64,000 bases of DNA from Acinetobacter sp. NCu2D-2 (GTDB taxonomy: Bacteria > Pseudomonadota > Gammaproteobacteria > Pseudomonadales > Moraxellaceae). Where the stretch lies: assembly GCF_001647675.1 (NCBI RefSeq), contig NZ_CP015595.1, forward strand, positions 124,001 through 188,000, written 5' to 3'. The notes beneath the pieces are model-generated. The model searched no databases, had not been told where the DNA came from, and saw nothing but the letters and a program-made list of their open reading frames with translations. Numbering within the stretch: the stretch's first letter is position 1; each line of letters begins with the position of its first letter. Both the position numbers and the translations under genes were made by a program. Positions 1 to 64,000 of this stretch are shown piece by piece.

Positions 1-1
1 T

Positions 2-667
2 AGCAATTATGGTGAAGCATTTTCCATGAATAATGGCATGGGCCGCACAGGGGAGACGTTTGCGCCTGAAACGGCAAAAAGCTATGAAATCGGCGCGAAA
101 TACCAATGGCAAGATCACAGCATGCTCAGCATCGCTATGTTCGATATGACCAAAAAAAATGTCCTAATGACGGATGCCAATGACCCAAATTTTGAAGCTG
201 CGGTCGGTGAAGTGAAAAGCAAAGGACTTGAAATTGATCTGCATCATCAAATCAATGATCGTGTCAATGTCACTGCTGGTTATGCCTATACAGATGCGAA
301 AGTCAGCAAGGATGATATTTTACCTATAGGCTCACCCCTCACCAATGTACCTAAACATACAGCTCATCTCGCGACAAACTATGATTTTTGGAAAAGTGGC
401 CAACAAGCGACAGGGGTTCATTTAAGCCTGAACTACGTGGATGAACGTAGTGGGGATAATCCAACCAATGTCGCAAATGGTTTTAATTTACCTGCATATA
501 CCTTAGTGAACATAGGGGGCTATTATCAGGCCAAGCCAAATCTGCGCTATCAACTCAATATTCATAATCTATTTGATGAAAAATATTATCTATCCAGCTA
601 TAGCAATGTATGGGTACAACCAGGAGAGCCAGTTAAAGCATCGTTATCGCTACAGTGGAAATACTGA
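2..667 (+). CDS. TonB-dependent siderophore receptor, C-terminal part (5' end outside window)
   Basis: This is the last ~222 residues of an outer-membrane ferric-siderophore receptor. The frame is open from base 2 upstream of any start, so the gene begins before the window. The beta-barrel pattern is clear: alternating hydrophobic strands, the 'PETAKSYEIGAKY' strand typical of FhuA/FpvA-like receptors, 'NIHNLFDEKYY' near the end, and a terminal aromatic residue (WKY) that serves as the BAM signal. Its TGA overlaps the ATG of the next gene (binding lipoprotein), so receptor, lipoprotein, permease and ATPase form one translationally coupled iron-uptake operon. The siderophore itself cannot be told from this fragment. 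Confidence 0.9.
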   Translation, partial: SNYGEAFSMNNGMGRTGETFAPETAKSYEIGAKYQWQDHSMLSIAMFDMTKKNVLMTDANDPNFEAAVGEVKSKGLEIDLHHQINDRVNVTAGYAYTDAKVSKDDILPIGSPLTNVPKHTAHLATNYDFWKSGQQATGVHLSLNYVDERSGDNPTNVANGFNLPAYTLVNIGGYYQAKPNLRYQLNIHNLFDEKYYLSSYSNVWVQPGEPVKASLSLQWKY

Positions 668-1677
668 TGAAGGCTTTGCTGATTTCTCTTTTAACCTATT
701 GTGTGGTCGGCTGTAGTGCAACCACGCCTCCGGTTGCTTCTGAAAAAAAAGGCACACGTTGTGTCATAGATAGTTCCAATACCCAAGTATGCCTAATACG
801 ACCTGCCAAAAGAATTGTATCCCTGTTTGAATCTGGGCTAGATGGGTTATATATGTTAGGGCAGGGAAATAAGGTGATAGGTATTCCGGCTGAAGTCTAT
901 TTGCAACCTTTACTCTTCAATGCATATTCAAAATTAGATCCACGGATTGCACAGCAGCAACTGGCGACCCCATCACAAGGCTCTAATGCGACAAATATTG
1001 AAAGTTTGGTTCTGCTTAAACCAGATCTCGTAATTTTGGGAAGTGGTCAGACCCAGACGATCCAGTTGCTTAGACAATTTGGAATTGCAGTTTATGTGAT
1101 GCAATCTGGAACGTACCAACAAGTTAAAGAAGAGTTGTATGAAATTGCACGACTGACCGGTGCTGAGCAACGTGCCAAAGAAATTTTAGATTACTCCGAT
1201 ACGATTTTGGCTGAAGTCGCACTTAAAACTTCACAACAAAAACATAAACAATCGGTGTATTACGCGTGGTCAGGGGGAAGAATTTATTCAACTTCAGGCC
1301 GCCAGTCGATTACCAATGATTTTATTGAATTGGCAGGGGCATATAACGTCGTCAAAACTGATACCAATCAGCCGAATGTCAATCCAGAAACGCTGGTTGA
1401 GTGGAATCCTGACAATATCGTGCTATGGAATACTGACCCAGCATTAATTTATCAGCGTAAAGAATTGCAAGGCTTAAAAGCAGTACTACAGCAAAAAGTA
1501 TTTAATCTGAGCCCTGCATTTATCTATAACCCACACACCATCAAAATTATAGTGACGGCAATCTATCTCCATCATCATATGTACCCTGAGTCTTCAGATT
1601 TACCTGTAAAAAGCTTACAACTTCAGATTTTACAGAAGCTCTATGGCAAAAATATCGCCAAGGAACTGATGTCATGA
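667..1677 (+). CDS. Iron-siderophore (or B12-type) ABC transporter substrate-binding lipoprotein
   Basis: Periplasmic binding protein of the FhuD/BtuF class (Peripla_BP_2, PF01497), 336 residues. The ATG at 667 overlaps the receptor stop (ATGA); a GTG at 655 lies inside the receptor and is less likely. The N-terminus is a lipoprotein signal with lipobox VVGC (Cys17), so the protein is probably anchored to the inner-membrane outer face. The 'PAKRIVSLFESGLDGLYMLG' opening and the 'LLKPDLVILG' hinge helix region are characteristic of this family. It delivers a ferric chelate, or less likely cobalamin, to the permease encoded 4 bp downstream. The ligand is inferred from the upstream siderophore-type receptor. 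Confidence 0.88.
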   Translation: MKALLISLLTYCVVGCSATTPPVASEKKGTRCVIDSSNTQVCLIRPAKRIVSLFESGLDGLYMLGQGNKVIGIPAEVYLQPLLFNAYSKLDPRIAQQQLATPSQGSNATNIESLVLLKPDLVILGSGQTQTIQLLRQFGIAVYVMQSGTYQQVKEELYEIARLTGAEQRAKEILDYSDTILAEVALKTSQQKHKQSVYYAWSGGRIYSTSGRQSITNDFIELAGAYNVVKTDTNQPNVNPETLVEWNPDNIVLWNTDPALIYQRKELQGLKAVLQQKVFNLSPAFIYNPHTIKIIVTAIYLHHHMYPESSDLPVKSLQLQILQKLYGKNIAKELMS

Positions 1678-2690
1678 GCCATACACAACTGAAATATTAT
1701 TGGTTTTACCCACTACCCATCATTTTAATTTTTTTATCACTGTTACTTGGACCAAGCCAAACCTTAAATGCAACTGATTATGCACGTTGGTTTATGCAGT
1801 GGACTATAGGTACCCCGTATTTTGATGAAGAACAGTTCGGCTTAATGCGTAATATCGTTTTAAATATTCGTTTACCGCGGATTTTATTGACCTTTATGGT
1901 CGGTGCTGCTTTAGCTACGGCAGGTAACGGATTACAGGCATTATTTCGCAATCCTCTGGTCGATTCTTATGTACTGGGTATTTCATCAGGTGCTGCCTTT
2001 GGTGCAGCACTAGCACTTTCACTTAGTTGGCTTTCACCGAATTTATCAGCCTTTGTTTTCGGGGTATGTGCGGTTGGATTGACTTATTTATTTGCCCATC
2101 AAAAACATGAAAGTCAGACCTCTTTAGTCATGGTGATCCTCTCAGGAATGATCGTTTCAGGTTTATTTTTGGCAGGACTCACGATTATTCAATATTTAAG
2201 TGATCCTTTTAAATTGCAAGCGATTGTGCAGTGGACCATAGGCAATTTGCATCAAGCATCTTGGGAAAAAGTGCAATACGCCGTATTTCCAATTACCGTA
2301 GGCTTGATCGGACTATTTGCCATGCGTTGGCGTTTAAATCTGATGGCACTCGGCTCAGAAGAAGCTCAAGCAGTCGGGGTGAATCCGAAGTGGGAACAAT
2401 TGCTATTGATCGTACTGGTGACCTTATGTACATCAACCTCTGTGGCTGCCGCAGGCATCATCAGTTTATATGGCTTATTTATGCCACATATCGTGCGGAT
2501 GTTGGTGGGGCCTGATCATCGCTACAGTATTCCTGCCAACATGATTTTAGGCGGCAGTTTTTTATTGTTAATCGATAATTTTTCTCGCGTCCTACTGACT
2601 TTTGAAATACCGATCGGTATTTTCACCATGTTACTCGGTGCACCCTTCTTTTTACTCTTGATGAAAACTCAAAGGACACATTGGGCATGA
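1674..2690 (+). CDS. FecCD-family iron-chelate ABC permease
   Basis: Inner-membrane permease of 338 residues, the usual size for the FecCD/BtuC family (PF01032), with about ten hydrophobic segments. Diagnostic stretches are 'RLPRILLTFMVGAALATAGNGLQALFRNPLVDSYVLGISSGAAFGAAL' in the first third (the family signature RLPR, then NPLxxPxxLGxSSGA) and the coupling helix 'ALGSEEAQAVGVN' for contact with the ATPase. It overlaps the lipoprotein stop by 4 bp and the ATPase start by 4 bp, so the three transporter genes are co-translated. It forms a homodimer channel for the chelate delivered by the binding protein. Confidence 0.93.
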   Translation: MSHTQLKYYWFYPLPIILIFLSLLLGPSQTLNATDYARWFMQWTIGTPYFDEEQFGLMRNIVLNIRLPRILLTFMVGAALATAGNGLQALFRNPLVDSYVLGISSGAAFGAALALSLSWLSPNLSAFVFGVCAVGLTYLFAHQKHESQTSLVMVILSGMIVSGLFLAGLTIIQYLSDPFKLQAIVQWTIGNLHQASWEKVQYAVFPITVGLIGLFAMRWRLNLMALGSEEAQAVGVNPKWEQLLLIVLVTLCTSTSVAAAGIISLYGLFMPHIVRMLVGPDHRYSIPANMILGGSFLLLIDNFSRVLLTFEIPIGIFTMLLGAPFFLLLMKTQRTHWA

Positions 2691-3451
2691 TTCGTATTGA
2701 ACAGTTGAATTATGCCTATGGGCATAAACAAGTTTTAAAAAATATTCAGCTTGAGTTTCCACCCCATCAATTTTCAGTCATTTTAGGGCGAAATGGCAGT
2801 GGCAAATCTACTCTGTTTAAACTCATGGCGGGACTAGAACCGGTAAAAGATGGACGTGTACTCTACGCAGGTCGGGAACTATCAGGGGTTAAAGGTAAAG
2901 ATCGAGCCGCTTTACTTGGCTTTCTACCGCAGTTTCATAAAACAGTTTTCCCTTTTTTAGTCAAAGATGTCGTCATTACAGGTCGTGCAGCCTTTAGCCG
3001 TTTTCGTCCATCTAAAGAAGATTGGGCAATGGTAGATCAAGCTCTGATCGACCTTGATATCGAACATTTAAAAGAGCGCCCTTATACCGAACTCTCTGGT
3101 GGCGAACGTCAGTTGGTCATGATCGCTCGTATTTTAGTACAAGCACCTAAAGTTATTTTGTTAGATGAGCCGACCAATCATTTGGATGTGTATTACCAGT
3201 CGTATTTGATGAAGAAATTACGTCATTTATCACGGCAAAATTTCACCGTGATCGCCATTATGCATGATCCCAATTTAGCTTTTTTATTTGCCGATCATCT
3301 GTTCTTCATGCGTGAACATGAAGTGATTAAGCCTGATTCCAAAGCACGTATTACCGACCCCATATTTCTCAAAAGCGTCTACGATGTCGAGTTTCATGAG
3401 GCCATGATTAAAGATAAAACCATCGTAATCCCTGATCATTCTTGGTTGTAA
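2687..3451 (+). CDS. Iron-chelate ABC transporter ATPase (FecE/BtuD type)
   Basis: ATPase energising the FecCD permease, 254 residues. The start is taken as the ATG at 2687, which overlaps the permease stop (ATGA), instead of the in-frame TTG 6 bp upstream. Visible motifs: Walker A 'GRNGSGKST' (about residue 34), Q-loop 'GFLPQ', ABC signature 'LSGGERQ', Walker B 'VILLDEPTNHLD' and switch histidine 'IMHD'. All catalytic residues are present, so the transporter should be functional. The next gene starts 2 bp after its stop, suggesting the GNAT gene is the last member of the operon. Confidence 0.94.
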   Translation: MIRIEQLNYAYGHKQVLKNIQLEFPPHQFSVILGRNGSGKSTLFKLMAGLEPVKDGRVLYAGRELSGVKGKDRAALLGFLPQFHKTVFPFLVKDVVITGRAAFSRFRPSKEDWAMVDQALIDLDIEHLKERPYTELSGGERQLVMIARILVQAPKVILLDEPTNHLDVYYQSYLMKKLRHLSRQNFTVIAIMHDPNLAFLFADHLFFMREHEVIKPDSKARITDPIFLKSVYDVEFHEAMIKDKTIVIPDHSWL

Positions 3452-3453
3452 AA

Positions 3454-3942
3454 ATGAAATTAAAATATGAAATATTAAGACCTTCAGATTTTGAGTCCGC
3501 AATTCAATTTTCACTGCAATCACGTCAGTTATTATTTCCTGAGCTCTATCACACCACTACTCCAAAAGATATCGAGTATTTTGAACAATATTATATCGAC
3601 AGTCCTTTAGGCTGTTTTATTGTCGTGAAAGATCAAGGTCATATTATTGGCACGATTGCTTATCGGGCTTATGATGAACGCTTTAACTTGGACATACCAA
3701 GTGGGGCAGTTGAAGTCGTAAAACTCTTTGTACTGCCTGAGTACCGCCGTAAAGGAATTGCCAGCCATTTATGCGAATGCTTATTTGAACAGGCCCAACA
3801 AAAAAGTATTAAGACGCTTTACTTACATACGCATCCATTTTTACCTGCAGCAGAGCATTTTTGGACATTGCAAGGGTTTAAACTCATTCGACGAGAACAA
3901 TTAAAAACCTATGACACCATTCATATGCAACGTAACCTTTAG
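3454..3942 (+). CDS. GNAT-family N-acetyltransferase
   Basis: A 162-residue GCN5-related acyltransferase. The acetyl-CoA binding motif A is visible as 'VEVVKLFVLPEYRRKGIASHLCECLFEQA' (about residues 88-116; the Q/RxxGxG/A loop reads YRRKGIA), followed by the 'LYLHTHPFLPAAEHFWTLQGFKLI' beta-strand/helix typical of the fold. The start is the ATG at 3454, directly after the ATPase stop; an upstream TTG would overlap it. Position suggests co-transcription with the iron importer, but the acyl acceptor is unknown and a siderophore-related role is only guilt by association. Confidence 0.8.
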   Translation: MKLKYEILRPSDFESAIQFSLQSRQLLFPELYHTTTPKDIEYFEQYYIDSPLGCFIVVKDQGHIIGTIAYRAYDERFNLDIPSGAVEVVKLFVLPEYRRKGIASHLCECLFEQAQQKSIKTLYLHTHPFLPAAEHFWTLQGFKLIRREQLKTYDTIHMQRNL

Positions 3943-3961
3943 ATTTATTTTTTGATTCGCA

Positions 3962-5027
3962 GATTCAAATCCCAAGTGCAACACATTTGTAGTTAGTTGA
4001 AAAAGTTAGGTGTATTCATAGAATCATTAGACTTTTTCAACTCGCAATTGGAAAGCACACAATGAAGAAATACACCCAACTTTCTCAAGATGAAAGATAC
4101 GAAATTTATGCTACTTTGAAAAGTAAAAGTTCAATCGCTACCCTTGCTCGGGAGTTAGGACGTTCACGATCAACCATCTACCGTGAAATAAAAAGAAATA
4201 CTGGGCAACGTGGATATAGAGCTCAACAGGCAGCTAAATTTGCAAGTCAAAGACGGTACCGTCCTTCATCATCAATGACAGCATTTGCCTTCGCTTATAT
4301 TGATTATTTGATTGGTTTGGACTGGTCACCAGAACAAATTTCAGGTGCTTTAACACAACGCGGTTGGCTGGATGTACCTTCACATGAGTGGATTTACCAG
4401 TACATTTATCAAGATAAATCACAAGGAGGTAAACTCCATCTACACTTAAGGCATCAGAAGAAATATCGAAAACGCGGTTACAAAAACACGGATCGTAGGG
4501 GGCAAATCATTGATAAAACAAGTATTCACTGCAGAGACCAGGTCATTGATCAACGACAACGTTTAGGAGATTTCGAAGGTGACACGGTGATTGGTAAACA
4601 TCATAAAGGTGCTTTATTGACACTCGTTGATCGAAAGAGCCTGTATGTACATATTGTTCATTTAGGGCCAACGAGAGCATCCTCTCAAACGATTACTTGT
4701 GCATTAGATCGTTTACAAATGAGCCATGCTTATAGTGTGACATTTGATAATGGCAAAGAATTTTCCGAACACAAAAGAATTACTAATGCTGGGATAGAGA
4801 CGTATTTTGCTGATCCTTACAAGTCTATTCAGCGAGCTAGAAATGAAAATACGAATGGTTTAATCCGTCAATATCTGCCAAAATCATCATCGTTTGATGA
4901 TGTGTCAAACGAACAAATAGAGCAGATAGAATTTGCACTCAACCATCGTCCTAGAAAAACACTAGGTTGGTATACACCGAGTGAAGTTATGGCTGGTTTT
5001 TATACTGTTGCACTTGCCGTTTGAATC
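3962..5027 (+). mobile_element. IS30-family insertion sequence
   Basis: A 1,066-bp element whose ends are imperfect inverted repeats: the left end reads GATTCAAA then CAAGTGCAACA, and the reverse complement of the right end reads GATTCAAA then CAAGTGCAACA with three mismatches between. It carries one transposase gene. A CGC triplet lies next to both ends (3958-3960 and 5028-5030) and may be a short target duplication, but the exact IR boundary is uncertain by one base. It separates the iron-uptake operon from the Nit1C remnant without visibly cutting either. Confidence 0.85.
4062..5024 (+). CDS. IS30-family transposase
   Basis: Complete DDE transposase of 320 residues. The N-terminal helix-turn-helix is 'TLARELGRSRSTIYREIKRN', the IS30 hallmark. 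The catalytic core shows 'LGDFEGDTVIG' (first D), 'VTFDNGKEFSEH' (second D) and 'NENTNGLIRQYLPK' (E). The start at 4062 has a GGAAAG ribosome-binding site about 8 bp upstream. The frame is intact, so the element may still be mobile. Its stop lies within 3 bp of the inner edge of the right inverted repeat, as is common for IS30 elements. Confidence 0.95.
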   Translation: MKKYTQLSQDERYEIYATLKSKSSIATLARELGRSRSTIYREIKRNTGQRGYRAQQAAKFASQRRYRPSSSMTAFAFAYIDYLIGLDWSPEQISGALTQRGWLDVPSHEWIYQYIYQDKSQGGKLHLHLRHQKKYRKRGYKNTDRRGQIIDKTSIHCRDQVIDQRQRLGDFEGDTVIGKHHKGALLTLVDRKSLYVHIVHLGPTRASSQTITCALDRLQMSHAYSVTFDNGKEFSEHKRITNAGIETYFADPYKSIQRARNENTNGLIRQYLPKSSSFDDVSNEQIEQIEFALNHRPRKTLGWYTPSEVMAGFYTVALAV

Positions 5028-5105
5028 CGCCTATTAAAAAAAAATGCTTTTCTCTTAATTCTTTAATAATTTTGATCTTATATTTTATCTCGCTCATACA
5101 AGAAC

Positions 5106-6674
5106 CTAATATTTAATGCCAAACTTCTTCAATCGTGAAATTAACGTAGTTGGATTCATACCGAGCAAATGTGCAGCGCCGTCTTCACCAAAAATTTTAC
5201 CTTCGCAGCGTTTTACTGCATTTTTTAAATTCTGAATCTCGAGTTGTTTTAGATCTTCTACGGTCATGATATCTGGTTGCATTGGCGCTTGATGATTCAT
5301 ATGTGTTGGAGTTGAAGCAGTCGTCTGTCCATCTTGTTCAAGTAAATACTGAAAGGAAACTGTACCCTGACGTGCAGTGATCATGGCCCGTTCTAATACA
5401 TTTTGTAGTTCACGGATATTACCTGGCCAGTTATAACGTTGTAATTCTTGAATATGCTTCTGACTAAAAGGCAAATACGGAACTTTACGCTGTTCACTAA
5501 TGACTTTAGAAAAATGGCTAACAAGAAGTGGAATATCTTCTTTTCTTTCACGCAATGCCGGTGAAAAAATCGGGAATACATTCAGACGAAAATATAAATC
5601 CTCTCGAAAACGCTTTTGCTGTACTTCCGTTTTTAAATTGCGATTGGTGGCTGCAATGATCCGTACATTGACTCTACGAGTATATTCTTCTCCGACGCGT
5701 TCAAAAGTTCCTTCTTGCAATACACGCAATAACTTGCTTTGTAACTCTAGGGGAATCTCACCGATTTCATCTAAAAATAGGGTGCCTTGATCAGCTAATT
5801 CAAAACGCCCAGCACGATCTCGAATTGCACCTGTAAACGCCCCTTTGACATGCCCAAAGAATTCACTTTCAAATAATTCAGCCGGAATGGCTGCACAGTT
5901 CACTCTAATTAATGGCTGTTGTTTTCGATGGCTTGATTGGTGAATGGCCCGAGCAATCAACTCTTTACTGGTGCCTGATTCACCATAAATCATTACATTG
6001 GCATCAGTCATTGCTACGACTTTAATTTTCTCAATAATCTCACGAATTGAGCTGCTATTACCCACAATTTCATGGTATTGATTTTCCTGTAAGATCTCTT
6101 CTTGCAAATATTCATTCTGCTGTTCAAGTCGACTTTTCAGGCTTTGTAGTTCATTCAGTGCTTGTGTCAGTTTCGTTTCGGTATTTAATCGCTCTGAAAT
6201 GTCACGGAACACAACAACTGCCCCAATGATTTCTCCATCCCGAATGACAGGCGTACTGGTAAACTCCACAGGAAAATAACTACCATCAACTCGCCAAAAA
6301 ATTTCCTGAATCCCTTCATGAATGACACCATCTTTTACTGCTGCATAAATTGGACACTCGTGTACAGGATAATGCTGACCATTTTCATGAGTATGATGAT
6401 GGATGAGATGAATATTTTTACCCAATACATCTTCAGGCTTTAAACCGAGCATTTTGGCACCCACAGGATTAATGAAGGTACATAAGCCTTGTGGATTAAT
6501 ACTATAAATTCCATCCCCCACAGAACTCAGCAATAAATGTTTACCCGTATCAGAATCAATAAACAGCTCTTGTAAAGTCTGCCACTCTAAGAGTCCTGCA
6601 CGAATTGCCTTGTCTGCATTTTTATTCAGTTGACGCAATTCCAAATCTTTCACATCGACTAAAGACCAAATCAC
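5106..6674 (-). CDS. Sigma54-dependent PAS/AAA+/Fis regulator, 5'-truncated
   Basis: Enhancer-binding activator of the type that controls Nit1C nitrilase clusters. Domains (numbered from the GTG at 6674): PAS about 45-165, coiled coil 165-200, AAA+ 205-435 and a Fis-type HTH at 475-522 (GEDGAAHLLGMNPTTLISRLKKFG). The sigma54-contact loop GAFTGA is intact (about 277), as are Walker B 'TLFLDEIGEIP' and 'ATNRNL'. Walker A reads GESGTSKE instead of the usual GESGTGKE. The frame stays open upstream of 6674 as '..YVIWSLVDVKD', which looks like the end of a further PAS domain, and is then joined to the beheaded radical-SAM gene around 6675-6681. So the true N-terminus and promoter have been lost, and the protein may not be made or active. 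Confidence 0.85.
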   Translation of the reverse strand: MIWSLVDVKDLELRQLNKNADKAIRAGLLEWQTLQELFIDSDTGKHLLLSSVGDGIYSINPQGLCTFINPVGAKMLGLKPEDVLGKNIHLIHHHTHENGQHYPVHECPIYAAVKDGVIHEGIQEIFWRVDGSYFPVEFTSTPVIRDGEIIGAVVVFRDISERLNTETKLTQALNELQSLKSRLEQQNEYLQEEILQENQYHEIVGNSSSIREIIEKIKVVAMTDANVMIYGESGTSKELIARAIHQSSHRKQQPLIRVNCAAIPAELFESEFFGHVKGAFTGAIRDRAGRFELADQGTLFLDEIGEIPLELQSKLLRVLQEGTFERVGEEYTRRVNVRIIAATNRNLKTEVQQKRFREDLYFRLNVFPIFSPALRERKEDIPLLVSHFSKVISEQRKVPYLPFSQKHIQELQRYNWPGNIRELQNVLERAMITARQGTVSFQYLLEQDGQTTASTPTHMNHQAPMQPDIMTVEDLKQLEIQNLKNAVKRCEGKIFGEDGAAHLLGMNPTTLISRLKKFGIKY

Positions 6675-6678
6675 ATAA

Positions 6679-7292
6679 GTCGCTAAAGCTGCGGTTGAAC
6701 TGGACGGCGTTACTCAAATGATTTTAACCACGGGTACACCCAATACTCCAGATCGTGGTGCAGAGATTTTATATGACTCTGTTATGGCCATCCGTGAGGT
6801 TGTTGAATTACCGATTCAAGTTCAATGTGAACCACCTAGTGATTTTTCTTGGTTCCAAAAACTTAAAGATGCTGGTGCTGTTTCAATTGGTATGCATTTA
6901 GAAGCTGTAAGTGAGCGGGTACGCCATCAGATTATGCCTGGCAAAGCAGAAGTTTCTTTAAACACCTATTTTGAGGCATTTAAAGCAGCTGTAGAAGTAT
7001 TCGGAGAGGTCAAGTCAGCACTTACATTTTAGCTGGGCTTGGGGATACTGAAGATGAAATCATAGCAATGACAGCACAGCTAACAGCTTTGGGAGTTTAT
7101 CCATTTGTAGTGCCATTCGTACCCATTCAAGGTACTGCACTTGAACATCACCCAAAACCTGATCCAAGTTTCATGCAAGCACTCTATCCCAAAATTGGAG
7201 CTCAGCTTAAACAACATGGCCTAAAGTCTGAAGATACCCAAGCGGGCTGTGCCAAATGTGGTGCATGTTCTTCACTGAAAGCTTATGAATAG
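6679..7292 (+). pseudogene. MSMEG_0568-type radical SAM protein, 5'-truncated and frameshifted
   Basis: Remnant of the radical-SAM enzyme found in Nit1C clusters. The frame is open from 6679 (V-A-K-A-A-V-E-L-D-G-V-T-Q) but lacks the N-terminal third, including the CxxxCxxC cluster-binding loop. At about 7003-7009 one base is missing (GGAGAGG, where GGAGGAGG would restore 'VFGGGQVSTYILAGLGDTEDE'). The frame resumes and ends at 7292 with 'CAKCGACSSL'. Without the iron-sulfur motif it cannot be a radical-SAM enzyme. The next gene starts 12 bp downstream, so transcription may still run through. Confidence 0.85.
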
Positions 7293-7303
7293 GAGCATAA
7301 CCT

Positions 7304-7903
7304 ATGTACCTAGATGATGATCTTTCAAATAACAAATGGCTTAAACAGGTCAATTCTGACTTACAACAATATTTAAATGATGATTTTATTAGTGCAGATA
7401 TTGTCATTAAGTTGGTCAGTGAAGATTGGGAACGCCGTCAATACTATCGTTTACGTGAAGCCACATTTCGCGATGAGCAACAGCTCTTAAAAGAAGACCG
7501 TGATGAATATGACTTTAAAGCCCTCGGAATTGTTGCAATAGGACAAATGTTTGGTGAACCTGATCGTGTGATTGGCGCTGTACGGATTTTCCCTGAGGGC
7601 AAACAAATTTGGTGGGGTGGACGTCTCTGTGTAGATCCACTTTATCGCCACCATCGCGCTATAGGTAAAGCCTTAATTAATGCGGCTGTGTCGACTGCAA
7701 AAAAACTTGGCTGCCAGTGCTTCCTTGCCACAGTACAACAGCAGAATGAAAACTATTTCAAGCACTTACACTGGTATAGCCAACGTCAGATTGAACTTGC
7801 AAATATTCCACATGTGTTAATGCAAGCAGATCTTGCACATTATCCACTGCAAAACATTAGTCAGGCGTATATGCAACATGCATCGACTAAAGAGGAGGTC
7901 TAA
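7304..7903 (+). CDS. Nit1C-cluster GNAT protein (MSMEG_0567 N-terminal-like)
   Basis: A 199-residue GNAT-fold protein, matching in context the acetyltransferase-like member that always accompanies the radical-SAM, AIR-synthase and flavoprotein genes of the Nit1C cluster. It shows the acetyl-CoA motif region 'WGGRLCVDPLYRHHRAIGKALINAAVSTAKKLGC' (about residues 104-137). It starts 12 bp after the radical-SAM remnant with AGGAG just upstream, and its stop abuts the ATG of the next gene (TAAATG). Intact. In bacteria with a full cluster it is required with the nitrilase for cyanide assimilation, but its chemistry is not known. Confidence 0.82.
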   Translation: MYLDDDLSNNKWLKQVNSDLQQYLNDDFISADIVIKLVSEDWERRQYYRLREATFRDEQQLLKEDRDEYDFKALGIVAIGQMFGEPDRVIGAVRIFPEGKQIWWGGRLCVDPLYRHHRAIGKALINAAVSTAKKLGCQCFLATVQQQNENYFKHLHWYSQRQIELANIPHVLMQADLAHYPLQNISQAYMQHASTKEEV

Positions 7904-9235
7904 ATGACAGTTTTAGAACTGAAACAGTTGGTGCAAGTCCTTAAGCAAACACCAGCCATGCAATCTAAGATCAATATTGGACATAGCATTGCTGCCAATA
8001 CCACTAGGGCCAAAAAATTAAGTGATTTTTATGCCTTGCCGGGTGATGATGCCGCGGCAATTCAAATAGCACAGGGTTATTTGCTTCACGCTTCAGAAGG
8101 CATGATTCCCAGTTTTGTAGATCAGCATCCTTATTTCGCTGGATGGTCAGCTGTAATGGCAAATGTCAGTGATATTGCTGCCATGGGTGGTCGCGCAACC
8201 TCCATTGTAAATAGTTTTTGGCATACCAGTCATGAAAAAGCGCGTGAATTGATTCAAGGAATGCAAGATGCATGTGCACATTATGCTGTCATTTTTGCGG
8301 GTGGGCATACTCATATTGATCCTCATTTCCAACCTGCATTATCGGTTGCAATTCAAGGACAGGCACAACAGCTATTGTCTGTAATGCATGTACGACCTCA
8401 ACAAAAAGTTGTGCTTGTTCTGAATATGAATGGCAAGTTTCACCCTGATACAACATATTGGAAATGCTTTGAAGGTGTAGCTCCCCATGTCTTGAGAAGA
8501 CAACTTGAACTATTACCGGAAATTGCCGAAGAAGGCTTGGCAGTTGCCGCACGGGATATCAGTAATGCTGGAATTTTAGGTAGCTTACTCATGCTTTTAG
8601 AAGCAACAGGTTCTGGAGCAGATATTCGTCTCGATGATATCCCTAAACCAGCGGAGACCAGCTGGGAACACTGGTTACAACTTTTTCCAAGTTATGGCTT
8701 CCTATTAACTACAGATGCCGCGAACTGTGACCATTTAACTGCACTTTTTGCAAACCATGATTTGCATTGTGTGGTGATTGGAGAAGTCAATTCGACTGGA
8801 TGTGTAACTGTAGAAATGGATACACATATCACCCAATTTTGGAACTTTAGAGAACAGGCATTTACCGGTTTAAGTTATGCCGAACAACTTCAAAATTTGC
8901 ATCTGAATTCAACAGAATCTAGACAACAGGAACAGATCCTAATGCCAAGCGTAAACTTTACAGTGAAATGGCCAAACGGTCAGCACGATAATTTTTATTC
9001 ACCAAGCACTATTGTCTACGAATACTTTCAAAAAGGTCAAAAAATGTTGGGTAATGAATTTCTAAATCAAGTGGACAATGCATTACATGCTGCATCGGAG
9101 CGTGTACGTGCTCGCTATGGATTTGCCTGCAGTTCTGCGATGGACACCTTAAATCGTATTCAGATCAAAGCTCAGCACATGGCTATTCAACCCACAGATT
9201 ATATTGAAATTACAGATATCTATAACATCGATTAA
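7904..9235 (+). CDS. Nit1C-cluster AIR-synthase-like protein (sll0787 / MSMEG_0567 C-terminal-like)
   Basis: A 443-residue PurM/SelD-fold ATP-binding protein of the sll0787 type found in nitrilase clusters. The N-terminal domain has the glycine- and aspartate-rich metal/ATP loops 'LPGDDAAAIQIAQGYLLHASEG', 'ANVSDIAAMGGRATSIVNSFW' and 'IFAGGHTHIDP'; the second AIRS half has 'VAARDISNAGILGSLLMLLEATGSGADI'. The last ~110 residues (VNFTVKWPNGQ...YGFACSSAMDT) form the small extra domain of this family. It is coupled to the GNAT gene and 10 bp upstream of the flavoprotein gene. Intact; substrate unknown. Confidence 0.85.
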   Translation: MTVLELKQLVQVLKQTPAMQSKINIGHSIAANTTRAKKLSDFYALPGDDAAAIQIAQGYLLHASEGMIPSFVDQHPYFAGWSAVMANVSDIAAMGGRATSIVNSFWHTSHEKARELIQGMQDACAHYAVIFAGGHTHIDPHFQPALSVAIQGQAQQLLSVMHVRPQQKVVLVLNMNGKFHPDTTYWKCFEGVAPHVLRRQLELLPEIAEEGLAVAARDISNAGILGSLLMLLEATGSGADIRLDDIPKPAETSWEHWLQLFPSYGFLLTTDAANCDHLTALFANHDLHCVVIGEVNSTGCVTVEMDTHITQFWNFREQAFTGLSYAEQLQNLHLNSTESRQQEQILMPSVNFTVKWPNGQHDNFYSPSTIVYEYFQKGQKMLGNEFLNQVDNALHAASERVRARYGFACSSAMDTLNRIQIKAQHMAIQPTDYIEITDIYNID

Positions 9236-9245
9236 GGAGATCATT

Positions 9246-10532
9246 ATGTTTCAGCCTACAGCATTAAAATCACATTATGATGTCGTTATTGTCGGTGGTG
9301 GCCAAGCAGGCTTATCAGTCAGCCATTACTTAAAACAGGCCAATATTAATCATGTTGTACTTGAAAAAGAGGATAGCTTGACTCACAGCTGGCGTAAAAA
9401 ACGTTGGGACAATTTCACCTTAGTTACGCCAAACTGGCAGTGTTTATTACCCAATCATCCTTATCAAGGTAATGATCCTGATGGATTTATGAAGCGTGAT
9501 GAAATTGTTGAATATTTAGACGATTTTATTGAGAAATTAAATCCGCCTGCGGTACTCAATATTGCAGTACAGCACGTTCATAAAATTGCTGAACAGCATT
9601 TTGAAATTCTGACTACACATGGCAAAACTACAGCCAATCAAGTGGTGGTCGCAGCAGGGGGATATCACACGCCAATCTATCCGAAACTTAGCTCAACGTT
9701 ACCAGACTCGGTCTATACCATTCACTCGGAACAGTACTTTAATGCGGAACAATTACCTGAAGGGAATGTTTTGGTTGTCGGTTCGGGTCAGTCTGGTGCT
9801 CAGATTGCTGAAGACTTACATTTGGCAGGTAAGAAAGTCTATCTTTCTATTGGTGATGCACCACGTTGTGCACGTTTTTACCGAGGTAAAGATGTGGTGA
9901 AATGGCTTTTTGACATGGGCTATTATGAAACCACTGTCAAAGATCACCGCTATAGTGAAGAGGTTCGTAATAGTACCAACCATTATGTCACTGGGCGCGA
10001 TGGTGGACGCGATATCGACTTACGTAAATTTGCCTTGGAAGGTATGCAATTACTCGGTCGTTTTGCCGACTTTAAAGATGGAACGCTCCATTTTCAGCCG
10101 AATTTAAAGCAAAACCTAGACAGTGCTGATGCGACCTATAACCGGATCAATGCATCGATTGATGCTTATATTAAGAATAACTCTATCGAGACTGTAGAAC
10201 CTGCGAGCGTCTATACGCCTGTCTGGGAGCCATCCTTTGAACTGACCGAAATTGATTTGGCTAAAGAAAATATCACTGCAATTATTTGGTGTATTGGATT
10301 TAGACCAGACTATAGCTGGATTGATTTAGATATATTCGAAGCAAGCGGTTACCCTAAACATGATCGCGGCATTACGATTGATGCTGATGTCAGCTTTATC
10401 GGTTTACCATGGCTGTATACATGGGGTTCTGGACGCTTTCTAGGGATCGACCAAGATGCAAAATATGTAACCGAACACATTCTGTATCGACATAAATTAT
10501 TTCAAGAGAAGTATGCAGAAATGATTGCTTGA
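9246..10532 (+). CDS. Nit1C-cluster FAD-dependent oxidoreductase (MSMEG_0569 family)
   Basis: Flavin monooxygenase-like protein of 428 residues. The start is the ATG at 9246, preceded by AAGGAGA; an upstream in-frame start at 9204 would overlap the AIRS gene. There are two Rossmann motifs: FAD site 'VVIVGGGQAGLSVSHYL' (residue ~15) and NADPH site 'VLVVGSGQSGAQIAEDL' (~178). 'IIWCIGFRPDYSWID' is the conserved ATG/GD-like segment before the C-terminal FAD contacts. It is last in the surviving Nit1C run, followed by a strong hairpin. The cluster is known for nitrile/cyanide use, but the reaction of this enzyme is not established. Confidence 0.86.
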   Translation: MFQPTALKSHYDVVIVGGGQAGLSVSHYLKQANINHVVLEKEDSLTHSWRKKRWDNFTLVTPNWQCLLPNHPYQGNDPDGFMKRDEIVEYLDDFIEKLNPPAVLNIAVQHVHKIAEQHFEILTTHGKTTANQVVVAAGGYHTPIYPKLSSTLPDSVYTIHSEQYFNAEQLPEGNVLVVGSGQSGAQIAEDLHLAGKKVYLSIGDAPRCARFYRGKDVVKWLFDMGYYETTVKDHRYSEEVRNSTNHYVTGRDGGRDIDLRKFALEGMQLLGRFADFKDGTLHFQPNLKQNLDSADATYNRINASIDAYIKNNSIETVEPASVYTPVWEPSFELTEIDLAKENITAIIWCIGFRPDYSWIDLDIFEASGYPKHDRGITIDADVSFIGLPWLYTWGSGRFLGIDQDAKYVTEHILYRHKLFQEKYAEMIA

Positions 10533-10555
10533 GCCAGATTTTTTGCCCTGTGTTT

Positions 10556-10585
10556 AATTAGACTGTATACCTTTACAGTCTAATT
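10556..10585. terminator. Bidirectional hairpin between convergent genes
   Basis: A perfect 12-bp stem (AATTAGACTGTA paired with TACAGTCTAATT) with a 6-nt loop lies between the convergent flavoprotein and bigR-like genes. The T-run is weak on either side. A second, mutually exclusive pairing (CTTTACAGT with ACTGTAAAG further right) overlaps it. Confidence 0.65.
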
Positions 10586-10611
10586 ACATCACGTACTGTA
10601 AAGGAATCGTA

Positions 10612-10923
10612 TTAACCCTGACAATAAATTTGATGTAAGGTTTCCATAATAGTAAGAACGTTTTTATCAGACAATTGATAGAAAATCTGCTTACCTTCAC
10701 GCCGTGTCGAAACCAGTGCATTTTTTCGAAGAACTGTGAGCTGTTGTGATAGTGAGGGTTGATGAATCTCTGTACTGTTCTCAATTTGTTGTACATTCAG
10801 CTCACCATTGATTAACACACATAGAATCTTTAATCGGTCAGGATTCGCTAAAACCTTTAAACGATTTGCAACGTGGTCTACCTGTGTAAATTCGATTTTT
10901 AGGTTTTTCAACGCACTATTCAT
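10612..10923 (-). CDS. bigR: ArsR-family persulfide-responsive repressor (BigR/SqrR-like)
   Basis: A 103-residue winged-helix repressor with HTH 'QIENSTEIHQPSLSQQLTVLRKNALV'. It has only two cysteines, Cys35 (LKILCVL) and Cys101 (IYCQG), 66 residues apart. The same spacing occurs between the sensing cysteines of BigR (42/108) and SqrR (41/107), which form a disulfide or tetrasulfide with reactive sulfur and leave DNA. It is divergent from the yeeE-yedE-blh operon, the usual BigR target. There is no metal-site CxC in alpha3, which argues against arsenic or cadmium sensing. Confidence 0.85.
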   Translation of the reverse strand: MNSALKNLKIEFTQVDHVANRLKVLANPDRLKILCVLINGELNVQQIENSTEIHQPSLSQQLTVLRKNALVSTRREGKQIFYQLSDKNVLTIMETLHQIYCQG

Positions 10924-11038
10924 ACATACGGTCCTTACTCTAAAGATCTAAGAGATCGGGAATTTCATGCATCATAACATAATATCGCTTGAATAATATA
11001 TAAAGTTATATAATATAAATTTCAATATTATTGATGGC
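10924..11038. promoter_or_regulatory. bigR / sulfur-operon divergent promoter region
   Basis: The 115-bp gap between the two divergent units is very AT-rich, with repeated TATATAA/TTATATAA blocks at about 10993-11020 (AATATATAAAG then TTATATAATATAAA). BigR boxes are AT-rich dyads, so this is the likely operator. No clear single -35/-10 pair can be assigned by eye. Confidence 0.5.
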
Positions 11039-11464
11039 ATGTTTGCTATGCATGATTTTGTGACGGCATTTATTGGTGGTGCTCTATTAGGGATCGCAGT
11101 GGTCGGTTACCTATATGTCCATGGACGTATTGCAGGCATCAGCGGCTTAATTGCTCAGGTGCTAAATCCACAAACGATCTTTAAAACGCCAGCGATTTGG
11201 TTTCTTTCAGGTCTGATGATTACGCCGTTTATTTATAGTCTGTTTGTTCAAACTGAGATCGTGTTGTCAGCCAGTCCATTCATGATGGTAATCGCAGGTT
11301 TATTGGTGGGTTTCGGCACTCGTTTAGGATCGGGTTGCACGAGTGGTCATGGTATTTGTGGCATCAGCCGATTATCGAAACGTTCCATTGTGGCTACCAT
11401 GACTTTTATGTTTGCCGGCTTTGTTACTGTATATATCGTTCGTCATTGGATAGGAGCATTCTAA
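11039..11464 (+). CDS. YeeE/YedE-family sulfur permease, first half (PmpA-like)
   Basis: A 141-residue membrane protein with four predicted membrane helices, of the YeeE/YedE family (DUF395, PF04143). It carries the conserved '[22 protein letters not shown]' motif whose cysteine relays thiosulfate or another sulfur species in TsuA-type transporters. Half-size members act in pairs, and the next gene 1 bp downstream is the partner. Under BigR control such proteins are thought to move reduced sulfur out of or into the cell during sulfide stress. An ATG at 11048 is an alternative start. Confidence 0.85.
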
Positions 11465-11465
11465 A

Positions 11466-11882
11466 ATGAAAAACATTTTGGCTTTTGTATTTGGTTCGCT
11501 CTTTTCAGTAGGCTTGATGTTCTCTGGTATGTCTAATCCGCAGAAGGTCATCGACTTTTTGGACGTATTTGGTAATTGGGATGCAAGCCTTGCATTTGTG
11601 ATGATGGGCGCGATTGCCGTGGCATTTATTCCATTCCAAAAAGCGGTGCGTAGCAGTACACCGACCACGGTATTTAATCAACCGATTGATTTACCAAGCA
11701 ACAATAAAATTGATGCAAAACTGATTATAGGTGCTTTAATGTTTGGTGCAGGATGGGGAATTGCCGGTATTTGCCCAGCGCCAAGTTTGACCTTAATTGG
11801 TCTAGGGCATTATCAAGTGCTGTATTTTATTGTGGCGATGCTTGCAGGTGTATTCATTCACCGTAAATGGTCAGGAGCTTAA
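11466..11882 (+). CDS. YeeE/YedE-family sulfur permease, second half (PmpB-like)
   Basis: The 138-residue partner of the preceding protein: four hydrophobic helices and the second-half signature 'GAGWGIAGICPAPSLTLIG', where full-length YeeE proteins also keep a functional cysteine. It starts 1 bp after the stop of the first half and ends 2 bp before the blh ATG, so the three genes are co-translated. The two halves together equal one full-length YedE transporter. Confidence 0.85.
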   Translation: MKNILAFVFGSLFSVGLMFSGMSNPQKVIDFLDVFGNWDASLAFVMMGAIAVAFIPFQKAVRSSTPTTVFNQPIDLPSNNKIDAKLIIGALMFGAGWGIAGICPAPSLTLIGLGHYQVLYFIVAMLAGVFIHRKWSGA

Positions 11883-11884
11883 GC

Positions 11885-12757
11885 ATGCAAAAACCAATTG
11901 TTCAAGATTTTTTTGACCAAGCGACCAATACCTTTAGTTATGTGGTGAGTGATCCGATGACTAAGCACTGCGCCATTATTGACAGTGTTCTGGACTATGA
12001 TGCGGCATCAGCTACTACCTCTACCACGCATGCTGATCAAATCATTGCGTATGTCAAGGCACAAAATTTGAAAGTGGAATGGATTTTAGAAACCCATGTG
12101 CATGCCGATCATTTAACTGCAGCGCAATATTTAAAATCAGTATTGGGCGGCAAAATTGCCATGAGTCATCATATTGCTTTGGTACAAGAAACCTTTGGTG
12201 CCATCTACAATTTAGACATTAAACAGTTTAATACTCAGCAACCGTTTGATTATTTATTTGATGATCATGAACATTTTAAGATAGGTGAGCTAGACGCGCA
12301 TAATATTCCTACACCAGGTCATACACCTGCATGCTTAAGCTATGTAGTGGGAGATGCTGTCTTTGTGGGTGATACCTTGTTTATGCCGGACTATGGCACA
12401 GCACGTTGTGATTTCCCACGCGGAAGTGCAGAGACCTTGTTTGATTCGGTGCAAAAGTTATATCAACTCCCATCGTCTACCCGTGTTTTCTTGTGCCATG
12501 ACTATTTGCCAAAAACACGTGATGAATATCGCTGTCAAACCGATATTCAAACGCAAAAGCAGCACAACATTCATATTCATGAGGGAACAACCAAGGCTGA
12601 ATTTGTTCAGATGCGCAATCAGCGTGATGCAACTTTGAGTATGCCTAAACTGATTTTGCCTGCGATTCAAATCAATATGCGTGCAGGGCAATTTCCTGAA
12701 CCTGAAGAAAATGGTGTGTCGTATTTAAAATTACCGCTTAATTTCTTTAAAGCTTAG
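11885..12757 (+). CDS. blh: Persulfide dioxygenase, beta-lactamase-fold (Blh/ETHE1-type)
   Basis: A 290-residue metallo-beta-lactamase-fold enzyme that oxidises glutathione persulfide to sulfite and glutathione using non-haem iron. Metal ligands are visible in 'THVHADHLTAA' (HxHxDH), 'PTPGHTPACLSYVVGDAVFVGDTLF' (H and D) and 'RVFLCHDY' (final H). 'DYGTARCDFPRGSAETLFDSV' is typical of the Blh branch. The start is the ATG at 11885, 2 bp after the permease stop; an upstream GTG is less likely. No rhodanese domain is fused and no sulfide:quinone reductase gene lies nearby, so sulfide oxidation must be completed elsewhere. Confidence 0.92.
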   Translation: MQKPIVQDFFDQATNTFSYVVSDPMTKHCAIIDSVLDYDAASATTSTTHADQIIAYVKAQNLKVEWILETHVHADHLTAAQYLKSVLGGKIAMSHHIALVQETFGAIYNLDIKQFNTQQPFDYLFDDHEHFKIGELDAHNIPTPGHTPACLSYVVGDAVFVGDTLFMPDYGTARCDFPRGSAETLFDSVQKLYQLPSSTRVFLCHDYLPKTRDEYRCQTDIQTQKQHNIHIHEGTTKAEFVQMRNQRDATLSMPKLILPAIQINMRAGQFPEPEENGVSYLKLPLNFFKA

Positions 12758-12936
12758 CGATATAGGTGATTCTTATCTGGGAAGATCAAACCAAAAATCA
12801 CACCGCCGTCAAGGTTTTTAACAAAAACTTGCCCCTCATGAAGCTGCATAATCGATTTCACAATCCCAAGCCTAAACCTCCTGTACGACCTGAAGCATGA
12901 CGGCTGCTTTCGACTTGATAAAAACGCTCAATTGAC
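12754..12936 (-). pseudogene. Sensor histidine kinase, C-terminal stump
   Basis: The minus strand encodes the end of a HATPase domain: 'ERFYQVESSRHASGRTGG', then a G2-box-like 'LGLGIVKSI' and 'MQLHEGQVFVKNLDGGVIFGLIFP' before a stop at 12754. One base is missing inside the G2 box (GGATTGTG instead of GGAATTGTG), breaking the frame. Everything upstream is replaced by the TnpB-element end at about 12936. The stop overlaps the tail of blh. It is the scar of a two-component gene, not functional. Confidence 0.75.
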
Positions 12937-13198
12937 ACACTCCCACCACTTTCGACTAGCTCAAGTGGAGGATTCTAAAAGCAAAAGCTCTTAGGCGACT
13001 CCCTCACGGATTTCGCTTGCTTTCTGCTTCACAAGGCGACCTTTACCGCATCCACCCTCCACAGACAAAACGGTGTGTCCCACCGCCAAAATATTGCGAG
13101 AAGCATTTATATCCGCATTCTCGCTAAAACCACACTCAATACAGTTAAAGTTTGCCTGAGTGAGCCTATTTTCTTTTGCAACATGACCACATGAACTA
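12931..13198 (-). mobile_element. Right end of an IS605-type TnpB element (remnant)
   Basis: About 268 bp, apparently identical to 63046-63313, holding the last part of tnpB and the transposon right end. The terminal region (minus strand) contains a hairpin CCACTT..AAAGTGG about 20 nt before the end GTGTGTCAAT, where IS605-family right ends carry a subterminal hairpin that is also the omega-RNA scaffold. The upstream part is removed by IS5 copy 1 at 13199. Confidence 0.8.
12991..13198 (-). pseudogene. TnpB (IS605 OrfB) C-terminal fragment
   Basis: The last ~69 codons of TnpB: part of the zinc finger ('SCGHVAKENRL', 'CIECGFSENADINASRN') and the tail to 'REGVA'. The third RuvC aspartate (ADINASRN) is present but the rest of the nuclease is missing, cut by the IS5-family copy. 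It matches the end of the larger TnpB at 63106 exactly in translation. Not functional as protein, though the RNA scaffold overlapping its 3' end might still be transcribed. Confidence 0.85.
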
Positions 13199-14237
13199 GG
13201 CTTTGTTGCACAAAGATTTGAAATGCAAAGCGCCCCTAATTGAGCCAAATTTAAGGCGTAACTTGGGTAAGTGGTCGACCTAATTCCGTAAATCTGTTGA
13301 GGACTGCTACACGTGCATGAATTTCATTCACCTGACTAGGAAAGCTTCTTGCCATTAATTTATCGCCTAATAATTTGATGCAATGCATCTTGGTTTCCAC
13401 CAAACTGCGGCGATGATAGCCTGACCATTTTTTCCATAATGTCCTGCCTAAACGTTTAACTGTTCGAAGTAATTCATTTCGCTCTAGCGAGCTACTTTTT
13501 GTATCTTTCCATGGTTTCGCATTTTTTCTAGGTGGAATCACCGCATGTGCTTGCCGATCTGCAATAACCTGACGGCATTGCTTGGTGTCATAAGCTCCAT
13601 CGGTATAAACAGAGTCAATCTGCTCATCTTGTGGAATCTGATTAAGTAAATCACCAAGCACCTGTGAATCACTGACATTATTGGTTGTGAGCTGAATAGC
13701 GCGTATTTGTAGGGTTTTGGCATCTATACCAATATGTAGTTTACGCCATTGGCGACGATATTCAGCTCCATGTTTCTTGCGTTTCCATTCGCCCTCACCT
13801 AGAAACTTCATGCCTGTAGAGTCTACAAGTAGATGCAGCCCCTCGCTACTTTTTTGGTAGCTGATTGCAATATCAATATGCTTTTGTCTTCTACAAAGCG
13901 TACTGTAATCTGGTGCGGTCCAATTTAATCCGCAAAGTTCAATCAGACTTTGCACAAAGCCAGTGACCATACGTAAAGATAGACGGAATAAGGATTTAAT
14001 CATTAAGCAGCATTGGATAGCTGCGTCGGAGTAGGTTTGATTTCGCCCTTGTTTACCTTTTGATGGAGCATACCATTGCGTAGCAGGATCAAGCCAAATG
14101 GCAATATTTCCGCGACTCATGAGTACTCGGTTATATGCGGGCCAATTGGTTGTGCGGTAGATTTTCTGTGTAGGCTTATTCATTTGGAAATTATATCGCT
14201 GAAAAAGCCTTTATAGATAGGTTTGTGCAACAAAGCC
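13199..14237 (-). mobile_element. IS5-family (IS903 group, IS17-like) element, copy 1
   Basis: 1,039 bp bounded by inverted repeats GGCTTTGTTGCACAAA (left) and TTTGTGCAACAAAGCC (right). The 9-bp flanks (catgaacta / atttatagt) do not match, so no target duplication remains. It truncates the TnpB remnant on the left and sits 46 bp from the tandem repeat upstream of the adhesin gene. It differs slightly from copies 2 and 3 (for example A20V, F32L and K82E in the transposase). Confidence 0.95.
13251..14183 (-). CDS. IS5-family transposase (copy 1)
   Basis: Complete 310-residue DDE transposase of the IS903 group. The catalytic core is visible as 'LLVDSTGMKF' (D), 'VYTDGAYDTKQC' (D) and 'YHRRSLVETKMHCIKLLGDKL' (the E of the Y-R-E motif). 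The start ATG lies 54 bp inside the right inverted repeat. No frameshift. It carries a few substitutions relative to the two other copies, so it is an older or independently acquired insertion. Confidence 0.95.
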   Translation of the reverse strand: MNKPTQKIYRTTNWPAYNRVLMSRGNIAIWLDPATQWYAPSKGKQGRNQTYSDAAIQCCLMIKSLFRLSLRMVTGFVQSLIELCGLNWTAPDYSTLCRRQKHIDIAISYQKSSEGLHLLVDSTGMKFLGEGEWKRKKHGAEYRRQWRKLHIGIDAKTLQIRAIQLTTNNVSDSQVLGDLLNQIPQDEQIDSVYTDGAYDTKQCRQVIADRQAHAVIPPRKNAKPWKDTKSSSLERNELLRTVKRLGRTLWKKWSGYHRRSLVETKMHCIKLLGDKLMARSFPSQVNEIHARVAVLNRFTELGRPLTQVTP

Positions 14238-14283
14238 ATTTATAGTCTATTTACATTTTTCTTTAATATGGTAATACTTAAAT

Positions 14284-14375
14284 AAAACAATAGTTTTACA
14301 AGAAAGAAAACAATAGTTTTACAAGAAAGAAAACAATAGTTTTACAAGAAAGAAAACAATAGTTTTACAAGAAAG
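14284..14375. repeat. Four-copy 23-bp tandem repeat upstream of the adhesin gene
   Basis: Four perfect head-to-tail copies of a 23-bp unit (14284-14306, 14307-14329, 14330-14352, 14353-14375). Each unit contains the small dyad AAAAC-AATA-GTTTT followed by ACAAGAAAG. The array ends 26 bp before the adhesin ATG, in the leader or promoter region, where copy-number changes by slippage could alter expression. Confidence 0.95.
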
Positions 14376-14401
14376 CTGCTAAATAACGAATGGAGTGTAA
14401 A

Positions 14402-17400
14402 ATGAGTGATCTTATAATATTATCGCAAGGTGCAAATAGTGAGTTTCAGGAAAAAATAATATCCAATAACCTAAATGGAACAACTCAAGTAAGTTTACAA
14501 CAGGGAGAGTACTTAAAAGTTAGCGCAACTCCAGATCAAGTTGAAAGTATCCTTCAAGAAGGAAATAATCTAGTGATACGTTTAAAAGACGGTAGCAAGA
14601 TTATTATAGAAAATTACGATTTTTTGAATGATGCACAAGTTATTTTTGGGGATGGAACTAATTTATGGATGACAGAAATCTCACAAGGAGTGAATGGCGA
14701 ATTAATTATTAATTACAATCCAACGTCATCAATTATAGAAACATCAAGTACTGCAACTGCACCCACATTTTCGTCAACGGCCCTTAAAACTGGTTTAGGT
14801 ATAGCTGCCATCGGAGGCATTGCAGCAGCTAGTAGTGGAGATTCAGGTGATTCAAAATCGGTTGATCGTGAACCTCCTGAATCTGGTGCACTCCAATTCA
14901 GTGAGTTCTCGGATTCTGGAATTTCTAATAGTGATAAGATTACCCAAGATAAAGCATTCAAGCTAGTATTAAATGGTCAAGAACCAAATACATCTGTGTC
15001 TTTTTGGATATCCGATGATCAGGGAAAAACTTGGAAAGAAACGACAGCAGATCAAGCGAACCTGGCAGACGGGACCTATCAGTTTAAAGCGGTGGTGACG
15101 GATGTTGCAGGAAATACCGCAGAAACAACTGTTCAAACCATCACAATTGATACTTCAGCCGTGGCAGGATCCCTCAGTATTGGTGAGTTTGAGGATACAG
15201 GTCGTTCAACCACCGATAATATTAGTCAGGACCAAAGCTTTAAACTGACGCTCACTGGTCAAGAAACTGATGCTTCAGTGCAGTATATGGTCTCTGAAGA
15301 TCAAGGGGCGACATGGCAAGCCACCACAGCAGATCAAGCGAATCTGGCAGACGGGACCTATCAGTTTAAAGCAGTGGTGACGGATGTTGCAGGAAATACC
15401 GCAGAAACAACTGTTCAAACCATCACAATTGATACTTCAGCCGTGGCAGGATCCCTCAGTATTGGTGAGTTTGAGGATACAGGTCGCTCTAGCACAGATG
15501 GCATTAGTCAGGACCAAAGCGTGAAACTGACGCTCACTGGTCAAGAAACTGATGCTTTAGTGCAGTATATGGTCTCTAAAGATCAAGGGGCGACGTGGCA
15601 AGCCACCACAGCAGATCAAGCGAACCTGGCAGACGGGACCTATCAGTTTAAAGCGGTGGTGACGGACGTTGCAGGAAATACCGCAGAAACAACTGTTCAA
15701 ACCATCACAGTTGATACTTCAGCCGTGGCAGGATCCCTCAGTATTGGTGAGTTTGAGGATACAGGTCGCTCTAGCACAGATGGCATTAGTCAGGATAAAA
15801 GCTTTGATCTGACACTTGCGGGTCAAGAATCTGGGAGTGATCTGGAATATCTGGTTTCAACTGATGGTAGCCAGACCTGGACAGCCACTACGGCAAGTCA
15901 AACTGACTTAGCCGATGGCACATACCAATTTAAAGTCAAAGTGACGGATGCGGCAGGCAATAGCAGTGAAACTGCAGTCCAGACGGTGACGGTCGATACC
16001 ACAGCACCGATTGCTGGCACATTAAGCCTGAGCAACCTTGAGGATACCGGACGATCAGCCACTGACTTTATTACCCAGGATAAAAGCTTTGATCTGACAC
16101 TTGCGGGTCAAGAATCAGGGAGTGATCTGGAATATCTGGTTTCAACTGATGGTGGCCAGACCTGGACAGCCACTACGGCAAGTCAAACTGACTTAGCCGA
16201 TGGCACATACCAATTTAAAGTCAAAGTGACGGATGCGGCAGGCAATAGCAGTGAAACTGCAGTCCAGACGGTGACGGTCGATACCACAGCACCGATTGCT
16301 GGCACATTAAGCCTGAGCAACCTTGAGGATACCGGACGATCAGCCACTGACTTTATTACCCAGGATAAAAGCTTTGATCTGACACTTGCGGGTCAAGAAT
16401 CAGGGAGTGATCTGGAATATCTGGTTTCAACCGATGGTGGCCAGACCTGGACAGCCACTACGGCAAGTCAAACTGACTTAGCCGATGGCACATACCAATT
16501 TAAAGTCAAAGTGACGGATGCGGCAGGCAATAGCAGTGAAACTGCAGTACAGACGGTGACGGTCGATACCACAGCACCGATTGCTGGCACATTAAGCCTG
16601 AGCAACCTTGAGGATACCGGACGATCAGCCACTGACTTTATTACCCAGGATAAAAGCTTTGATCTGACACTTGCGGGTCAAGAATCAGGGAGTGATCTGG
16701 AATATCTGGTTTCAACTGATGGTAGCCAGACCTGGACAGCCACTACGGCAAGTCAAACTGACTTAGCCGATGGCACATACCAATTTAAAGTCAAAGTGAC
16801 GGATGCGGCAGGCAATAGCAGTGAAACTGCAGTACAGACGGTGACGGTAGATAATCAAATCAGCGTGGTATTCTTACCATTAGGTGCAGAAGATACGGGT
16901 ATTTCAGATACTGACTTTATTACCAAAACCAACACTTTTGAGTTAAAACTTGGGGGTGATGCACTTGTTCCAGAGTTGATTGATTATCTTATTTCGACAG
17001 ATGGTGGCCAGACCTGGACAGCAACCAGAGCACAGCAAAATGGGTTAGCAGATGGGAATTATTTATTCAAAGCGATTGCAACAGATGTAGCTGGAAACCG
17101 TGCTGAAACAGTGATTCAACAAATTATCATCGATACCACAGCACCGATTGCTGGCACATTAAGCCTGAGCAACCTTGAGGATACCGGACGATCAGCCACT
17201 GACTTTATTACCCAGGATAAAAGCTTTGATCTGACACTTGCGGGTCAAGAATCTGGGAGTGATCTGGAATATCTGGTTTCAACCGATGGTAGCCAGACCT
17301 GGACAGCCACTACGGCAAGTCAAACTGACTTAGCCGATGGCACATACCAATTTAAAGTCAAAGTGACGGATGCGGCAGGCAATAGCAGTGAAACTGCAGT

Positions 17401-20400
17401 CCAGACGGTGACGGTCGATACCACAGCACCGATTGCTGGCACATTAAGCCTGAGCAACCTTGAGGATACCGGACGATCAGCCACTGACTTTATTACCCAG
17501 GATAAAAGCTTTGATCTGACACTTGCGGGTCAAGAATCAGGGAGTGATCTGGAATATCTGGTTTCAACTGATGGTGGCCAGACCTGGACAGCCACTACGG
17601 CAAGTCAAACTGACTTAGCCGATGGCACATACCAATTTAAAGTCAAAGTGACGGATGCGGCAGGCAATAGCAGTGAAACTGCAGTCCAGACGGTGACGGT
17701 CGATACCACAGCACCGATTGCTGGCACATTAAGCCTGAGCAACCTTGAGGATACCGGACGATCAGCCACTGACTTTATTACCCAGGATAAAAGCTTTGAT
17801 CTGACACTTGCGGGTCAAGAATCAGGGAGTGATCTGGACTATCTGGTTTCAACCGATGGTGGCCAGACCTGGACAGCCACTACGGCAAGTCAAACTGACT
17901 TAGCCGATGGCACATACCAATTTAAAGTCAAAGTGACGGATGCGGCAGGCAATAGCAGTGAAACTGCAGTACAGACGGTGACGGTCGATACCACAGCACC
18001 GATTGCTGGCACATTAAGCCTGAGCAACCTTGAGGATACCGGACGATCAGCCACTGACTTTATTACCCAGGATAAAAGCTTTGATCTGACACTTGCGGGT
18101 CAAGAATCAGGGAGTGATCTGGAATATCTGGTTTCAACCGATGGTAGCCAGACCTGGACAGCCACTACGGCAAGTCAAACTGACTTAGCCGATGGCACAT
18201 ACCAATTTAAAGTCAAAGTGACGGATGCGGCAGGCAATAGCAGTGAAACTGCAGTCCAGACGGTGACGGTCGATACCACAGCACCGATTGCTGGCACATT
18301 AAGCCTGAGCAACCTTGAGGATACCGGACGATCAGCCACTGACTTTATTACCCAGGATAAAAGCTTTGATCTGACACTTGCGGGTCAAGAATCAGGGAGT
18401 GATCTGGAATATCTGGTTTCAACCGATGGTAGCCAGACCTGGACAGCCACTACGGCAAGTCAAACTGACTTAGCCGATGGCACATACCAATTTAAAGTCA
18501 AAGTGACGGATGCGGCAGGCAATAGCAGTGAAACTGCAGTCCAGACGGTGACGGTCGATACCACAGCACCGATTGCTGGCACATTAAGCCTGAGCAACCT
18601 TGAGGATACCGGACGATCAGCCACTGACTTTATTACCCAGGATAAAAGCTTTGATCTGACACTTGCGGGTCAAGAATCAGGGAGTGATCTGGAATATCTG
18701 GTTTCAACCGATGGTAGCCAGACCTGGACAGCCACTACGGCAAGTCAAACTGACTTAGCCGATGGCACATACCAATTTAAAGTCAAAGTGACGGATGCGG
18801 CAGGCAATAGCAGTGAAACTGCAGTCCAGACGGTGACGGTAGACAATACTCCTCCAGAGGCAGGTACATTTAACGTTATTGCGCTTGATGATACAGGACG
18901 CTTTGCAACTGATTTTATTACCCAAGATCGAAGCTTTGAGTTGGGGCTGAGTGGTTATGAGCTGGGTACGGACATTAAATATTTTATCTCAACTGATTTG
19001 GGTCAAACGTGGACAGCTACGACTGCAACACAAACTGATTTAACGGATGGTGAATATCAATTCAAGGCGGTGGTCACAGATGTTGCTGGTAATTCAACAG
19101 CAATCACGCAAACAATTGTGGTCGATAATGTAATGGCTGCTGTTTGGGATCTAACAAACTTTGTAGATACAGGAAAGTCAGATACAGATTTGATCACCTT
19201 TACAGATAGTTTTGAACTGAATATTTCAGGTGAACGCTATGTAGAGGATGATGTTCAATACTATGTCTCAACAGATGCAGGTCTGACTTGGCAGTCAACA
19301 ATAAAAGTGCAAATAGATTTAGCAGACGGCACATATCTCTTTAAGGCTGCTGTCACAGATTTAGCAGGCAATAGTGCTGAGCTGAATATACTCACGATTA
19401 CGGTAGATACAGTTCCACCTGTAATTGGTGAATTGGTACTATCTGGCTTTGAGGATTTGGGGCAATATGGCGACTACGTTTCGAAGGATGGTATCTTCAA
19501 TTTGGCGTTAACTCGCCAAGAATACAATACTGCACATCCATCTCAGTACAGTGATTTGGTGTATTACGTTTCGATTGATGGTGGTCAAACTTGGAAAGAA
19601 ACCACAACTCATCAAAATCTAGCGGATGGTGAATATCAATTTAAAGCCGTAGTGACAGATACCGCAGGAAATGTCTCTGAAAGCAATATTCAAAGCATTG
19701 TAGTCGATACAACAATTTTAGGTGTTACCGATCTTAGCTTTGAGTTAAATCATGCTGGTTATTATTCTTACCTTCGTGGCGTTGCACTTGAGGAATATGC
19801 CTATATCGAGGTGTACGATGAAGCTGGTAATAGATTATCATGGACTTCTAGCTATGAATCGAATGATCTAAACTTTACAGCTTATATATATCCTTATGAA
19901 ATAGGTCAGTCTTTGCATTTAGTGCTCATCGATAAAGCAGGAAATAAGAGTGAAGCAATAAAATACGCTCCTGAAATTGATATGACAGCTCCACAACCGA
20001 TTCAAAATTTTATGGTTGAGGAATATACTTCATATATAGTGGTGTCGGGACAAGTTGGACAAAATATGATTATTGAAGTCTATACCCAAGACGGCTTTAA
20101 AATTCAGGAAAGTTCTCCTTTAAGGGAGGATATAAGTTTTTATGTTGATGCTGCAGCATATGCTGGACAGGAATTGAGTTTTGTTGTTCGTCATCCAAAT
20201 GGTTTGACCAGTACACCAGTTACCTATCAGATTGCAGAAAATCTAAATGCGGCGGATGCACCTTGGAACCTGAATTTAAATGATGATGGCATTATCTTGA
20301 CTGGAGAACTTGCTCAAGGGGACGTATATCTAATTATCAAAGATCCTCAAGGCAATACATTATTTAGTGAGTATATGTATGATGCAGGTGCATTTAGTGT

Positions 20401-22270
20401 TGAGTTATGGAATTCCTACTTAAACGGTGGGGAGCTTTATGCTTATGTGTATGATCCATATACCTATCAAACCAGTAGTGCTGTTAAGTTCCCTGCTCCT
20501 TTAGATGTTACACCGCCACAGATAGATAATCTGAGTCTCGACGAAAATGGTTATCTGTATTTAGAGACGGAAGTTGGAGCAAAAGTTAAAGTCTTAAATG
20601 GAAATGGTAAAATCCTAGTAGAACAAACCGTCTATGGCAGTGGAACTTTTGATGCTTATCTGAATAGTATAGTAGGTCTCGAAGGACAGAATGTTTTAGT
20701 TCAAGTTGAAGATTCGAGAGGAAATATAGCCGAGCAACAGATTCTTTATCCAATCTCGCCTGAGGCACCAAATCCAGCCATTAACCTGCAATTAGCAGCA
20801 AATGGTTTCGAGCTCACAGGAGAACTGACTTCAATCCCAGATGGTGATTATGTCCATGTTTATGTGCGGGATATTCAAGGTAATTATCTAGGATCTTCAT
20901 TATGGAATAGTGAAGCTGGCACATTCCTTATCCAATTGCATACACCTCAACTTAGTGGTCAAACTCTGTATGTGCAGACAGTGTCGTCTTGGGGAGGTAA
21001 AACGGGTCAAGCGGTTGAAGTTATTGCGCCAATTGATATGACACCACCTACTGCTATTTCAGATATTTTTATTGAGACAACTCAAGATTATCAATTCATT
21101 GTGACAGGGAAGGCTAAGCCACTTACAACGATCACGTATAAGTATACAGATCAGCAATATTCTACTTCGACTGATGTTAATGGTGACTTTAGAACTAGTA
21201 TTTCTAAATACGGTATTGCGAATGGTGAGTTATTAGAGCTGTATGTACTTGATAGTAATGGTAACACTAGTCCTATAAAACACGTACAACTCCCAGTGGA
21301 TGATACATCTCCATTGGCTGCATCTGATTTTAAAATTGATGAGAATGGTTATCTTATTGCCTCTATGGAAGCAGGCAGTATCTATCATATGACTGTTTAT
21401 TACACAGATGGACAGATGCTAGATGCAACGTATTATGATTGGAGTTATACAGGACAAATCAATCATTCATTCTTATTAGGAGATACTACACTAGTAAAAT
21501 ATTTTGAAATTACAGTAGAAGATGCATTTGGTAATTATAGTACGACAACGACAGTGCAATATGCAGACTTAGCCAGAATTTCAGTGGATAGTTTGGTGGG
21601 TAGTAGTGCTGATGATGTCTTTGTAGTAGACCATTATCTTGACTACGTACAAGAGTATGATATCCAATGGACAGATGGTGTATATCATACGATCGATCGT
21701 GGCGGATATGACCGTGTTGAAACTTATATCAGTTATGATTTATCCAGCTATCAGAGCATCCAAATTGACGGTGCCGATTATTGGTTGCAAAAAGGTCAAT
21801 ATGTCGAAGAAATCGAGCTGATTGGGCAAGCGAGAATTGATGCTGTTGGTAATGATCTAGACAATGTCATCATTGGAAATATTGCTAATAACCGACTGGA
21901 AGGGCGTGAAGGCAACGATATCTTTATCGGCGGTTTAGGCTCTGATACGGTCATCTATAATGTGTTAAATAATTCTGCTGATGATGGTGGTATAGGTCAA
22001 GATACATGGAAAGATTTCCATGTAGGTGATACTCGTATCGATTCCAATGCAGATGTCATTAATCTTTCAGGCTTCTTAAAAGGTTATGACAGTAGTTTAG
22101 GAAAACTAGATGACTTCTTGGATGTTGTGCTACAAGGGCAAGATACAATGATTCGTATAGATCGTGATGGTATTGCAGGAACGGATCATGCATTTACCGA
22201 TTTGTTAGTGCTTGAAAATACACAAACTACATTGGATGAGTTGCTACGTAATCATCAAATTTATATTTAA
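14402..22270 (+). CDS. Bap-like giant surface adhesin, type I secretion substrate
   Basis: A 2,622-residue biofilm-associated protein. The start is the ATG at 14402 with GGAGTG 6 bp upstream; an ATG at 14390 is less well placed. Layout: BapA prefix-like N-terminal domain (1-155) with a hydrophobic glycine/alanine stretch (TALKTGLGIAAIGGIAAASS); 17 Ig-like (Big/T1SS-143 type) repeats of ~95 residues (about 157-1770) with the signature 'DxTAPxAGTLSLSNLEDTGRS...AGNSSETAVQTVTVD'; about seven more divergent Ig-like modules (1770-2390); and a C-terminal part with an RTX-like nonapeptide block (NDLDNVIIGNIANNRLEGREGNDIFIGG) and 'TLDELLRNHQIYI', the usual type I secretion tail. No secretion ABC/MFP genes are adjacent. 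It mediates adhesion/biofilm by family inference. The repeats are recombination-prone and may be mis-assembled. Confidence 0.92.
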   Translation: MSDLIILSQGANSEFQEKIISNNLNGTTQVSLQQGEYLKVSATPDQVESILQEGNNLVIRLKDGSKIIIENYDFLNDAQVIFGDGTNLWMTEISQGVNGELIINYNPTSSIIETSSTATAPTFSSTALKTGLGIAAIGGIAAASSGDSGDSKSVDREPPESGALQFSEFSDSGISNSDKITQDKAFKLVLNGQEPNTSVSFWISDDQGKTWKETTADQANLADGTYQFKAVVTDVAGNTAETTVQTITIDTSAVAGSLSIGEFEDTGRSTTDNISQDQSFKLTLTGQETDASVQYMVSEDQGATWQATTADQANLADGTYQFKAVVTDVAGNTAETTVQTITIDTSAVAGSLSIGEFEDTGRSSTDGISQDQSVKLTLTGQETDALVQYMVSKDQGATWQATTADQANLADGTYQFKAVVTDVAGNTAETTVQTITVDTSAVAGSLSIGEFEDTGRSSTDGISQDKSFDLTLAGQESGSDLEYLVSTDGSQTWTATTASQTDLADGTYQFKVKVTDAAGNSSETAVQTVTVDTTAPIAGTLSLSNLEDTGRSATDFITQDKSFDLTLAGQESGSDLEYLVSTDGGQTWTATTASQTDLADGTYQFKVKVTDAAGNSSETAVQTVTVDTTAPIAGTLSLSNLEDTGRSATDFITQDKSFDLTLAGQESGSDLEYLVSTDGGQTWTATTASQTDLADGTYQFKVKVTDAAGNSSETAVQTVTVDTTAPIAGTLSLSNLEDTGRSATDFITQDKSFDLTLAGQESGSDLEYLVSTDGSQTWTATTASQTDLADGTYQFKVKVTDAAGNSSETAVQTVTVDNQISVVFLPLGAEDTGISDTDFITKTNTFELKLGGDALVPELIDYLISTDGGQTWTATRAQQNGLADGNYLFKAIATDVAGNRAETVIQQIIIDTTAPIAGTLSLSNLEDTGRSATDFITQDKSFDLTLAGQESGSDLEYLVSTDGSQTWTATTASQTDLADGTYQFKVKVTDAAGNSSETAVQTVTVDTTAPIAGTLSLSNLEDTGRSATDFITQDKSFDLTLAGQESGSDLEYLVSTDGGQTWTATTASQTDLADGTYQFKVKVTDAAGNSSETAVQTVTVDTTAPIAGTLSLSNLEDTGRSATDFITQDKSFDLTLAGQESGSDLDYLVSTDGGQTWTATTASQTDLADGTYQFKVKVTDAAGNSSETAVQTVTVDTTAPIAGTLSLSNLEDTGRSATDFITQDKSFDLTLAGQESGSDLEYLVSTDGSQTWTATTASQTDLADGTYQFKVKVTDAAGNSSETAVQTVTVDTTAPIAGTLSLSNLEDTGRSATDFITQDKSFDLTLAGQESGSDLEYLVSTDGSQTWTATTASQTDLADGTYQFKVKVTDAAGNSSETAVQTVTVDTTAPIAGTLSLSNLEDTGRSATDFITQDKSFDLTLAGQESGSDLEYLVSTDGSQTWTATTASQTDLADGTYQFKVKVTDAAGNSSETAVQTVTVDNTPPEAGTFNVIALDDTGRFATDFITQDRSFELGLSGYELGTDIKYFISTDLGQTWTATTATQTDLTDGEYQFKAVVTDVAGNSTAITQTIVVDNVMAAVWDLTNFVDTGKSDTDLITFTDSFELNISGERYVEDDVQYYVSTDAGLTWQSTIKVQIDLADGTYLFKAAVTDLAGNSAELNILTITVDTVPPVIGELVLSGFEDLGQYGDYVSKDGIFNLALTRQEYNTAHPSQYSDLVYYVSIDGGQTWKETTTHQNLADGEYQFKAVVTDTAGNVSESNIQSIVVDTTILGVTDLSFELNHAGYYSYLRGVALEEYAYIEVYDEAGNRLSWTSSYESNDLNFTAYIYPYEIGQSLHLVLIDKAGNKSEAIKYAPEIDMTAPQPIQNFMVEEYTSYIVVSGQVGQNMIIEVYTQDGFKIQESSPLREDISFYVDAAAYAGQELSFVVRHPNGLTSTPVTYQIAENLNAADAPWNLNLNDDGIILTGELAQGDVYLIIKDPQGNTLFSEYMYDAGAFSVELWNSYLNGGELYAYVYDPYTYQTSSAVKFPAPLDVTPPQIDNLSLDENGYLYLETEVGAKVKVLNGNGKILVEQTVYGSGTFDAYLNSIVGLEGQNVLVQVEDSRGNIAEQQILYPISPEAPNPAINLQLAANGFELTGELTSIPDGDYVHVYVRDIQGNYLGSSLWNSEAGTFLIQLHTPQLSGQTLYVQTVSSWGGKTGQAVEVIAPIDMTPPTAISDIFIETTQDYQFIVTGKAKPLTTITYKYTDQQYSTSTDVNGDFRTSISKYGIANGELLELYVLDSNGNTSPIKHVQLPVDDTSPLAASDFKIDENGYLIASMEAGSIYHMTVYYTDGQMLDATYYDWSYTGQINHSFLLGDTTLVKYFEITVEDAFGNYSTTTTVQYADLARISVDSLVGSSADDVFVVDHYLDYVQEYDIQWTDGVYHTIDRGGYDRVETYISYDLSSYQSIQIDGADYWLQKGQYVEEIELIGQARIDAVGNDLDNVIIGNIANNRLEGREGNDIFIGGLGSDTVIYNVLNNSADDGGIGQDTWKDFHVGDTRIDSNADVINLSGFLKGYDSSLGKLDDFLDVVLQGQDTMIRIDRDGIAGTDHAFTDLLVLENTQTTLDELLRNHQIYI
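15998..18844. repeat. 285-bp coding tandem repeats within the adhesin
   Basis: Unit boundaries (ACCACAGCACCG) fall at 15998, 16283 and 16568, then 17135, 17420, 17705, 17990, 18275 and 18560, exactly 285 bp apart, giving nine nearly identical 95-residue units. A divergent unit of 282 bp (16853-17134) splits them into blocks of three and six. Differences between units are scattered: G/S before QTW, one E to D, and silent ACT/ACC, TCT/TCA and CC/AC changes that are shuffled among units, as expected from gene conversion. Confidence 0.95.
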
Positions 22271-22293
22271 TTGATCCGTTTAGGTTTCTACAA

Positions 22294-22322
22294 AGTCAGC
22301 TCAATTGAGCTGGCTTTTTTAT
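22294..22322 (+). terminator. Rho-independent terminator of the adhesin gene
   Basis: Stem AGTCAGCTC / GAGCTGGCT (one G-T wobble) around an AATT loop followed by a T-run, 24 bp after the adhesin stop codon. Confidence 0.88.
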
Positions 22323-22393
22323 AAGTTTGTAAGCCACTATAGATTTCCCGATAACCCATTTCGTAAGCGTCCGCTGAACCCCATGCCTATTTT

Positions 22394-23998
22394 TTAATTT
22401 GAGTTGGATTTCCAGCGATGTGGTAGTAATTCTTCTATTTGGGTCGCTTTATGCGTCGGCAGCCTTTTCAGCACATCACTGAGATAGGCATACGGATCCA
22501 ACCCATTCAGCTTTGCTGACTGGATTAAAGTCATGATATTTGCCGCTCGCTGTCCACTGCGCAGCGAACCTGCAAACAACCAGTTCTTACGGCCCAATGC
22601 CCAGGGACGCATTGAGTTCTCTGCCCAGTTATTGTCAATGGGTAGATTGCCATCATCCAGATAGCGGCTTAAGGCTGGCCAACGCTTCAGACTGTAATTG
22701 ATGGCCTTGGCGGTTGGAGAACTCGATGGCACCGTCAGATAATGTTGGTTGAGCCATTCATACAGTTGTTGCATCACCGGTTGACTATGCTGTTGTCGGT
22801 ATTCGCGGCGCTGTTCTGCTGTACTATCGGTCTTTTTCCTGAGTTCTGCTTCTATCGCATACAGTTTCTGAATCAGCACTAATGCCTGTTCAGCGACCTG
22901 ACTTTTCCCGGTCACATGTAGCTCATGGAATTTACGACGCGCATGCGCCATGCAGCCCACCTCAATGACCTGACCTGATTTAAAGCGTGCTTTATAACCA
23001 CTGTAATCATCACAGACCAGATGGCCCTGCCAGCCATTCAGGAACTCTTCTGCATGCTGACCTGAACGACTATCCTGAAAGTCATAGATCACGGCTTGAA
23101 CTGGATTGTACTGTGTAGTGGCATAGGCCCAGACATAACCTTTCTTCGGTTTTTTATCATTCTCACCCATCCGCATGATGGTGACTGGTGTTTCATCTGC
23201 ATGCAGCACCCGCTGTTGCAGCACCACCTCTTTTAAAGCATTGGCCAGAGGTTCCAGTTCTACACCGCAGCGACCTATCCAGTCGGACAGGGTTGATCTG
23301 GATAGATCAATGCCCGCCCGCTGATAGATCAGGCGCTGACGGTACAGCGGCAAATGATCGGCATACTTCGATACCAGCACATGGCTGAGCAGTTCAGGAC
23401 TGGCAATACCTTTATCAATCACATAGGCGGGCATCGCTTGCTGAGTCAGGGTGTCACACTGATCACAGACCCATTTGCCACGAACATGCTGTTCCTTATA
23501 GAACTGTGCCGGTCTGAAATTCAGTTTTTCACTGATATCTTCGCCGATACGACGGAGTTGGCAGCCACAAGCACATTGGGTTGATGTTGGTTCATGCTCA
23601 ATACGGATGGTGTGTAGATGATCCGGCAGCAGTCGACGTTTAGGTTTGTTGACTGTGGCTTTCTCTGTCGATGCATCGGTTTTATCTGCATTTAATCGTT
23701 CTAATTCCAGATCAACTGCTGCGATATCTTCTTCGACAGCCTCATCCCACAGATGGATTTGTTTTGCGGTGAGATGTTCGTTTTTACTGCCAAATTTGTG
23801 CTGTTTAAATAGTGCGAGCTCATGCTCGTATTTTTGCGTGAGAATGGAAAGATGTTGAACTTTGGCATCCAATTGCTGGTTTGATTTTTCTAATTCTTGA
23901 TTTGATTGTGCCAGAGACTGATGCTGCATTGCCAACTGTCTGGTAAATTCCAGCAGTTGTTCATGGGTCAGTTGGCTTAAGTCTGGCAGCGTATTCAT
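22394..23998 (-). CDS. tnpC: IS66 transposase TnpC
   Basis: Complete 534-residue IS66 transposase. Order: N-terminal coiled coil (LAQSNQELEKSNQQLDAKVQHLSILTQKYEHELALFK), zinc-finger region (C-x-C-x-C 'TQCACGCQLRRIG' and 'WVCDQCDTL'), catalytic core 'LHADETPVTIM' (D), 'LVCDDYSGYKARF' (D), and 'DGNLPIDNNWAENSMRPWALGRKNWLFAGS' (E), then the small C-terminal dimerisation tail 'DPYAYLSDVLKRLPTHK'. Its ATG overlaps the tnpB stop by 4 bp, so the genes are translationally coupled. Confidence 0.95.
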   Translation of the reverse strand: MNTLPDLSQLTHEQLLEFTRQLAMQHQSLAQSNQELEKSNQQLDAKVQHLSILTQKYEHELALFKQHKFGSKNEHLTAKQIHLWDEAVEEDIAAVDLELERLNADKTDASTEKATVNKPKRRLLPDHLHTIRIEHEPTSTQCACGCQLRRIGEDISEKLNFRPAQFYKEQHVRGKWVCDQCDTLTQQAMPAYVIDKGIASPELLSHVLVSKYADHLPLYRQRLIYQRAGIDLSRSTLSDWIGRCGVELEPLANALKEVVLQQRVLHADETPVTIMRMGENDKKPKKGYVWAYATTQYNPVQAVIYDFQDSRSGQHAEEFLNGWQGHLVCDDYSGYKARFKSGQVIEVGCMAHARRKFHELHVTGKSQVAEQALVLIQKLYAIEAELRKKTDSTAEQRREYRQQHSQPVMQQLYEWLNQHYLTVPSSSPTAKAINYSLKRWPALSRYLDDGNLPIDNNWAENSMRPWALGRKNWLFAGSLRSGQRAANIMTLIQSAKLNGLDPYAYLSDVLKRLPTHKATQIEELLPHRWKSNSN

Positions 23999-24222
23999 GA
24001 CCGCAGTATGCCTGAGGTCATGACGCAGAGGAAATAGAACGTTTGGAGAATAGCAGAATGTACCAGCACTTTCATGCGATGGCCACGTTTATTACAGAAC
24101 AGGTAAGCGCAATGCGGTTTAATGTAGCCAAAGGCTCTCACCACCTGAGCCATGACAGTATCCATCCCTGCTCGCATATCCAGAGGTTGGGTAGAAAGCC
24201 AGATTTCATCAATGCGGATCAT
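23995..24222 (-). CDS. tnpB: IS66 accessory protein TnpB, internally shortened
   Basis: Starts at the ATG at 24222 overlapping the tnpA stop (MIRIDEIWLSTQPLDMRAGMD...). The first ~57 residues match IS66 Orf2, including 'RGHRMKVLVH', but the normal continuation (DGFGIW...W type, to about 115 residues) is replaced by 'SAILQTFYFLCVMTSGILRS' and a stop after 75 residues. An internal deletion seems to have removed the core of the C-terminal half while keeping the overlap with tnpC. Since IS66 transposition normally needs all three genes, this copy may be immobile. Confidence 0.75.
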   Translation of the reverse strand: MIRIDEIWLSTQPLDMRAGMDTVMAQVVRAFGYIKPHCAYLFCNKRGHRMKVLVHSAILQTFYFLCVMTSGILRS

Positions 24223-24602
24223 GTTGCAAGTGCCTTGAGTAATTCTGCTAAAGTAGATATTTCTGATACTTGCCATTTCAAGCCAATTTCTGCTTTTGAG
24301 TGGGGTAAAGTAATTTGAACCGTTAACATGTCAGTAGGAGTAGGATCTAATGGTGCAGAGCAAGATAAGGCAATAAATGCAGGTTTATTCGGTAGTGGTG
24401 AGCGATCATTCCCTGGCTTACCATCAATTAAGCGAATCCATTTGGATACAAGATTTGTATTCAATCCATGTTGCAAAGCGACCGAAGCAATTGAAACGTC
24501 CGGTGCTTTACAAGCCTGAACGATCTGCTGTTTAAATTCAGCACTGTATGTTCTTCGTTTTTTCGCAAGAGATGCGATGGATGTCTGGTGATTTGTAGTC
24601 AT
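24219..24602 (-). CDS. tnpA: IS66 accessory protein TnpA
   Basis: 127-residue Orf1 of IS66 with an N-terminal helix-turn-helix related to the IS3 OrfA/IS66 type: 'RRTYSAEFKQQIVQACKAPDVSIASVALQHGLNTNLVSKWIR'. The C-terminal half has the 'VQITLPHSKAEIGLKWQVSEISTLAELLKAL' segment found in IS66 Orf1 proteins. It is the first gene of the element, running inward from the right inverted repeat, and its stop overlaps the tnpB ATG. Confidence 0.92.
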   Translation of the reverse strand: MTTNHQTSIASLAKKRRTYSAEFKQQIVQACKAPDVSIASVALQHGLNTNLVSKWIRLIDGKPGNDRSPLPNKPAFIALSCSAPLDPTPTDMLTVQITLPHSKAEIGLKWQVSEISTLAELLKALAT

Positions 24603-24701
24603 AAATTTTAGTCCCCACTTGTTTTTAAGTGGGGACTAAATTAAGGCTTATAGGATGAATTCATAAGGTGTGTTCAGCGGACGCTTACGGAGTTTAGGGA
24701 T

Positions 24702-25064
24702 ATGCCAGTAAAAGCAATTAACAACCAATATGATTTTGAACCGCGTGATCTACAAAAACATTATGGCGACAACATTCTGATTTATGTGGGATGGGATCAT
24801 CACACCTTATATTGTGCGGCGCATGCCATGTTGGCATCATCACAGCAAAGCTTTCAAGATTTAATCGATCAGCAAATTAAAGGTGGATTTCACCAACATC
24901 CTGAGTTTGAGGAGATTGATTGGTCAAAAGTCGAATATTTGTTGGACGGTCAACCATTCCAGCCACAGCTGGACCAAAGTCTGGCGAGTCAAAATATCGG
25001 ACATAAATCACTATTGCGCTTCGTAACACCTGGGCTGGATGACTACCAGCATCGTCATGTTTAA
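24702..25064 (+). CDS. mphO: Phenol hydroxylase subunit P4 (DmpO/MphO-like)
   Basis: A 120-residue component of the multicomponent phenol 2-monooxygenase (Dmp/Mph/Mop), which converts phenol to catechol; P4 is the small subunit that associates with the oxygenase. Typical segments: 'FEPRDLQKHYGDNILIYVGWDHHTLYCAAHAMLASSQQSFQDLI' and 'PGLDDYQHRH'. An AGGGA ribosome-binding site precedes the ATG. The IS66 right end lies 13 bp upstream, so subunits K-N (P0-P3) that should precede it are missing, along with any promoter. The next gene (reductase) starts 11 bp downstream. Confidence 0.87.
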   Translation: MPVKAINNQYDFEPRDLQKHYGDNILIYVGWDHHTLYCAAHAMLASSQQSFQDLIDQQIKGGFHQHPEFEEIDWSKVEYLLDGQPFQPQLDQSLASQNIGHKSLLRFVTPGLDDYQHRHV

Positions 25065-25075
25065 GGAGCGATGAA

Positions 25076-26136
25076 ATGAGTTATCAAGTCACGATTGAAC
25101 CGATTGGAACCACCATCGAAGTAGAGGAAGATCAAACCATCTTGGATGCAGCTTTACGCCAGGGTGTATGGCTTCCATTTGCCTGTGGTCATGGCACCTG
25201 TGGTACCTGTAAGGTACAAGTAACCGACGGATACTATGATGTCGGTGAAGCATCTCCATTTGCATTAATGGACATTGAGCGTGAAGAAAATAAAGTTCTC
25301 GCATGTTGCTGCAAACCAGAATCAGATATGGTCATTGAAGCAGATGTGGATGAAGATGAAGACTTCCTTGGCTATCTTGTTGAGGATTTTCAGACTGAAG
25401 TGATTGAAATCAAAGACCTCTCACCGACAATTAAGGGTGTACGTCTAGCTTTAGACCGTCCAATGCAATTCCAAGCTGGGCAATATATCAATATACAATT
25501 CCCTGGAATTGAAGGTACACGCGCCTTTTCGATCGCCAATTCCCCAAGTGAGGAAGGTATTGTTGAATTACATATCCGCCAAGTACCGGGTGGCGCAGCG
25601 ACTACTTATGTCCATGAATTATTAAAGACGGGCGATAAACTTGATATTTCAGGGCCATATGGACAATTCTTCGTACGTAAGTCTGATCCTCAAGACGTAA
25701 TATTTATTGCAGGCGGTTCGGGCTTATCTAGTCCTCAATCGATGATTCAGGATTTACTAGAACTGGGTGATCCACGCACAATCTATTTGTTCCAAGGTGC
25801 ACGTGATGTGGCAGAGCTATATAACCGTGAAATATTCGAAAACTGGGTAAAAAATATCCTAATTTTCGCTATATTCCAGCTTTAAATGCGCCTAAAACTG
25901 AAGATCAGTGGACTGGTTTTACAGGATTTGTGCATGAGGCAGTAGCTGAATATTTTGAAAATAAATGCTCAGGACATAAAGCTTATCTATGCGGTCCGCC
26001 ACTTATGATTGATGCAGCGATTTCTACGTTAATGCAAAGTCGTCTCTTTGAGCGTGATATTCATACTGAACGTTTCCTGAGTGCGGCCGATGGTGCGTCT
26101 GGTCAATCACGTTCAGCATTGTTTAAACATATTTAA
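25076..26136 (+). pseudogene. mphP: Phenol hydroxylase reductase P5 (DmpP/MphP-like), frameshifted
   Basis: NADH:ferredoxin-type reductase of phenol hydroxylase. The plant-type 2Fe-2S ligands are present (CGHGTCGTCKVQV plus LACCC), then the FAD-binding 'RAFSIANSP' and NAD-binding 'IFIAGGSGLSSPQSMIQDLLELG'. At 25849-25854 an A6 run stands where A7 is needed: the frame reads into 'NILIFAIFQL' and stops at 25885. The +1 frame continues as 'KKYPNFRYIPALNAPKTEDQW...KAYLCGPPLMIDAAI...', giving the expected ~353 residues. A sequencing error in the homopolymer is possible, but loss of the other subunits suggests real decay. Confidence 0.9.
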
Positions 26137-26167
26137 TAGAATAGATAGAAACTCTGAAATTTTATTG

Positions 26168-26200
26168 AGTGTCACTGATGTATGATGCATGAGTGACACT
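26168..26200. terminator. Inverted repeat downstream of the phenol hydroxylase reductase
   Basis: AGTGTCACT (26168-26176) pairs with AGTGACACT (26192-26200) around a 15-nt loop, followed by TTCTTCATAATT. Probably the operon's terminator, with a weak T-tract. Confidence 0.55.
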
Positions 26201-26289
26201 TCTTCATAATTCATTAGCCGGTCAATTCTTAAATGCTTTGTTATTATTTACGATACTTATATTGAGTAGGCTACAACAATCTATATCTT

Positions 26290-26317
26290 ATTTAACATAA
26301 TCTATATTATACGAAAT
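26290..26317 (-). other. pdif site 1 (XerD-XerC orientation)
   Basis: 28-bp Xer recombination site: XerD arm ATTTAACATAA, spacer TCTATA, XerC arm TTATACGAAAT. Leftmost site of the array; an IS1202-type element begins 6 bp to its right. Confidence 0.88.
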
Positions 26318-26323
26318 TAGATT

Positions 26324-27805
26324 TGTAAGCCCAAAGTAGAAATGTCCGGTTTCTCCAAAGTAAAAATGTCCGCTTTTAGAATATGTGCTTTTGCAATTAT
26401 CGAAGCGGACGGTTTGATATGTTGGTGTCTATGTCGGATAAAGAACTTAAACGATCGTTAGTCTTGCAGGAAATCTGTGATCAACGCTTAACCCAGTCCC
26501 AGGCTGCTCAGCTACTTCATATCTCAGAACGTCAGATCAGACGCTTACTGCAGAAATACAAAGCTCAAGGTCCCGCTGCATTAGCCCATGCCGGTCGTGG
26601 CCAAATTAGCAATTCCAAACTTCCTGAAGAACTCAGACTCAAGTGCCTCAATATTGTTTCTGACCAACTCTATGGTTTCGGACCCACTTTAGCGCATGAA
26701 AAGCTCACTACCGTACATGGATTCGATCTTTCAGTAGAAACCCTGCGTTCTTAGATGATTGCAGCTGACTTATGGATTCCTCGATCCAAGCGCCTGAAAT
26801 GCCCGTATCAGCCTCGTTACAACCGGGATTGCTTTGGTGAACTGATTCAAATTGATGGCTCACACCATGACTGGTTTGAAGGACGCGCTGCTAAATGCTG
26901 TCTGCTGGTGTTTATCGATGATGCTACAGGAAAATTGCAGCATTTACGCTTCTGTGAATCAGAATCAACCTTTGACTATATGATTTCGACACGCCTGTAT
27001 GTCGAACAGCATGGCAAACCTTTAGCATTTTACAGCGATAAACATTCAGTGTTTAGGGTGAATCAAAGCAGTAAGAAAGACACCAAGATTACCCAGTTTG
27101 GACGTGTACTCAGCACCATAAATATCGATATCATCTTCGCCAATTCACCACAGGCCAAAGGCCGTGTGGAACGTGCCAACAGAACCCTTCAGGACCGTCT
27201 GATCAAGGAGATGCGCCTGGAAGGCATCTGTTCGATTGAGCAAGCGAATGCCTAGCTACCCTGCTTCATTGAGCAGTTCAATCTCAAGTTTGCAAAGATG
27301 GCCTTTAATCCCAAGGATCTGCATCGGACTGTCATTGAAACAGCCGAAGAATTAGATGATATTTTTACCTGGCGTGAACCCCGCAGAGTCACGAACAGCC
27401 TGACGATCACTTATGATAAATGCGTATATATCTTGGAAAACATAGAAGAAAATCAAAGGTTAATCGGCAAGTATCTTGAGTTCCTAGAATATCTGGATGG
27501 TACTGTAGCCATTGAATATCAGGGAAGAAAAATCAATTACAGCATCTTCGATAAATTAAGTCAGCTCAATCAACGAGAGATCGTTGAGAATAAACGTTTG
27601 GGTTCTGTGCTGGCACATATTCAACAACAGCATGAACAATTGGAACAACAAAACAAACGCAATCGTTCTCAAAAGATGCCACGTAGACGAGCACAGAAAA
27701 CAGCAATTCAACAACGAAATCTGAATCCTGTACTTGACTTGGAAATGTCCATATAGGACATTTCTATTTGGTTATTAGGTAGGACATTTCTACTTGGGAA
27801 TAACA
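26324..27805 (+). mobile_element. IS1202/ISNCY-type insertion sequence (pdif-associated)
   Basis: 1,482 bp with 24-bp imperfect inverted ends (left begins TGTAAGCCCAAAGTAG, reverse complement of right begins TGTTATTCCCAAGTAG; both continue AAATGTCC). It begins 6 bp beyond the XerC arm of pdif site 1. A second, truncated left end of the same element lies at 44242, 5 bp beyond another pdif site. IS elements of the ISAjo2/IS1202 group are known to insert at this position relative to Xer sites. No clear target duplication is seen on the right. Confidence 0.8.
26419..27756 (+). pseudogene. IS1202/ISNCY-type transposase with two in-frame amber stops
   Basis: The reading frame runs uninterrupted in phase from 26419 to 27756 except for TAG codons at 26752-26754 (after 'SVETLRS') and 27253-27255 (after 'SIEQANA'). 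Both sit where related proteins have a bulky residue, so TGG to TAG (Trp) changes are plausible. The HTH is 'RLTQSQAAQLLHISERQIRRLLQKY'; the DDE core has 'IQIDGSHHDWFEGRAAKCCLLVFIDDATG', 'AFYSDKHSVFRVN' and 'SPQAKGRVERANRTLQDRLIKEMR'. The product would be ~445 residues if read through. As written it is inactive. Confidence 0.87.
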
Positions 27806-27857
27806 TGAAAAATTAAGACTATAACCTTAATTTTTATGTATTTTTTTAAATTTAAGA

Positions 27858-27881
27858 CCTAGGCCGGTGCCTAGGTTTTTT
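27858..27881 (+). terminator. Terminator abutting pdif site 2
   Basis: Perfect stem CCTAGGC / GCCTAGG with a CGGT loop and T6, ending at the base before the pdif XerC arm. The ~60 bp before it resemble the tail of the geneless module at 37632-37709. Confidence 0.9.
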
Positions 27882-27909
27882 ATTTCATATAAGAGATTTT
27901 ATGTTAAAT
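27882..27909 (+). other. pdif site 2 (XerC-XerD orientation)
   Basis: XerC arm ATTTCATATAA (one change from the usual ATTTCGTATAA), spacer GAGATT, XerD arm TTATGTTAAAT. Opens the metal-exporter module. Confidence 0.85.
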
Positions 27910-27933
27910 AGCCCTCAACAGAGGGCTATTTTT
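27910..27933. terminator. Hairpin terminator directly after pdif site 2
   Basis: Perfect AGCCCTC / GAGGGCT stem with an AACA loop followed by ATTTTT, starting at the base after the pdif XerD arm. Between it and the exporter gene (27934-28058) the minus strand has a ~32-codon open stretch ending '...KLKTVLAKGAAYESLCLKSM' that may be a gene remnant; not identified. Confidence 0.8.
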
Positions 27934-28058
27934 AATACTAAAAATTACATGCTTTTAAGACATAAGGATTCATATGCTGCACCTTTAGCTAAAACAGTCT
28001 TCAGCTTACCATTCGTGGTTATTTGCAATAGTGCCAAATAGATTCATTTTCGATACTC

Positions 28059-29351
28059 TTACTTCAAAGCCAAAATTTTTCGGGCACCATTAAGTACGAA
28101 TAAAGAAACCAGTATGCCAATGATTAAGTCTGGATAAGCTGATCCCGTCCACGCCACGAGTACACCGGCAAATATAACGCCCATATTTACGACAACGTCA
28201 TTCGCCGAGAAAATCCAACTGGCTTTCATATGTGCGCCATCTTCTCGATGACCAGAAATAAGATATAAGCATGTCACGTTAGCTATAAGTGCGAGCAGGC
28301 CAATAACAATCATGAGCGTTGATTCTGGCTCGCTTCCAAACATGAATCGTCTAATGACATCAACAATCACGATAACAGCAAGTAATAACTGAATCCAACC
28401 TGCGAAATGGGCTGCTTTTATTTGATATTTCGCAGCTTTTCCGACGGCATATAGCGCAATACCATAAACGGCTGCATCGGCAAACATATCTAGAGAATCA
28501 GCAATCAATCCTGTAGACGCAGCAATAATACCGCTGATGAATTCTATAAAGAAAAGTAGAGCATTAATACCTAATAACAGTTTAAGTACTTTAGCTTGTC
28601 TCACAGGATCAGGTTCATTAGGTATATCGCCTGAAGAAAGCTGTGTTTCATCAAGTTTCGCCCCAAAACCCAGTCCTTCGAGTTTAGCCGTAATTTGCTG
28701 AATCCCTTCATTATGGAAGACTTTCAGTTTTCGATTGGGAAGATCAAAAGTAAGACCTTTAACTGCTTCAATATCTGCAAGAGCCATACGGACCATTTGC
28801 TCTTCAGCAGAGCAATCCATTTTAGGAATGGTGTAGGTACTTGTTTGCTTAGCCTGTTGATTGCTTATATAAGTTTCAGTCTTCACAAGCTTTGCACCAA
28901 AACCCAAAGCTTCAAGTTTGGTGGTTATATTTTCATCTTTTTGATTATGTAGAACCTTTAAAGAACGGTTAGGTAAATCAAAGATGAGTTTTTGAACACC
29001 ATCAATTGAAGATAGCGCCATACGAACCATCTGTTCTTCCGCAGAACAATCCATTTTGGGAACTAAGTATTCACTCATGTAGTGCGAATCTTTTAAAACG
29101 TCTTCAGTGCTTAAATTTTCTTTGGGATCAGAACCATAACAGGATTGAGCGGTATCTTCACAACTGTTTGAAGTGTTACAGCAAGGAGATGAAGATTTTT
29201 TTTCTTCCTCTTCACCACAACAGCTAAGCGTATTATCACAATTCTTTGAATTGTTTGCTTCTGCAATTGATGGATGATTTTCTTGTTGAGATTTCTTATC
29301 TTCGCATGGTGTTTCTTTACTACATCCACAACCACTCATAATTATACCCAT
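28059..29351 (-). CDS. CDF metal exporter with Cys-rich head and two tandem HMA-like domains
   Basis: A 430-residue (or 426 from the ATG at 29339) cation diffusion facilitator with an unusual N-terminal extension. Residues 1-80 are rich in cysteine pairs (SGCGCS, LSCCGEEEE, SPCCN). Then come two near-identical HMA-like domains, each with 'PKMDCSAEEQMVRMAL' and 'DLPNR.LKV.HN' (about 98-160 and 173-235). The CDF domain follows (255-430) with six membrane helices, the metal site 'DSLDMFADAAVYG' in TM2 and 'SANDVVVN' in TM5. The HMA motif has one Cys (MDCSAEE) instead of CxxC. It is divergent from a cut merR-family gene with a MerR-type operator between, so Cd/Zn/Co/Pb-type efflux is likely; the metal is not proven. 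Confidence 0.87.
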   Translation of the reverse strand: MGIIMSGCGCSKETPCEDKKSQQENHPSIAEANNSKNCDNTLSCCGEEEEKKSSSPCCNTSNSCEDTAQSCYGSDPKENLSTEDVLKDSHYMSEYLVPKMDCSAEEQMVRMALSSIDGVQKLIFDLPNRSLKVLHNQKDENITTKLEALGFGAKLVKTETYISNQQAKQTSTYTIPKMDCSAEEQMVRMALADIEAVKGLTFDLPNRKLKVFHNEGIQQITAKLEGLGFGAKLDETQLSSGDIPNEPDPVRQAKVLKLLLGINALLFFIEFISGIIAASTGLIADSLDMFADAAVYGIALYAVGKAAKYQIKAAHFAGWIQLLLAVIVIVDVIRRFMFGSEPESTLMIVIGLLALIANVTCLYLISGHREDGAHMKASWIFSANDVVVNMGVIFAGVLVAWTGSAYPDLIIGILVSLFVLNGARKILALK

Positions 29352-29384
29352 TAAAAAAATTATAAACTTTGAATATTAGAATCC

Positions 29385-29399
29385 CTATAGTTACTATAG
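29385..29399. promoter_or_regulatory. MerR/CadR-type operator between the CDF gene and regulator
   Basis: Perfect dyad CTATAGT-T-ACTATAG in the divergent gap, the form of operators bound by CadR/ZntR-type MerR regulators. It probably lies in the spacer of the metal-inducible promoter. Confidence 0.8.
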
Positions 29400-29428
29400 A
29401 GTCAAGAATCTTTGGAAATACTAACTCA

Positions 29429-29518
29429 ATGCATTTAAAAATTGGTGAACTCTCTAAAAAAACCTCATGTTCAGTATTAACAATTAGGTTTTATGAAAAG
29501 GAAGGTTTAATTCCGGAA
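29429..29518 (+). pseudogene. CadR-like MerR-family regulator, cut by IS5 copy 2
   Basis: The first 30 codons of a MerR-family activator: 'MHLKIGELSKKTSCSVLTIRFYEKEGLIPE', the winged-HTH start of CadR/PbrR-type proteins. The coding sequence is replaced after codon 30 by the IS5-family element at 29519, so the metal-sensing part is lost. The adjacent CDF gene thus lacks its local regulator. Confidence 0.88.
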
Positions 29519-30557
29519 GGCTTTGTTGCACAAAGATTTGAAATGCAAAGCGCCCCTAATTGAGCCAAATTTAAGGCGTAACTTGGGTAAGTGGTCGACC
29601 TAATTCCGTAAATCTGTTGAGGACTGCTACACGTGCATGAATTTCATTCACCTGACTAGGAAAGCTTCTTGCCATTAATTTATCGCCTAATAATTTGATG
29701 CAATGCATCTTGGTTTCCACCAAACTGCGGCGATGATAGCCTGACCATTTTTTCCATAATGTCCTGCCTAAACGTTTAACTGTTCGAAGTAATTCATTTC
29801 GCTCTAGCGAGCTACTTTTTGTATCTTTCCATGGTTTCGCATTTTTTCTAGGTGGAATCACCGCATGTGCTTGCCGATCTGCAATAACCTGACGGCATTG
29901 CTTGGTGTCATAAGCTCCATCGGTATAAACAGAGTCAATCTGCTCATCTTGTGGAATCTGATTAAGTAAATCACCAAGCACCTGTGAATCACTGACATTA
30001 TTGGTTGTGAGCTGAATAGCGCGTATTTGTAGGGTTTTGGCATCTATACCAATATGTAGTTTACGCCATTGGCGACGATATTCAGCTCCATGTTTCTTGC
30101 GTTTCCATTCGCCCTCACCTAGAAACTTCATGCCTGTAGAGTCTACGAGTAGATGCAGCCCATCGCTACTTTTTTGGTAGCTGATTGCAATATCAATATG
30201 CTTTTGTCTTCTACAAAGCGTACTGTAATCTGGTGCGGTCCAATTTAATCCGCAAAGTTTAATCAGACTTTGTACAAAGCCAGTGACCATACGTAAAGAT
30301 AGACGGAATAAGGATTTAATCATTAAGCAGCATTGGATGGCTGCGTCGGAGTAGGTTTGATTTCGCCCTTGTTTGCCTTTTGATGGCGCATACCATTGCG
30401 TAGCAGGATCAAACCAAATGGCAATATTTCCGCGACTCATGAGTGCTCGGTTATATGCGGGCCAATTGGTTGTGCGGTAGATTTTCTGTGTAGGCTTATT
30501 CATTTGGAAATTATATCGCTGAAAAAGCCTTTACAGATAGGTTTGTGCAACAAAGCC
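29519..30557 (-). mobile_element. IS5-family (IS903 group, IS17-like) element, copy 2
   Basis: 1,039 bp with the same inverted repeats as copy 1. Flanks attccggaa and gttcagcat differ, so no 9-bp duplication: its two sides are the cut cadR gene and a cut yafQ toxin gene, implying a deletion or rearrangement next to the IS. The pdif site expected between those two modules is missing. Confidence 0.95.
29571..30503 (-). CDS. IS5-family transposase (copy 2)
   Basis: Complete 310-residue IS903-group transposase, identical in protein sequence to copy 3 at 44531 and a few residues different from copy 1. DDE motifs as in copy 1 (LLVDSTGMKF, VYTDGAYDT, YHRRSLVETK). The identity of copies 2 and 3 suggests recent spread within this replicon. 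Confidence 0.95.
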   Translation of the reverse strand: MNKPTQKIYRTTNWPAYNRALMSRGNIAIWFDPATQWYAPSKGKQGRNQTYSDAAIQCCLMIKSLFRLSLRMVTGFVQSLIKLCGLNWTAPDYSTLCRRQKHIDIAISYQKSSDGLHLLVDSTGMKFLGEGEWKRKKHGAEYRRQWRKLHIGIDAKTLQIRAIQLTTNNVSDSQVLGDLLNQIPQDEQIDSVYTDGAYDTKQCRQVIADRQAHAVIPPRKNAKPWKDTKSSSLERNELLRTVKRLGRTLWKKWSGYHRRSLVETKMHCIKLLGDKLMARSFPSQVNEIHARVAVLNRFTELGRPLTQVTP

Positions 30558-30645
30558 GTTCAGCATCTACTGTATTTCGATGCTGCCCTTTTTTCTCACG
30601 TTTATAGTCTTTCTTGAATGCTGATGTGTACTTAATCGTCCGCAT
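30558..30645 (-). pseudogene. YafQ-family toxin, 5' fragment
   Basis: The first 29 codons (MRTIKYTSAFKKDYKREKKG...) of a YafQ-type mRNase toxin, cut by IS5 copy 2 at its 3' side. Identical to the start of the intact toxin at 33967. The catalytic C-terminal residues are missing, so the neighbouring antitoxin is an orphan. Confidence 0.9.
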
Positions 30646-30892
30646 TTAGATCAGCCATCAAATCTTTTACAGAAGTGAAGCTCTTTGCTTTGCTTAGATC
30701 TTCTTCCATTGCAGCAATGGTTTCAGCACTGGGTTGCCAAATTTCAAAAGGCAGAGCCTTTTCTTTCGCTACTTTGGTTAACAACAAGCGAACGGCATCT
30801 GAGACAGTTAAGCCCATTGTTGCAAGAACTTCAGTTGCTTCATGCTTAATGTTTTCGTTAATGCGAGTAGTTACTAGTGCATTTGAAGCCAT
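30632..30892 (-). CDS. dinJ: DinJ/RelB-family antitoxin (orphan copy)
   Basis: An 86-residue ribbon-helix-helix antitoxin: 'ALVTTRINENIKHEATEVLATMGLTVSDAVRLLLTKVAKEKALPF' is the RHH DNA-binding part of the RelB/DinJ family, followed by an acidic toxin-binding tail. Identical to the antitoxin at 33954. Its toxin partner is truncated, but the antitoxin may still be expressed and could neutralise the toxin from the intact copy. It overlaps the toxin start by 14 bp. Confidence 0.92.
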   Translation of the reverse strand: MASNALVTTRINENIKHEATEVLATMGLTVSDAVRLLLTKVAKEKALPFEIWQPSAETIAAMEEDLSKAKSFTSVKDLMADLNADD

Positions 30893-30903
30893 GTTAAGCT
30901 CCT

Positions 30904-30924
30904 GTGATTAACATTGTTAATCAC
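30904..30924. promoter_or_regulatory. Antitoxin autoregulation dyad (copy A)
   Basis: Perfect inverted repeat GTGATTAAC-ATT-GTTAATCAC 12 bp upstream of the antitoxin ATG, the expected site for the RHH antitoxin. Confidence 0.8.
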
Positions 30925-30951
30925 ACTATATTCTTAGATGAAGAAAAGTTC

Positions 30952-30979
30952 AATTCGTATAACCGCCATTATGTTAAAT
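30952..30979 (+). other. pdif site 3 (XerC-XerD orientation)
   Basis: XerC arm AATTCGTATAA, spacer CCGCCA, XerD arm TTATGTTAAAT. Opens the arsenic-resistance module. The spacer is identical to that of site 13. Confidence 0.92.
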
Positions 30980-30988
30980 GGGGCGGAT

Positions 30989-31417
30989 TTATTTAATCCG
31001 CTTACCATTTTTATCGATGATTATTTCACCATCCTCTTTGATAAAAGCTCCTAATTGAGGTGCAGACAAAATATCTAAAACGAGTTCAGATGGTCTACAA
31101 AGTTTTACACCGATCTCAGTTACTACGAATGGACGATTAATCAAAATTGGATACTCAAGCATAAAATTAATGAGCTGTTCATCTGTCCAGTGTGGCTGAT
31201 CCAATTTATGTGTTTCAAAAGGTTCTACATTTTTACGAATAGCTTCATGTACAGAAAGACCTGATTTTTCAATTAAATTAATCAGTTCTCTCTTGCTCGG
31301 AGGGTTGAGAAGATACTCAATAATTTCAGGTTCCTCTCCGGTATTTCGAATTAAAGCCAGTGTATTTCTTGATGTTCCGCAAGCAGGGTTGTGATAGATC
31401 TTAACTTTTGATGACAT
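30989..31417 (-). CDS. arsC: Arsenate reductase, glutaredoxin-linked
   Basis: A 142-residue ArsC of the E. coli plasmid R773 type, reducing As(V) to As(III) with glutathione/glutaredoxin. The active-site loop is 'YHNPACGTSRNTLALI' (catalytic Cys13) and the anion-binding arginines lie in 'LINRPFVVTEIGVKLCRP'. It is transcribed away from arsR-acr3-arsH; the 82-bp gap between arsC and arsR should hold both promoters. Its stop lies 10 bp from the pdif site. Confidence 0.94.
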   Translation of the reverse strand: MSSKVKIYHNPACGTSRNTLALIRNTGEEPEIIEYLLNPPSKRELINLIEKSGLSVHEAIRKNVEPFETHKLDQPHWTDEQLINFMLEYPILINRPFVVTEIGVKLCRPSELVLDILSAPQLGAFIKEDGEIIIDKNGKRIK

Positions 31418-31499
31418 TGGATTAACTCAAAGCTTAGTAATATTGCATTTATATATGGATATGCGTATATTCGCAATAGCATATATTTGAGTGTAGATT
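31418..31499. promoter_or_regulatory. arsC / arsR divergent control region
   Basis: The gap holds an imperfect dyad around 31452-31491, ATATATGGATATGCG facing CGCAATAGCATATAT, as expected for an ArsR operator serving both directions. Confidence 0.6.
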
Positions 31500-31814
31500 A
31501 TGGATCAAGCAGATTTCTTTAAATGCCTATCTGACCCGACACGTCTAGATATTTTAAAAATTATTTTAGAAAGACAAAATGTATGTGTTTGTGAAATCAC
31601 AGAGATATTACAACTGAGCCAACCTAAAATTTCTCGTCACTTGGCTTTACTCCGTAACCTTTCAATTTTGCTAGATGAGCGCAAGGGACAATGGGTGTAT
31701 TACCGATTAAATCCTGATTTACCAGAATGGGTAAATGCAGTGTTCAGTGTTTTGAATGATGAAGTATTAAATAAACCTACGAGCAACTTATCTATCTCTA
31801 TGCAATGCGAGTAA
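31500..31814 (+). CDS. arsR: Arsenite-responsive repressor ArsR
   Basis: A 104-residue winged-helix repressor with the arsenite-binding cysteines in helix alpha3 as '[26 protein letters not shown]', the classic ELCVCDL-type site (CxC). The HTH follows directly. It starts the ars transcript, 4 bp ahead of acr3. Arsenite binding releases it from the dyad upstream and induces the efflux operon. Confidence 0.94.
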
Positions 31815-31818
31815 TTCA

Positions 31819-32859
31819 ATGTCCGCATCAAAGCTCTCATTCTTAGATCGAAACCTAACTCTATGGATTTTCATTGCCATGGCATTAGGCGTAGGTATTG
31901 GGGTGTTTTTCCCTCAAACATCTGTTGTATTAGATCAATTAAGCATTAATTCAGTGAATATCCCTATCGCAATAGGGCTTATTTTGATGATGTATCCACC
32001 ACTTGCCAAAGTTAACTATGCAACCTTGCCTAAAGTCTTTGAGGATAAGCGTACCCTTACATTATCTCTTGTTCAAAACTGGATCATTGCACCTTGCTTA
32101 ATGTTTGGCTTGGCCATTATTTTTCTGCACGCCTATCCTGAATATATGACTGGCCTAATTCTCATAGGCTTAGCTCGATGTATTGCGATGGTCCTCGTCT
32201 GGAATGGTCTGGCATGTGGGGATAATCAATATGTTGCTGCCTTGGTTGCGTTTAACAGTATCTTCCAGATCTTATTCTTTAGTACTTATGCCTGGTTATT
32301 CTTAACCTTCTTACCACCATTCTTTGGGGTAGAAGCACAAATCATTAATGTGAGCTTTTGGACAATTACCCATGCTGTTCTTATTTATCTAGGTATTCCG
32401 TTCTTACTTGGGTTTTTAACCCGATTGATTTTGGTTAAAAAGAATGGTTTGGCTTGGTATCAGGATAAATTTATCCCAAAGATTAGCCCAATCAGCCTTA
32501 TTGCCCTTTTATTCACGATTGTGGCCATGTTCAGTCTTAAAGGTGGTGAAGTGATTAGCCTTCCTCTAGACGTGCTTAGAATAGCTATTCCTTTGACGAT
32601 CTATTTTGTTGCAATGTTCTTCCTCAGCTTCTTTATGAGTAAGTGGATGGGCAATGACTACCCCAAAACGACTGCTATTTCCTTTACAGCCGCAGGCAAC
32701 AATTTTGAATTAGCACTGGCTGTAGCGATTGCCACTTTTGGATTAGCTTCACCTGTAGCTTTCACAACAGTAATTGGACCGCTTGTTGAAGTGCCTGTAT
32801 TGATTGCCTTAGTGACAGTTTCGCTATGGCTTAGAAAAAAAGTTTTTAAAGAGGTATGA
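31819..32859 (+). CDS. acr3: Arsenite efflux permease ACR3
   Basis: A 346-residue inner-membrane arsenite:H+ antiporter of the ACR3 (BART superfamily) type with ten hydrophobic helices. It carries the functional cysteine in '[33 protein letters not shown]' (TM4, conserved Cys) and the conserved '[21 protein letters not shown]' helix. The stop overlaps the arsH start by 4 bp (ATGA). Exports the arsenite made by ArsC. Confidence 0.95.
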
Positions 32860-33569
32860 ATCTAATGAACTTACCAAATATTGATCTTAGTCTTTTAGAA
32901 AAACCGACTTTAGAAAAAGTTCAGGCAAAGAACCTTGAACATCCTCCAAGAATACTGCTTCTGTATGGCTCAAATCGTGATAGATCCTATAGCCGTTTAG
33001 CTATTCAGGAAGCTGGTCGAATCCTTGAATATTTTGGTGCGGAAGTGAAAATTTTCCATCCAAAAGGACTACCTCTCCCTGAAGATGGTGATATGCAACA
33101 TCCAAAGGTTAAAGAACTACATGAACTCTTAGCATGGTCAGAGGGCATGGTTTGGTGCTCTCCCGAGCGTCATGGCTCAATGAGTTCGATATTGAAAGCT
33201 CAAATTGACTGGATTCCATTAGCAGCAGGAGCAATACGTGCCACGCAAGGTAAAACCTTAGCTGTAATGCAAGTATGTGGCGGCTCTCAGTCCTTTAATG
33301 CAGTAAATCAGTTACGTATTTTAGGCCGTTGGATGCGTATGATTACGATACCAAATCAGTCCTCAGTTCCTAAAGCATTTCTTGAGTTTGAAGAGGATGG
33401 TCGTATGAAGCCTTCTTCTTATTACACGAGGATCGTTGATGTGATGGAAGAACTTTATAAATTTACGCTTTTAACTAGAGGACAGTCCGCATATCTCACT
33501 GACCGTTACTCTGAACGTGTAGAAAGTGCGGAAGAGCTTTCAAAGCGTGTGAATCAAAAGAGTATTTAG
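32856..33569 (+). CDS. arsH: NADPH-dependent FMN reductase ArsH
   Basis: A 237-residue flavodoxin-fold ArsH. '[46 protein letters not shown]' is the FMN-binding loop (GSxRxxSxSR type) and '[23 protein letters not shown]' the conserved substrate-side segment. ArsH oxidises trivalent organoarsenicals and gives broad arsenic resistance. Last gene of the ars operon, 11 bp before pdif site 4. An ATG 12 bp downstream of the first is an alternative start. Confidence 0.94.
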
Positions 33570-33579
33570 ATTTTCCTAA

Positions 33580-33607
33580 AATTAACATAATACACGTTAT
33601 ACGAAGT
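33580..33607 (-). other. pdif site 4 (XerD-XerC orientation)
   Basis: XerD arm AATTAACATAA, spacer TACACG, XerC arm TTATACGAAGT. Closes the ars module and opens the yafQ-dinJ module. Confidence 0.93.
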
Positions 33608-33608
33608 T

Positions 33609-33637
33609 AAAAATTGGAGCTTAAGCTCCCATTTTTT
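33609..33637. terminator. Terminator beside pdif site 4
   Basis: Palindromic stem GGAGCTTAAGCTCC with A-run left and T-run right, so it can act in both directions: ending the minus-strand toxin operon and blocking read-through from ars. Confidence 0.85.
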
Positions 33638-33676
33638 AAAGATAATTTTAAAATTTACTGCTGAAAATTAGGTCAC

Positions 33677-33967
33677 TTAAATTGCCAATTCACTATGACT
33701 ACCTAACCTAACTAATTTCAAAATTAGTAGTTCGCCTTCCTCTGTTTTTTTATAGATCAAAACAAGATCTGGTTTGATATGGCAGTCACGATGACCTACC
33801 CAATTACTGACCAAAGCATGGTCACGATACTTTTCAGGCAAGGCTTCATCAGCTTGCAATAACTCTAAAACAGTTTGTAGTTCAGCATCTACTGTATTTC
33901 GATGCTGCCCTTTTTTCTCACGTTTATAGTCTTTCTTGAATGCTGATGTGTACTTAATCGTCCGCAT
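33677..33967 (-). CDS. yafQ: YafQ-family mRNA interferase toxin
   Basis: A 96-residue type II toxin of the YafQ/RelE superfamily. 'FKKDYKREKKGQ' at the N-terminus and the catalytic-type C-terminal segment 'NWVGHRDCHIKPDLVLIYKKTEEGELLILKLVRLGSHSELA' (His, Asp and Arg/His residues as in YafQ) are clear. It overlaps the antitoxin gene by 14 bp. YafQ toxins cut mRNA at the ribosome. Complete, unlike the copy at 30558. Confidence 0.92.
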   Translation of the reverse strand: MRTIKYTSAFKKDYKREKKGQHRNTVDAELQTVLELLQADEALPEKYRDHALVSNWVGHRDCHIKPDLVLIYKKTEEGELLILKLVRLGSHSELAI

Positions 33968-34214
33968 TTAGATCAGCCATCAAATCTTTTACAGAAGTGA
34001 AGCTCTTTGCTTTGCTTAGATCTTCTTCCATTGCAGCAATGGTTTCAGCACTGGGTTGCCAAATTTCAAAAGGCAGAGCCTTTTCTTTCGCTACTTTGGT
34101 TAACAACAAGCGAACGGCATCTGAGACAGTTAAGCCCATTGTTGCAAGAACTTCAGTTGCTTCATGCTTAATGTTTTCGTTAATGCGAGTAGTTACTAGT
34201 GCATTTGAAGCCAT
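33954..34214 (-). CDS. dinJ: DinJ/RelB-family antitoxin
   Basis: An 86-residue ribbon-helix-helix antitoxin paired with the intact YafQ toxin. Identical to the orphan copy at 30632. RHH motif 'ALVTTRINENIKHEATEVLATMGLTVSDAVRLLL'; acidic C-terminus 'SVKDLMADLNADD' for toxin binding. Promoter dyad 12 bp upstream of the ATG. Confidence 0.94.
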   Translation of the reverse strand: MASNALVTTRINENIKHEATEVLATMGLTVSDAVRLLLTKVAKEKALPFEIWQPSAETIAAMEEDLSKAKSFTSVKDLMADLNADD

Positions 34215-34225
34215 GTTAAGCTCCT

Positions 34226-34246
34226 GTGATTAACATTGTTAATCAC
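34226..34246. promoter_or_regulatory. Antitoxin autoregulation dyad (copy B)
   Basis: Same GTGATTAAC-ATT-GTTAATCAC dyad as at 30904, upstream of the intact dinJ-yafQ operon. Confidence 0.8.
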
Positions 34247-34273
34247 ACTATATTCTTAGATGAAGAAAAGTTC

Positions 34274-34301
34274 AATTCGTATAACAGTCATTATGTTAAG
34301 T
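34274..34301 (+). other. pdif site 5 (XerC-XerD orientation)
   Basis: XerC arm AATTCGTATAA, spacer CAGTCA, XerD arm TTATGTTAAGT. The stop codon of the DinB-like gene lies inside the XerD arm. Confidence 0.9.
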
Positions 34302-34805
34302 AGGCTTATTTTCTTCAATTAGCATGTAGACCAAGTCGATCTCAGGACAAAGATATCCCATTGAAGTTAGAGCTGCTGTGATTTGTCCTCTGTGATGAGT
34401 CCCATGATTAAAAACATGCAATAGAGTGGCTGCATAAGGCAACTTCATATCTTTACCTGTAGATGTTTTGTACTGTAAATCATATTTAAATTTTTCTACA
34501 TCAACATCTTTTAAAAAACCTATCCAGTTATGAGCCTTGTCCTCTAGCTGAGAGATCAGCTTGTCTTTATCATTTTCTATAATGGTATTTAATTTGAGTA
34601 CAGGTGAAGGTTTCGCTAAAAAACGAGGAAACCACAGATAGTGTTCACCAACAAGCAAATGATTTAAAGTTCCAGCGATACTTTTGAAATAAAGTCCACA
34701 ATTAGCATTAAAATCATCATTAGAAACATTCTTCAAAGCCTGATTTAATTTGTGAGTAGACCAGACGTTATATCGAGCTAATAATTCAAAAGTTTTTAAA
34801 TCCAT
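34296..34805 (-). CDS. DinB-family metal-dependent protein
   Basis: A 169-residue four-helix-bundle protein of the DinB/YfiT family (thiol-dependent transferase or hydrolase fold). Putative metal histidines are 'GTLNHLLVGEHYLW' (H about 49) and 'VFNHGTHHRGQITAAL' (HxxxH-type cluster). The start 'MDLKTFELLARYNVWSTHKLNQAL' is typical. The TAA stop is supplied by the pdif XerD arm (ACT TAA CAT AA read on the minus strand). The enzymatic role is unknown; some members act with bacillithiol or mycothiol, which Acinetobacter is not known to make. Confidence 0.85.
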   Translation of the reverse strand: MDLKTFELLARYNVWSTHKLNQALKNVSNDDFNANCGLYFKSIAGTLNHLLVGEHYLWFPRFLAKPSPVLKLNTIIENDKDKLISQLEDKAHNWIGFLKDVDVEKFKYDLQYKTSTGKDMKLPYAATLLHVFNHGTHHRGQITAALTSMGYLCPEIDLVYMLIEENKPT

Positions 34806-34828
34806 TCACTTCTACTCTTTAATTTAGA

Positions 34829-35017
34829 CTACGACTCACTTAAAACAAGTGCTTTAATTTTTACGGCTTTTTCAAAATGATCTAGTTTATGTTGCATGAT
34901 CCACCAATTAGCTGCTTCCATTAAAAGCTCAGGATTATCGTTTTTATTCTTAAAAAAAGCATAGAAAGATAAACCAACATTATCTCCTTTTTTTTTCAAT
35001 TTTCTCATTACATCCAT
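34829..35017 (-). CDS. Small conserved-type hypothetical protein of the DinB module
   Basis: A 62-residue basic/amphipathic protein starting 'MDVMRKLKKKGDNVGLSFYAFFKNKNDNPELLMEAANWWIMQHK'. I do not recognise a family. It lies just upstream of the DinB gene on the same strand (23 bp gap), so the two probably form one transcript and are the only genes of this pdif-bounded module. No signal peptide or membrane helix. Confidence 0.6.
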   Translation of the reverse strand: MDVMRKLKKKGDNVGLSFYAFFKNKNDNPELLMEAANWWIMQHKLDHFEKAVKIKALVLSES

Positions 35018-35066
35018 GAATAAATATTTCTTTTAACTCTTTTCTCATAGTTTTAATTTCCTCTAA

Positions 35067-35094
35067 AATTAACATAATACAGATTATGCGAAAC
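35067..35094 (-). other. pdif site 6 (XerD-XerC orientation)
   Basis: XerD arm AATTAACATAA, spacer TACAGA, XerC arm TTATGCGAAAC. Opens the higBA module. Confidence 0.9.
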
Positions 35095-35119
35095 GAGAGC
35101 CTACAGCTCTCGTTTTTTT
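35094..35119 (+). terminator. Terminator overlapping the end of pdif site 6
   Basis: Perfect stem CGAGAGC / GCTCTCG (loop CTACA) and T7. The first stem base is the last base of the XerC arm. Confidence 0.88.
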
Positions 35120-35167
35120 ATTCTAAAACTGCTAAAATTCTTATACGCCATTGACGTACTTAAACCT

Positions 35168-35488
35168 ATGTTATTCATTGAGACCAGTATTTTTACTAAG
35201 CAAATCAAAGGGCTTGTGAGTGGTGAAGAGTATCGTCAGCTCCAGCAAGATCTCTTGGTACAGCCTGATAAGGGCGACTTAATCAAGAATGGTGGTGGAA
35301 TTCGTAAAGTACGTTGTGCTCAGGGCAATAAAGGCAAAAGTGGCGGTATCCGTGTGATCTATTATTGGGTTACAGAAGATGATCAGATCTTTTTCCTGGT
35401 GGCTTATCCAAAGTCTGTGAAAGATAATCTGACAGACAAAGAAACCTCGATTCTACGTCAATTAGTAAAGGAGCAATTTCATGGATAA
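35168..35488 (+). CDS. higB: HigB2/RelE-family toxin
   Basis: A 106-residue ribosome-dependent mRNase-type toxin in the reversed (toxin-first) arrangement typical of higBA. 'LVQPDKGDLIKNGGGIRKVRCAQGNKGKSGGIRVIYYW' is the HigB2/RelE core with the basic residues needed for cleavage. It overlaps the antitoxin ATG by 8 bp. Same family as the higBA2 pairs common on Acinetobacter plasmids. Confidence 0.92.
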   Translation: MLFIETSIFTKQIKGLVSGEEYRQLQQDLLVQPDKGDLIKNGGGIRKVRCAQGNKGKSGGIRVIYYWVTEDDQIFFLVAYPKSVKDNLTDKETSILRQLVKEQFHG

Positions 35489-35753
35489 CAACTTATTTGA
35501 TGACCTGGTTGCTTCAATCAAAGAAGCTGGTGCCATCAAGCGTAATGAGATAAAGGCAAGTCGAGTCACAGAGCTTGAATTACCGGATATTAAAGAAGTA
35601 CGTGAGAAAACAGGCTTAACCCAGGCTGAATTTGCTGCACGTTTGCATATCAGCGCGAGAACCCTGCAAAACTGGGAACAAGGCCGTCGCTATCCGACTG
35701 GTCCTGCAGCGACTTTAATTCGTATTTTAGATGCTCATCCAACTTTAATTTAA
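35481..35753 (+). CDS. higA: HigA2/NadS-type HTH antitoxin
   Basis: A 90-residue antitoxin with a C-terminal Xre-type HTH: 'IKEVREKTGLTQAEFAARLHISARTLQNWEQGRRYPTGPAATLIRIL', and an N-terminal toxin-binding segment. It represses its own operon and neutralises HigB. A terminator hairpin follows 18 bp after the stop. Confidence 0.93.
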   Translation: MDNNLFDDLVASIKEAGAIKRNEIKASRVTELELPDIKEVREKTGLTQAEFAARLHISARTLQNWEQGRRYPTGPAATLIRILDAHPTLI

Positions 35754-35770
35754 GAAGTTTAGATAATAAA

Positions 35771-35796
35771 AAACCCCAGCATCCTGCCGGGGTTTC
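35771..35796 (+). terminator. Terminator of higBA
   Basis: AAACCCC / GGGGTTT stem around a GC-containing loop, then TTTC; short T-tract. Confidence 0.8.
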
Positions 35797-36189
35797 TCAT
35801 ATTGGGTTGCTAGGTATGACTCCTGTCTTACCTCACGCTCCTGGTGCGATCTTTCTTATTCTTGTTGTTTGGAACATCCTGTTCTCTATGGCTTCATCAT
35901 AGGAAAATTCACCTATCCTGGATAGCCGCAAAGGGCCGAGTTTTATGTGAGCCAAAGCGTACAAAATAGCCTAAATTTTATCCCCAGCAATTGGGGATAG
36001 TTTTGGAACCTGGATCCACATGAAATGGGCACTGATTGCTAAATTGATCATTTTTTAGCCGATTTTCTTGGCAAAAACTATCAAAAACGATCATAAAAAA
36101 GCCGACTTGTTTCAAAATCGGCTTTTCGGTCATTTTTAGATTTTTCTGGTTTTATTAAGTGTTTGATAATTATATTAATATACAAGTGT
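35797..36189. other. Non-coding, structure-rich end of the higBA module
   Basis: About 390 bp without a credible gene. It holds a short hairpin CCCCAGCAATTGGGG (about 35982-35996) and a clear terminator at 36097. A transcript could start after 35800 and end there, so a small RNA is possible, but no promoter stands out by eye. Confidence 0.4.
36097..36126. terminator. Strong terminator upstream of pdif site 7
   Basis: Perfect AAAAGCCGA / TCGGCTTTT stem with a 12-nt loop; usable in both directions. Confidence 0.85.
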
Positions 36190-36217
36190 ACTTCGTATAA
36201 TATCCATTATGTTAAAT
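36190..36217 (+). other. pdif site 7 (XerC-XerD orientation)
   Basis: XerC arm ACTTCGTATAA, spacer TATCCA, XerD arm TTATGTTAAAT. Opens the cold-shock module. Confidence 0.92.
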
Positions 36218-36221
36218 ATTA

Positions 36222-36344
36222 TTATTTAGTAGTAAATGAAGTGTTCAAATTTGGAGGTTTATACATGCCTTGCATATAGGAAAAAATCATCATTCCAGAA
36301 ATTAAAAACATCAATATTGTTATCACAGAGCTATATAAACGCAT
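36222..36344 (-). CDS. Possible 40-residue membrane microprotein
   Basis: Open frame starting MRLYSSVITILMFLISGMMIF, a single strongly hydrophobic helix, followed by a short soluble tail (SYMQGMYKPPNLNTSFTTK). It lies between pdif site 7 and the cold-shock gene on the opposite strand and ends 5 bp from the pdif. The ribosome-binding site is weak. No family recognised. Confidence 0.4.
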   Translation of the reverse strand: MRLYSSVITILMFLISGMMIFSYMQGMYKPPNLNTSFTTK

Positions 36345-36490
36345 TCATTACTTATCAATCTTACTAGAAACCCATGTTAACTTTATATTGTTATACTTAC
36401 GATATAAAACTGATTTCATTGAAAATAAATTTTTATAAATGAGTTATTTTTATCTTTTTATAAAATTATTAAATATATATATAAAAAAAC

Positions 36491-36518
36491 TTGATTTATA
36501 ATATTTTTAGTGTATAGT
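36491..36518 (+). promoter_or_regulatory. Candidate promoter and long leader of the cold-shock gene
   Basis: TTGATT, 16-bp spacer, TATAGT. A start near 36525 gives a ~150-nt 5' leader before the ATG at 36674, as is usual for cspA-type genes whose leader controls temperature-dependent translation. The rest of 36345-36673 is AT-rich and shows no gene. Confidence 0.55.
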
Positions 36519-36673
36519 TAATTTAACTAGAAAAAAGTCTTGTTCCGGTAAATCTTCTTTAAGTATCGCAGTTTTAGTCATAATCCTTCGTTTTTTCAGA
36601 TTTTAAGTCGTTCTTTATTATTTTCAAAGTTATACCCAGTCAATAAATTGATTAAAAATTAGTAGGATATATT

Positions 36674-36889
36674 ATGTCAAACTCAAATGTTGTTAAAGGT
36701 ACTGTTAAGTGGTTTAACGAAACTAAAGGTTTTGGTTTCATTCAACAAGAATCAGGTCCAGACGTTTTTGCTCATTTCAGCGAAATCGCGAGTTCAGGCT
36801 TCAAAACCTTAATGGAAGGCCAAATGGTTGAATTTAGTGTGGCTCAAGGTCAAAAAGGACCGAATGCTGTAAATATTGTTGCTATCTAA
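36674..36889 (+). CDS. Cold-shock protein (CspA family)
   Basis: A 71-residue single cold-shock domain with both RNA-binding motifs: RNP1 'KGFGFIQQ' and RNP2 'DVFAHFS'. It binds single-stranded RNA/DNA as a chaperone. TAGGA ribosome-binding site 8 bp upstream. A terminator follows at 36908. Cold-shock genes are common cargo of Acinetobacter plasmids. Confidence 0.96.
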
Positions 36890-36907
36890 GTAATAATAGA
36901 CAGTAAT

Positions 36908-36934
36908 AAAAAGCACTCATAAGTGCTTTTTTTA
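36908..36934 (+). terminator. Terminator of the cold-shock gene
   Basis: Stem AGCACT / AGTGCT with loop CATA and a T7 run, 19 bp after the stop. Confidence 0.9.
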
Positions 36935-36945
36935 TACTTTAAAAT

Positions 36946-37215
36946 TTGTTTTATAAATTGAAAAATCTCGAAGAAATAGGATATAAGTTGTTAAAAATAA
37001 ATAATTTAATTGCAAAATCTAAAAATGGTACTGAAATTATTGTTTCATTAATTCCCCTTCATAAAATGCAAAATACACGTCAAGGTTTTAAAGAAATTGA
37101 AGTCGGTAAAAGAGTTCTGCTGGAATCCGGAATCGAAGTGGATTTAAATTTAGATGGCCGTACATTTTATACTTCTCTAAATCAGCTATTTAAATTAAAC
37201 CATAAAGTTGCTTAG
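36946..37215 (+). CDS. Hypothetical protein next to the cold-shock gene
   Basis: An 89-residue open frame from a TTG; no ATG start is available near the beginning, so the true N-terminus is unclear. Sequence such as 'KSKNGTEIIVSLIPLHKMQNTRQGFKEIEVGKRVLLESGIEVDLNLDGRTFYTSLNQLFKLN'. Not recognised. It may be related to the following small protein: both end in a 'D/GxxFxxxxxQLF/MLF' segment. Confidence 0.5.
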   Translation: MFYKLKNLEEIGYKLLKINNLIAKSKNGTEIIVSLIPLHKMQNTRQGFKEIEVGKRVLLESGIEVDLNLDGRTFYTSLNQLFKLNHKVA

Positions 37216-37283
37216 ATTTAAAATTAATAAACATCAATAATTTAGGTTTATTTTTTCACTATAATTTTATTAAAAGGCTATAT

Positions 37284-37481
37284 ATGTTTAAACAGAGTCT
37301 CAGCGTGAAAGATCAGTTTGGGGTTAAACACATGATTCAAGCAACAGTGGATCATCAGTTTGCCAATACGCAATCTCATTCGAATATAAAACATATCACC
37401 GTTGATGGTGAAGATATTCGACCTAGTTTTGAAATGCTTTTTCAAAGTACCTTAAGTGGAAAAATATTCAAAATCATCTAG
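37284..37481 (+). CDS. Small hypothetical protein of the cold-shock module
   Basis: A 65-residue protein (MFKQSLSVKDQFGVKHMIQATVDHQF... ending 'PSFEMLFQSTLSGKIFKII') with an ATG start preceded by AAAAGG. No family recognised, no membrane segment. Last gene before pdif site 8. Likely in the same transcript as the preceding open frame. Confidence 0.55.
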   Translation: MFKQSLSVKDQFGVKHMIQATVDHQFANTQSHSNIKHITVDGEDIRPSFEMLFQSTLSGKIFKII

Positions 37482-37603
37482 AAATATAGTTTTTATAAAA
37501 TCTATAGTCTGAATGAAATATCAGAATCTACTCGCTAGAATGCGGGTTTTTTTATACCGAATTGAATAGCCACTAATTTGTAGACACTTTATAGTTCTTC
37601 TAA

Positions 37604-37631
37604 AATTAACATAATACACGTTATACGAAGC
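37604..37631 (-). other. pdif site 8 (XerD-XerC orientation)
   Basis: XerD arm AATTAACATAA, spacer TACACG, XerC arm TTATACGAAGC. Closes the cold-shock module. Confidence 0.92.
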
Positions 37632-37709
37632 TCTAAAACTGAGTTTATAACACTGATTTTTATGTATTTTTTTAAAGTTTAAAGCCTAGACCAGTGTCTA
37701 GGCTTTTTC
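37632..37709. other. Geneless 78-bp module between two pdif sites
   Basis: Contains only an AT-rich stretch and a terminator: CCTAGAC / GTCTAGG-like stem (37685-37701) followed by CTTTTTC, ending directly at the next pdif. The sequence is clearly related to 27820-27881 before pdif site 2. Probably the eroded tail of a former gene-bearing module. Confidence 0.8.
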
Positions 37710-37737
37710 ATTTCGTATAACAACCATTATGTTGAAT
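37710..37737 (+). other. pdif site 9 (XerC-XerD orientation)
   Basis: XerC arm ATTTCGTATAA, spacer CAACCA, XerD arm TTATGTTGAAT (one change). Opens the XRE/EamA module. Confidence 0.88.
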
Positions 37738-37743
37738 GATCTG

Positions 37744-38289
37744 CTAATGAATAACATTTCTCACAAATTTTACCTGTTCATCACTTTTATTATGATATGA
37801 GTACAAAGTAGAGCTGGAAAAAATAAACGAATCTTCAGGGCCTAGAATCTTAAATTGACCTTCAATTTCAAGTGTTAACTCTCCATGGATGATATAGAGC
37901 ATTTCTTTCCAGCCTTCTGGATCAGGTTCAGCTATATAAGAATCGCCAGCTGCTAGTGACCATATCCACATTTCTGTCTGTGTACCGTTATCCACTGTAC
38001 CCAGTAAATTTGCATAGCTTTCTGTATGATTGCCTTTCCAAGCTAAGATATTTGTACAAGAGTGTTGAATTTTTGAATCTAGCGGACTAACTAAAGTACT
38101 AAAACTAATATTTAGGGCATTTGCTATAGCATCTAATTTAGCCAAACTAATATTTATTTGATCTGCTTCTAAAGCAATTATTGTACGTCTGCTTACCCCT
38201 GAACGATCAGCAAGCTCTTGTTGAGTCAGTTCTATTTTCTCTCGAAAAAAACGAATATTTTTTCCTAAAAATTCAAGGACAGTGTTCAT
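37744..38289 (-). CDS. XRE-cupin transcriptional regulator
   Basis: A 181-residue regulator: N-terminal Xre HTH (LGKNIRFFREKIELTQQELADRSGVSRRTIIALEADQINISLAKLDAIANAL) and a C-terminal cupin barrel (WIWSLAAGDSYIAEPDPEGWKEMLYIIHGELTLEIEG...EDSFIFSSSTLYSYHNKSDE), the PuuR-like architecture in which the cupin senses a small molecule. It is divergent from the EamA exporter, with two related dyads in the shared gap. Start ATG at 38289. Confidence 0.9.
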   Translation of the reverse strand: MNTVLEFLGKNIRFFREKIELTQQELADRSGVSRRTIIALEADQINISLAKLDAIANALNISFSTLVSPLDSKIQHSCTNILAWKGNHTESYANLLGTVDNGTQTEMWIWSLAAGDSYIAEPDPEGWKEMLYIIHGELTLEIEGQFKILGPEDSFIFSSSTLYSYHNKSDEQVKFVRNVIH

Positions 38290-38311
38290 TCTGAGTATTC
38301 ACAAGTTTAAT

Positions 38312-38327
38312 GTGCAATATATTGCAC
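38312..38327. promoter_or_regulatory. Operator 1 for the XRE-cupin regulator
   Basis: Perfect 16-bp palindrome GTGCAATATATTGCAC in the divergent promoter gap. Confidence 0.78.
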
Positions 38328-38352
38328 TATAAACAAGATGGATGCAATAATA

Positions 38353-38368
38353 GTGCAGTATATTTCAC
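38353..38368. promoter_or_regulatory. Operator 2 for the XRE-cupin regulator
   Basis: GTGCAGTATATTTCAC matches operator 1 at 14 of 16 positions, 41 bp downstream (about four helical turns) and 14 bp before the exporter ATG. Confidence 0.7.
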
Positions 38369-38381
38369 TTTAGATTTTGTA

Positions 38382-39260
38382 ATGTCCTTAATTCATGTCT
38401 TAAAAGAAAGATTACCTCCTGAGATCGTACTTGTATTTATAACTATGATTTGGGGAGGAACCTTTTTAGCTGTTCACTATGTCCTTAATTACACGACTCC
38501 TATTTTCTTTGTTGGTTGCCGATTTCTGGTTGCTGCTATGATTTTGCTTATTTTTACGTTTAAGTATCTAAAAAAGATAAGTAAAGATGATGTTATTGCG
38601 GGTATTTCGATAGGTGCCGTACTAGCACTTTCATACGGACTTCAAACTATAGGTTTAAAGACGATAACAAGTAGTGAGTCTGCATTTTTAACAGCACTAT
38701 ATATTCCTCTTGTACCAATATTAATCTGGATTTTTTATCGGAAGCTTCCAAATATCTTTATTTGGATTGGAATATTTTTTTCCTTTATTGGTTTGATACT
38801 TCTAACAGGGAATGATTTTAGGGGCGTTAACTTTAATTTAGGACAAATTTTTACTCTTTTGAGTGCGCTGGGAATAGCCCTTGAAATCATTTTGATCAGT
38901 AAGTTTGCAGGTAGAGTCGATTTAAAGAATGTCACTATCATCCAATTAGTAGTAGCGTCTATTTTCTGTTTTTTTATCATGCCTTTCGCAGGAGAAACGG
39001 AAATTCCTAATATTTCATGGCAACTCGTAGTAGTTACATTAAGTCTGGGATTTGCCAGCACACTCATTCAATTTGCTATGAATTGGGCACAACGTACTGT
39101 AGATCCTTCTAGGGCCGCTATTATCTATTCAGGTGAGCCTGTTTGGGCAGCAATATTCGGAAGGCTGGCAGGAGAGCGTTTACCCTTTTTAGCTCTTATT
39201 GGTGGGCTTTGTGTCATTTTAGGAATATTAATTAGTGAGATAAAAACTAAAAAGAAATAG
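38382..39260 (+). CDS. EamA/DMT-family inner-membrane exporter
   Basis: A 292-residue drug/metabolite transporter with ten hydrophobic helices in two EamA repeats ('VFITMIWGGTFLAVHYVLNYTTPIFFVGCRFLVAAMILL' opening repeat 1; 'LSLGFASTLIQFAMNWAQRTVDPSRAAIIYSGEPVWAAIFGRLAGERLP' in repeat 2). The start is taken as the ATG at 38382; an upstream in-frame ATG at 38310 would put the operators inside the gene. Probably an amino-acid or metabolite exporter controlled by the divergent XRE-cupin repressor; substrate unknown. Confidence 0.9.
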   Translation: MSLIHVLKERLPPEIVLVFITMIWGGTFLAVHYVLNYTTPIFFVGCRFLVAAMILLIFTFKYLKKISKDDVIAGISIGAVLALSYGLQTIGLKTITSSESAFLTALYIPLVPILIWIFYRKLPNIFIWIGIFFSFIGLILLTGNDFRGVNFNLGQIFTLLSALGIALEIILISKFAGRVDLKNVTIIQLVVASIFCFFIMPFAGETEIPNISWQLVVVTLSLGFASTLIQFAMNWAQRTVDPSRAAIIYSGEPVWAAIFGRLAGERLPFLALIGGLCVILGILISEIKTKKK

Positions 39261-39282
39261 TTTTATTATTGAGTTTCTCTAA

Positions 39283-39310
39283 AATTAACATAATACACGT
39301 TATGCGAAGT
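39283..39310 (-). other. pdif site 10 (XerD-XerC orientation)
   Basis: XerD arm AATTAACATAA, spacer TACACG, XerC arm TTATGCGAAGT. Opens the relBE module. Confidence 0.92.
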
Positions 39311-39311
39311 T

Positions 39312-39340
39312 AAAAATGGGAGCTATAAGCTCCCATTTTT
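39312..39340. terminator. Terminator beside pdif site 10
   Basis: Perfect GGGAGCT / AGCTCCC stem (loop ATA) with flanking A and T runs; ends the minus-strand toxin-antitoxin operon and overlaps the toxin stop by two bases. Confidence 0.88.
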
Positions 39341-39632
39341 AATCTTTAATTCGCTTTTTCGCTTCGTCATAAACTATGCTATCAGCTCGTTTTTCGACGG
39401 TAATGAGCAGGATAACTACCTGATCATCTTTAACTTGATAGACAAGTCGGACACCCGCTTTTAATAATTTGATTTTATAGCAACCTGCAAGATCGCCTCT
39501 AAGCATGTTCTTTGGAATATGTGGCTGCTCTATGACTTTAGCTAGTTTCTTTTTAAATTGATCTCGTATAGCAACAGGGAGTTTTTCCCATTCTGCTGTA
39601 AAGTCCTTGTGACGTAAAAGCTTATAAGTCAT
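39339..39632 (-). CDS. relE: RelE/ParE-superfamily toxin
   Basis: A 97-residue RelE toxin: 'YKLLRHKDFTAEWEKLPVAIRDQFKKKLAKVIEQPHIPKNMLRGDLAGCYKIKLLKAGVRLVYQVKDDQVVILLITVEKRADSIVYDEAKKR' shows the conserved 'LRGDLAGCYKIKLRxAGYRLVY' core with the basic catalytic residues of RelE mRNases. It overlaps the antitoxin by 11 bp and is downstream of it. Complete. Confidence 0.94.
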   Translation of the reverse strand: MTYKLLRHKDFTAEWEKLPVAIRDQFKKKLAKVIEQPHIPKNMLRGDLAGCYKIKLLKAGVRLVYQVKDDQVVILLITVEKRADSIVYDEAKKRIKD

Positions 39633-39870
39633 CTAATGTGACTTCCTCAAACATCTCTTTAGGATCGTTAATGCGCTTACGGACAAGGGCTAATAATTCT
39701 TCATCTTCTTCCGAAAGCAAAGCTTTTTTGACGGGCAGTTTCCCAGTCGTAGCAACATACTCAAGAATACTAGTAAAGAAATCCGTAGGTGCAATACCTT
39801 GCTCTTTAAGGATTGAATAAGATTTTTCTTTAAGGGCTTCATCGACCCTGAAGTTAACAGTAGCCATCAT
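39622..39870 (-). CDS. relB: RelB-family antitoxin
   Basis: An 82-residue ribbon-helix-helix antitoxin (ATVNFRVDEALKEKSYSILKEQGIAPTDFFTSILEYVATTGKLP), with an acidic C-terminal toxin-binding part ending 'EEVTLDDL'. Start ATG 39870 (or the next Met); ATGs slightly upstream are possible. A perfect promoter dyad lies 32 bp upstream. Confidence 0.92.
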   Translation of the reverse strand: MMATVNFRVDEALKEKSYSILKEQGIAPTDFFTSILEYVATTGKLPVKKALLSEEDEELLALVRKRINDPKEMFEEVTLDDL

Positions 39871-39902
39871 ATTTCCCAAGTGTTTAATGTACTAGGATTA
39901 GT

Positions 39903-39921
39903 GTAATGCAAATTGCATTAC
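39903..39921. promoter_or_regulatory. RelB operator dyad
   Basis: Perfect palindrome GTAATGCAA-A-TTGCATTAC upstream of relBE. Confidence 0.8.
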
Positions 39922-39927
39922 AAGTCG

Positions 39928-39955
39928 ACTTCGCATAACAGCCCTTATGTTAAAT
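39928..39955 (+). other. pdif site 11 (XerC-XerD orientation)
   Basis: XerC arm ACTTCGCATAA, spacer CAGCCC, XerD arm TTATGTTAAAT. Opens the pRiA4b-like module. Confidence 0.92.
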
Positions 39956-39960
39956 CAGGT

Positions 39961-40488
39961 TTAAAACTTAATATCATGTGAATTAAAGTAGGTCGGATCA
40001 AACTCTATCTCTCCTATTTCATCCTCGATAATTTGCATGTAATCGTCATATCTTGGATGTTTGGGGTCTTGTAATGCATCTAAAATATCAAGATATCCAA
40101 AAATTCCTCCAATATCTTCAAATGGAGCATGATTTTGACCATCTATACAACATGGATATTTTTTATTTAAATCAGGAGATTGTCTGCTTTCTACAGTAAT
40201 CAAATGTTCCCAACAATCGCCAAAATCATATGTATATATAATTTTTTTACCTACACGTAGAACTTCTTTCAATTTTTGTCTTTTATTGATCTTTTCATGC
40301 TTAATAGTCGTGAATTCATGTAAATGGCTATCTTCCCAATCAAAAGCAGATTGAATTGCCTTATGGAGCCTAGATAAAGTAGCTGCCGATGAAATTTGAA
40401 TAGTTCTCCAGATTTCAGGATCACTACCTAGCAGACTAATTTTTAATTGAAAAACTTCATCAGAAGATTTGAGCTTTACAGTTCCCAT
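39961..40488 (-). CDS. Plasmid pRiA4b ORF-3 family protein
   Basis: A 175-residue protein with the family core (PF07929): 'VFQLKISLLGSDPEIWRTIQISSAATLSRLHKAIQSAFDWEDSHLHEFTT', 'YTYDFGDCWEHLITVE' and 'CCIDGQNHAPFEDIGGIFGYLDILDALQDPKHPRYDDY'. Found widely on plasmids; its molecular function is unknown. Sole gene of this pdif module, with its stop 5 bp from site 11. Confidence 0.92.
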   Translation of the reverse strand: MGTVKLKSSDEVFQLKISLLGSDPEIWRTIQISSAATLSRLHKAIQSAFDWEDSHLHEFTTIKHEKINKRQKLKEVLRVGKKIIYTYDFGDCWEHLITVESRQSPDLNKKYPCCIDGQNHAPFEDIGGIFGYLDILDALQDPKHPRYDDYMQIIEDEIGEIEFDPTYFNSHDIKF

Positions 40489-40527
40489 AACAGCCTAGTT
40501 CTCAAAAAATAGTTTTAGTAAATCTAA

Positions 40528-40555
40528 AATTAACATAATACACGTTATACGAAGT
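40528..40555 (-). other. pdif site 12 (XerD-XerC orientation)
   Basis: XerD arm AATTAACATAA, spacer TACACG, XerC arm TTATACGAAGT; identical over all 28 bp to site 4. Confidence 0.93.
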
Positions 40556-40559
40556 TGAA

Positions 40560-40587
40560 AAAGGGAGCTTAAAGCTCCCTTTTTTAC
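40560..40587. terminator. Terminator beside pdif site 12
   Basis: Perfect GGGAGCT / AGCTCCC stem (loop TAA) with flanking A and T runs; related in sequence to the hairpins beside sites 4 and 10. Confidence 0.88.
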
Positions 40588-40596
40588 TAGTTTTTT

Positions 40597-40878
40597 TTAA
40601 ATTGCTAAGCGTAAATTCAGTGCTTTTACGACTTTAATAACAGTATCAAAGCTTGGATTTACATCGCCAGAAAGTGCTTTATAAAGACTTTCTCGACCTA
40701 AACCAGTGTCTCTTGATAATTGAGCCATTCCTTTAGCTTTAGCAATATTACCTAAAGCTTTTGCAATGAATGCCGCATCACCATTAGATTCATCGATACA
40801 GGCTTGTAGGTAAGCTTGCATATCTTCTTCTGTTTTAAGATGTTCAGCACTGTCCCATTTACGAAGTTTGATAGCCAT
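40597..40878 (-). CDS. HigA-like addiction-module antidote
   Basis: A 93-residue antitoxin of the 'putative addiction module antidote' type (TIGR02684): 'AEHLKTEEDMQAYLQACIDESNGDAAFIAKALGNIAKAKGMAQLSRDTGLGRESLYKALSGDVNPSFDTVIKVVKALNLRL', where the last half is a Cro/C1-type HTH. It directly follows the toxin gene (stop abuts its ATG), the toxin-first order of HigBA-like pairs. Confidence 0.92.
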   Translation of the reverse strand: MAIKLRKWDSAEHLKTEEDMQAYLQACIDESNGDAAFIAKALGNIAKAKGMAQLSRDTGLGRESLYKALSGDVNPSFDTVIKVVKALNLRLAI

Positions 40879-41181
40879 TTACAGCTCCTCCTCTAAATCT
40901 TGTGCTAATTGTAGGGCAAGTTTTATATCTTTACTTTGCGTAGACTTGTCTCCGCCTGCTAAAAGAATAACGACCCTTTGCCCTTGCTTACAGTAATAGA
41001 TCCTGTAGCCAGGTCCAAAGAAGAAACGTAATTCAGAAACACCTTCACCTACTGGTTCAGTATCTCCAAAGTTTCCATCTTCAACCCGATCAATTCGGAC
41101 TTGTATACGTCTTTTTGCCTGCTGGTCTTTTAACTTAGTAAACCAGTCATCAAAGACTTCAGTGGTATATATTGAGTACAT
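40879..41181 (-). CDS. RelE/ParE-type addiction-module killer toxin
   Basis: A 100-residue toxin of the 'addiction module killer' type (TIGR02683): 'FDDWFTKLKDQQAKRRIQVRIDRVEDGNFGDTEPVGEGVSELRFFFGPGYRIYYCKQGQRVVILLAGGDKSTQSKDIKLA'. The start is the ATG at 41181; the longer frame upstream would run through the operator palindrome. First gene of the pair. Confidence 0.92.
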   Translation of the reverse strand: MYSIYTTEVFDDWFTKLKDQQAKRRIQVRIDRVEDGNFGDTEPVGEGVSELRFFFGPGYRIYYCKQGQRVVILLAGGDKSTQSKDIKLALQLAQDLEEEL

Positions 41182-41187
41182 AAGAGT

Positions 41188-41209
41188 AATGTATCCTATA
41201 GGATACATT
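41188..41209. promoter_or_regulatory. Operator of the killer/antidote pair
   Basis: A perfect 22-bp palindrome centred on CCTATAGG (outer halves AATGTATCCTA and TAGGATACATT), 6 bp upstream of the toxin ATG; likely bound by the HTH antidote. Confidence 0.8.
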
Positions 41210-41249
41210 CATGCAAGAAATAAACTTGAATGTATGGGGCTACAACAGA

Positions 41250-41277
41250 ATTTCGTATAACCGCCATTATGTTAAAT
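41250..41277 (+). other. pdif site 13 (XerC-XerD orientation)
   Basis: XerC arm ATTTCGTATAA, spacer CCGCCA, XerD arm TTATGTTAAAT. Opens the BCCT-transporter module; same spacer as site 3. Confidence 0.93.
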
Positions 41278-41304
41278 ATGGTAATTAGATGAATAATAAT
41301 GCTT

Positions 41305-41430
41305 TCAATTGGGTAAAGCTTGCAGAATCCTGCTGAATTTGTAATCATTGCGCCCAAGGGTGTCTAGCTGAATTAAGACAGGTGTTTGTTGTAGTCGAGC
41401 CGCTACAATACTGATAAAGAGCACCTGCAT
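41305..41430 (-). CDS. Possible 41-residue open frame, unidentified
   Basis: Reads MQVLFISIVAARLQQTPVLI then QLDTLGRNDYKFSRILQALPN. The composition looks protein-like, possibly the remnant of a larger gene. No family recognised. Its ATG and that of the divergent small gene share the tetranucleotide CATG. Confidence 0.3.
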   Translation of the reverse strand: MQVLFISIVAARLQQTPVLIQLDTLGRNDYKFSRILQALPN

Positions 41431-41632
41431 GTTTAATTTAAAGAGTTGTAATAAAGCCTCTACGGAAGTATTGACTATAAAAAATGATCTCGAGCTTAAT
41501 TCTGAGCTGCAATTAATTAATAAATATAAAACTTCTACTTCTGAAGATTACAGACAGGCTATTGTTTTGATCTTTAAAGAACGTGGTTACACAAGGTTAG
41601 AAATAGGTCAATTATTTGAAAGTGAATATTAA
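41429..41632 (+). CDS. Small hypothetical protein upstream of the BCCT transporter
   Basis: A 67-residue protein, 'MFNLKSCNKASTEVLTIKNDLELNSELQLINKYKTSTSEDYRQAIVLIFKERGYTRLEIGQLFESEY'-like in character (shown in part), with a C-terminal half resembling a short HTH-type pair of helices (KERGYTRLEIGQLF). No recognised family. No obvious ribosome-binding site, so it is tentative. The 264 bp between it and the transporter ATG are AT-rich without a gene. Confidence 0.45.
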   Translation: MFNLKSCNKASTEVLTIKNDLELNSELQLINKYKTSTSEDYRQAIVLIFKERGYTRLEIGQLFESEY

Positions 41633-41896
41633 CGGTTATTCTTTGCTAGTATATAAGGGAAATATGATTTCGATAGTAAAGCTCTTTATTTCTAAAAATT
41701 TAAAGAGTAATTTTCTTCCTCCATGAAATCACCCATAGTTATTAAGTCTGTTAGAGTAATTTAACAGTTTATTATTTTTTAAAATTCTAAAATGGTTCAA
41801 AGTTTAGCTAAACAATTTAACTTGTTCTGATCATTTTTAATTAATAATAACTAGTTGATTTTATTTATCTCTTTTTTCTTTAAAAACGGAGGATAT

Positions 41897-43867
41897 ATGC
41901 CTTCTAATAAATCATCTTGGTTTTCTAATATTAATCCAAATGTTTTTCTCAGTACTGTAGCAATTATTGCTATTTTCTTGGCTTTAGTTATTTTTGCCCC
42001 GAATTCATTCGAACTGTTAACCCAAAAAATGAACCAGTGGGTTATTAACTCATTTAGCTGGTTTTATGTCCTTTCAGTAGCAGTATTTTTGGTCATGCTG
42101 ATTTATATTGCCTTGTCTGATATGGGGAAAATCAAACTAGGACCCGATCATAGTGAGCCGAAATACGGCAATACTTCCTGGTTTGCAATGTTATTCACTG
42201 CCGGTATGGGGATCGGGCTGATGTTCTTTGGGGTGGCAGAACCAGTAATGCATTATGTCACACCACCAGCGGGTGAACCAGAAACAGTACTAGCTGCGCA
42301 ACAATCGCTTAGAGTGACTTTTTTCCATTGGGGCTTACATGCCTGGGCCATTTATACCTTGGTTGGTCTGTCACTGGCTTATTTTGCTTATCGGCATCAG
42401 TTGCCTTTAAAAATTCGTTCGGCACTATATCCACTGATTGGAAAAAAGATTTATGGTCCAATTGGAGATAGCGTAGATACTTTCGCTACCATTGGAACTG
42501 TATTTGGTGTTGCTACGACATTGGGTTTTGGGGTCACTCAGATTAATTCAGGGCTAAATTACCTATTTGGAATTGAACAAGCACCAAGCACCCAAGTAGT
42601 TCTGATTATTGTAGTCAGTACTATGGCAGCTATATCGGTATTTTTTGGCTTGGATAAGGGAGTTAAACGTCTCGCTGAATTGAACCTGGTACTTGCACTT
42701 TTACTCTTAATATTTGTGTTTATTACTGGTCCAAGTATCTACCTGCTCCAGACCACGATTCAGAATACTGGACAGTATGTTTCTAATCTTTTTGTGATGA
42801 CATTTAATCTTTATGCTTATCAGCCAAGTGGTTGGATTGGTGGTTGGACCATTATGTATTGGGCTTGGTGGATTTCTTGGTCACCATTTGTAGGCATGTT
42901 TATTGCCCGAGTATCTGAAGGACGCAGTATCCGTGAATTTATCGTCGGTGTACTACTGATTCCGACTGGATTTACTCTTATATGGATGGGCTTTATGGGT
43001 AATGCTGCGCTCTTCAGTATTATGCATGAAGCAAATACTACTTTATTAGATGCGGTTCAGCGTGATTCTTCAGTTGCCTTATTTGAATTTCTCAACAACC
43101 TACCCCTCAATTCAGTAACTAGCGTTATTGCGACTTTACTAGTAATGCTATTTTTCGTTACCTCAGCCGATTCTGGATCATTAGTCATAGATTATCTGAC
43201 TGCAAAAAATGAGAACTCACCAACTTGGCAGCGGTTATTCTGGACAGTACTCATAGCATTATTGGCGATTATACTATTGTTGGTTGGTGGGCTTGAAGCT
43301 TTACAGTCAGCCACCATTATGAGTGCACTGCCCTTCACCATAATCATGTTATTGATTTGTTGGGGATTAATTAAAGCTTTGCATCTAGATGTTACCAAAA
43401 TGCATGCTCTGCAGGCAGCGAGAATTACCCCACGTGCAATTCAAAATCCACGTAGCTGGCAGCAGCGATTGGGCCTTATTATGCATTATTCGCATACTGA
43501 AGAAGAGGTACAGGCATATATTCAATCTACTGTGAATAAAGCATTTGTCAGCTTTCAAAGTGAACTAAAACGTCGACAGTTACAGGTCAAGCTGACTAAG
43601 TTAGAAAATGGTATGCAGCTGCGAGTGGATCACCAGAATGAAATGAATTTTATCTATCAGGTCATTGCGACTAAGACTTTAAGTCCAAGCTTTATGTCTG
43701 ATATGGGTACTAATGAAGATAACTCCTATCAAGCTGAAGTTTTTTTAAGAGAAGGTGGTCAGGGCTATGATGTAATGAAGTGGACTGAAGAAGACTTATT
43801 ACAGGACATCATCGATCAATATGAACGTCATTTACACTTTTTGAGTTTGGTACGCATATCGGAATAA
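41897..43867 (+). CDS. BCCT-family transporter (Na+-type glycine-motif)
   Basis: A 656-residue betaine/choline/carnitine transporter with 12 membrane helices; the start at 41897 has CGGAGGA upstream, better than 41855. The TM3 motif reads 'GMGIGLMFFGVAEPVMHY': the second-last glycine position is Gly as in Na+-coupled BetP, not Asp as in H+-coupled choline BetT. The TM8 signature 'WAWWISWSPFVGMFIARVSEGRSIREFIVGV' gives the aromatic substrate box. A ~150-residue C-terminal cytoplasmic domain follows (from 'RSWQQRLGLIMHYSHTEEEVQAYIQ'). It is pdif-bounded cargo, separate from the bet locus at 49.6-56 kb. Substrate probably glycine betaine or a related compound. Confidence 0.92.
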   Translation: MPSNKSSWFSNINPNVFLSTVAIIAIFLALVIFAPNSFELLTQKMNQWVINSFSWFYVLSVAVFLVMLIYIALSDMGKIKLGPDHSEPKYGNTSWFAMLFTAGMGIGLMFFGVAEPVMHYVTPPAGEPETVLAAQQSLRVTFFHWGLHAWAIYTLVGLSLAYFAYRHQLPLKIRSALYPLIGKKIYGPIGDSVDTFATIGTVFGVATTLGFGVTQINSGLNYLFGIEQAPSTQVVLIIVVSTMAAISVFFGLDKGVKRLAELNLVLALLLLIFVFITGPSIYLLQTTIQNTGQYVSNLFVMTFNLYAYQPSGWIGGWTIMYWAWWISWSPFVGMFIARVSEGRSIREFIVGVLLIPTGFTLIWMGFMGNAALFSIMHEANTTLLDAVQRDSSVALFEFLNNLPLNSVTSVIATLLVMLFFVTSADSGSLVIDYLTAKNENSPTWQRLFWTVLIALLAIILLLVGGLEALQSATIMSALPFTIIMLLICWGLIKALHLDVTKMHALQAARITPRAIQNPRSWQQRLGLIMHYSHTEEEVQAYIQSTVNKAFVSFQSELKRRQLQVKLTKLENGMQLRVDHQNEMNFIYQVIATKTLSPSFMSDMGTNEDNSYQAEVFLREGGQGYDVMKWTEEDLLQDIIDQYERHLHFLSLVRISE

Positions 43868-44021
43868 ACTTTTATAAAAAAAGACGCTACATTGATAACT
43901 TCCCCCCTATATTTTTAATGAAAGAAGGGGGGGAGGTAATCCCGCGTAAAAATTGATTATTTTTCTATAAACTCAACATATAAAGCTGGACTGCTCCCAG
44001 TATCCTAGACATTAGACAGCC

Positions 44022-44165
44022 TCATTTTGAAGCTGCCTCAAAGGCTTCTGGACTCATCCCATCGAGATGCGAATGACGCCTGATTCGATTGTAAAACATC
44101 TCGATATAATCAAACACATCTGCACGTGCCATTTCTCGTGTTTTATAGATCAAGTGCAAAGTCTT
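44022..44165 (-). pseudogene. IS3-family OrfB C-terminal remnant
   Basis: The minus strand encodes '...[40 protein letters not shown]', the typical C-terminus of an IS3-group OrfB transposase, followed by what looks like the element end (about 43990-44020). The rest of the element is missing to the right, where pdif site 14 begins 43 bp further on. The gap 43868-43990 shows no gene. Confidence 0.8.
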
Positions 44166-44208
44166 AATGATGAGATACAGGTTAAGTAAAATAGTTAAGA
44201 GTTTCTAT

Positions 44209-44236
44209 TATTAACATAATACACCTTATACGAAAT
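44209..44236 (-). other. pdif site 14 (XerD-XerC orientation)
   Basis: XerD arm TATTAACATAA, spacer TACACC, XerC arm TTATACGAAAT. Rightmost site of the array. Confidence 0.92.
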
Positions 44237-44241
44237 CGAAA

Positions 44242-44369
44242 TGTAAGCCCAAAGTAGAAATGTCCGGTTTCTCCAAAGTAAAAATGTCCGCTTTTAGAAT
44301 ATGTACTTTTGCAATTTCCTTAGCGGACGGTTAGATATGTTAATGTCTTTGTCGGAGAAAGATCTTAAT
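44242..44369 (+). mobile_element. Truncated left end of an IS1202/ISNCY-type element
   Basis: About 128 bp that follow 26324-26451 closely, including the inverted repeat and the first transposase codons, then break off. It begins 5 bp beyond the XerC arm of pdif site 14, the same arrangement as the full copy beside site 1. Confidence 0.82.
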
Positions 44370-44403
44370 GGTCAGGACCAAAAGTAATGATCCTGGTTGG
44401 GTC

Positions 44404-44476
44404 TTAAGCTTTGACTAAAGCCGCTAGTTTGGCAAAAGCGTAACTATTGATCCTGTACTTCACATTAAAGAATAAA
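44404..44476 (-). pseudogene. Unidentified transposase C-terminal scrap
   Basis: Minus strand reads 'FFNVKYRINSYAFAKLAALVKA' and stop, then an IS-end-like sequence (44369-44398, AGGATCATTACTTTTGGTCCT on the minus strand in part). Cut by IS5 copy 3 at 44477. Family not identified. Confidence 0.4.
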
Positions 44477-45515
44477 GGCTTTGTTGCACAAACCTATCTG
44501 TAAAGGCTTTTTCAGCGATATAATTTCCAAATGAATAAGCCTACACAGAAAATCTACCGCACAACCAATTGGCCCGCATATAACCGAGCACTCATGAGTC
44601 GCGGAAATATTGCCATTTGGTTTGATCCTGCTACGCAATGGTATGCGCCATCAAAAGGCAAACAAGGGCGAAATCAAACCTACTCCGACGCAGCCATCCA
44701 ATGCTGCTTAATGATTAAATCCTTATTCCGTCTATCTTTACGTATGGTCACTGGCTTTGTACAAAGTCTGATTAAACTTTGCGGATTAAATTGGACCGCA
44801 CCAGATTACAGTACGCTTTGTAGAAGACAAAAGCATATTGATATTGCAATCAGCTACCAAAAAAGTAGCGATGGGCTGCATCTACTCGTAGACTCTACAG
44901 GCATGAAGTTTCTAGGTGAGGGCGAATGGAAACGCAAGAAACATGGAGCTGAATATCGTCGCCAATGGCGTAAACTACATATTGGTATAGATGCCAAAAC
45001 CCTACAAATACGCGCTATTCAGCTCACAACCAATAATGTCAGTGATTCACAGGTGCTTGGTGATTTACTTAATCAGATTCCACAAGATGAGCAGATTGAC
45101 TCTGTTTATACCGATGGAGCTTATGACACCAAGCAATGCCGTCAGGTTATTGCAGATCGGCAAGCACATGCGGTGATTCCACCTAGAAAAAATGCGAAAC
45201 CATGGAAAGATACAAAAAGTAGCTCGCTAGAGCGAAATGAATTACTTCGAACAGTTAAACGTTTAGGCAGGACATTATGGAAAAAATGGTCAGGCTATCA
45301 TCGCCGCAGTTTGGTGGAAACCAAGATGCATTGCATCAAATTATTAGGCGATAAATTAATGGCAAGAAGCTTTCCTAGTCAGGTGAATGAAATTCATGCA
45401 CGTGTAGCAGTCCTCAACAGATTTACGGAATTAGGTCGACCACTTACCCAAGTTACGCCTTAAATTTGGCTCAATTAGGGGCGCTTTGCATTTCAAATCT
45501 TTGTGCAACAAAGCC
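44477..45515 (+). mobile_element. IS5-family (IS903 group, IS17-like) element, copy 3
   Basis: 1,039 bp with the same inverted repeats as copies 1 and 2 but in the opposite orientation. Flanks aagaataaa and ctttggtat differ (no duplication). It joins an IS scrap to a beheaded monooxygenase gene. Confidence 0.95.
44531..45463 (+). CDS. IS5-family transposase (copy 3)
   Basis: Complete 310-residue IS903-group transposase, identical in translation to copy 2. DDE residues present. With copy 2 it forms an inverted pair flanking ~14 kb of pdif modules. Confidence 0.95.
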   Translation: MNKPTQKIYRTTNWPAYNRALMSRGNIAIWFDPATQWYAPSKGKQGRNQTYSDAAIQCCLMIKSLFRLSLRMVTGFVQSLIKLCGLNWTAPDYSTLCRRQKHIDIAISYQKSSDGLHLLVDSTGMKFLGEGEWKRKKHGAEYRRQWRKLHIGIDAKTLQIRAIQLTTNNVSDSQVLGDLLNQIPQDEQIDSVYTDGAYDTKQCRQVIADRQAHAVIPPRKNAKPWKDTKSSSLERNELLRTVKRLGRTLWKKWSGYHRRSLVETKMHCIKLLGDKLMARSFPSQVNEIHARVAVLNRFTELGRPLTQVTP

Positions 45516-45861
45516 CTTTGGTATTAAAGGTAATGTCTTTTCTGAGATCAAAACGATCGGCGACATGATTAAGGTATTTTAAAATTTCTGGCTGTGCTGC
45601 GAATTTTTCACTCCAGGTCCATTCCTGCTGTAACTGTGGATCAAATGAATAAGAATAATGCACACTCTCGATATCACAGCGGGCACCTAGATAGTTATTC
45701 CAGTACCACGTCCCACCAACATCAGGGGCGCTCTCAAAAACTCGAACAGGAACTTTCATCTGATCACGCAGTTTATGTAAGGCGTATAAGCCTGTAAAAC
45801 CTGCGCCAACTACCGTCACTAATGTATCGACACCTTTCATTAAAATATTTAGATTGTCCAT
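45516..45861 (-). pseudogene. Baeyer-Villiger-type flavin monooxygenase, N-terminal fragment
   Basis: The first ~115 codons of an FAD-containing monooxygenase: FAD-binding 'VTVVGAGFTGLYALHKLRDQMKVPVRVFESAPDVGGTWYWNNYLGARCDIESVHYSYSF', typical of cyclohexanone monooxygenase-like enzymes (GGTWYWN, GARCD). The start is the ATG at 45861 with GGAGA upstream. The coding sequence is cut after 'KDITFNTKG' by IS5 copy 3, so the NADPH domain and the BVMO fingerprint are lost. Confidence 0.88.
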
Positions 45862-46228
45862 CAACGTCTCCAATGTTTTTGAATTATCCTTTTGCTTAAA
45901 TTTCCTATCTAAGCTTCTAGATACTTCGCAAGGAGTGTGCCAATTATCAACATATTGTTTTTTATATATATTTAAAGAATATTGTTTGATAAGAATTTAT
46001 GATTTCAAAAAATTTTAAAAAAAATTGCTGATTTGAAGAATTATTCTTGATCGATCGAAAAGTTCAGATTTCAGTTTGAAAAATATCTAAAGGTTATATT
46101 GGCGTTGATAAGAATGTAGCCGTTGTAGTACTTATTAAGGTGAGTTCAAACCATGATGATAAGCCCATATGCTATATAAATCGTTATAAAGCGTATATGA
46201 TACAGCTACACTAAAGTACATATCTGTC
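45862..46228. other. Intergenic region upstream of monooxygenase remnant and DUF1826 gene
   Basis: 367 bp, AT-rich, no gene seen. It should contain the promoters of both divergent genes. A GATCGATC dyad occurs at about 46049; nothing else stands out. Confidence 0.4.
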
Positions 46229-46924
46229 ATGCATCGTCTCGAACAATTTCCACAAATCATCTCTGCGCCCACTTTCGAAGATTTAATCCATATAAAATTT
46301 ACGGACACTAAAAATGCAGCATGTTGGCAACGAAATTTAAGCGGTGATTTCTCTGAAATAATTGAAAAATTTAAATTTGAAGAAAATCTAATTGATATTT
46401 CTATTGAAGAATTAATGCAATTAGATCTTACAAATGCAGGAAAGCAAGCACGTCAGACAATTATTGATGACATCAATAAATTGTCTAAACTCGGTTATTT
46501 ACCACAGTTAAATATCATTAAATATTATGAGCGTGATGAGGAATTAGATTTCATCTCAACCGACGTCTATTCTTATCATGTTGATCGTTCACCCATTGCA
46601 ACAGATACCTTTCTGTGTACGTATTTCGGAGCTGCAAGTGACATTCTACCAAATGATCAAGTTCAACAAAAAATCTTGATTCCTGAGATTCGTGACAAAC
46701 TAAAAGCACTGTATCGGGGACCTGAATCAGAGTTTGAATTTTTTTTGCAAGAATACTTTTTTGACTTACATTACCAAGCACTTCCTCATGCCGAGCCTAT
46801 TAATCTAGGTATTGGAAACATGTGGAAGCTTGCAGTCGATCACCCTGACCAAACTGTCCCACCATGTGTGCATCGCGCACCACTTGAAAATCCGAATGAA
46901 CCAAGGTTACTTTTAATTTGTTAA
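46229..46924 (+). CDS. DUF1826-like protein
   Basis: A 231-residue soluble protein. The central segment 'YSYHVDRSPIATDTFLCTYFGAASDILPNDQV' (H-x-D, then LCTY-GA) and 'INLGIGNMWKL...VPPCVHRAP' resemble DUF1826 (PF08856), whose conserved histidines and aspartate suggest a metal-binding, cupin-like fold; function unknown. The family call is from memory of the motif and moderately certain. Next gene is a MocR regulator 84 bp downstream on the same strand. Confidence 0.6.
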   Translation: MHRLEQFPQIISAPTFEDLIHIKFTDTKNAACWQRNLSGDFSEIIEKFKFEENLIDISIEELMQLDLTNAGKQARQTIIDDINKLSKLGYLPQLNIIKYYERDEELDFISTDVYSYHVDRSPIATDTFLCTYFGAASDILPNDQVQQKILIPEIRDKLKALYRGPESEFEFFLQEYFFDLHYQALPHAEPINLGIGNMWKLAVDHPDQTVPPCVHRAPLENPNEPRLLLIC

Positions 46925-47008
46925 AAAGAATCCATAATATTTAATAAAAGAAATATTTATCTTGAATTTCAAAACAATATTGTTTTGTTAAGTTAGTAGT
47001 CTATATCA

Positions 47009-48427
47009 ATGTACAAATCCGAGAAACTTGCCCAAAGTCTAACTGCACTCATTCACAATGGAACGTGGCAACCACACGACAAACTTCCCTCTTTAAGATT
47101 TCAGTCAGAACAATCTGGATTTAGTCTCATTACCGTTTTGCATGCTTACCGAAAACTTGAAGCACAAGGTCTGATTTATGCCAAGGAGAAATCTGGCTAT
47201 TTTGTCTCAGATCTCGAGCGCTCACACGAACATCAGCATAAATTGAATGTAAACGATAAAATTGAAATAAATTCAACAGTATTCCATTATCTAAAATCCA
47301 TTCAAACCGAAAATATCACACCATTTGGCTCTGCATTTCCAAATAGCCAAATCACTTATTCAGCACCGCTCATCAAAACACTTGGACATATCGCACGATC
47401 TCATTCCAATCGTGAACAAATGCCGAGCCTTCCTCCAGGTCACTTAGAATTACGAAAAATTATTGCCCAACGCTACTGTCTGCAAGGTATTCCTACAGAT
47501 CCATCAGATATCGTCATCACCTCTGGTGGACTTGATGCCCTTAATCTTGCTCTGCAAGCGCTGACACGATCGGGGGACTATATATTATTACAGGAGACCG
47601 TGTTCTATGGCGCATGGCAAGCGGCTGAACGGCTTGGGTTAAAGGTGATTACCATTCCTGAACATCCCGAATTTGGTATCGACTTAAAAGCATTTAAGAG
47701 AGCGATTCAAATCTATCCGATTAAGGTTTGCATGTTGATGCTGAATGCCCAAAACCCAATTGGGTTTACCGTACCAGATGAGGTGAAACAACAGCTTGCT
47801 CTTATACTCCAAGAATCAAATATTCATCTGATTGAAGATGATGTCTATGAAGAATTGTATTTTGGTGCCAAAAAGCCCCTCTCTATGAAATTCTTAGATC
47901 AAGAAAATGGGGTATTACACTGTTCATCATTTTCAAAAACGCTCGGCTCTGGCTTTAGACTAGGTTGGATTCATGCAGGTAAATATTCAGAAAAAATTCA
48001 ACATATTCAATTAATGAGTACACTCTCGGTCAATTTATTTATTCAAAATGCATTAGTTGAATACCTTTCAACTCGTCACTACGATAAACACCTGAAGCAT
48101 TTACGTGCCAAACTCGAAAAAAATAAACAAATGATCTATCGCTATCTGTACGATCATTTACCTCAAGACTGTTACATACATTACTATCCTTCGGGCTATT
48201 TTTTATGGTTAAAGCTCCCCGAAAATATCAACAGTATGCATCTATACGAAATATTACTTACAAAGAATATCAGTATTGCACCGAGTCAACTCTTCAATGC
48301 GAATGCATCCAAGGATCATCACCATCTCCGTATAAATTGTTCCTTTGACTGGGATGAAAAGATTCAAGCTGGACTCGATCAATTGATTGATGTCATTCAA
48401 AAAGCTGTTGAACAGCAAAAACTATAA
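47009..48427 (+). CDS. MocR/PdxR-type regulator (GntR HTH plus aminotransferase domain)
   Basis: A 472-residue fusion. Residues 1-75 are a GntR winged HTH (KLAQSLTALIHNGTWQPHDKLPSLRFQSEQSGFSLITVLHAYRKLEAQGLIYAKEKSGYFV). Residues 110-465 are a fold-type I aminotransferase domain with 'VITSGGLDALNLALQAL', 'LMLNAQNPIGFTVPDE', 'IEDDVYEELYFG' and the PLP lysine in 'HCSSFSKTLGSGFRLGWIHAG'. PLP-binding MocR proteins sense amino compounds. Target genes unknown. A 13-bp-stem terminator covers its stop codon. Confidence 0.92.
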   Translation: MYKSEKLAQSLTALIHNGTWQPHDKLPSLRFQSEQSGFSLITVLHAYRKLEAQGLIYAKEKSGYFVSDLERSHEHQHKLNVNDKIEINSTVFHYLKSIQTENITPFGSAFPNSQITYSAPLIKTLGHIARSHSNREQMPSLPPGHLELRKIIAQRYCLQGIPTDPSDIVITSGGLDALNLALQALTRSGDYILLQETVFYGAWQAAERLGLKVITIPEHPEFGIDLKAFKRAIQIYPIKVCMLMLNAQNPIGFTVPDEVKQQLALILQESNIHLIEDDVYEELYFGAKKPLSMKFLDQENGVLHCSSFSKTLGSGFRLGWIHAGKYSEKIQHIQLMSTLSVNLFIQNALVEYLSTRHYDKHLKHLRAKLEKNKQMIYRYLYDHLPQDCYIHYYPSGYFLWLKLPENINSMHLYEILLTKNISIAPSQLFNANASKDHHHLRINCSFDWDEKIQAGLDQLIDVIQKAVEQQKL

Positions 48428-48464
48428 CAGATTACATTTCAAGCAAATCTGTTATAGTTTTTTT
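48421..48464 (+). terminator. Terminator of the MocR gene
   Basis: Perfect 13-bp stem (ACTATAACAGATT with AATCTGTTATAGT, 12-nt loop) and T7; the stop codon is inside the left arm. Confidence 0.92.
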
Positions 48465-48539
48465 GCTAGAATGTGTATCTATACAAATCACATCTATTAT
48501 TCATAATGTGATCGTTATATTTCAAACAGAGGATTACGA

Positions 48540-48653
48540 ATGAGTTTTTTAAGAAAGAAAAATAAAGCGAGTTTTGTATTCTTCATCATTACGCTTTATT
48601 CATTTTTAGGTTTCGGGATTGGCTACGTGATTTGGGAATATTTTTTAGCATAA
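48540..48653 (+). CDS. 37-residue single-helix membrane protein
   Basis: Reads MSFLRKKNKASFVFFIITLY then SFLGFGIGYVIWEYFLA: a positively charged start (RKKNK) and one hydrophobic helix, so probably N-in in the inner membrane. AGAGGA lies 7 bp before the ATG and a bidirectional terminator follows, so it looks like a real monocistronic gene. Family not recognised; no function proposed. Confidence 0.65.
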   Translation: MSFLRKKNKASFVFFIITLYSFLGFGIGYVIWEYFLA

Positions 48654-48676
48654 TCTAATGTCTTTAAGCACTATTG

Positions 48677-48735
48677 AAGGAACTCATCCAAATTTTGCTT
48701 TACTGCAATTATTTGTACTTTAGATGAGTTTCCTT
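48677..48735. terminator. Bidirectional terminator between the small membrane gene and porin gene
   Basis: AAGGAACTCATC pairs with GATGAGTTTCCTT (one bulged base) around a 34-nt loop, between convergent genes. Confidence 0.65.
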
Positions 48736-48746
48736 ATTGCTGAGCT

Positions 48747-49532
48747 TTAGAATGCGTAACTTATACCGAACACACCCAGATCTTTTTGCTTGTCGTCATA
48801 ACGATCGTAACCACCGAGTATATATTGACCTGTCACACTGACATTATTCAGGAGCTGATAGGCTAGTCCTACTGAAGCATAGCGAAATGCATAATTTCGC
48901 GCGGTCACACCAAGTTCATTGTTTTCATATTTCCCACTATCACTAAAACGACTTGCTGCCACTTCTATATTGGTTGCCCATTTGTCATTCAACTGATGTT
49001 GAAGTTGTAATGTGCTGAAAGTATCACCTTGATTGGCATAAATCACATCATAAAGATAAGTCGAAATTGAAGCATTCAACTGAGTTTTCTCATTCAGTGC
49101 CCGTGAATAACTCAGGCCTAATTCATTGCTCGTGGTATTCTTCCCGCCTGGATAATAATAGGTTGCAGACCATATATCCCCTGTCCACTGTCCAAAGTTA
49201 TGGCTGTAACCGACAATAAAATCATGCTCAAATTGTTCTGAACGTTTTCTACGTTCACCTTGGAACTCGGGGAAAGAATAATCCAGTGTCGACCCCCAAT
49301 AACCCACATAAAAATTTTGATAAGATAAATTCAAGCCAGCCTGTAAAGCAATATTATTATCTTCAGGGTTATTGGTTAAACCACGAGAAACGTATTTAGA
49401 CACAAGATCGATATGCCCAGAAAGTTCGGGTGATATGGGTTCTTCGGCCATCGCGAAGCTAGGTAAAAGTAATAACAATGATGGAAGAACATATGAATTT
49501 AAATAAGGTGTTTTATTAAAATAGACATTCAT
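48747..49532 (-). CDS. TorF-family putative porin
   Basis: A 261-residue outer-membrane beta-barrel of the TIGR02001 (TorF/Gcw_chp) family. Signal peptide with cleavage after AMA (SLLLLLPSFAMA-EEP). The conserved start 'LSGHIDLVSKYVSRGLTNNPEDNNIALQAGLNLSYQNFYVGYWGSTLDY' matches the family, and the chain ends in 'GVFGISYAF' (terminal Phe). The start at 49532 has AGGGA at 8-bp spacing; the ATG at 49541 has none. It lies downstream of betA on the same strand, so it may supply outer-membrane passage for choline or betaine, an inference from position. Confidence 0.82.
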   Translation of the reverse strand: MNVYFNKTPYLNSYVLPSLLLLLPSFAMAEEPISPELSGHIDLVSKYVSRGLTNNPEDNNIALQAGLNLSYQNFYVGYWGSTLDYSFPEFQGERRKRSEQFEHDFIVGYSHNFGQWTGDIWSATYYYPGGKNTTSNELGLSYSRALNEKTQLNASISTYLYDVIYANQGDTFSTLQLQHQLNDKWATNIEVAASRFSDSGKYENNELGVTARNYAFRYASVGLAYQLLNNVSVTGQYILGGYDRYDDKQKDLGVFGISYAF

Positions 49533-49597
49533 GTCGGTCATCCCTAAATCTTTAAAGAAAAATTCCAGATCAGTGATGGGCTGATCTGGATGCTTTT

Positions 49598-51250
49598 TTA
49601 TGAGGACGCTTTATAAAAAGGCGCTGTTGATGGTGTAAGCGGCGTACGCTGGCGAATATGATCTGCAATTTTTTCAGCCATCATAATGGTGGTTGCATTC
49701 AAATTACCCGTAATAATTAAAGGCATAATAGACGCATCCACGACACGAAGATGGTCTACACCATGTACGCGCCCATAGCCGTCGACGACAGCCATGTCAT
49801 CTTCTCCCATCTTACAGCTGCAAGAAGGATGATAAGCCGTTTCAGCATGATTACGTACGAACTCATCAATTTGGTCATCGGTTTGTAGTTGTGTGCCAGG
49901 ACTAATCTCTTCTCCACGGTATGGGTCTAGCGCGGGCTGATGCATGATTTCACGTGTAATTCGAATCGCATCCCTAAATTCACGCCAATCTTGTTCAGTA
50001 CTCATGTAATTAAACAAAATACTTGGATGCTCAAATGGATCTTTTGACTTTAATCGAATTCGTCCACGTGAAGGTGAACGCATTGAACCTACATGTGCTT
50101 GAAACCCATGCTCATGGATCGCGTTAGTTCCGTTATAGTTAATCGCAATAGGTAAGAAATGATATTGGATATTAGGCCAAGCAAATTCATCCGATGATCG
50201 TATGAAACCACCTGCCTCAAACTGATTACTCGCACCGATACCTTTACCTAAGAATAGCCATTCTGCACCAATCATAGGTTGGTTATACCATTTCAAAGCA
50301 GGATAAAGACTGACGGGCTTTTTACATTGATATTGCAAGTACATCTCTAAATGGTCTTGCAAATTTTCCCCAACACCTGGGAGATCGTTTACCACTTCAA
50401 TATCATGCTCACGTAGCAAGTTCTGAGCACCTACGCCTGAGCGCTGTAATATTTGAGGAGATGCAATTGCACCTGCGCAGAGTAATACTTCACGCTCTGC
50501 ATAGACTTGGGTAGGATTGTGTTTATTTAGTCCTTGGATATATTCCACACCAATTGCTTGTTTTTGCTTAAACAAAATTTTGTTGGTGGTCGCATGCGTA
50601 ATGATCGTTAAATTTTCACGACCTTTCGCCATATCCAAATAACCACGTGCAGTACTTGAACGTCTACCATTCGGCGTTACAGTACGGTCCATTGGACCGA
50701 ATCCTTCTTGTTGATAACCATTCAAGTCATCAGTTCTTGGATACCCTGCCTGAACACCTGCCTCGACCATCGCATGGAATAATTCATTATTGTCTTGTTT
50801 CGGCGTAGCCACACTGACAGGACCTTGGTCACCATGATAATTATTAGCACCAATATCGCGGCTCTCAGCCTTTTTATAATAAGGCAGACAATTCGCATAT
50901 GACCAATGTTCTAACCCTTTGAAAGTTGCCCATTGTTCAAGATCCATGGCATTACCACGGATATAACACATACCGTTAATTAAAGAGGAACCACCTAAAC
51001 CTTTACCTCGCCCACACTCCATACGACGATTATTCATATAAGGTTCTGGATCAGTTAAATACGCCCAGTTGTAGCGACGTCCCTGAAGAGGATAAGCAAG
51101 TGCAGCAGGCATCTGTGTTCTAAAATCCAGACGATAATCGGGTCCACCTGCTTCCAATAACAGTACCCGAACTTGAGGATCTTCCGTTAAGCGGGCAGCC
51201 AATACATTTCCTGCTGAACCTGCACCGATAATAATATAGTCGTAATTCAT
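49598..51250 (-). CDS. betA: Choline dehydrogenase
   Basis: A 550-residue FAD-dependent GMC oxidoreductase oxidising choline to betaine aldehyde (and onward) at the membrane. FAD motif '[33 protein letters not shown]' (residues 4-36), GMC signature '[21 protein letters not shown]' (about 80), and the catalytic 'HPSCSCKMG' and '[26 protein letters not shown]' near the C-terminus. Third gene of betIBA, 10 bp after betB. Length and motifs are complete. Confidence 0.95.
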
Positions 51251-51260
51251 CGTCGCTTCC

Positions 51261-52736
51261 TCACTGGCTAAATACAGATTGGAAAGGACCTAGCTCTACT
51301 TGGATAGATTTAGTCTGTGTGTAATTTTGCAAAGTCACTAGACCATTTTCTCGTCCAACGCCAGAGTGCTTATATCCACCTACTGGCATTTCAGCGGGTG
51401 ATTCACCCCATGTATTGATCCAGCAAATACCTGCTTCAATTTGATGAATGATACGATGCGCCGTCGCTAAATTTTGACTGACAACACCCGCAGCTAAACC
51501 GTATACAGTATTGTTGGCACGCTTGATCACTTCTTCCTCGCTGTCATAAGTTAAAATACTCATCACAGGACCGAAGATTTCTTCTTGCACAATTTTCATG
51601 TCATCCCGACAATCAGTGAATACTGTTGGGAGGACATATGCGCCCTGCGCCAACTCTTCTGATTGTGGACGGCTTCCACCACATAATAATCTCGCACCTT
51701 GTTTTTTACCTGACTCAATATATTGAAGAATCTTGTCCATATGAGCGAAACTCGATACAGGTCCAAAATTCGTTTCAGGTTGAAGTGGGTCACCCACACG
51801 GATGTAGTTTATTTTTTCAAGAATTTTTTCTTCGAATTGTGGTTTTAATTGCGTTGGAACAAAAACACGGGTTCCATTGGTACAGACCTGACCTGAACTA
51901 TAAAAGTTCGCCATCATTGCAATATCTGTCGCCAGATCAATATCGGCATCAGGACAAATAATCAAAGGAGATTTGCCACCAAGTTCCATCGTGACGTCTT
52001 TAAGAGATGAGTCTGCAGCCTGAGACATGACTTTTTTACCAGTGGCAATCCCACCAGTAAATGAAACTTTAGCAATCTCTGGATGCGTTGTTAAATATGC
52101 ACCAACCTCACCTCCGCCAGTCACGACATTAAATACACCCTCAGGGACACCTGCTTCTATGTAAATTTCAGCAAGTTTAAAAGCGGTTAAAGGGGTAATT
52201 TCACTGGCCTTAAAAATCATTGCATTACCTGCTGCCAAAGCAGGTGCAGATTTCCATAAAGCGATTTGTATCGGATAATTCCAAGCGCCTATTCCTGCGA
52301 CCACACCTAAAGGCTCACGACGCGTGTATGCAAAAGATGTCTCACGTAAAGGAATTTGCTGCCCTTCAAGCGCAGGTAAAATACCGGCGTAGTACTCCAG
52401 TACATCTGCACCAGTCGTGATATCGACCGTTGATGTCTCAGAAAAGGCTTTACCACTGTCAAGAGACTCTAAGCGTGCAAGTTCATCATTACGTTCACGT
52501 AGAATAGCGACTGCTTTATTTAAAATTCTGGAGCGTTGGATTAAGGTCATGGCGCTCCATATTTTCTGACCTTTTTTCGCAGAATCCACAGCACGCTGAA
52601 CGTCTTGTTCTGAGCACTCTTGAATTTCTGCTAACACTTCACCTGTTGCAGGGTTTATAGAATTAAAAGTGCTACTGGATGTTGCATCGACATATTGACC
52701 ATGAATAAAAGGTCGTAATACTGATAAAGTTGTCAA
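51261..52736 (-). CDS. betB: Betaine aldehyde dehydrogenase
   Basis: A 491-residue NAD(P)+-dependent aldehyde dehydrogenase making glycine betaine. Catalytic Glu in '[12 protein letters not shown]' and Cys in '[17 protein letters not shown]'; Rossmann '[13 protein letters not shown]'; oxyanion Asn in '[27 protein letters not shown]'. Second gene of the betIBA operon, 23 bp after betI and 10 bp before betA. Confidence 0.96.
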
Positions 52737-52759
52737 TGTATGTCCCTCGCATAGTTAAA

Positions 52760-53338
52760 TTATTCAAATTGTCTCTGTATAAACGCATTACAAATCGTAA
52801 TGGGTACACTGAGATTCATTTCTTCATTCATTAAGGCGCCACGTAACCAAAAGCCATCAATTAATGCAGCAAGTGTTTGAGCAGCGATTTCAGCGCGATC
52901 AATCGTCATTACTTTCATAAATTCAAATTTTAAATTGGAATGTAGTCGGTAATGATTGATCTGTTGTAACCGGTGTAATTCAGGCTGATGCAAACTATTT
53001 GCCCAAAATGCTAGCCAGACTTTCATTGCTGCATGATCAGTTTGTGGCGTCGAAAAATTTGCATGGACAATTGCCATCAAACGATCTTGGGGCTGGTCTC
53101 CACATTCAGCTTTTTTTTGCTGTACGGTAACTGCCAATTGCTGCAATAAATACCGCATAGTCGCCTCAATCAAGCCATTCTTGCCCTTGAAATAATGGCT
53201 AATAATTCCCGTCGAAACACCCGCACGCTGGGCAATTTGCTGGATAGATGTCTCTGCAAAACCGAGTTCATTCACTGAAGCTAGAGTTGCCTCGATTAAT
53301 TGTTGGCGTCGTATTGGCTGCATACCGACTTTGGGCAT
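52760..53338 (-). CDS. betI: Choline-responsive TetR-family repressor BetI
   Basis: A 192-residue TetR regulator with HTH 'RRQQLIEATLASVNELGFAETSIQQIAQRAGVSTGIISHYFKGKNGLIEATMRYLL' and the BetI C-terminal domain ('VWLAFWANSLHQPELHRLQQINHYRLHSNLKFEF', 'ALIDGFWLRGAL'). It is the first gene of betIBA and divergent from betT; the shared gap contains a 20-bp palindrome. Choline relieves repression in E. coli, likely also here. Confidence 0.94.
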   Translation of the reverse strand: MPKVGMQPIRRQQLIEATLASVNELGFAETSIQQIAQRAGVSTGIISHYFKGKNGLIEATMRYLLQQLAVTVQQKKAECGDQPQDRLMAIVHANFSTPQTDHAAMKVWLAFWANSLHQPELHRLQQINHYRLHSNLKFEFMKVMTIDRAEIAAQTLAALIDGFWLRGALMNEEMNLSVPITICNAFIQRQFE

Positions 53339-53419
53339 ATATACACCTAATGAACAAAAAACATCATGATCACTACACAGCTTGAATGTAGTGTGTTATT
53401 AACATTAATAAACGTTTTT

Positions 53420-53439
53420 TTAATTGAACGTTCAATTAA
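53420..53439. promoter_or_regulatory. BetI operator (perfect 20-bp palindrome)
   Basis: Perfect palindrome centred on GAACGTTC with flanks TTAATT and AATTAA, 82 bp upstream of the betI ATG and 157 bp upstream of betT. The core ATTGAACGTTCAAT fits known BetI sites, so it should control both directions. Confidence 0.85.
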
Positions 53440-53596
53440 TAAAAATTATAGTCTTTTTACTTTATTGATGTACAGCGCAGTTTGTTTGGTAATTGCAACT
53501 GTTTGTAATGACAATAATGCTTTCATTATTAAGCTTGTGTTACGAATCACACTGCGCTGTAGATCACTTTTCCATTTGAATTAGGGTCACACAGAT

Positions 53597-55633
53597 ATGG
53601 ATAACAAAAATGACTCCCCTCAAGATAGCTTAAATCATGTTGTCTTCTATTTTTCTGCGGGTCTCATCTTATTATTTTCAATAGTCACCATTTTGTTCAA
53701 TGAACAAGCCAATACCGTCATTGTTAATATTTTGAATTGGGTGAGTGCAACATTCAGTTGGTATTACCTACTGGCTGCAACGTTGTACTTTATCTTTATC
53801 GTTTTTATTGCCTGTTCACGTTATGGTGAAATCAAACTTGGGCCAAAACACTCTAAACCTGAATTTAGCTTATTAAGCTGGTCAGCAATGCTATTCTCAG
53901 CGGGCATTGGTATTGATCTAATGTTCTTCTCCGTTGCTGAGCCTCTATCTCATTACATGGCACCACCTGTAGGAGAAGCTGAAACGTTTGAAGCAGCACG
54001 TCAGTCTATGGTGTGGACCCTCTTCCACTATGGACTCACCGGTTGGAGTATGTATGCCTTGGTCGGTGTAGCACTTGGCTATTTCAGTTATAGATATAAT
54101 TTGCCTTTAACCATTCGTTCTGCACTTTACCCCATCTTTGGGAAAAAAATTAATGGTCCTATCGGGCATACTGTCGATACAGCCGCCGTATTAGGCACGA
54201 TTTTCGGTATTGCCACGACCTGTGGTATTGGCGTTGTACAACTCAATTATGGTTTACATGTTTTATTTGATTTACCAGAAAATCTTTGGATTCAAACAGC
54301 CCTCATTGCTGTCGCAGTGATTATCACCATTATTTCGGTGACTGCAGGTGTCAATAAAGGAATTCGTGTCCTGTCTGAAATTAATATTTATGTTTCCATT
54401 GGACTCATGTTATTTATTTTATTGATTGGCAATACTGAATTTTTACTTGCAGCACTCATCCAGAATTTTGGCGATTATATTAGTCAATTTCCAAAATTAT
54501 CACTGACGAGTTTTCCATTTGAACAACCTAAAGAATGGATGAACAGTTGGACACTGTTTTTCTGGGCGTGGTGGATTGCTTGGTCTCCATTTGTGGGGCT
54601 GTTCCTGGCACGCATCTCACGCGGACGTACGATCCGTGAATTCGTAGCAGGTACGCTGATTATTCCACTGTTATTTACTTTAACTTGGTTATCTATTTTT
54701 GGTAATAGTGCGCTCTACAGTGTCATTTTTGAAGGAAATACCGCTCTCGCAGAAACCGTCTTACAAAATCCTGCTCATGGCTTTTACGACTTACTTGCTC
54801 AGTATCCTGGTTTTACATTTGTTGCAGGTATCGCTACCATTACGGGTCTACTTTTTTACGTCACCTCAGCAGATTCTGGTGCTTTAGTTCTTGGTAATTT
54901 CACCACGAAGTTCACCAATATTGAGCATGATTCTCCTCGTTGGCTAAGTGTATTTTGGGCTGTAGCGATCGGTCTACTTACACTCGCAATGCTAATGGCC
55001 AATGGCGTTACGGCACTCCAAAACACCACCATCATCATGGGTCTACCATTTAGTTTTGTCATTTTCTTTGTAATGGCTGGATTATATAAATCCCTTCGTC
55101 TTGAAGACTTTAGGCAAGCAAGTACCAGTTATAACGCTGCCCCTGTGGTTGGTAACGTGGATATCTTTAATTGGAAAAAACGTCTCAGTCGAGTCATGTT
55201 ACATCCGAGTATTTCTCAAACCATTAAGATGTTAGATGAAGTATGTAAACCTGCTATTCAAGCTGTTGCAGAAGAGCTGGATCGAAAAGGCGTTCAGGTG
55301 ACGGTAAATGAAAAACCTTTAGAACATGGTCAAGGTCTTTATCACTTAGATCTGCAAATTGAGTTGGCGGATGAGGAAAATTTTGTTTATGAAATATGGC
55401 CTGTTCGCTATGCCACACCTCAATTTAGTTCTCGAGGTAAAAGTGCAAAACGCCATTACTATCGCTTGGAAAGTTATCTTTTTGAGGGATCTCAGGGCAA
55501 TGATTTAGTCGGTTATAGCAAAGAACAAGTGATTAACGATATTTTGGATAAATATGAACGTCATATGATGTATTTGCATATCAATCGAATCAGTCCAGGC
55601 AAACGCCCACTGTTTCCTGACCGTGAAAACTAA
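53597..55633 (+). CDS. betT: High-affinity choline transporter (BCCT, BetT type)
   Basis: A 678-residue BCCT transporter, 12 membrane helices plus a ~150-residue C-terminal cytoplasmic osmosensing domain (from 'WKKRLSRVMLHPSISQTIKML'). The TM3 motif reads 'GIGIDLMFFSVAEPLSHYM': Asp where BetP has Gly, the signature of H+-coupled choline transporters. TM8 'FFWAWWIAWSPFVGLFLARISRGRTIREFVAG' supplies the aromatic choline box. Divergent from betIBA, supplying substrate to BetA/BetB. Start ATG at 53597. Confidence 0.95.
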   Translation: MDNKNDSPQDSLNHVVFYFSAGLILLFSIVTILFNEQANTVIVNILNWVSATFSWYYLLAATLYFIFIVFIACSRYGEIKLGPKHSKPEFSLLSWSAMLFSAGIGIDLMFFSVAEPLSHYMAPPVGEAETFEAARQSMVWTLFHYGLTGWSMYALVGVALGYFSYRYNLPLTIRSALYPIFGKKINGPIGHTVDTAAVLGTIFGIATTCGIGVVQLNYGLHVLFDLPENLWIQTALIAVAVIITIISVTAGVNKGIRVLSEINIYVSIGLMLFILLIGNTEFLLAALIQNFGDYISQFPKLSLTSFPFEQPKEWMNSWTLFFWAWWIAWSPFVGLFLARISRGRTIREFVAGTLIIPLLFTLTWLSIFGNSALYSVIFEGNTALAETVLQNPAHGFYDLLAQYPGFTFVAGIATITGLLFYVTSADSGALVLGNFTTKFTNIEHDSPRWLSVFWAVAIGLLTLAMLMANGVTALQNTTIIMGLPFSFVIFFVMAGLYKSLRLEDFRQASTSYNAAPVVGNVDIFNWKKRLSRVMLHPSISQTIKMLDEVCKPAIQAVAEELDRKGVQVTVNEKPLEHGQGLYHLDLQIELADEENFVYEIWPVRYATPQFSSRGKSAKRHYYRLESYLFEGSQGNDLVGYSKEQVINDILDKYERHMMYLHINRISPGKRPLFPDREN

Positions 55634-55657
55634 TGATATTTAAATAAGGAAAGATTG

Positions 55658-56266
55658 ATGTCTGACAGTTTACATGCTTTTGCTTTGTTCTTTTCATTGC
55701 TCAATCCGTTTTTAATGAGCATTTATATGTTGGGCATCATTCGAAACTCTGATGCCAAGGTCTTTAATATGGCCTTGATTCAGGGGAGTTTGATCAGCTT
55801 TATCGTCTTTATTATTTTTGCAAAAACTGGTGAGGCATTTTTCAATGAGGTCTTACATGTACGTTTCGAATCCTTTCAAATCTTTGGTGGCATTATATTT
55901 CTAGTCATTGGCTATCGTTATGTATTTGAAGGTGCAGATACCATTGGTGTGACGCGCGGAGCACCTAGTCATCTAGCAGGAACAATTGCGATGCCGTTTA
56001 TGATTGGGCCTGGTACTGTTTCTGCTGCTGTCATCACCGGAATCAAACTTAATTTATTGCAAACTATAGCTGTCATATTTATCACACTATTTCTGACGTG
56101 TAGTTTACTTATTCTGATGAAATATCTACATGACAACATGCAGCATAAACATTCCAATTATATCGACTTATACGTGGATATCGTTGGGCGTGTAGCTGCC
56201 TTGCTGATCGGAACAATTGCAATCGATATGATAGTAAATGGTGTTACTGGCATCATAAATACGTAA
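55658..56266 (+). CDS. MarC-family integral membrane protein
   Basis: A 202-residue protein with six membrane helices of the MarC/UPF0056 family: 'FSLLNPFLMSIYMLGIIRNSD', 'FGGIIFLVIGYRYVFEGAD', 'GTIAMPFMIGPGTVSAAVI' (the conserved PxxxGPG motif). The start is the ATG at 55658 with AAGGAAA upstream. It follows betT by 24 bp and shares its transcript, which is uncommon; its transport role is unknown, although the MarC family was once wrongly linked to antibiotic resistance. Confidence 0.87.
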   Translation: MSDSLHAFALFFSLLNPFLMSIYMLGIIRNSDAKVFNMALIQGSLISFIVFIIFAKTGEAFFNEVLHVRFESFQIFGGIIFLVIGYRYVFEGADTIGVTRGAPSHLAGTIAMPFMIGPGTVSAAVITGIKLNLLQTIAVIFITLFLTCSLLILMKYLHDNMQHKHSNYIDLYVDIVGRVAALLIGTIAIDMIVNGVTGIINT

Positions 56267-56374
56267 TTGACATCAATATGATTCGATATCTTCCGTGTTT
56301 AAAGTTGAAATATATTTTTCGTAAACTTAGATGATTTTCAAATAAAGTCCATTGAAATCTGATATCCCAAATAT

Positions 56375-56401
56375 AAAAGGCTGTCTTTATGACAGCCTTT
56401 T
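56375..56401. terminator. Bidirectional terminator between marC and the phosphatase gene
   Basis: AAAAGGCTGTC / GACAGCCTTTT stem with loop TTTAT between convergent genes. Confidence 0.92.
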
Positions 56402-56470
56402 ATTCAAACTATTTATGTTATTGATTGATTTAAAGATACTTATTATCAAACATTCGACCTATCAATTTAT

Positions 56471-57214
56471 TTATTTTGACCAAGGGCCATAGCTGACATT
56501 GGGCAAAACAATAAATTTTCGACCAAATTGGTCTTGGTGTTCTACGACTGCCTTTAAGCGCTCTTCACCAGTTTGATGATTACTGAAAGCATCTGCAAAA
56601 TCATGGAGGGTATCACCTAACAAAAGTACAATATTGTGATCTACAGTAATACTTTGACGACGCTGCTCTTTAGATGTGCCGTACAGCAAGATCTGCTCTT
56701 GTTTTAATTGTGGTAGACCTAAAGTTTGTAAAGCTTTCATCGTCGATGGGCGATATTTTTGCGATCGGTCTGAAATATAAAAAATTTTCACACCTTGCTG
56801 ATCCGCAAATTTTAAAAATTCTAAGCTACCTGGAATTAATTTTGGTTGACCAGATTTTTCCCAGTCATCCCATGATTTCCAGTCGGTATAGCTTTGACAT
56901 TGATTTAGGTCCTGTACAAAAACATCAGTATTATCAATAACTGTTTCATCTAGATCCGTCACAATCGCAAGATTTTTAGCATCTGGATTGTTCTGCAAGA
57001 TGTCTTTCAAACGATCTGTAGCTAGATTGTAGGCTTGGATTTGTAGTGCTTGAACTTCAGCAGAACGATTTTGGAATTTTAAACTCATTCGATATTGCTG
57101 CACTTCACTGTTACAAGTTTTTGCCTGTGCTACATTTTTTGCTGCGACATTCAGGCATAAGCTTGAAAGCATGAGTGCTAAAATAAGTTTAGAAACTTTA
57201 ATGTTGTTATTCAT
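56471..57214 (-). CDS. Secreted class C acid phosphatase, e(P4)-type 5'-nucleotidase
   Basis: A 247-residue HAD-superfamily phosphatase with a Sec signal peptide (MNNNIKVSKLILALMLSSLCLNVAA-KN). HAD motif I is 'AIVTDLDETVIDNTDVF' (DxDET), motif II 'KIFYISDRS', the later motif 'VLLLGDTLHDFADAF'. This matches the lipoprotein e(P4) class, which in Haemophilus dephosphorylates nicotinamide mononucleotide (and other phosphomonoesters) in the periplasm. The N-terminus lacks a lipobox cysteine, so it is likely soluble periplasmic. Last gene of the kinase-TonB-PnuC-phosphatase operon, 22 bp after pnuC. Confidence 0.88.
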   Translation of the reverse strand: MNNNIKVSKLILALMLSSLCLNVAAKNVAQAKTCNSEVQQYRMSLKFQNRSAEVQALQIQAYNLATDRLKDILQNNPDAKNLAIVTDLDETVIDNTDVFVQDLNQCQSYTDWKSWDDWEKSGQPKLIPGSLEFLKFADQQGVKIFYISDRSQKYRPSTMKALQTLGLPQLKQEQILLYGTSKEQRRQSITVDHNIVLLLGDTLHDFADAFSNHQTGEERLKAVVEHQDQFGRKFIVLPNVSYGPWSK

Positions 57215-57236
57215 GGGTTTTTCTCAATTTAAGCAT

Positions 57237-57818
57237 TTAGTGTGTAACAGGGTTGTACTTGGCATGGTATAAGTTTCGCCACATGCGCCAACCATTTAAG
57301 GCTAAAAGAATAAAAATAAAATACAGTACAGCGGTGAGATAAAGGGATTTGTGAATAAACATGCCCACATAAATTGCATCTAAAATGCACCAAAGTCCCC
57401 AGCTTTCAATGTATTTTTTCGCAGCCCAGTAACTTGCCACAAGACTAAATGACGCCAACATAGAATCAAGCCAAGGAAGAGAAGCTTCTGTAAATCCTGT
57501 AAAGATGCCGCCGAGGATTACACCAAATACAACGCCAATCACAAGGCTATATTTCAATGTTTGTTGATTTAAATGACCAATTTTGATCACAGATTGTTGC
57601 TGTAGATCTCGCTTTGACCAGTTATACCAGCCGTATAGTTGCATGAGTACAAACACACATTGAAGTGCTGCATCAGCGAATAAATTGACACGATAGAAAA
57701 TAATAATATAGAGAAAGACCGCAACAATATTGACTGGCCAGCAAGCCTTGTTTTGTTTAGACGTCAGCCATACGCCAAGGACGTTAAAGATAAATGCTGC
57801 GATCTCTATATTTTCCAT
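57237..57818 (-). CDS. pnuC: PnuC-family vitamin (nicotinamide riboside or thiamine) transporter
   Basis: A 193-residue inner-membrane facilitator with about seven helices. The family core is clear: 'LGVWLTSKQNKACWPVNIVAVFLYIIIFYRVNLFADAALQCVFVLMQLYGWYNW' (helices 1-3, ending in the YGWYxW motif) and 'SLVASYWAAKKYIESWGLWCILDAIYVGMFIHKSLYLTAVLYFIFILLALNGW' (helices 5-7). PnuC proteins move unphosphorylated ribosides by facilitated diffusion, trapped by intracellular phosphorylation; PnuT relatives carry thiamine. The choice between the two cannot be made by eye. It lies between the TonB receptor and the phosphatase. Confidence 0.92.
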   Translation of the reverse strand: MENIEIAAFIFNVLGVWLTSKQNKACWPVNIVAVFLYIIIFYRVNLFADAALQCVFVLMQLYGWYNWSKRDLQQQSVIKIGHLNQQTLKYSLVIGVVFGVILGGIFTGFTEASLPWLDSMLASFSLVASYWAAKKYIESWGLWCILDAIYVGMFIHKSLYLTAVLYFIFILLALNGWRMWRNLYHAKYNPVTH

Positions 57819-57838
57819 ATGGTCATCCTACGAATTTT

Positions 57839-60013
57839 TTAAAAATTCATCGTTAAGGAAAGTGTTGCTGTTCTTGGTGCACCTAAAAACAGATAATTAT
57901 CACCATCAGCATCCCCTACATCACGCCAATACTTTTCATTGAAAATATTTTCAATATTGAAACGCAGTTGAGCATCATTTTGGTGTAACTTAAATTGATA
58001 ATGTGCACCCAAATCGAATACGGTGTAAGCATCTACCTTCGCAGTTGCTTCTTTATTGGCAAACTTGCTTGAGCTGTAACGACCCGCTGCTAAGAGACTC
58101 AGACCATCTATCGCTGGAACTTGATAGGCTAATTGAGTTGCCAGTCTAACTTTAGGTACGTTTTGGGCTTGATGATTTGAATACGCAGGTGCATTAACAT
58201 CTTCTAATTGTGATTTTGTAAGGGCAAATGAGCTTGCAATTGATAAATCTGGACTAAGTGCTCCATTTAAACCTAATTCAAGACCGATATTGTGCTGTTT
58301 ACCTTCTTCTACAAAATAGAGTTCGCCATCGATAGGTTTGGTAAATTGATTATCTTGACGTAAGTCAAACACTGCCGCGGTAAATAAGAATTGATTGATC
58401 TGTTGCTTTAAACCCAACTCATATTGCGTCGAATGGATTGGTAGTAGTGTACTTCCCTTATTTTTTGTAAACCAAGGTGCAGACCTACCATCAGACAAAC
58501 CTTTCGCATATGATGCATAGAGCATTGTCGAATCAGTTGGCGAATATGTGACGGCCAATTGCGGTAGCCATTTATTTAATTCAGTATCTCGTTCTTTCTC
58601 ACGTTTTTTATTATGTGTTTCTTCGTCTAAGTCAATCCACTTAAAGCCTAACAACGTAGACCATTTTGAATTCCACTTAATATGGTCATGTAAATTTATA
58701 GCAAATTGTTTACTATCAATCGCCTTAAAATAATGCTCAACATCTCCAAACTCTTGTTGGCGGTCATATGTATCTTCATAAATATTTCCTAAATAATCAT
58801 CTTCTGTGATGTATTTATTTACACCTTTATGACGATGTCGTGATTTGTTAGTTTGCGATACTTCGAGATTAACCCCATGGACTATCGAACCAGTCAAATA
58901 ATTACCATTTAAATTGATTTTTAATTGATTGGTTTCATATGTATCGTCGGGATTTTTATAGTCATAAATATCATATTCACCATTCGGGCCAAACATACCG
59001 CAATTCACTTTTTCTTCACAGCCACTTGTGTAATATCCAAAAGGAAAAATTGAATAATCATCTAATACTGATTTACTATGAGATGCTGTAACAGCAGCGT
59101 TCCAGTCTTGGTTTATCGCATAGTTGTATTTAATGCTTGCATTTAGACTATCAGTACTCACAGGCTTACCCCAAGACTGATATCCAAGTAATCGATCCCA
59201 TTTCACATGCTCTGGTACTTTGCCATCGAGCAATTGATAGCCAGGAACGGATCTCTGTTCAAAACGTTGCGCTTCAATATCAAATTCTAATTTAGATACA
59301 TCATCTAGTTGCCAATCTAATGCCAGCGACGCGAAATAACGTTCACCATCAACATGGTCTACATAAGAATTCAGCTGCTCATTCGCTACATTAATACGGT
59401 AACCCAGTTGATCATTTTGGCCACTAAATCCACCCACGTCAGCTGCAACAGAAAATTGTCCGTGCTGATTGGCTGCAAGGGTTAATGTCTGAATATCTTG
59501 AGGGCGTTTAGTGACATAATTGACTACCCCACCTGGTGTAGACATACCACTTTGAATTGCTGAAATGCCTTTCAAAATTTCAACTTGTTCTTTATTTTCC
59601 AGTGCAATATTTTGCTCACCACGTACAGTATTACCATTAATCAGATAGCTTGATGCCAAATCTAGACCAAATCCGCGAGATATTAAATTTGGATAATAAC
59701 CAATAGGGGCATATGCATCGCCAATTGCAGCCTCATTTTTCACAACATCCGAAAGTACACGTGCGTGTTGGTCCTGCATAAGTTCCGATGAAACCACTGA
59801 TATTGATGCAGGTGTTTTTTGAATATCTTCTGTCCCAAAACCTGAAAGATTAATATTTGTAGGTTTATAAAGTGCCTCAGCTTGGACCACAATTTTTTCT
59901 AATTGCGGAACATTATCAGCAGCGTGAATTGCTGTTGAAAGCAAGACTGGTGAGATCAGAGCAGCTTTGAGCGCCAAGTTTAAGGTAGTGTATTGAAACC
60001 TATGCATGTTCAT
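57839..60013 (-). CDS. TonB-dependent outer-membrane receptor of the PnuC locus
   Basis: A 724-residue receptor. Signal peptide ending 'LLSTAIHAADN', plug domain with 'LEKIVVQAEAL' (TonB-box region) and 'YLINGNTVRGEQNIALENKEQVEILKGISAIQSGMSTPGGVVNYVTKRP', the pattern of the siderophore-receptor class (TIGR01783), then a 22-strand barrel closing with 'NIENIFNEKYWRDV' and 'ATLSLTMNF' (terminal Phe). The ATG at 60013 has AAGG at 7-bp spacing and lies 3 bp after the kinase stop. Although the plug looks siderophore-like, its genetic partners (kinase, PnuC, phosphatase) point to a vitamin or nucleotide ligand. Confidence 0.9.
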   Translation of the reverse strand: MNMHRFQYTTLNLALKAALISPVLLSTAIHAADNVPQLEKIVVQAEALYKPTNINLSGFGTEDIQKTPASISVVSSELMQDQHARVLSDVVKNEAAIGDAYAPIGYYPNLISRGFGLDLASSYLINGNTVRGEQNIALENKEQVEILKGISAIQSGMSTPGGVVNYVTKRPQDIQTLTLAANQHGQFSVAADVGGFSGQNDQLGYRINVANEQLNSYVDHVDGERYFASLALDWQLDDVSKLEFDIEAQRFEQRSVPGYQLLDGKVPEHVKWDRLLGYQSWGKPVSTDSLNASIKYNYAINQDWNAAVTASHSKSVLDDYSIFPFGYYTSGCEEKVNCGMFGPNGEYDIYDYKNPDDTYETNQLKINLNGNYLTGSIVHGVNLEVSQTNKSRHRHKGVNKYITEDDYLGNIYEDTYDRQQEFGDVEHYFKAIDSKQFAINLHDHIKWNSKWSTLLGFKWIDLDEETHNKKREKERDTELNKWLPQLAVTYSPTDSTMLYASYAKGLSDGRSAPWFTKNKGSTLLPIHSTQYELGLKQQINQFLFTAAVFDLRQDNQFTKPIDGELYFVEEGKQHNIGLELGLNGALSPDLSIASSFALTKSQLEDVNAPAYSNHQAQNVPKVRLATQLAYQVPAIDGLSLLAAGRYSSSKFANKEATAKVDAYTVFDLGAHYQFKLHQNDAQLRFNIENIFNEKYWRDVGDADGDNYLFLGAPRTATLSLTMNF

Positions 60014-60015
60014 AA

Positions 60016-61260
60016 TCAAACCTTATCATTTTGTGAAGGTAACTGTGGTCGTGCTAAATTTTCTGCGTGAATAGCAGCGTTTGGAAAAACTGAGTATTTT
60101 TGAATCAGAGAAATTAATTTTTTAGTAAATTGCTGACCTTGCTCGCTCGCAAACCATTGGGTATGACCGATGATCCAATCAAAATAAGCGGCATCTGCGT
60201 GCGCCCTATTTCGAGTAATTGCAACAAAGTATTCCAATTCGGAAAAAGCAAAGTCCAGATGAACAATTTGAATTAGGTCAGCAAGAATCAATAGATTTTG
60301 ACTGAGTGTTGATTCAGCACAATAAGATTTAATGAATGCTTCTAATCCCAATTCATCAATACGTATATCGTTGGTATGTTCTAAATCCAGCCAAGCAATA
60401 AAATTACGTTCGATTGTGACTGCCAAATCATAAAGTGCCGAATTTTGGTCAGCTAAACCGAAGTCAATAACAGCAGTAATCTTGGCGGATTGGTTTTTCT
60501 CAGACCAAAATAAATTTGAGGCGTGTAAATCGTTATGAGTCCAAATTTTTGGGGCTTGTTGCAAATCAAATTTAATTCTCTGATGTATCCCAGAAACATA
60601 TTCTAGAAAATCCTGATTTAAATGTTTATTTTCAAAATACATTGATAATGTAGGGCTGAATTCAATATTCTTCTGAATTGCTCCAACAATCTCATCACTC
60701 AGTAATAAATTTTGGTTAGATACTAAATAATGTGAACAACGACTTTTATTACTGAATGGAAAATTAGTCATTGCTAGATGCATATTTGCTAGAAGCTTTC
60801 CTGCTTGAGCAGCATGTTCTGGATAGAAAAAAGGTGTCCATGACTGTTGATCTGCATATAGATCATATCCCTGTGCACGGTCAAATACTTCATAAATCCA
60901 CTCGCCTACTTGCACTGCGGTGTTATTGTCATTATCGGTACATAATGTCGTTACTGGAATATTTTGAGTAGCTAAATATTCTATTAGACTGTGCTCTAAT
61001 AAAATATCTTGTCGCGACCGAAATGAGTGATGACTGCGTTTGATAAAATAGGTCTGAATGACTTGATTACTATCAGATTCCACAGTGACAAGTGCAGCAG
61101 AAGAAAATGGTCTAGGACTTTTCCAAATAATTCGAGTATTGCCTTTTAAAAAAGAATACTTGTTACTTATTACATCAATATCGAATAAGGAAATATGTGG
61201 CCAATCTTTCTCTTCCCAAGATTGTCCCATACCATGACCTAATTCATTGAGTTGCGTCAT
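60016..61260 (-). CDS. APH-family (choline/thiamine/riboside-type) small-molecule kinase
   Basis: A 414-residue kinase of the aminoglycoside phosphotransferase superfamily. Catalytic loop 'KIWTHNDLHASNLFW' (HxDxxxxN) and metal-binding 'ITAVIDFGLADQNSALYDLAVTIERNF' (DFG-like); the N-lobe lysine is probably in 'TYFIKRSHHS'. The superfamily includes thiamine kinase ThiK, choline kinase and methylthioribose kinase. As first gene of the operon with a PnuC transporter it probably traps the imported vitamin by phosphorylation, which is an inference. Its stop is 2 bp from the TonB receptor ATG. Confidence 0.87.
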   Translation of the reverse strand: MTQLNELGHGMGQSWEEKDWPHISLFDIDVISNKYSFLKGNTRIIWKSPRPFSSAALVTVESDSNQVIQTYFIKRSHHSFRSRQDILLEHSLIEYLATQNIPVTTLCTDNDNNTAVQVGEWIYEVFDRAQGYDLYADQQSWTPFFYPEHAAQAGKLLANMHLAMTNFPFSNKSRCSHYLVSNQNLLLSDEIVGAIQKNIEFSPTLSMYFENKHLNQDFLEYVSGIHQRIKFDLQQAPKIWTHNDLHASNLFWSEKNQSAKITAVIDFGLADQNSALYDLAVTIERNFIAWLDLEHTNDIRIDELGLEAFIKSYCAESTLSQNLLILADLIQIVHLDFAFSELEYFVAITRNRAHADAAYFDWIIGHTQWFASEQGQQFTKKLISLIQKYSVFPNAAIHAENLARPQLPSQNDKV

Positions 61261-61449
61261 TTATTTACCTAAGTGCACAAGCCGATCCACTGTCTACACA
61301 GAGCAGTTTGATGATGAATAAAGCAAAAATTCGACTCGACTTAAACACAAGCGTAAAATACATCCACACTTTGAGTAAGCTCGGTCTATAGAGGTTTCAC
61401 TTTAAAATTAAAAAATTATTTTTAGCCAAAATTATTAAACTAAAAATAT

Positions 61450-61467
61450 AAGTGGTACATACCACTT
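61450..61467. promoter_or_regulatory. GntR/HutC-type operator dyad
   Basis: AAGTGGTA-CA-TACCACTT: 8-bp perfect half-sites around two bases, 183 bp upstream of the kinase ATG. The GGTA..TACC core fits HutC-subfamily operators, so the adjacent GntR regulator is the likely ligand. Confidence 0.72.
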
Positions 61468-61535
61468 TAAATTTTAACCTAGTCTATCCTTTTTATAATA
61501 ATTTTTGAACAATTAATTTAAAATAAATGCAATAA

Positions 61536-61573
61536 AAAAAGTCTAAACCTGCAATGCAGTTTTAGACTTTTAA
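61536..61573. terminator. Terminator of the gntR gene
   Basis: AAAGTCTAAA / TTTAGACTTT outer stem with an inner CTGCAATGCAG hairpin and A/T runs on both sides. Confidence 0.88.
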
Positions 61574-61596
61574 AAAATGATTGAATTTTAAAGTGC

Positions 61597-62286
61597 TTAT
61601 GCAAACACATCCACAGTCATTTCAATCTTATCCTGCGGCCAAATTTCTATATCATATTCAATGACTAAGTCATCAGATCGTGAAATTCTTTCAATATAAG
61701 TCGCGGTTTGACTAGAGGGAATACCTAATAGTTGGCCATCAAATTTACTCACACCCGTATTTTTTATTTTTAAACTACTGCTGGTGTAATCATAATGGAA
61801 ACTATTTTTAACCACTTCTTGTACTGAAGTAATCACATCATATTCTAGTAAATCTGGAAATAACTTTATGGGTAAATAGTTATATTCAAGTAGTACGGGA
61901 ACCTCATCTGCATATCGTAGACGAATAATTTCTAAGAATCCTAGTTCACGACTTTCTTCACTAAAAATTTCATAACCATCAAAGCTCTCCACCTGTCGAG
62001 TAGAGATCATTTCAGTTTTTGCATGAAAACCTTGGGTTTTCATATATCCATTAAAGTTATCTATAGAAGTTGGATAATATTGAATTTTTTTATTGCTCAC
62101 GAACCAACCGACATTTTGAACTTTGTAAATTTTGTCATCTGCTCTCAGTTGGTCGTAAGCTTTTCGTACAGTTTCACGCGAACAATTAAATTTTAGGGCC
62201 AAATAACGTTCTGATGGAATCATTTGATTGGGGCTGTATTTTTTCAACTCAGCATCAATCAAATCTCTGATTTCCATATACTTCAT
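61597..62286 (-). CDS. GntR/HutC-family regulator (UTRA domain)
   Basis: A 229-residue regulator: winged HTH 'LIDAELKKYSPNQMIPSERYLALKFNCSRETVRKAYDQLRADDKIYKVQNVGWFVS' (1-65) and a UTRA ligand-binding domain (80-225; 'FLEIIRLRYADEVPVLLEYNYLPIKLFPDLLEYD', 'YIERISRSDDLVIEYDIEIWPQDKIEMTVDV'). It lies upstream of the kinase-TonB-PnuC-phosphatase operon on the same strand, separated by a terminator and an operator dyad, so it is its probable repressor. The ligand is likely the vitamin or its phosphate. Confidence 0.9.
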   Translation of the reverse strand: MKYMEIRDLIDAELKKYSPNQMIPSERYLALKFNCSRETVRKAYDQLRADDKIYKVQNVGWFVSNKKIQYYPTSIDNFNGYMKTQGFHAKTEMISTRQVESFDGYEIFSEESRELGFLEIIRLRYADEVPVLLEYNYLPIKLFPDLLEYDVITSVQEVVKNSFHYDYTSSSLKIKNTGVSKFDGQLLGIPSSQTATYIERISRSDDLVIEYDIEIWPQDKIEMTVDVFA

Positions 62287-63045
62287 TCGAATACCCAGTC
62301 CTTTTAGTTCAATGCTATAGATACTACTAAATTAAGACTACAAGGCAAATAAAAATATACTCGGCTTTATCCGATTTAATCCACTCACCATGATCACACC
62401 TACGTCAAATATAGACATAAAATGATTAAAGGTGACCCTCTACTTTGATTAAAAAATAATCTATATTTAATTTTATTCAAAAGAATCAATAATTAAACTA
62501 TAAAATTTATCCACATTTACTGTGGATAATTTCACATTCTTGTAAGCTACTGCGTACATCAATTACAGTCATTTGCACCTATTTTTATTTCTGTAGTTTT
62601 CATAAGATAGATTCATACAGAGCAGGATGCTCTAAAGTAAAAAAATAAAGATGTAAAACAAGGAATGTACGATCCGACATGATGTTAGATCAAAATAGAT
62701 TTGTAGAAAGGCTCAACAGGATGTTGGGCCTTTTTATTTCATATTTATAAGCAGTCTGGCTCTATCTACTCTAAGTAATGCTTTGATCCATTCATGCACT
62801 ACATCATTATTTTTTGATCTTATCTAATTATTTTCTAGATGATTGAATAAAGCTTATATGTGAAATCATTTTTCGCATACACATACTCAATTGTTCATTT
62901 GTTATTTGATTTAATATGCGTCATTGTTGATCTAAAGTAGATTATTTCTTAGGCTATCTATGCGTAAATAATGTTTTAAGATCATTCATAATCATAAAAA
63001 AACGCGCTCATATGAGCGCGTTTTTCAATTTTAAAATTAGGCTGG
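62287..63045. other. 759-bp intergenic region without a recognised gene
   Basis: Contains two terminators: AAAGGCTCAACA / TGTTGGGCCTTT with T5 at 62707-62735, and a perfect 28-bp palindrome at 62998-63025. A transcript ending at 62735 with no coding sequence would be a candidate small RNA (about 62600-62735), but no promoter is convincing. Otherwise AT-rich and unremarkable. Confidence 0.45.
62998..63025. terminator. Perfect palindromic terminator left of the TnpB element
   Basis: AAAAACGCGCTCA / TGAGCGCGTTTTT stem, GC-rich core, T5. About 20 bp outside the right end of the TnpB element. Confidence 0.9.
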
Positions 63046-64000
63046 ATTGACACACTCCCACCACTTTCGACTAGCTCAAGTGGAGGATTCTAAAAGCAAA
63101 AGCTCTTAGGCGACTCCCTCACGGATTTCGCTTGCTTTCTGCTTCACAAGGCGACCTTTACCGCATCCACCCTCCACAGACAAAACGGTGTGTCCCACCG
63201 CCAAAATATTGCGAGAAGCATTTATATCCGCATTCTCGCTAAAACCACACTCAATACAGTTAAAGTTTGCCTGAGTGAGCCTATTTTCTTTTGCAACATG
63301 ACCACATGAACTACAAGTCTGACTTGTATATTTAGGGTCAACTTTAACAAGTAAGCCACCTCGCCATTGTTGCTTATACTCCAACATATCAACAAGCATT
63401 GACCACCCTTGATCTAGGATTGATTTGTTTAAGCCTGATTTGGCTTTAACATTCTTTCCTTTTTTCTCAATTGAGCCTTTTGCAGACTTCGACATATTAG
63501 CTACTTTTAAGTCCTCAACTACGATCATTGCGTGGTTTTTGCTGAGAGTTGTAGTGACTTTGTGCAAGTAGTCATGCCGAATATTGGCAATATGATGATG
63601 TAGTTTGTTAACTTTTAAATTAAGTTTTTTCCAATTTTCACTGAACTTGATTTTCTTTTTCAACTTGCGTTGAAGTCTAGCTAATTTCACTTGATTGGCT
63701 TTAAAACTATTGATCGGGTTGAATACCTGACCATTAGAGGTTGTGACCAATTTCTTGATGCCAAGATCAACACCAATAGCTGATTTAGATGGGTGAATTG
63801 GTGTTTCAATTGTGTTTTCAACACCAAAAGAGATATACCACTTGCCAACATGCTTTGAGATTGTGACGTTCTTAATCTCGCCTAAAATATCTTGTGATTT
63901 TCTAAATTTTACAACGCCAATATCACTAGGCAATTTAACTTGGTTGCCTTTAACCCAACAATACCTATTAAATTGAACAATACGAATTGAATCATAACCA
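63046..64000 (-). mobile_element. IS605-type TnpB element, right end inside window
   Basis: The right end (minus-strand end GTGTGTCAAT at about 63046, with subterminal hairpin CCACTT..AAAGTGG) and tnpB are present; the left end lies beyond the window. The first ~268 bp are duplicated at 12931-13198. Outside the end, the minus-strand sequence CCAGCCTAATTTTAAAATTG would be the omega-RNA guide if TnpB is active. Confidence 0.8.
63106..64000 (-). CDS. tnpB: TnpB RNA-guided nuclease (IS605 OrfB), 5' end outside window
   Basis: The C-terminal ~297 residues of a TnpB protein; the frame remains open to base 64000 ('..YDSIRIVQFNRYCWVKGNQVKLPSDIG'), so a TTG near 63933 is not the start. The RuvC residues are present: 'AIGVDLGIKKLVTTSNG' (D), 'MIVVEDLKVANMSKSAKG' (E), 'FSENADINASRNI' (D). 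The zinc finger is 'CSSCGHVAKENRLTQANFNCIECG'. TnpB uses an omega-RNA made from the transposon right end to cut DNA and favour element retention. No tnpA is visible within the window. Confidence 0.93.
   Translation of the reverse strand, partial: GYDSIRIVQFNRYCWVKGNQVKLPSDIGVVKFRKSQDILGEIKNVTISKHVGKWYISFGVENTIETPIHPSKSAIGVDLGIKKLVTTSNGQVFNPINSFKANQVKLARLQRKLKKKIKFSENWKKLNLKVNKLHHHIANIRHDYLHKVTTTLSKNHAMIVVEDLKVANMSKSAKGSIEKKGKNVKAKSGLNKSILDQGWSMLVDMLEYKQQWRGGLLVKVDPKYTSQTCSSCGHVAKENRLTQANFNCIECGFSENADINASRNILAVGHTVLSVEGGCGKGRLVKQKASEIREGVA

Follow-up and report, generated by a model that had tools for sequence, protein, structure and literature searches.

Toxin–antitoxin (TA) genes and cargo genes lie in opposite phases of the pdif arrays of Acinetobacter, a division of content that is supported, with a few exceptions, by a census of 195 records and 892 sites from Acinetobacter loci. 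Modules with inward-facing XerC arms (DC..CD segments, C modules) contained TA genes in 102 of 242 cases, versus 3 of the 339 modules with inward-facing XerD arms (CD..DC segments, D modules). After near-identical modules had been clustered, ahead of the cluster counts, TA genes were present in 33/98 C clusters and 2/232 D clusters (Fisher p=1.7e-17), and TA modules were exclusively in C at 73 of 75 loci, some of which are stretches of one plasmid. This comparison of TA and cargo per phase in other loci had been proposed in a sequence-only reading of one array.

The pdif array of Acinetobacter sp. NCu2D-2

The window is the whole stretch of 64,000 nt that was analysed (GCF_001647675.1, NZ_CP015595.1, 124,001-188,000, forward strand), and it contains 14 dif-like pdif sites of 11+6+11 bp between positions 26290 and 44236 (Table 1). 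All the sites listed by the sequence-only reading are present at their positions, and a search of the window allowing ≤3 mismatches returned exactly these 14, with 0.00 expected from 100 dinucleotide shuffles. Extended to the whole genome, the same search added one exact site and one 3-mismatch match, both on C1; the exact one is presumably the chromosomal dif. The array sits on a 310-kb contig. No Rep_3 match was found in the array's own segments, as distinct from the rest of that contig, and the right-hand C module starting at 44209 has no further site in the whole-genome search at ≤3 mismatches.

Table 1. Sites, modules and mobile elements of the pdif array, in window coordinates
Feature	Position	Strand	Remarks
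pdif DC	26290..26317	-	spacer (C to D) TATAGA
IS1202-family element, transposase frame interrupted	26324..27805	+	XerC side of 26290
Terminator-only C module, 76 bp	27806..27881		adjoining IS
pdif CD	27882..27909	+	spacer GAGATT
Fused D+C segment	27910..30951
CDF cation exporter	28059-29351	-	in fused segment
Short MerR-like ORF			in fused segment; identified by eye
IS5-family copy 1	about 29506-30557		in fused segment
Orphan dinJ	30632-30892	-	in fused segment
pdif CD	30952..30979	+	spacer CCGCCA
D module, ars	30980..33579		ArsC (-), ArsR, SBF/ACR3-type exporter, FMN-reductase-family ArsH-like (ACR3 and ArsH named after annotated relatives)
pdif DC	33580..33607	-	spacer CGTGTA
C module, YafQ + DinJ	33608..34273		YafQ 33677-33967 (-), DinJ 33954-34214 (-); terminator at DC end
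pdif CD	34274..34301	+	spacer CAGTCA
D module, DinB-family protein	34302..35066		34296-34805 (-), with 62-aa ORF
pdif DC	35067..35094	-	spacer TCTGTA
C module, HigB-like toxin + HTH antitoxin	35095..36189		toxin 35168-35488 (+, Pfam RelE), antitoxin 35481-35753 (+); terminator at DC end
pdif CD	36190..36217	+	spacer TATCCA
D module, cold-shock protein	36218..37603		36674-36889 (+), with small ORFs
pdif DC	37604..37631	-	spacer CGTGTA
Terminator-only C module, 78 bp	37632..37709
pdif CD	37710..37737	+	spacer CAACCA
D module, XRE-cupin regulator + EamA transporter	37738..39282		regulator 37744-38289 (-), transporter 38310-39260 (+)
pdif DC	39283..39310	-	spacer CGTGTA
C module, ParE-like toxin + RelB	39311..39927		toxin 39339-39632 (-), RelB 39622-39879 (-); terminator at DC end
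pdif CD	39928..39955	+	spacer CAGCCC
D module, pRiA4b ORF-3-like protein	39956..40527		39961-40488 (-)
pdif DC	40528..40555	-	spacer CGTGTA
C module, HI1420-type antidote + HI1419/Gp49-type toxin	40556..41249		antidote 40597-40878 (-), toxin 40879-41208 (-); terminator at DC end
pdif CD	41250..41277	+	spacer CCGCCA
D module, BetT choline BCCT transporter	41278..44208		41855-43867 (+), with 67-aa ORF
pdif DC	44209..44236	-	spacer GGTGTA
IS1202-family left-end remnant	44242..44295 (right limit approximate)	+	likeness to element at 26324

The orientation of the sites alternates in 12 of the 13 adjacent pairs, the sole exception being 27882-30952, both CD. Strict alternation had been proposed on the assumption that one site was lost at the second IS5 copy; the exception is indeed a fusion at an IS5-family copy, but it is copy 1 and not copy 2. 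The flanks of this copy, read by eye, carry no matching target duplications, in keeping with a deletion in which the greater part of yafQ would have been lost along with a DC site. The orphan DinJ left beside it is identical to that of the intact YafQ-DinJ module. The cargo attributed to the CD..DC segments (ars, DinB, cold-shock, XRE-cupin/EamA, pRiA4b, BetT) is found there, and so are the YafQ-DinJ, HigB-like/HTH, ParE-RelB and HI1419/HI1420 pairs and one terminator-only module in the DC..CD segments, with neighbouring genes matching toxin and antitoxin families in all four intact pairs. The DC..CD segment that had been read as an IS1202-type element is really a 76-bp terminator module with an IS1202-family element alongside. 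The last bases of the DinB-family gene run into the pdif site at 34274.

Elements of the IS1202 family (ISAjo2 group) target pdif sites, 5 bp from the XerC arm (PMC10132070), and have TGT..ACA ends and a 5-bp duplication. The window is similar in that one element, with an open piece (26755-27255) matching NF033594, lies beside 26290 on its XerC side, and a remnant is found next to 44209, exactly 5 bp from its XerC arm. It differs in that the left element lies 6 bp from the arm and its flanking repeats are mismatched, an arrangement that suggests recombination between two copies. Site 26290, which forms the array's left edge, is perhaps the resident site of the plasmid.

Among the plasmid records matched by the array, 1239 of 1769 are from Acinetobacter and none covers 80% of it in one place. 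Modules of the window types recur elsewhere with other neighbours, and the D neighbours of TA modules are varied, for instance 16 different ones in 16 neighbour slots. That cassettes travel as beads, as had been suggested, would follow from these differing neighbours and from published PCR excision.

Phase and module content

Phase was constant within clusters of like modules: none of the 330 clusters is mixed, 87 of them being multi-member (324 modules). At 116 of 699 adjacent pairs, neighbouring sites do not alternate, a point the earlier reading had singled out for checking, and these pairs are read as fusions; in fused segments the TA genes are closer to the XerC-facing end in 36/43 cases and to the XerD end in 7/43. 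Nine toxin families, VapC included, occur in C. In held-out plasmids, chosen by a rule set beforehand and with TA units taken from the records' own annotation, eight of 11 units were in C, one in a fused module, at its XerC end, one in D and one on an unphasable one-site plasmid; all six occurrences of the resistance modules OXA-72, tet39 and msrE-mphE were in D.

The equation of C segments with TA pairs stands as an enrichment, but the replicon, a serine recombinase, IS1202-family elements and terminators are in the C phase as well. Clusters with Rep3 (38), OrfX (31), MobA (7) and IS1202 (16) were all C, with 0 in D for each, and the serine recombinase shows the same C bias as the replicon and the terminators. 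Accessory C clusters (≥160 bp, without Rep_3 and not only IS) contain TA more often than anything else, in 27/46 cases; six C clusters combine Rep_3 with TA.

Some TA genes do fall in D. The TA-bearing D cluster at locus L168 resolves to C via two decayed sites with 3 mismatches. At L102 a 3-mismatch DC site was found on the left side only; the candidate on the right differs from DC at 4 positions and from CD at 5, reads better as the former and so closes no C module. Doc, in two D clusters where no convincing hidden site was found, and YoeB-Phd, in D on one held-out plasmid, are true exceptions. As Doc and the C-phase Fic both belong to the Fic superfamily, that superfamily is represented in each of the two phases. 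A one-site plasmid carries a HicAB pair on the XerD side of its site. D modules may hold further, unrecognised TA families; Pfam was run on 30 of the 47 proteins of small tandem ORF pairs in D (17/21 clusters).

Terminators and spacer classes

Terminator-like ends were found at 41% of 54 ends of TA-bearing C modules versus 2.6% of 464 D ends (2.4% and 1.2% in shuffles), and at 10.5% of 76 ends of the Rep_3 backbone. A GGGAGC..GCTCCC hairpin lies within 60 bp of a site on the XerC side 66 times (45 with unique context) and on the XerD side 0 times, and 39 more lie farther from sites; one hairpin is common to modules of different TA families. The smallest C modules (24-140 bp) are mostly terminators, with 31 of 49 unique modules <150 bp fitting a strict terminator pattern (1.2 expected), and 58 of the 242 C modules are <160 bp and without TA. 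One D end of the window's array also carries a terminator-like hairpin (30981-31003).

Two classes of sites were seen, with GTA-class and non-GTA spacers and also with different XerD arms. One spacer of each class bounds 207/232 D clusters (49% expected), and identical spacers occur at both ends of only 2/339 D modules (8% expected), in classes derived from the same data in which they were counted; C clusters follow the two-spacer rule less well (68/98). Efficient XerCD recombination is published to require like spacers, and the unlike ends of D modules should therefore disfavour inversion of single modules and favour the gain or loss of pairs and like-for-like swaps. Inversions at pairs of like-spacer sites have been described (PMC13141974, PMC9947245). 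A loss of relBE and ferredoxin inferred in PMC9947245 joined sites whose spacers differ at 3/6 positions.

Origin of the two phases

The XerC and XerD arms of a pdif site differ, so neighbouring modules must alternate; this alternation, already described as a geometric necessity (PMC13141974), is no evidence of selection. XerCD exchange keeps the inward arms of a module, so its phase is kept on moving, inverting or swapping; the phase constancy deduced in this way matches the data. The modules of the array are thus likely to represent two heritable lineages, C for maintenance and D for cargo. The C lineage comprises the Rep_3 backbone, TA pairs and serine recombinase of plasmid maintenance, with bidirectional terminators often at XerC-facing ends and some modules made of terminators alone, so that insulation is a probable role of C modules. 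Cargo makes up the D lineage, whose modules are for the most part without end terminators. With the two spacer classes usually at opposite module ends, gains and losses of C+D pairs and like-for-like swaps would outnumber single-module inversions, and TA and cargo would in many cases come and go as one. More tentatively, the arrays might form a cassette system with two alphabets, fixed maintenance plus insulator in C and cargo in D, separated by recombination geometry; its two classes of sites would promote exchange in pairs, and cargo would generally leave with a TA or terminator module and be both retained and insulated.

By PCR, C+D pairs were found to be excised between like-spacer sites in direct orientation (PMC13141974), and two plasmids naturally differ by relBE plus SMI1/KNR4 (PMC7885321). 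Tested cassettes, including direct repeats around relBE, formed no excisable modules (PMC11705084), and XerCD recombination at other pdif sites is reported (PMC11705084, PMC13141974).

The partition may have arisen without selection or function, if a few founding TA modules chanced to be C, their phase was then fixed and all later ones descend from them, an account we regard as possible but not probable. The constant phase in 87/87 multi-member clusters agrees with it, as does the hairpin beside different TA families, as if genes had been replaced within a common scaffold. Many C toxins fall into what we take to be the RelE/ParE group (YafQ, HigB, ParE, Gp49/HI1419, RelE118 and also BrnT, judged by its fold), so that the founders may be few. 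However, at least four toxin superfamilies occur in C, presumably RelE/ParE-like, HicA, VapC PIN and Fic, and with 98/330 clusters being C the chance is ~0.8% for four independent founders and ~2 in 100,000 for nine; the serine recombinase, replicon and terminators share the bias. Alternatively, because excision takes equal numbers of C and D modules, most routes of cargo loss also cost an addiction module, and selection would keep TA and cargo in opposite phases. The published pair excision (PMC13141974), the prevalence of TA among accessory C clusters and the many different D modules adjoining TA modules are consistent with this, but we consider it rather unlikely: it explains opposite phases and not the choice of C by TA, the short C modules without TA would let adjoining cargo leave free, and the orphan DinJ of the window would soften YafQ-DinJ addiction. 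Moreover, relBE is inferred to have been lost naturally along with cargo (PMC7885321, PMC9947245), frequent plasmid loss is doubted at >5 copies per cell (PMC13141974) and tested cassettes showed no excision (PMC11705084).

It also seems doubtful that the accessory C modules represent what is left of plasmid backbones (themselves C) that were captured in cointegrates and lost rep but kept TA, recombinase and terminators. The C repertoire is that of a plasmid core, six C clusters join Rep_3 and TA, and cointegrates are common (PMC13141974), but three of these six contain site-like matches (3-4 mismatches), so some may be fusions and not intermediates, and backbone ends mostly lack the terminator of TA-module ends. 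A sampling or annotation artefact is very improbable. Window-like loci could have been favoured, as 8/14 of the first named plasmids came from a similarity list with the window, the other genomes were first-listed or site-rich and not a random draw, and some loci duplicate one plasmid (L045/L046 with the record of L103); D-phase TA genes could have been missed, the TA panel of 31 references not having caught Doc, VapBC or YoeB. Against this, the loci from other genomes were picked by site positions ignoring gene content, near-identical modules were clustered before cluster counts, the held-out units were taken from record annotation, and the terminator and spacer asymmetries are independent of gene calls.

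The two lineages of maintenance and cargo modules proposed here extend the Rep_3/OrfX dif modules of Acinetobacter described by Hall and co-workers, with the same 28-bp sites, C/D geometry, alternation, TA and serine recombinase modules and fused CD modules (PMC13141974, PMC6160057). In those plasmids higBA2 and abkBA belong to C modules, as does the backbone, and tet39 and oxa24 belong to D modules (PMC13141974, PMC6160057); the window array differs in lying on a 310-kb contig and not on a small Rep_3 plasmid. An ORF-less module has been described, but a D one (PMC13141974). A general phase-content rule, XerC-end terminators, terminator-only C modules and two spacer/XerD-arm site classes were not found in the limited literature searched. 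By architecture only, pdif arrays resemble integron cassette arrays in their directional small modules, tyrosine recombinase and short sites, and differ in having two alternating module kinds, gained and lost in pairs. TA pairs are common in chromosomal integrons.

Carbapenem, tetracycline and macrolide resistance are carried by pdif modules in Acinetobacter. With phase tied to function, modules can be annotated and fusions detected more predictably; the rule pointed to places in which to seek decayed sites, and several were then found. The rule also makes it testable whether the TA modules of these plasmids keep the plasmid, keep the adjoining cargo or just ride along.

The pdif array of the window

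All 14 pdif sites located in the window by the sequence-only reading were recovered at the same positions, with none expected by chance. The alternation claimed for them, strict if one site had been lost at an IS5 copy, held in 12 of the 13 neighbouring pairs and broke at 27882–30952, where an IS5-family copy marks a D+C fusion; by eye, the two flanks of that copy differ. C/D alternation as such has already been published: the available text of PMC13141974 describes it, assigning higBA2 and abkBA to C modules (DC to CD, XerC arms inward) and tet39 and oxa24 to D modules (CD to DC, XerD arms inward), and the same terms are used in that of PMC6160057. Both partners have open reading frames in four toxin–antitoxin (TA) pairs of the window. 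The protein of an orphan dinJ is identical to the DinJ of an intact module and could act as a spare antitoxin.

The host genome consists of two contigs (3.05 Mb). The window lies on the second, of 309,964 bases, which is probably an Acinetobacter megaplasmid, since 1,239 of the 1,769 plasmid records matching the array are from this genus. IS1202-family sequences stand in identical orientation at both edges of the array. As the left copy has no matching repeats, recombination between IS copies may have brought the array into the plasmid. Sites with the spacers TATAGA or TATTGA are found at the edges of arrays or singly on large contigs; they may be resident sites at which arrays become established.

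Contents and positions of features in the window and in sampled loci (L numbers)
Feature	Record	Position	Content
C modules	window		terminators with IS1202-family element; YafQ-DinJ; HigB-like/HTH; terminators only; ParE-RelB; HI1419/HI1420
D modules	window		ars; DinB; cold-shock; XRE-cupin/EamA; pRiA4b; BetT
D+C fusion	window	27882-30952	CDF exporter in its D part
Orphan dinJ	window	30632-30892	
DinJ of intact module	window	33954-34214	
Terminator-like site at D end	window	30981-31003	
IS1202-family sequence, array edge	window	26290-27881	
IS1202-family sequence, array edge	window	44209-44300	
Clear D-phase TA exception (Doc, YoeB)	L037	2981-3555	
Clear D-phase TA exception (Doc, YoeB)	L075	4046-6380	
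Clear D-phase TA exception (Doc, YoeB)	L204	8197-8710	
TATAGA/TATTGA site	window	26290	
TATAGA/TATTGA site	L019	15075	
TATAGA/TATTGA site	L088	630	
TATAGA/TATTGA site	L040	7697	
TATAGA/TATTGA site	L114	39222	

Phase and content across Acinetobacter

The pdif site pattern is present in 169 of 175 Acinetobacter genomes, and in PLSDB 1,421 Acinetobacter records gave a match to one site query at a loose limit. The sample, window included, comprised 195 records (2.73 Mb) with 892 sites of at most two mismatches. Of the 699 segments between them, 244 are C, 339 are D and 116 have same-orientation ends. The sample was built from 180 fetched loci, 178 from 42 genomes and two flanking the window, and 14 named plasmid stretches, eight of which came from a list of records similar to the window. 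The 178 loci were picked from listed site positions in the genomes listed first and in site-rich genomes, and some records have a common origin (L045/L046 and L103).

The TA panel, 31 proteins from annotated TA genes chosen with phase disregarded, matched 102 of 242 C modules versus 3 of 339 D modules, two C segments longer than 12 kb being left out of the module counts. Modules of 40 bp or more were clustered with thresholds of 75% for identity and 70% for mutual cover, which yielded 330 clusters, none containing both phases; 87 had several members (324 modules). The enrichment of TA over cargo by phase that the sequence-only reading had proposed was borne out in the sampled loci: TA was carried by 33 of 98 C clusters versus 2 of 232 D clusters (p=1.7e-17), and by locus it occurred in C only in 73, in D only in one and in both in one. 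The first named set held 34 TA units, 17 in C (one in a 30-kb segment), 11 in fused modules with same-orientation ends, four in D (all in L102) and two unbracketed.

The C phase is the maintenance phase. Its clusters contain Rep3 (32), Rep3 with TA (6), TA (27), serine recombinase (6), IS1202 only (3), sequences shorter than 160 bp (11) or other content (13), the last including cargo-like genes such as those for an acetoacetate decarboxylase-family and an HNH protein; the D clusters are other (229), TA (2) and serine recombinase (1). OrfX is present in 31 C clusters, MobA in 7 and IS1202 in 16; no D cluster has any of the three. The presence of IS1202 elements in C follows from their targeting of the XerC side of pdif sites, as described in the accessible portion of PMC10132070. 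A rule of strict alternation and one resting on TA alone were both rejected, in view of fusions, Doc, YoeB and the non-TA C modules. When the same two modules flank alternative fillings, these differ by 0 modules (24 cases) or 2 (11), never 1, a parity discarded as evidence because alternation forces it.

Accessory C modules might be remnants of decayed plasmid backbones, though we consider this origin the less likely one; three of the six Rep3+TA modules contain site-like matches, so that some of them may be fusions. With phase constant, it is conceivable, though less likely than not, that a few founding TA modules happened to be C; the kinship of many TA families as RelE/ParE relatives makes such an accident somewhat more probable.

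Alternation is known. The phase–content rule holds in the sampled Acinetobacter loci and also covers terminators and site classes; we regard it as a new regularity within an established system. No general rule of this kind was found in literature searches or in the available text of PMC13141974, PMC6160057, PMC6449649, PMC11705084, PMC12907356, PMC7885321, PMC9455709, PMC10132070, PMC9947245; it may be in print elsewhere (Blackwell and Hall 2017; Ambrose and Hall 2024; Ambrose, Pong and Hall 2025).

Held-out plasmids and exceptions

Ten further plasmids and the prediction for them were recorded before retrieval. Eight of their 11 annotated TA units are in C, including the BrnTA pair of L195, whose C segment is long; BrnTA of L203 lies at the XerC end of a fused module, YoeB-Phd of L204 in D, and HicAB of L202 on the XerD side of a one-site plasmid. 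The cargo controls were found in D (OXA-72 3/3, tet39 2/2, msrE-mphE 1/1, terC 1/1), and repM in C five times, in a fused module once and on one-site plasmids twice.

Some exceptions contain further sites with three mismatches, whose background is 0.014 per kb. Two of them (DC, CD) bracket the TA pair in the D module of L168 as a C module. The D module of L102, one element in two copies, has a DC site to the left and is resolved on that side only, because the right candidate is better as DC (4 mismatches) than as CD (5). TA lies closer to the XerC-facing end in 36 of 43 fused segments, of which six become C and none D when 3-mismatch sites are admitted, one multi-TA segment being left out; such sites also bracket as C a VapC identical in two fused loci. 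The remaining D-phase TAs are Doc (two clusters) and YoeB-Phd. Both toxins usually pair with Phd/YefM-type antitoxins, and such a partner is annotated here only for YoeB. A search for hidden pdif sites around the D-phase Doc modules gave none convincing. An HTH pair in D (L041) is a candidate TA, and further D-phase TAs may exist, as 30 of the 47 proteins encoded by small tandem ORF pairs in D were scanned with Pfam.

More than one exact pdif-like site was present in 4 of 158 other Moraxellaceae genomes (G175–G332); one genome, G215, has six, and nearly all others have one or none.

Site classes, terminators and proposed insulation

Spacers ending in GTA pair with the XerD arm TTATGTTAATT in 250 of 263 distinct sites, and those ending in CCA or CCC with TTATGTTAAAT in 170 of 185, the classes having been defined from the same data. 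A TTAGA flank beyond the XerD arm is found in 133/263 GTA-class versus 2/185 CCA/CCC sites. At D-module ends in all loci, GTA-class sites have a conserved flank (about TTAAG..TTTCTAA) directly beyond this arm, which makes them look longer than a 28-bp site. One GTA and one other end occur in 207 of 232 D clusters (49% expected) and 68 of 98 C clusters; identical spacers at both ends occur in 2/339 D and 10/242 C modules (8% expected). GTA status is shared by 691 of 1,043 direct and 409 of 1,395 inverted site pairs. Exchange between like spacers has been observed, according to the available text of PMC13141974 and PMC9947245, and that of PMC11705084 reports cointegrates formed by sites with GGTGTA in common and by T/CCGCCA sites. 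Together with ends of opposite class, such exchange should make pairwise excision and like-for-like swaps the favoured events; excision of C+D pairs is described for other plasmids in the accessible part of PMC13141974.

Terminators follow phase as well. C modules under 160 bp (n=58, 24–140 bp) are mostly terminator-like, with a strict terminator pattern in 31 of 49 unique ones versus 1.2 in shuffles. Among modules of at least 150 bp, terminators mark 41% of 54 ends in TA C modules, 32% of 44 in other C, 10.5% of 76 in backbone C and 2.6% of 464 in D, with 1–2% in shuffles. Different TA families share a GGGAGC..GCTCCC hairpin. Of its copies within 60 bp of a site, 66 are on the XerC side, in 45 unique contexts, and none is on the XerD side; 39 copies lie farther away. 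Short C modules have 249 matches to C modules (237 at ends) versus 9 to D; this does not establish an origin as deleted TA modules, because the examples matched mainly two modules. A promoter function of the pdif arms was rejected (37 promoter-like sites in a consensus scan versus a shuffle mean of 63).

Phase constancy, the content split, the hairpins and the site classes are established at the level of sequence. TA-bearing C modules would help to retain cargo, and C modules would insulate cargo from TA read-through, and vice versa. Against both stand the many C modules without TA, the putative spare antitoxin of the window and published data: in the available text of PMC11705084 the cassettes tested were not excisable, including direct repeats around relBE, and that of PMC7885321 and PMC9947245 infers that relBE was lost together with cargo, in one case, as far as described, between sites whose spacers have 3 of 6 positions different.

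An independent scan of the window gave 27 terminator-like sites, compared with 11.9 in shuffles. Four of them stand next to DC sites at the ends of C modules, two belong to the terminator modules, one is at a D end and the others fall within modules. Across the sampled loci, the shortest D module measures 205 bp.
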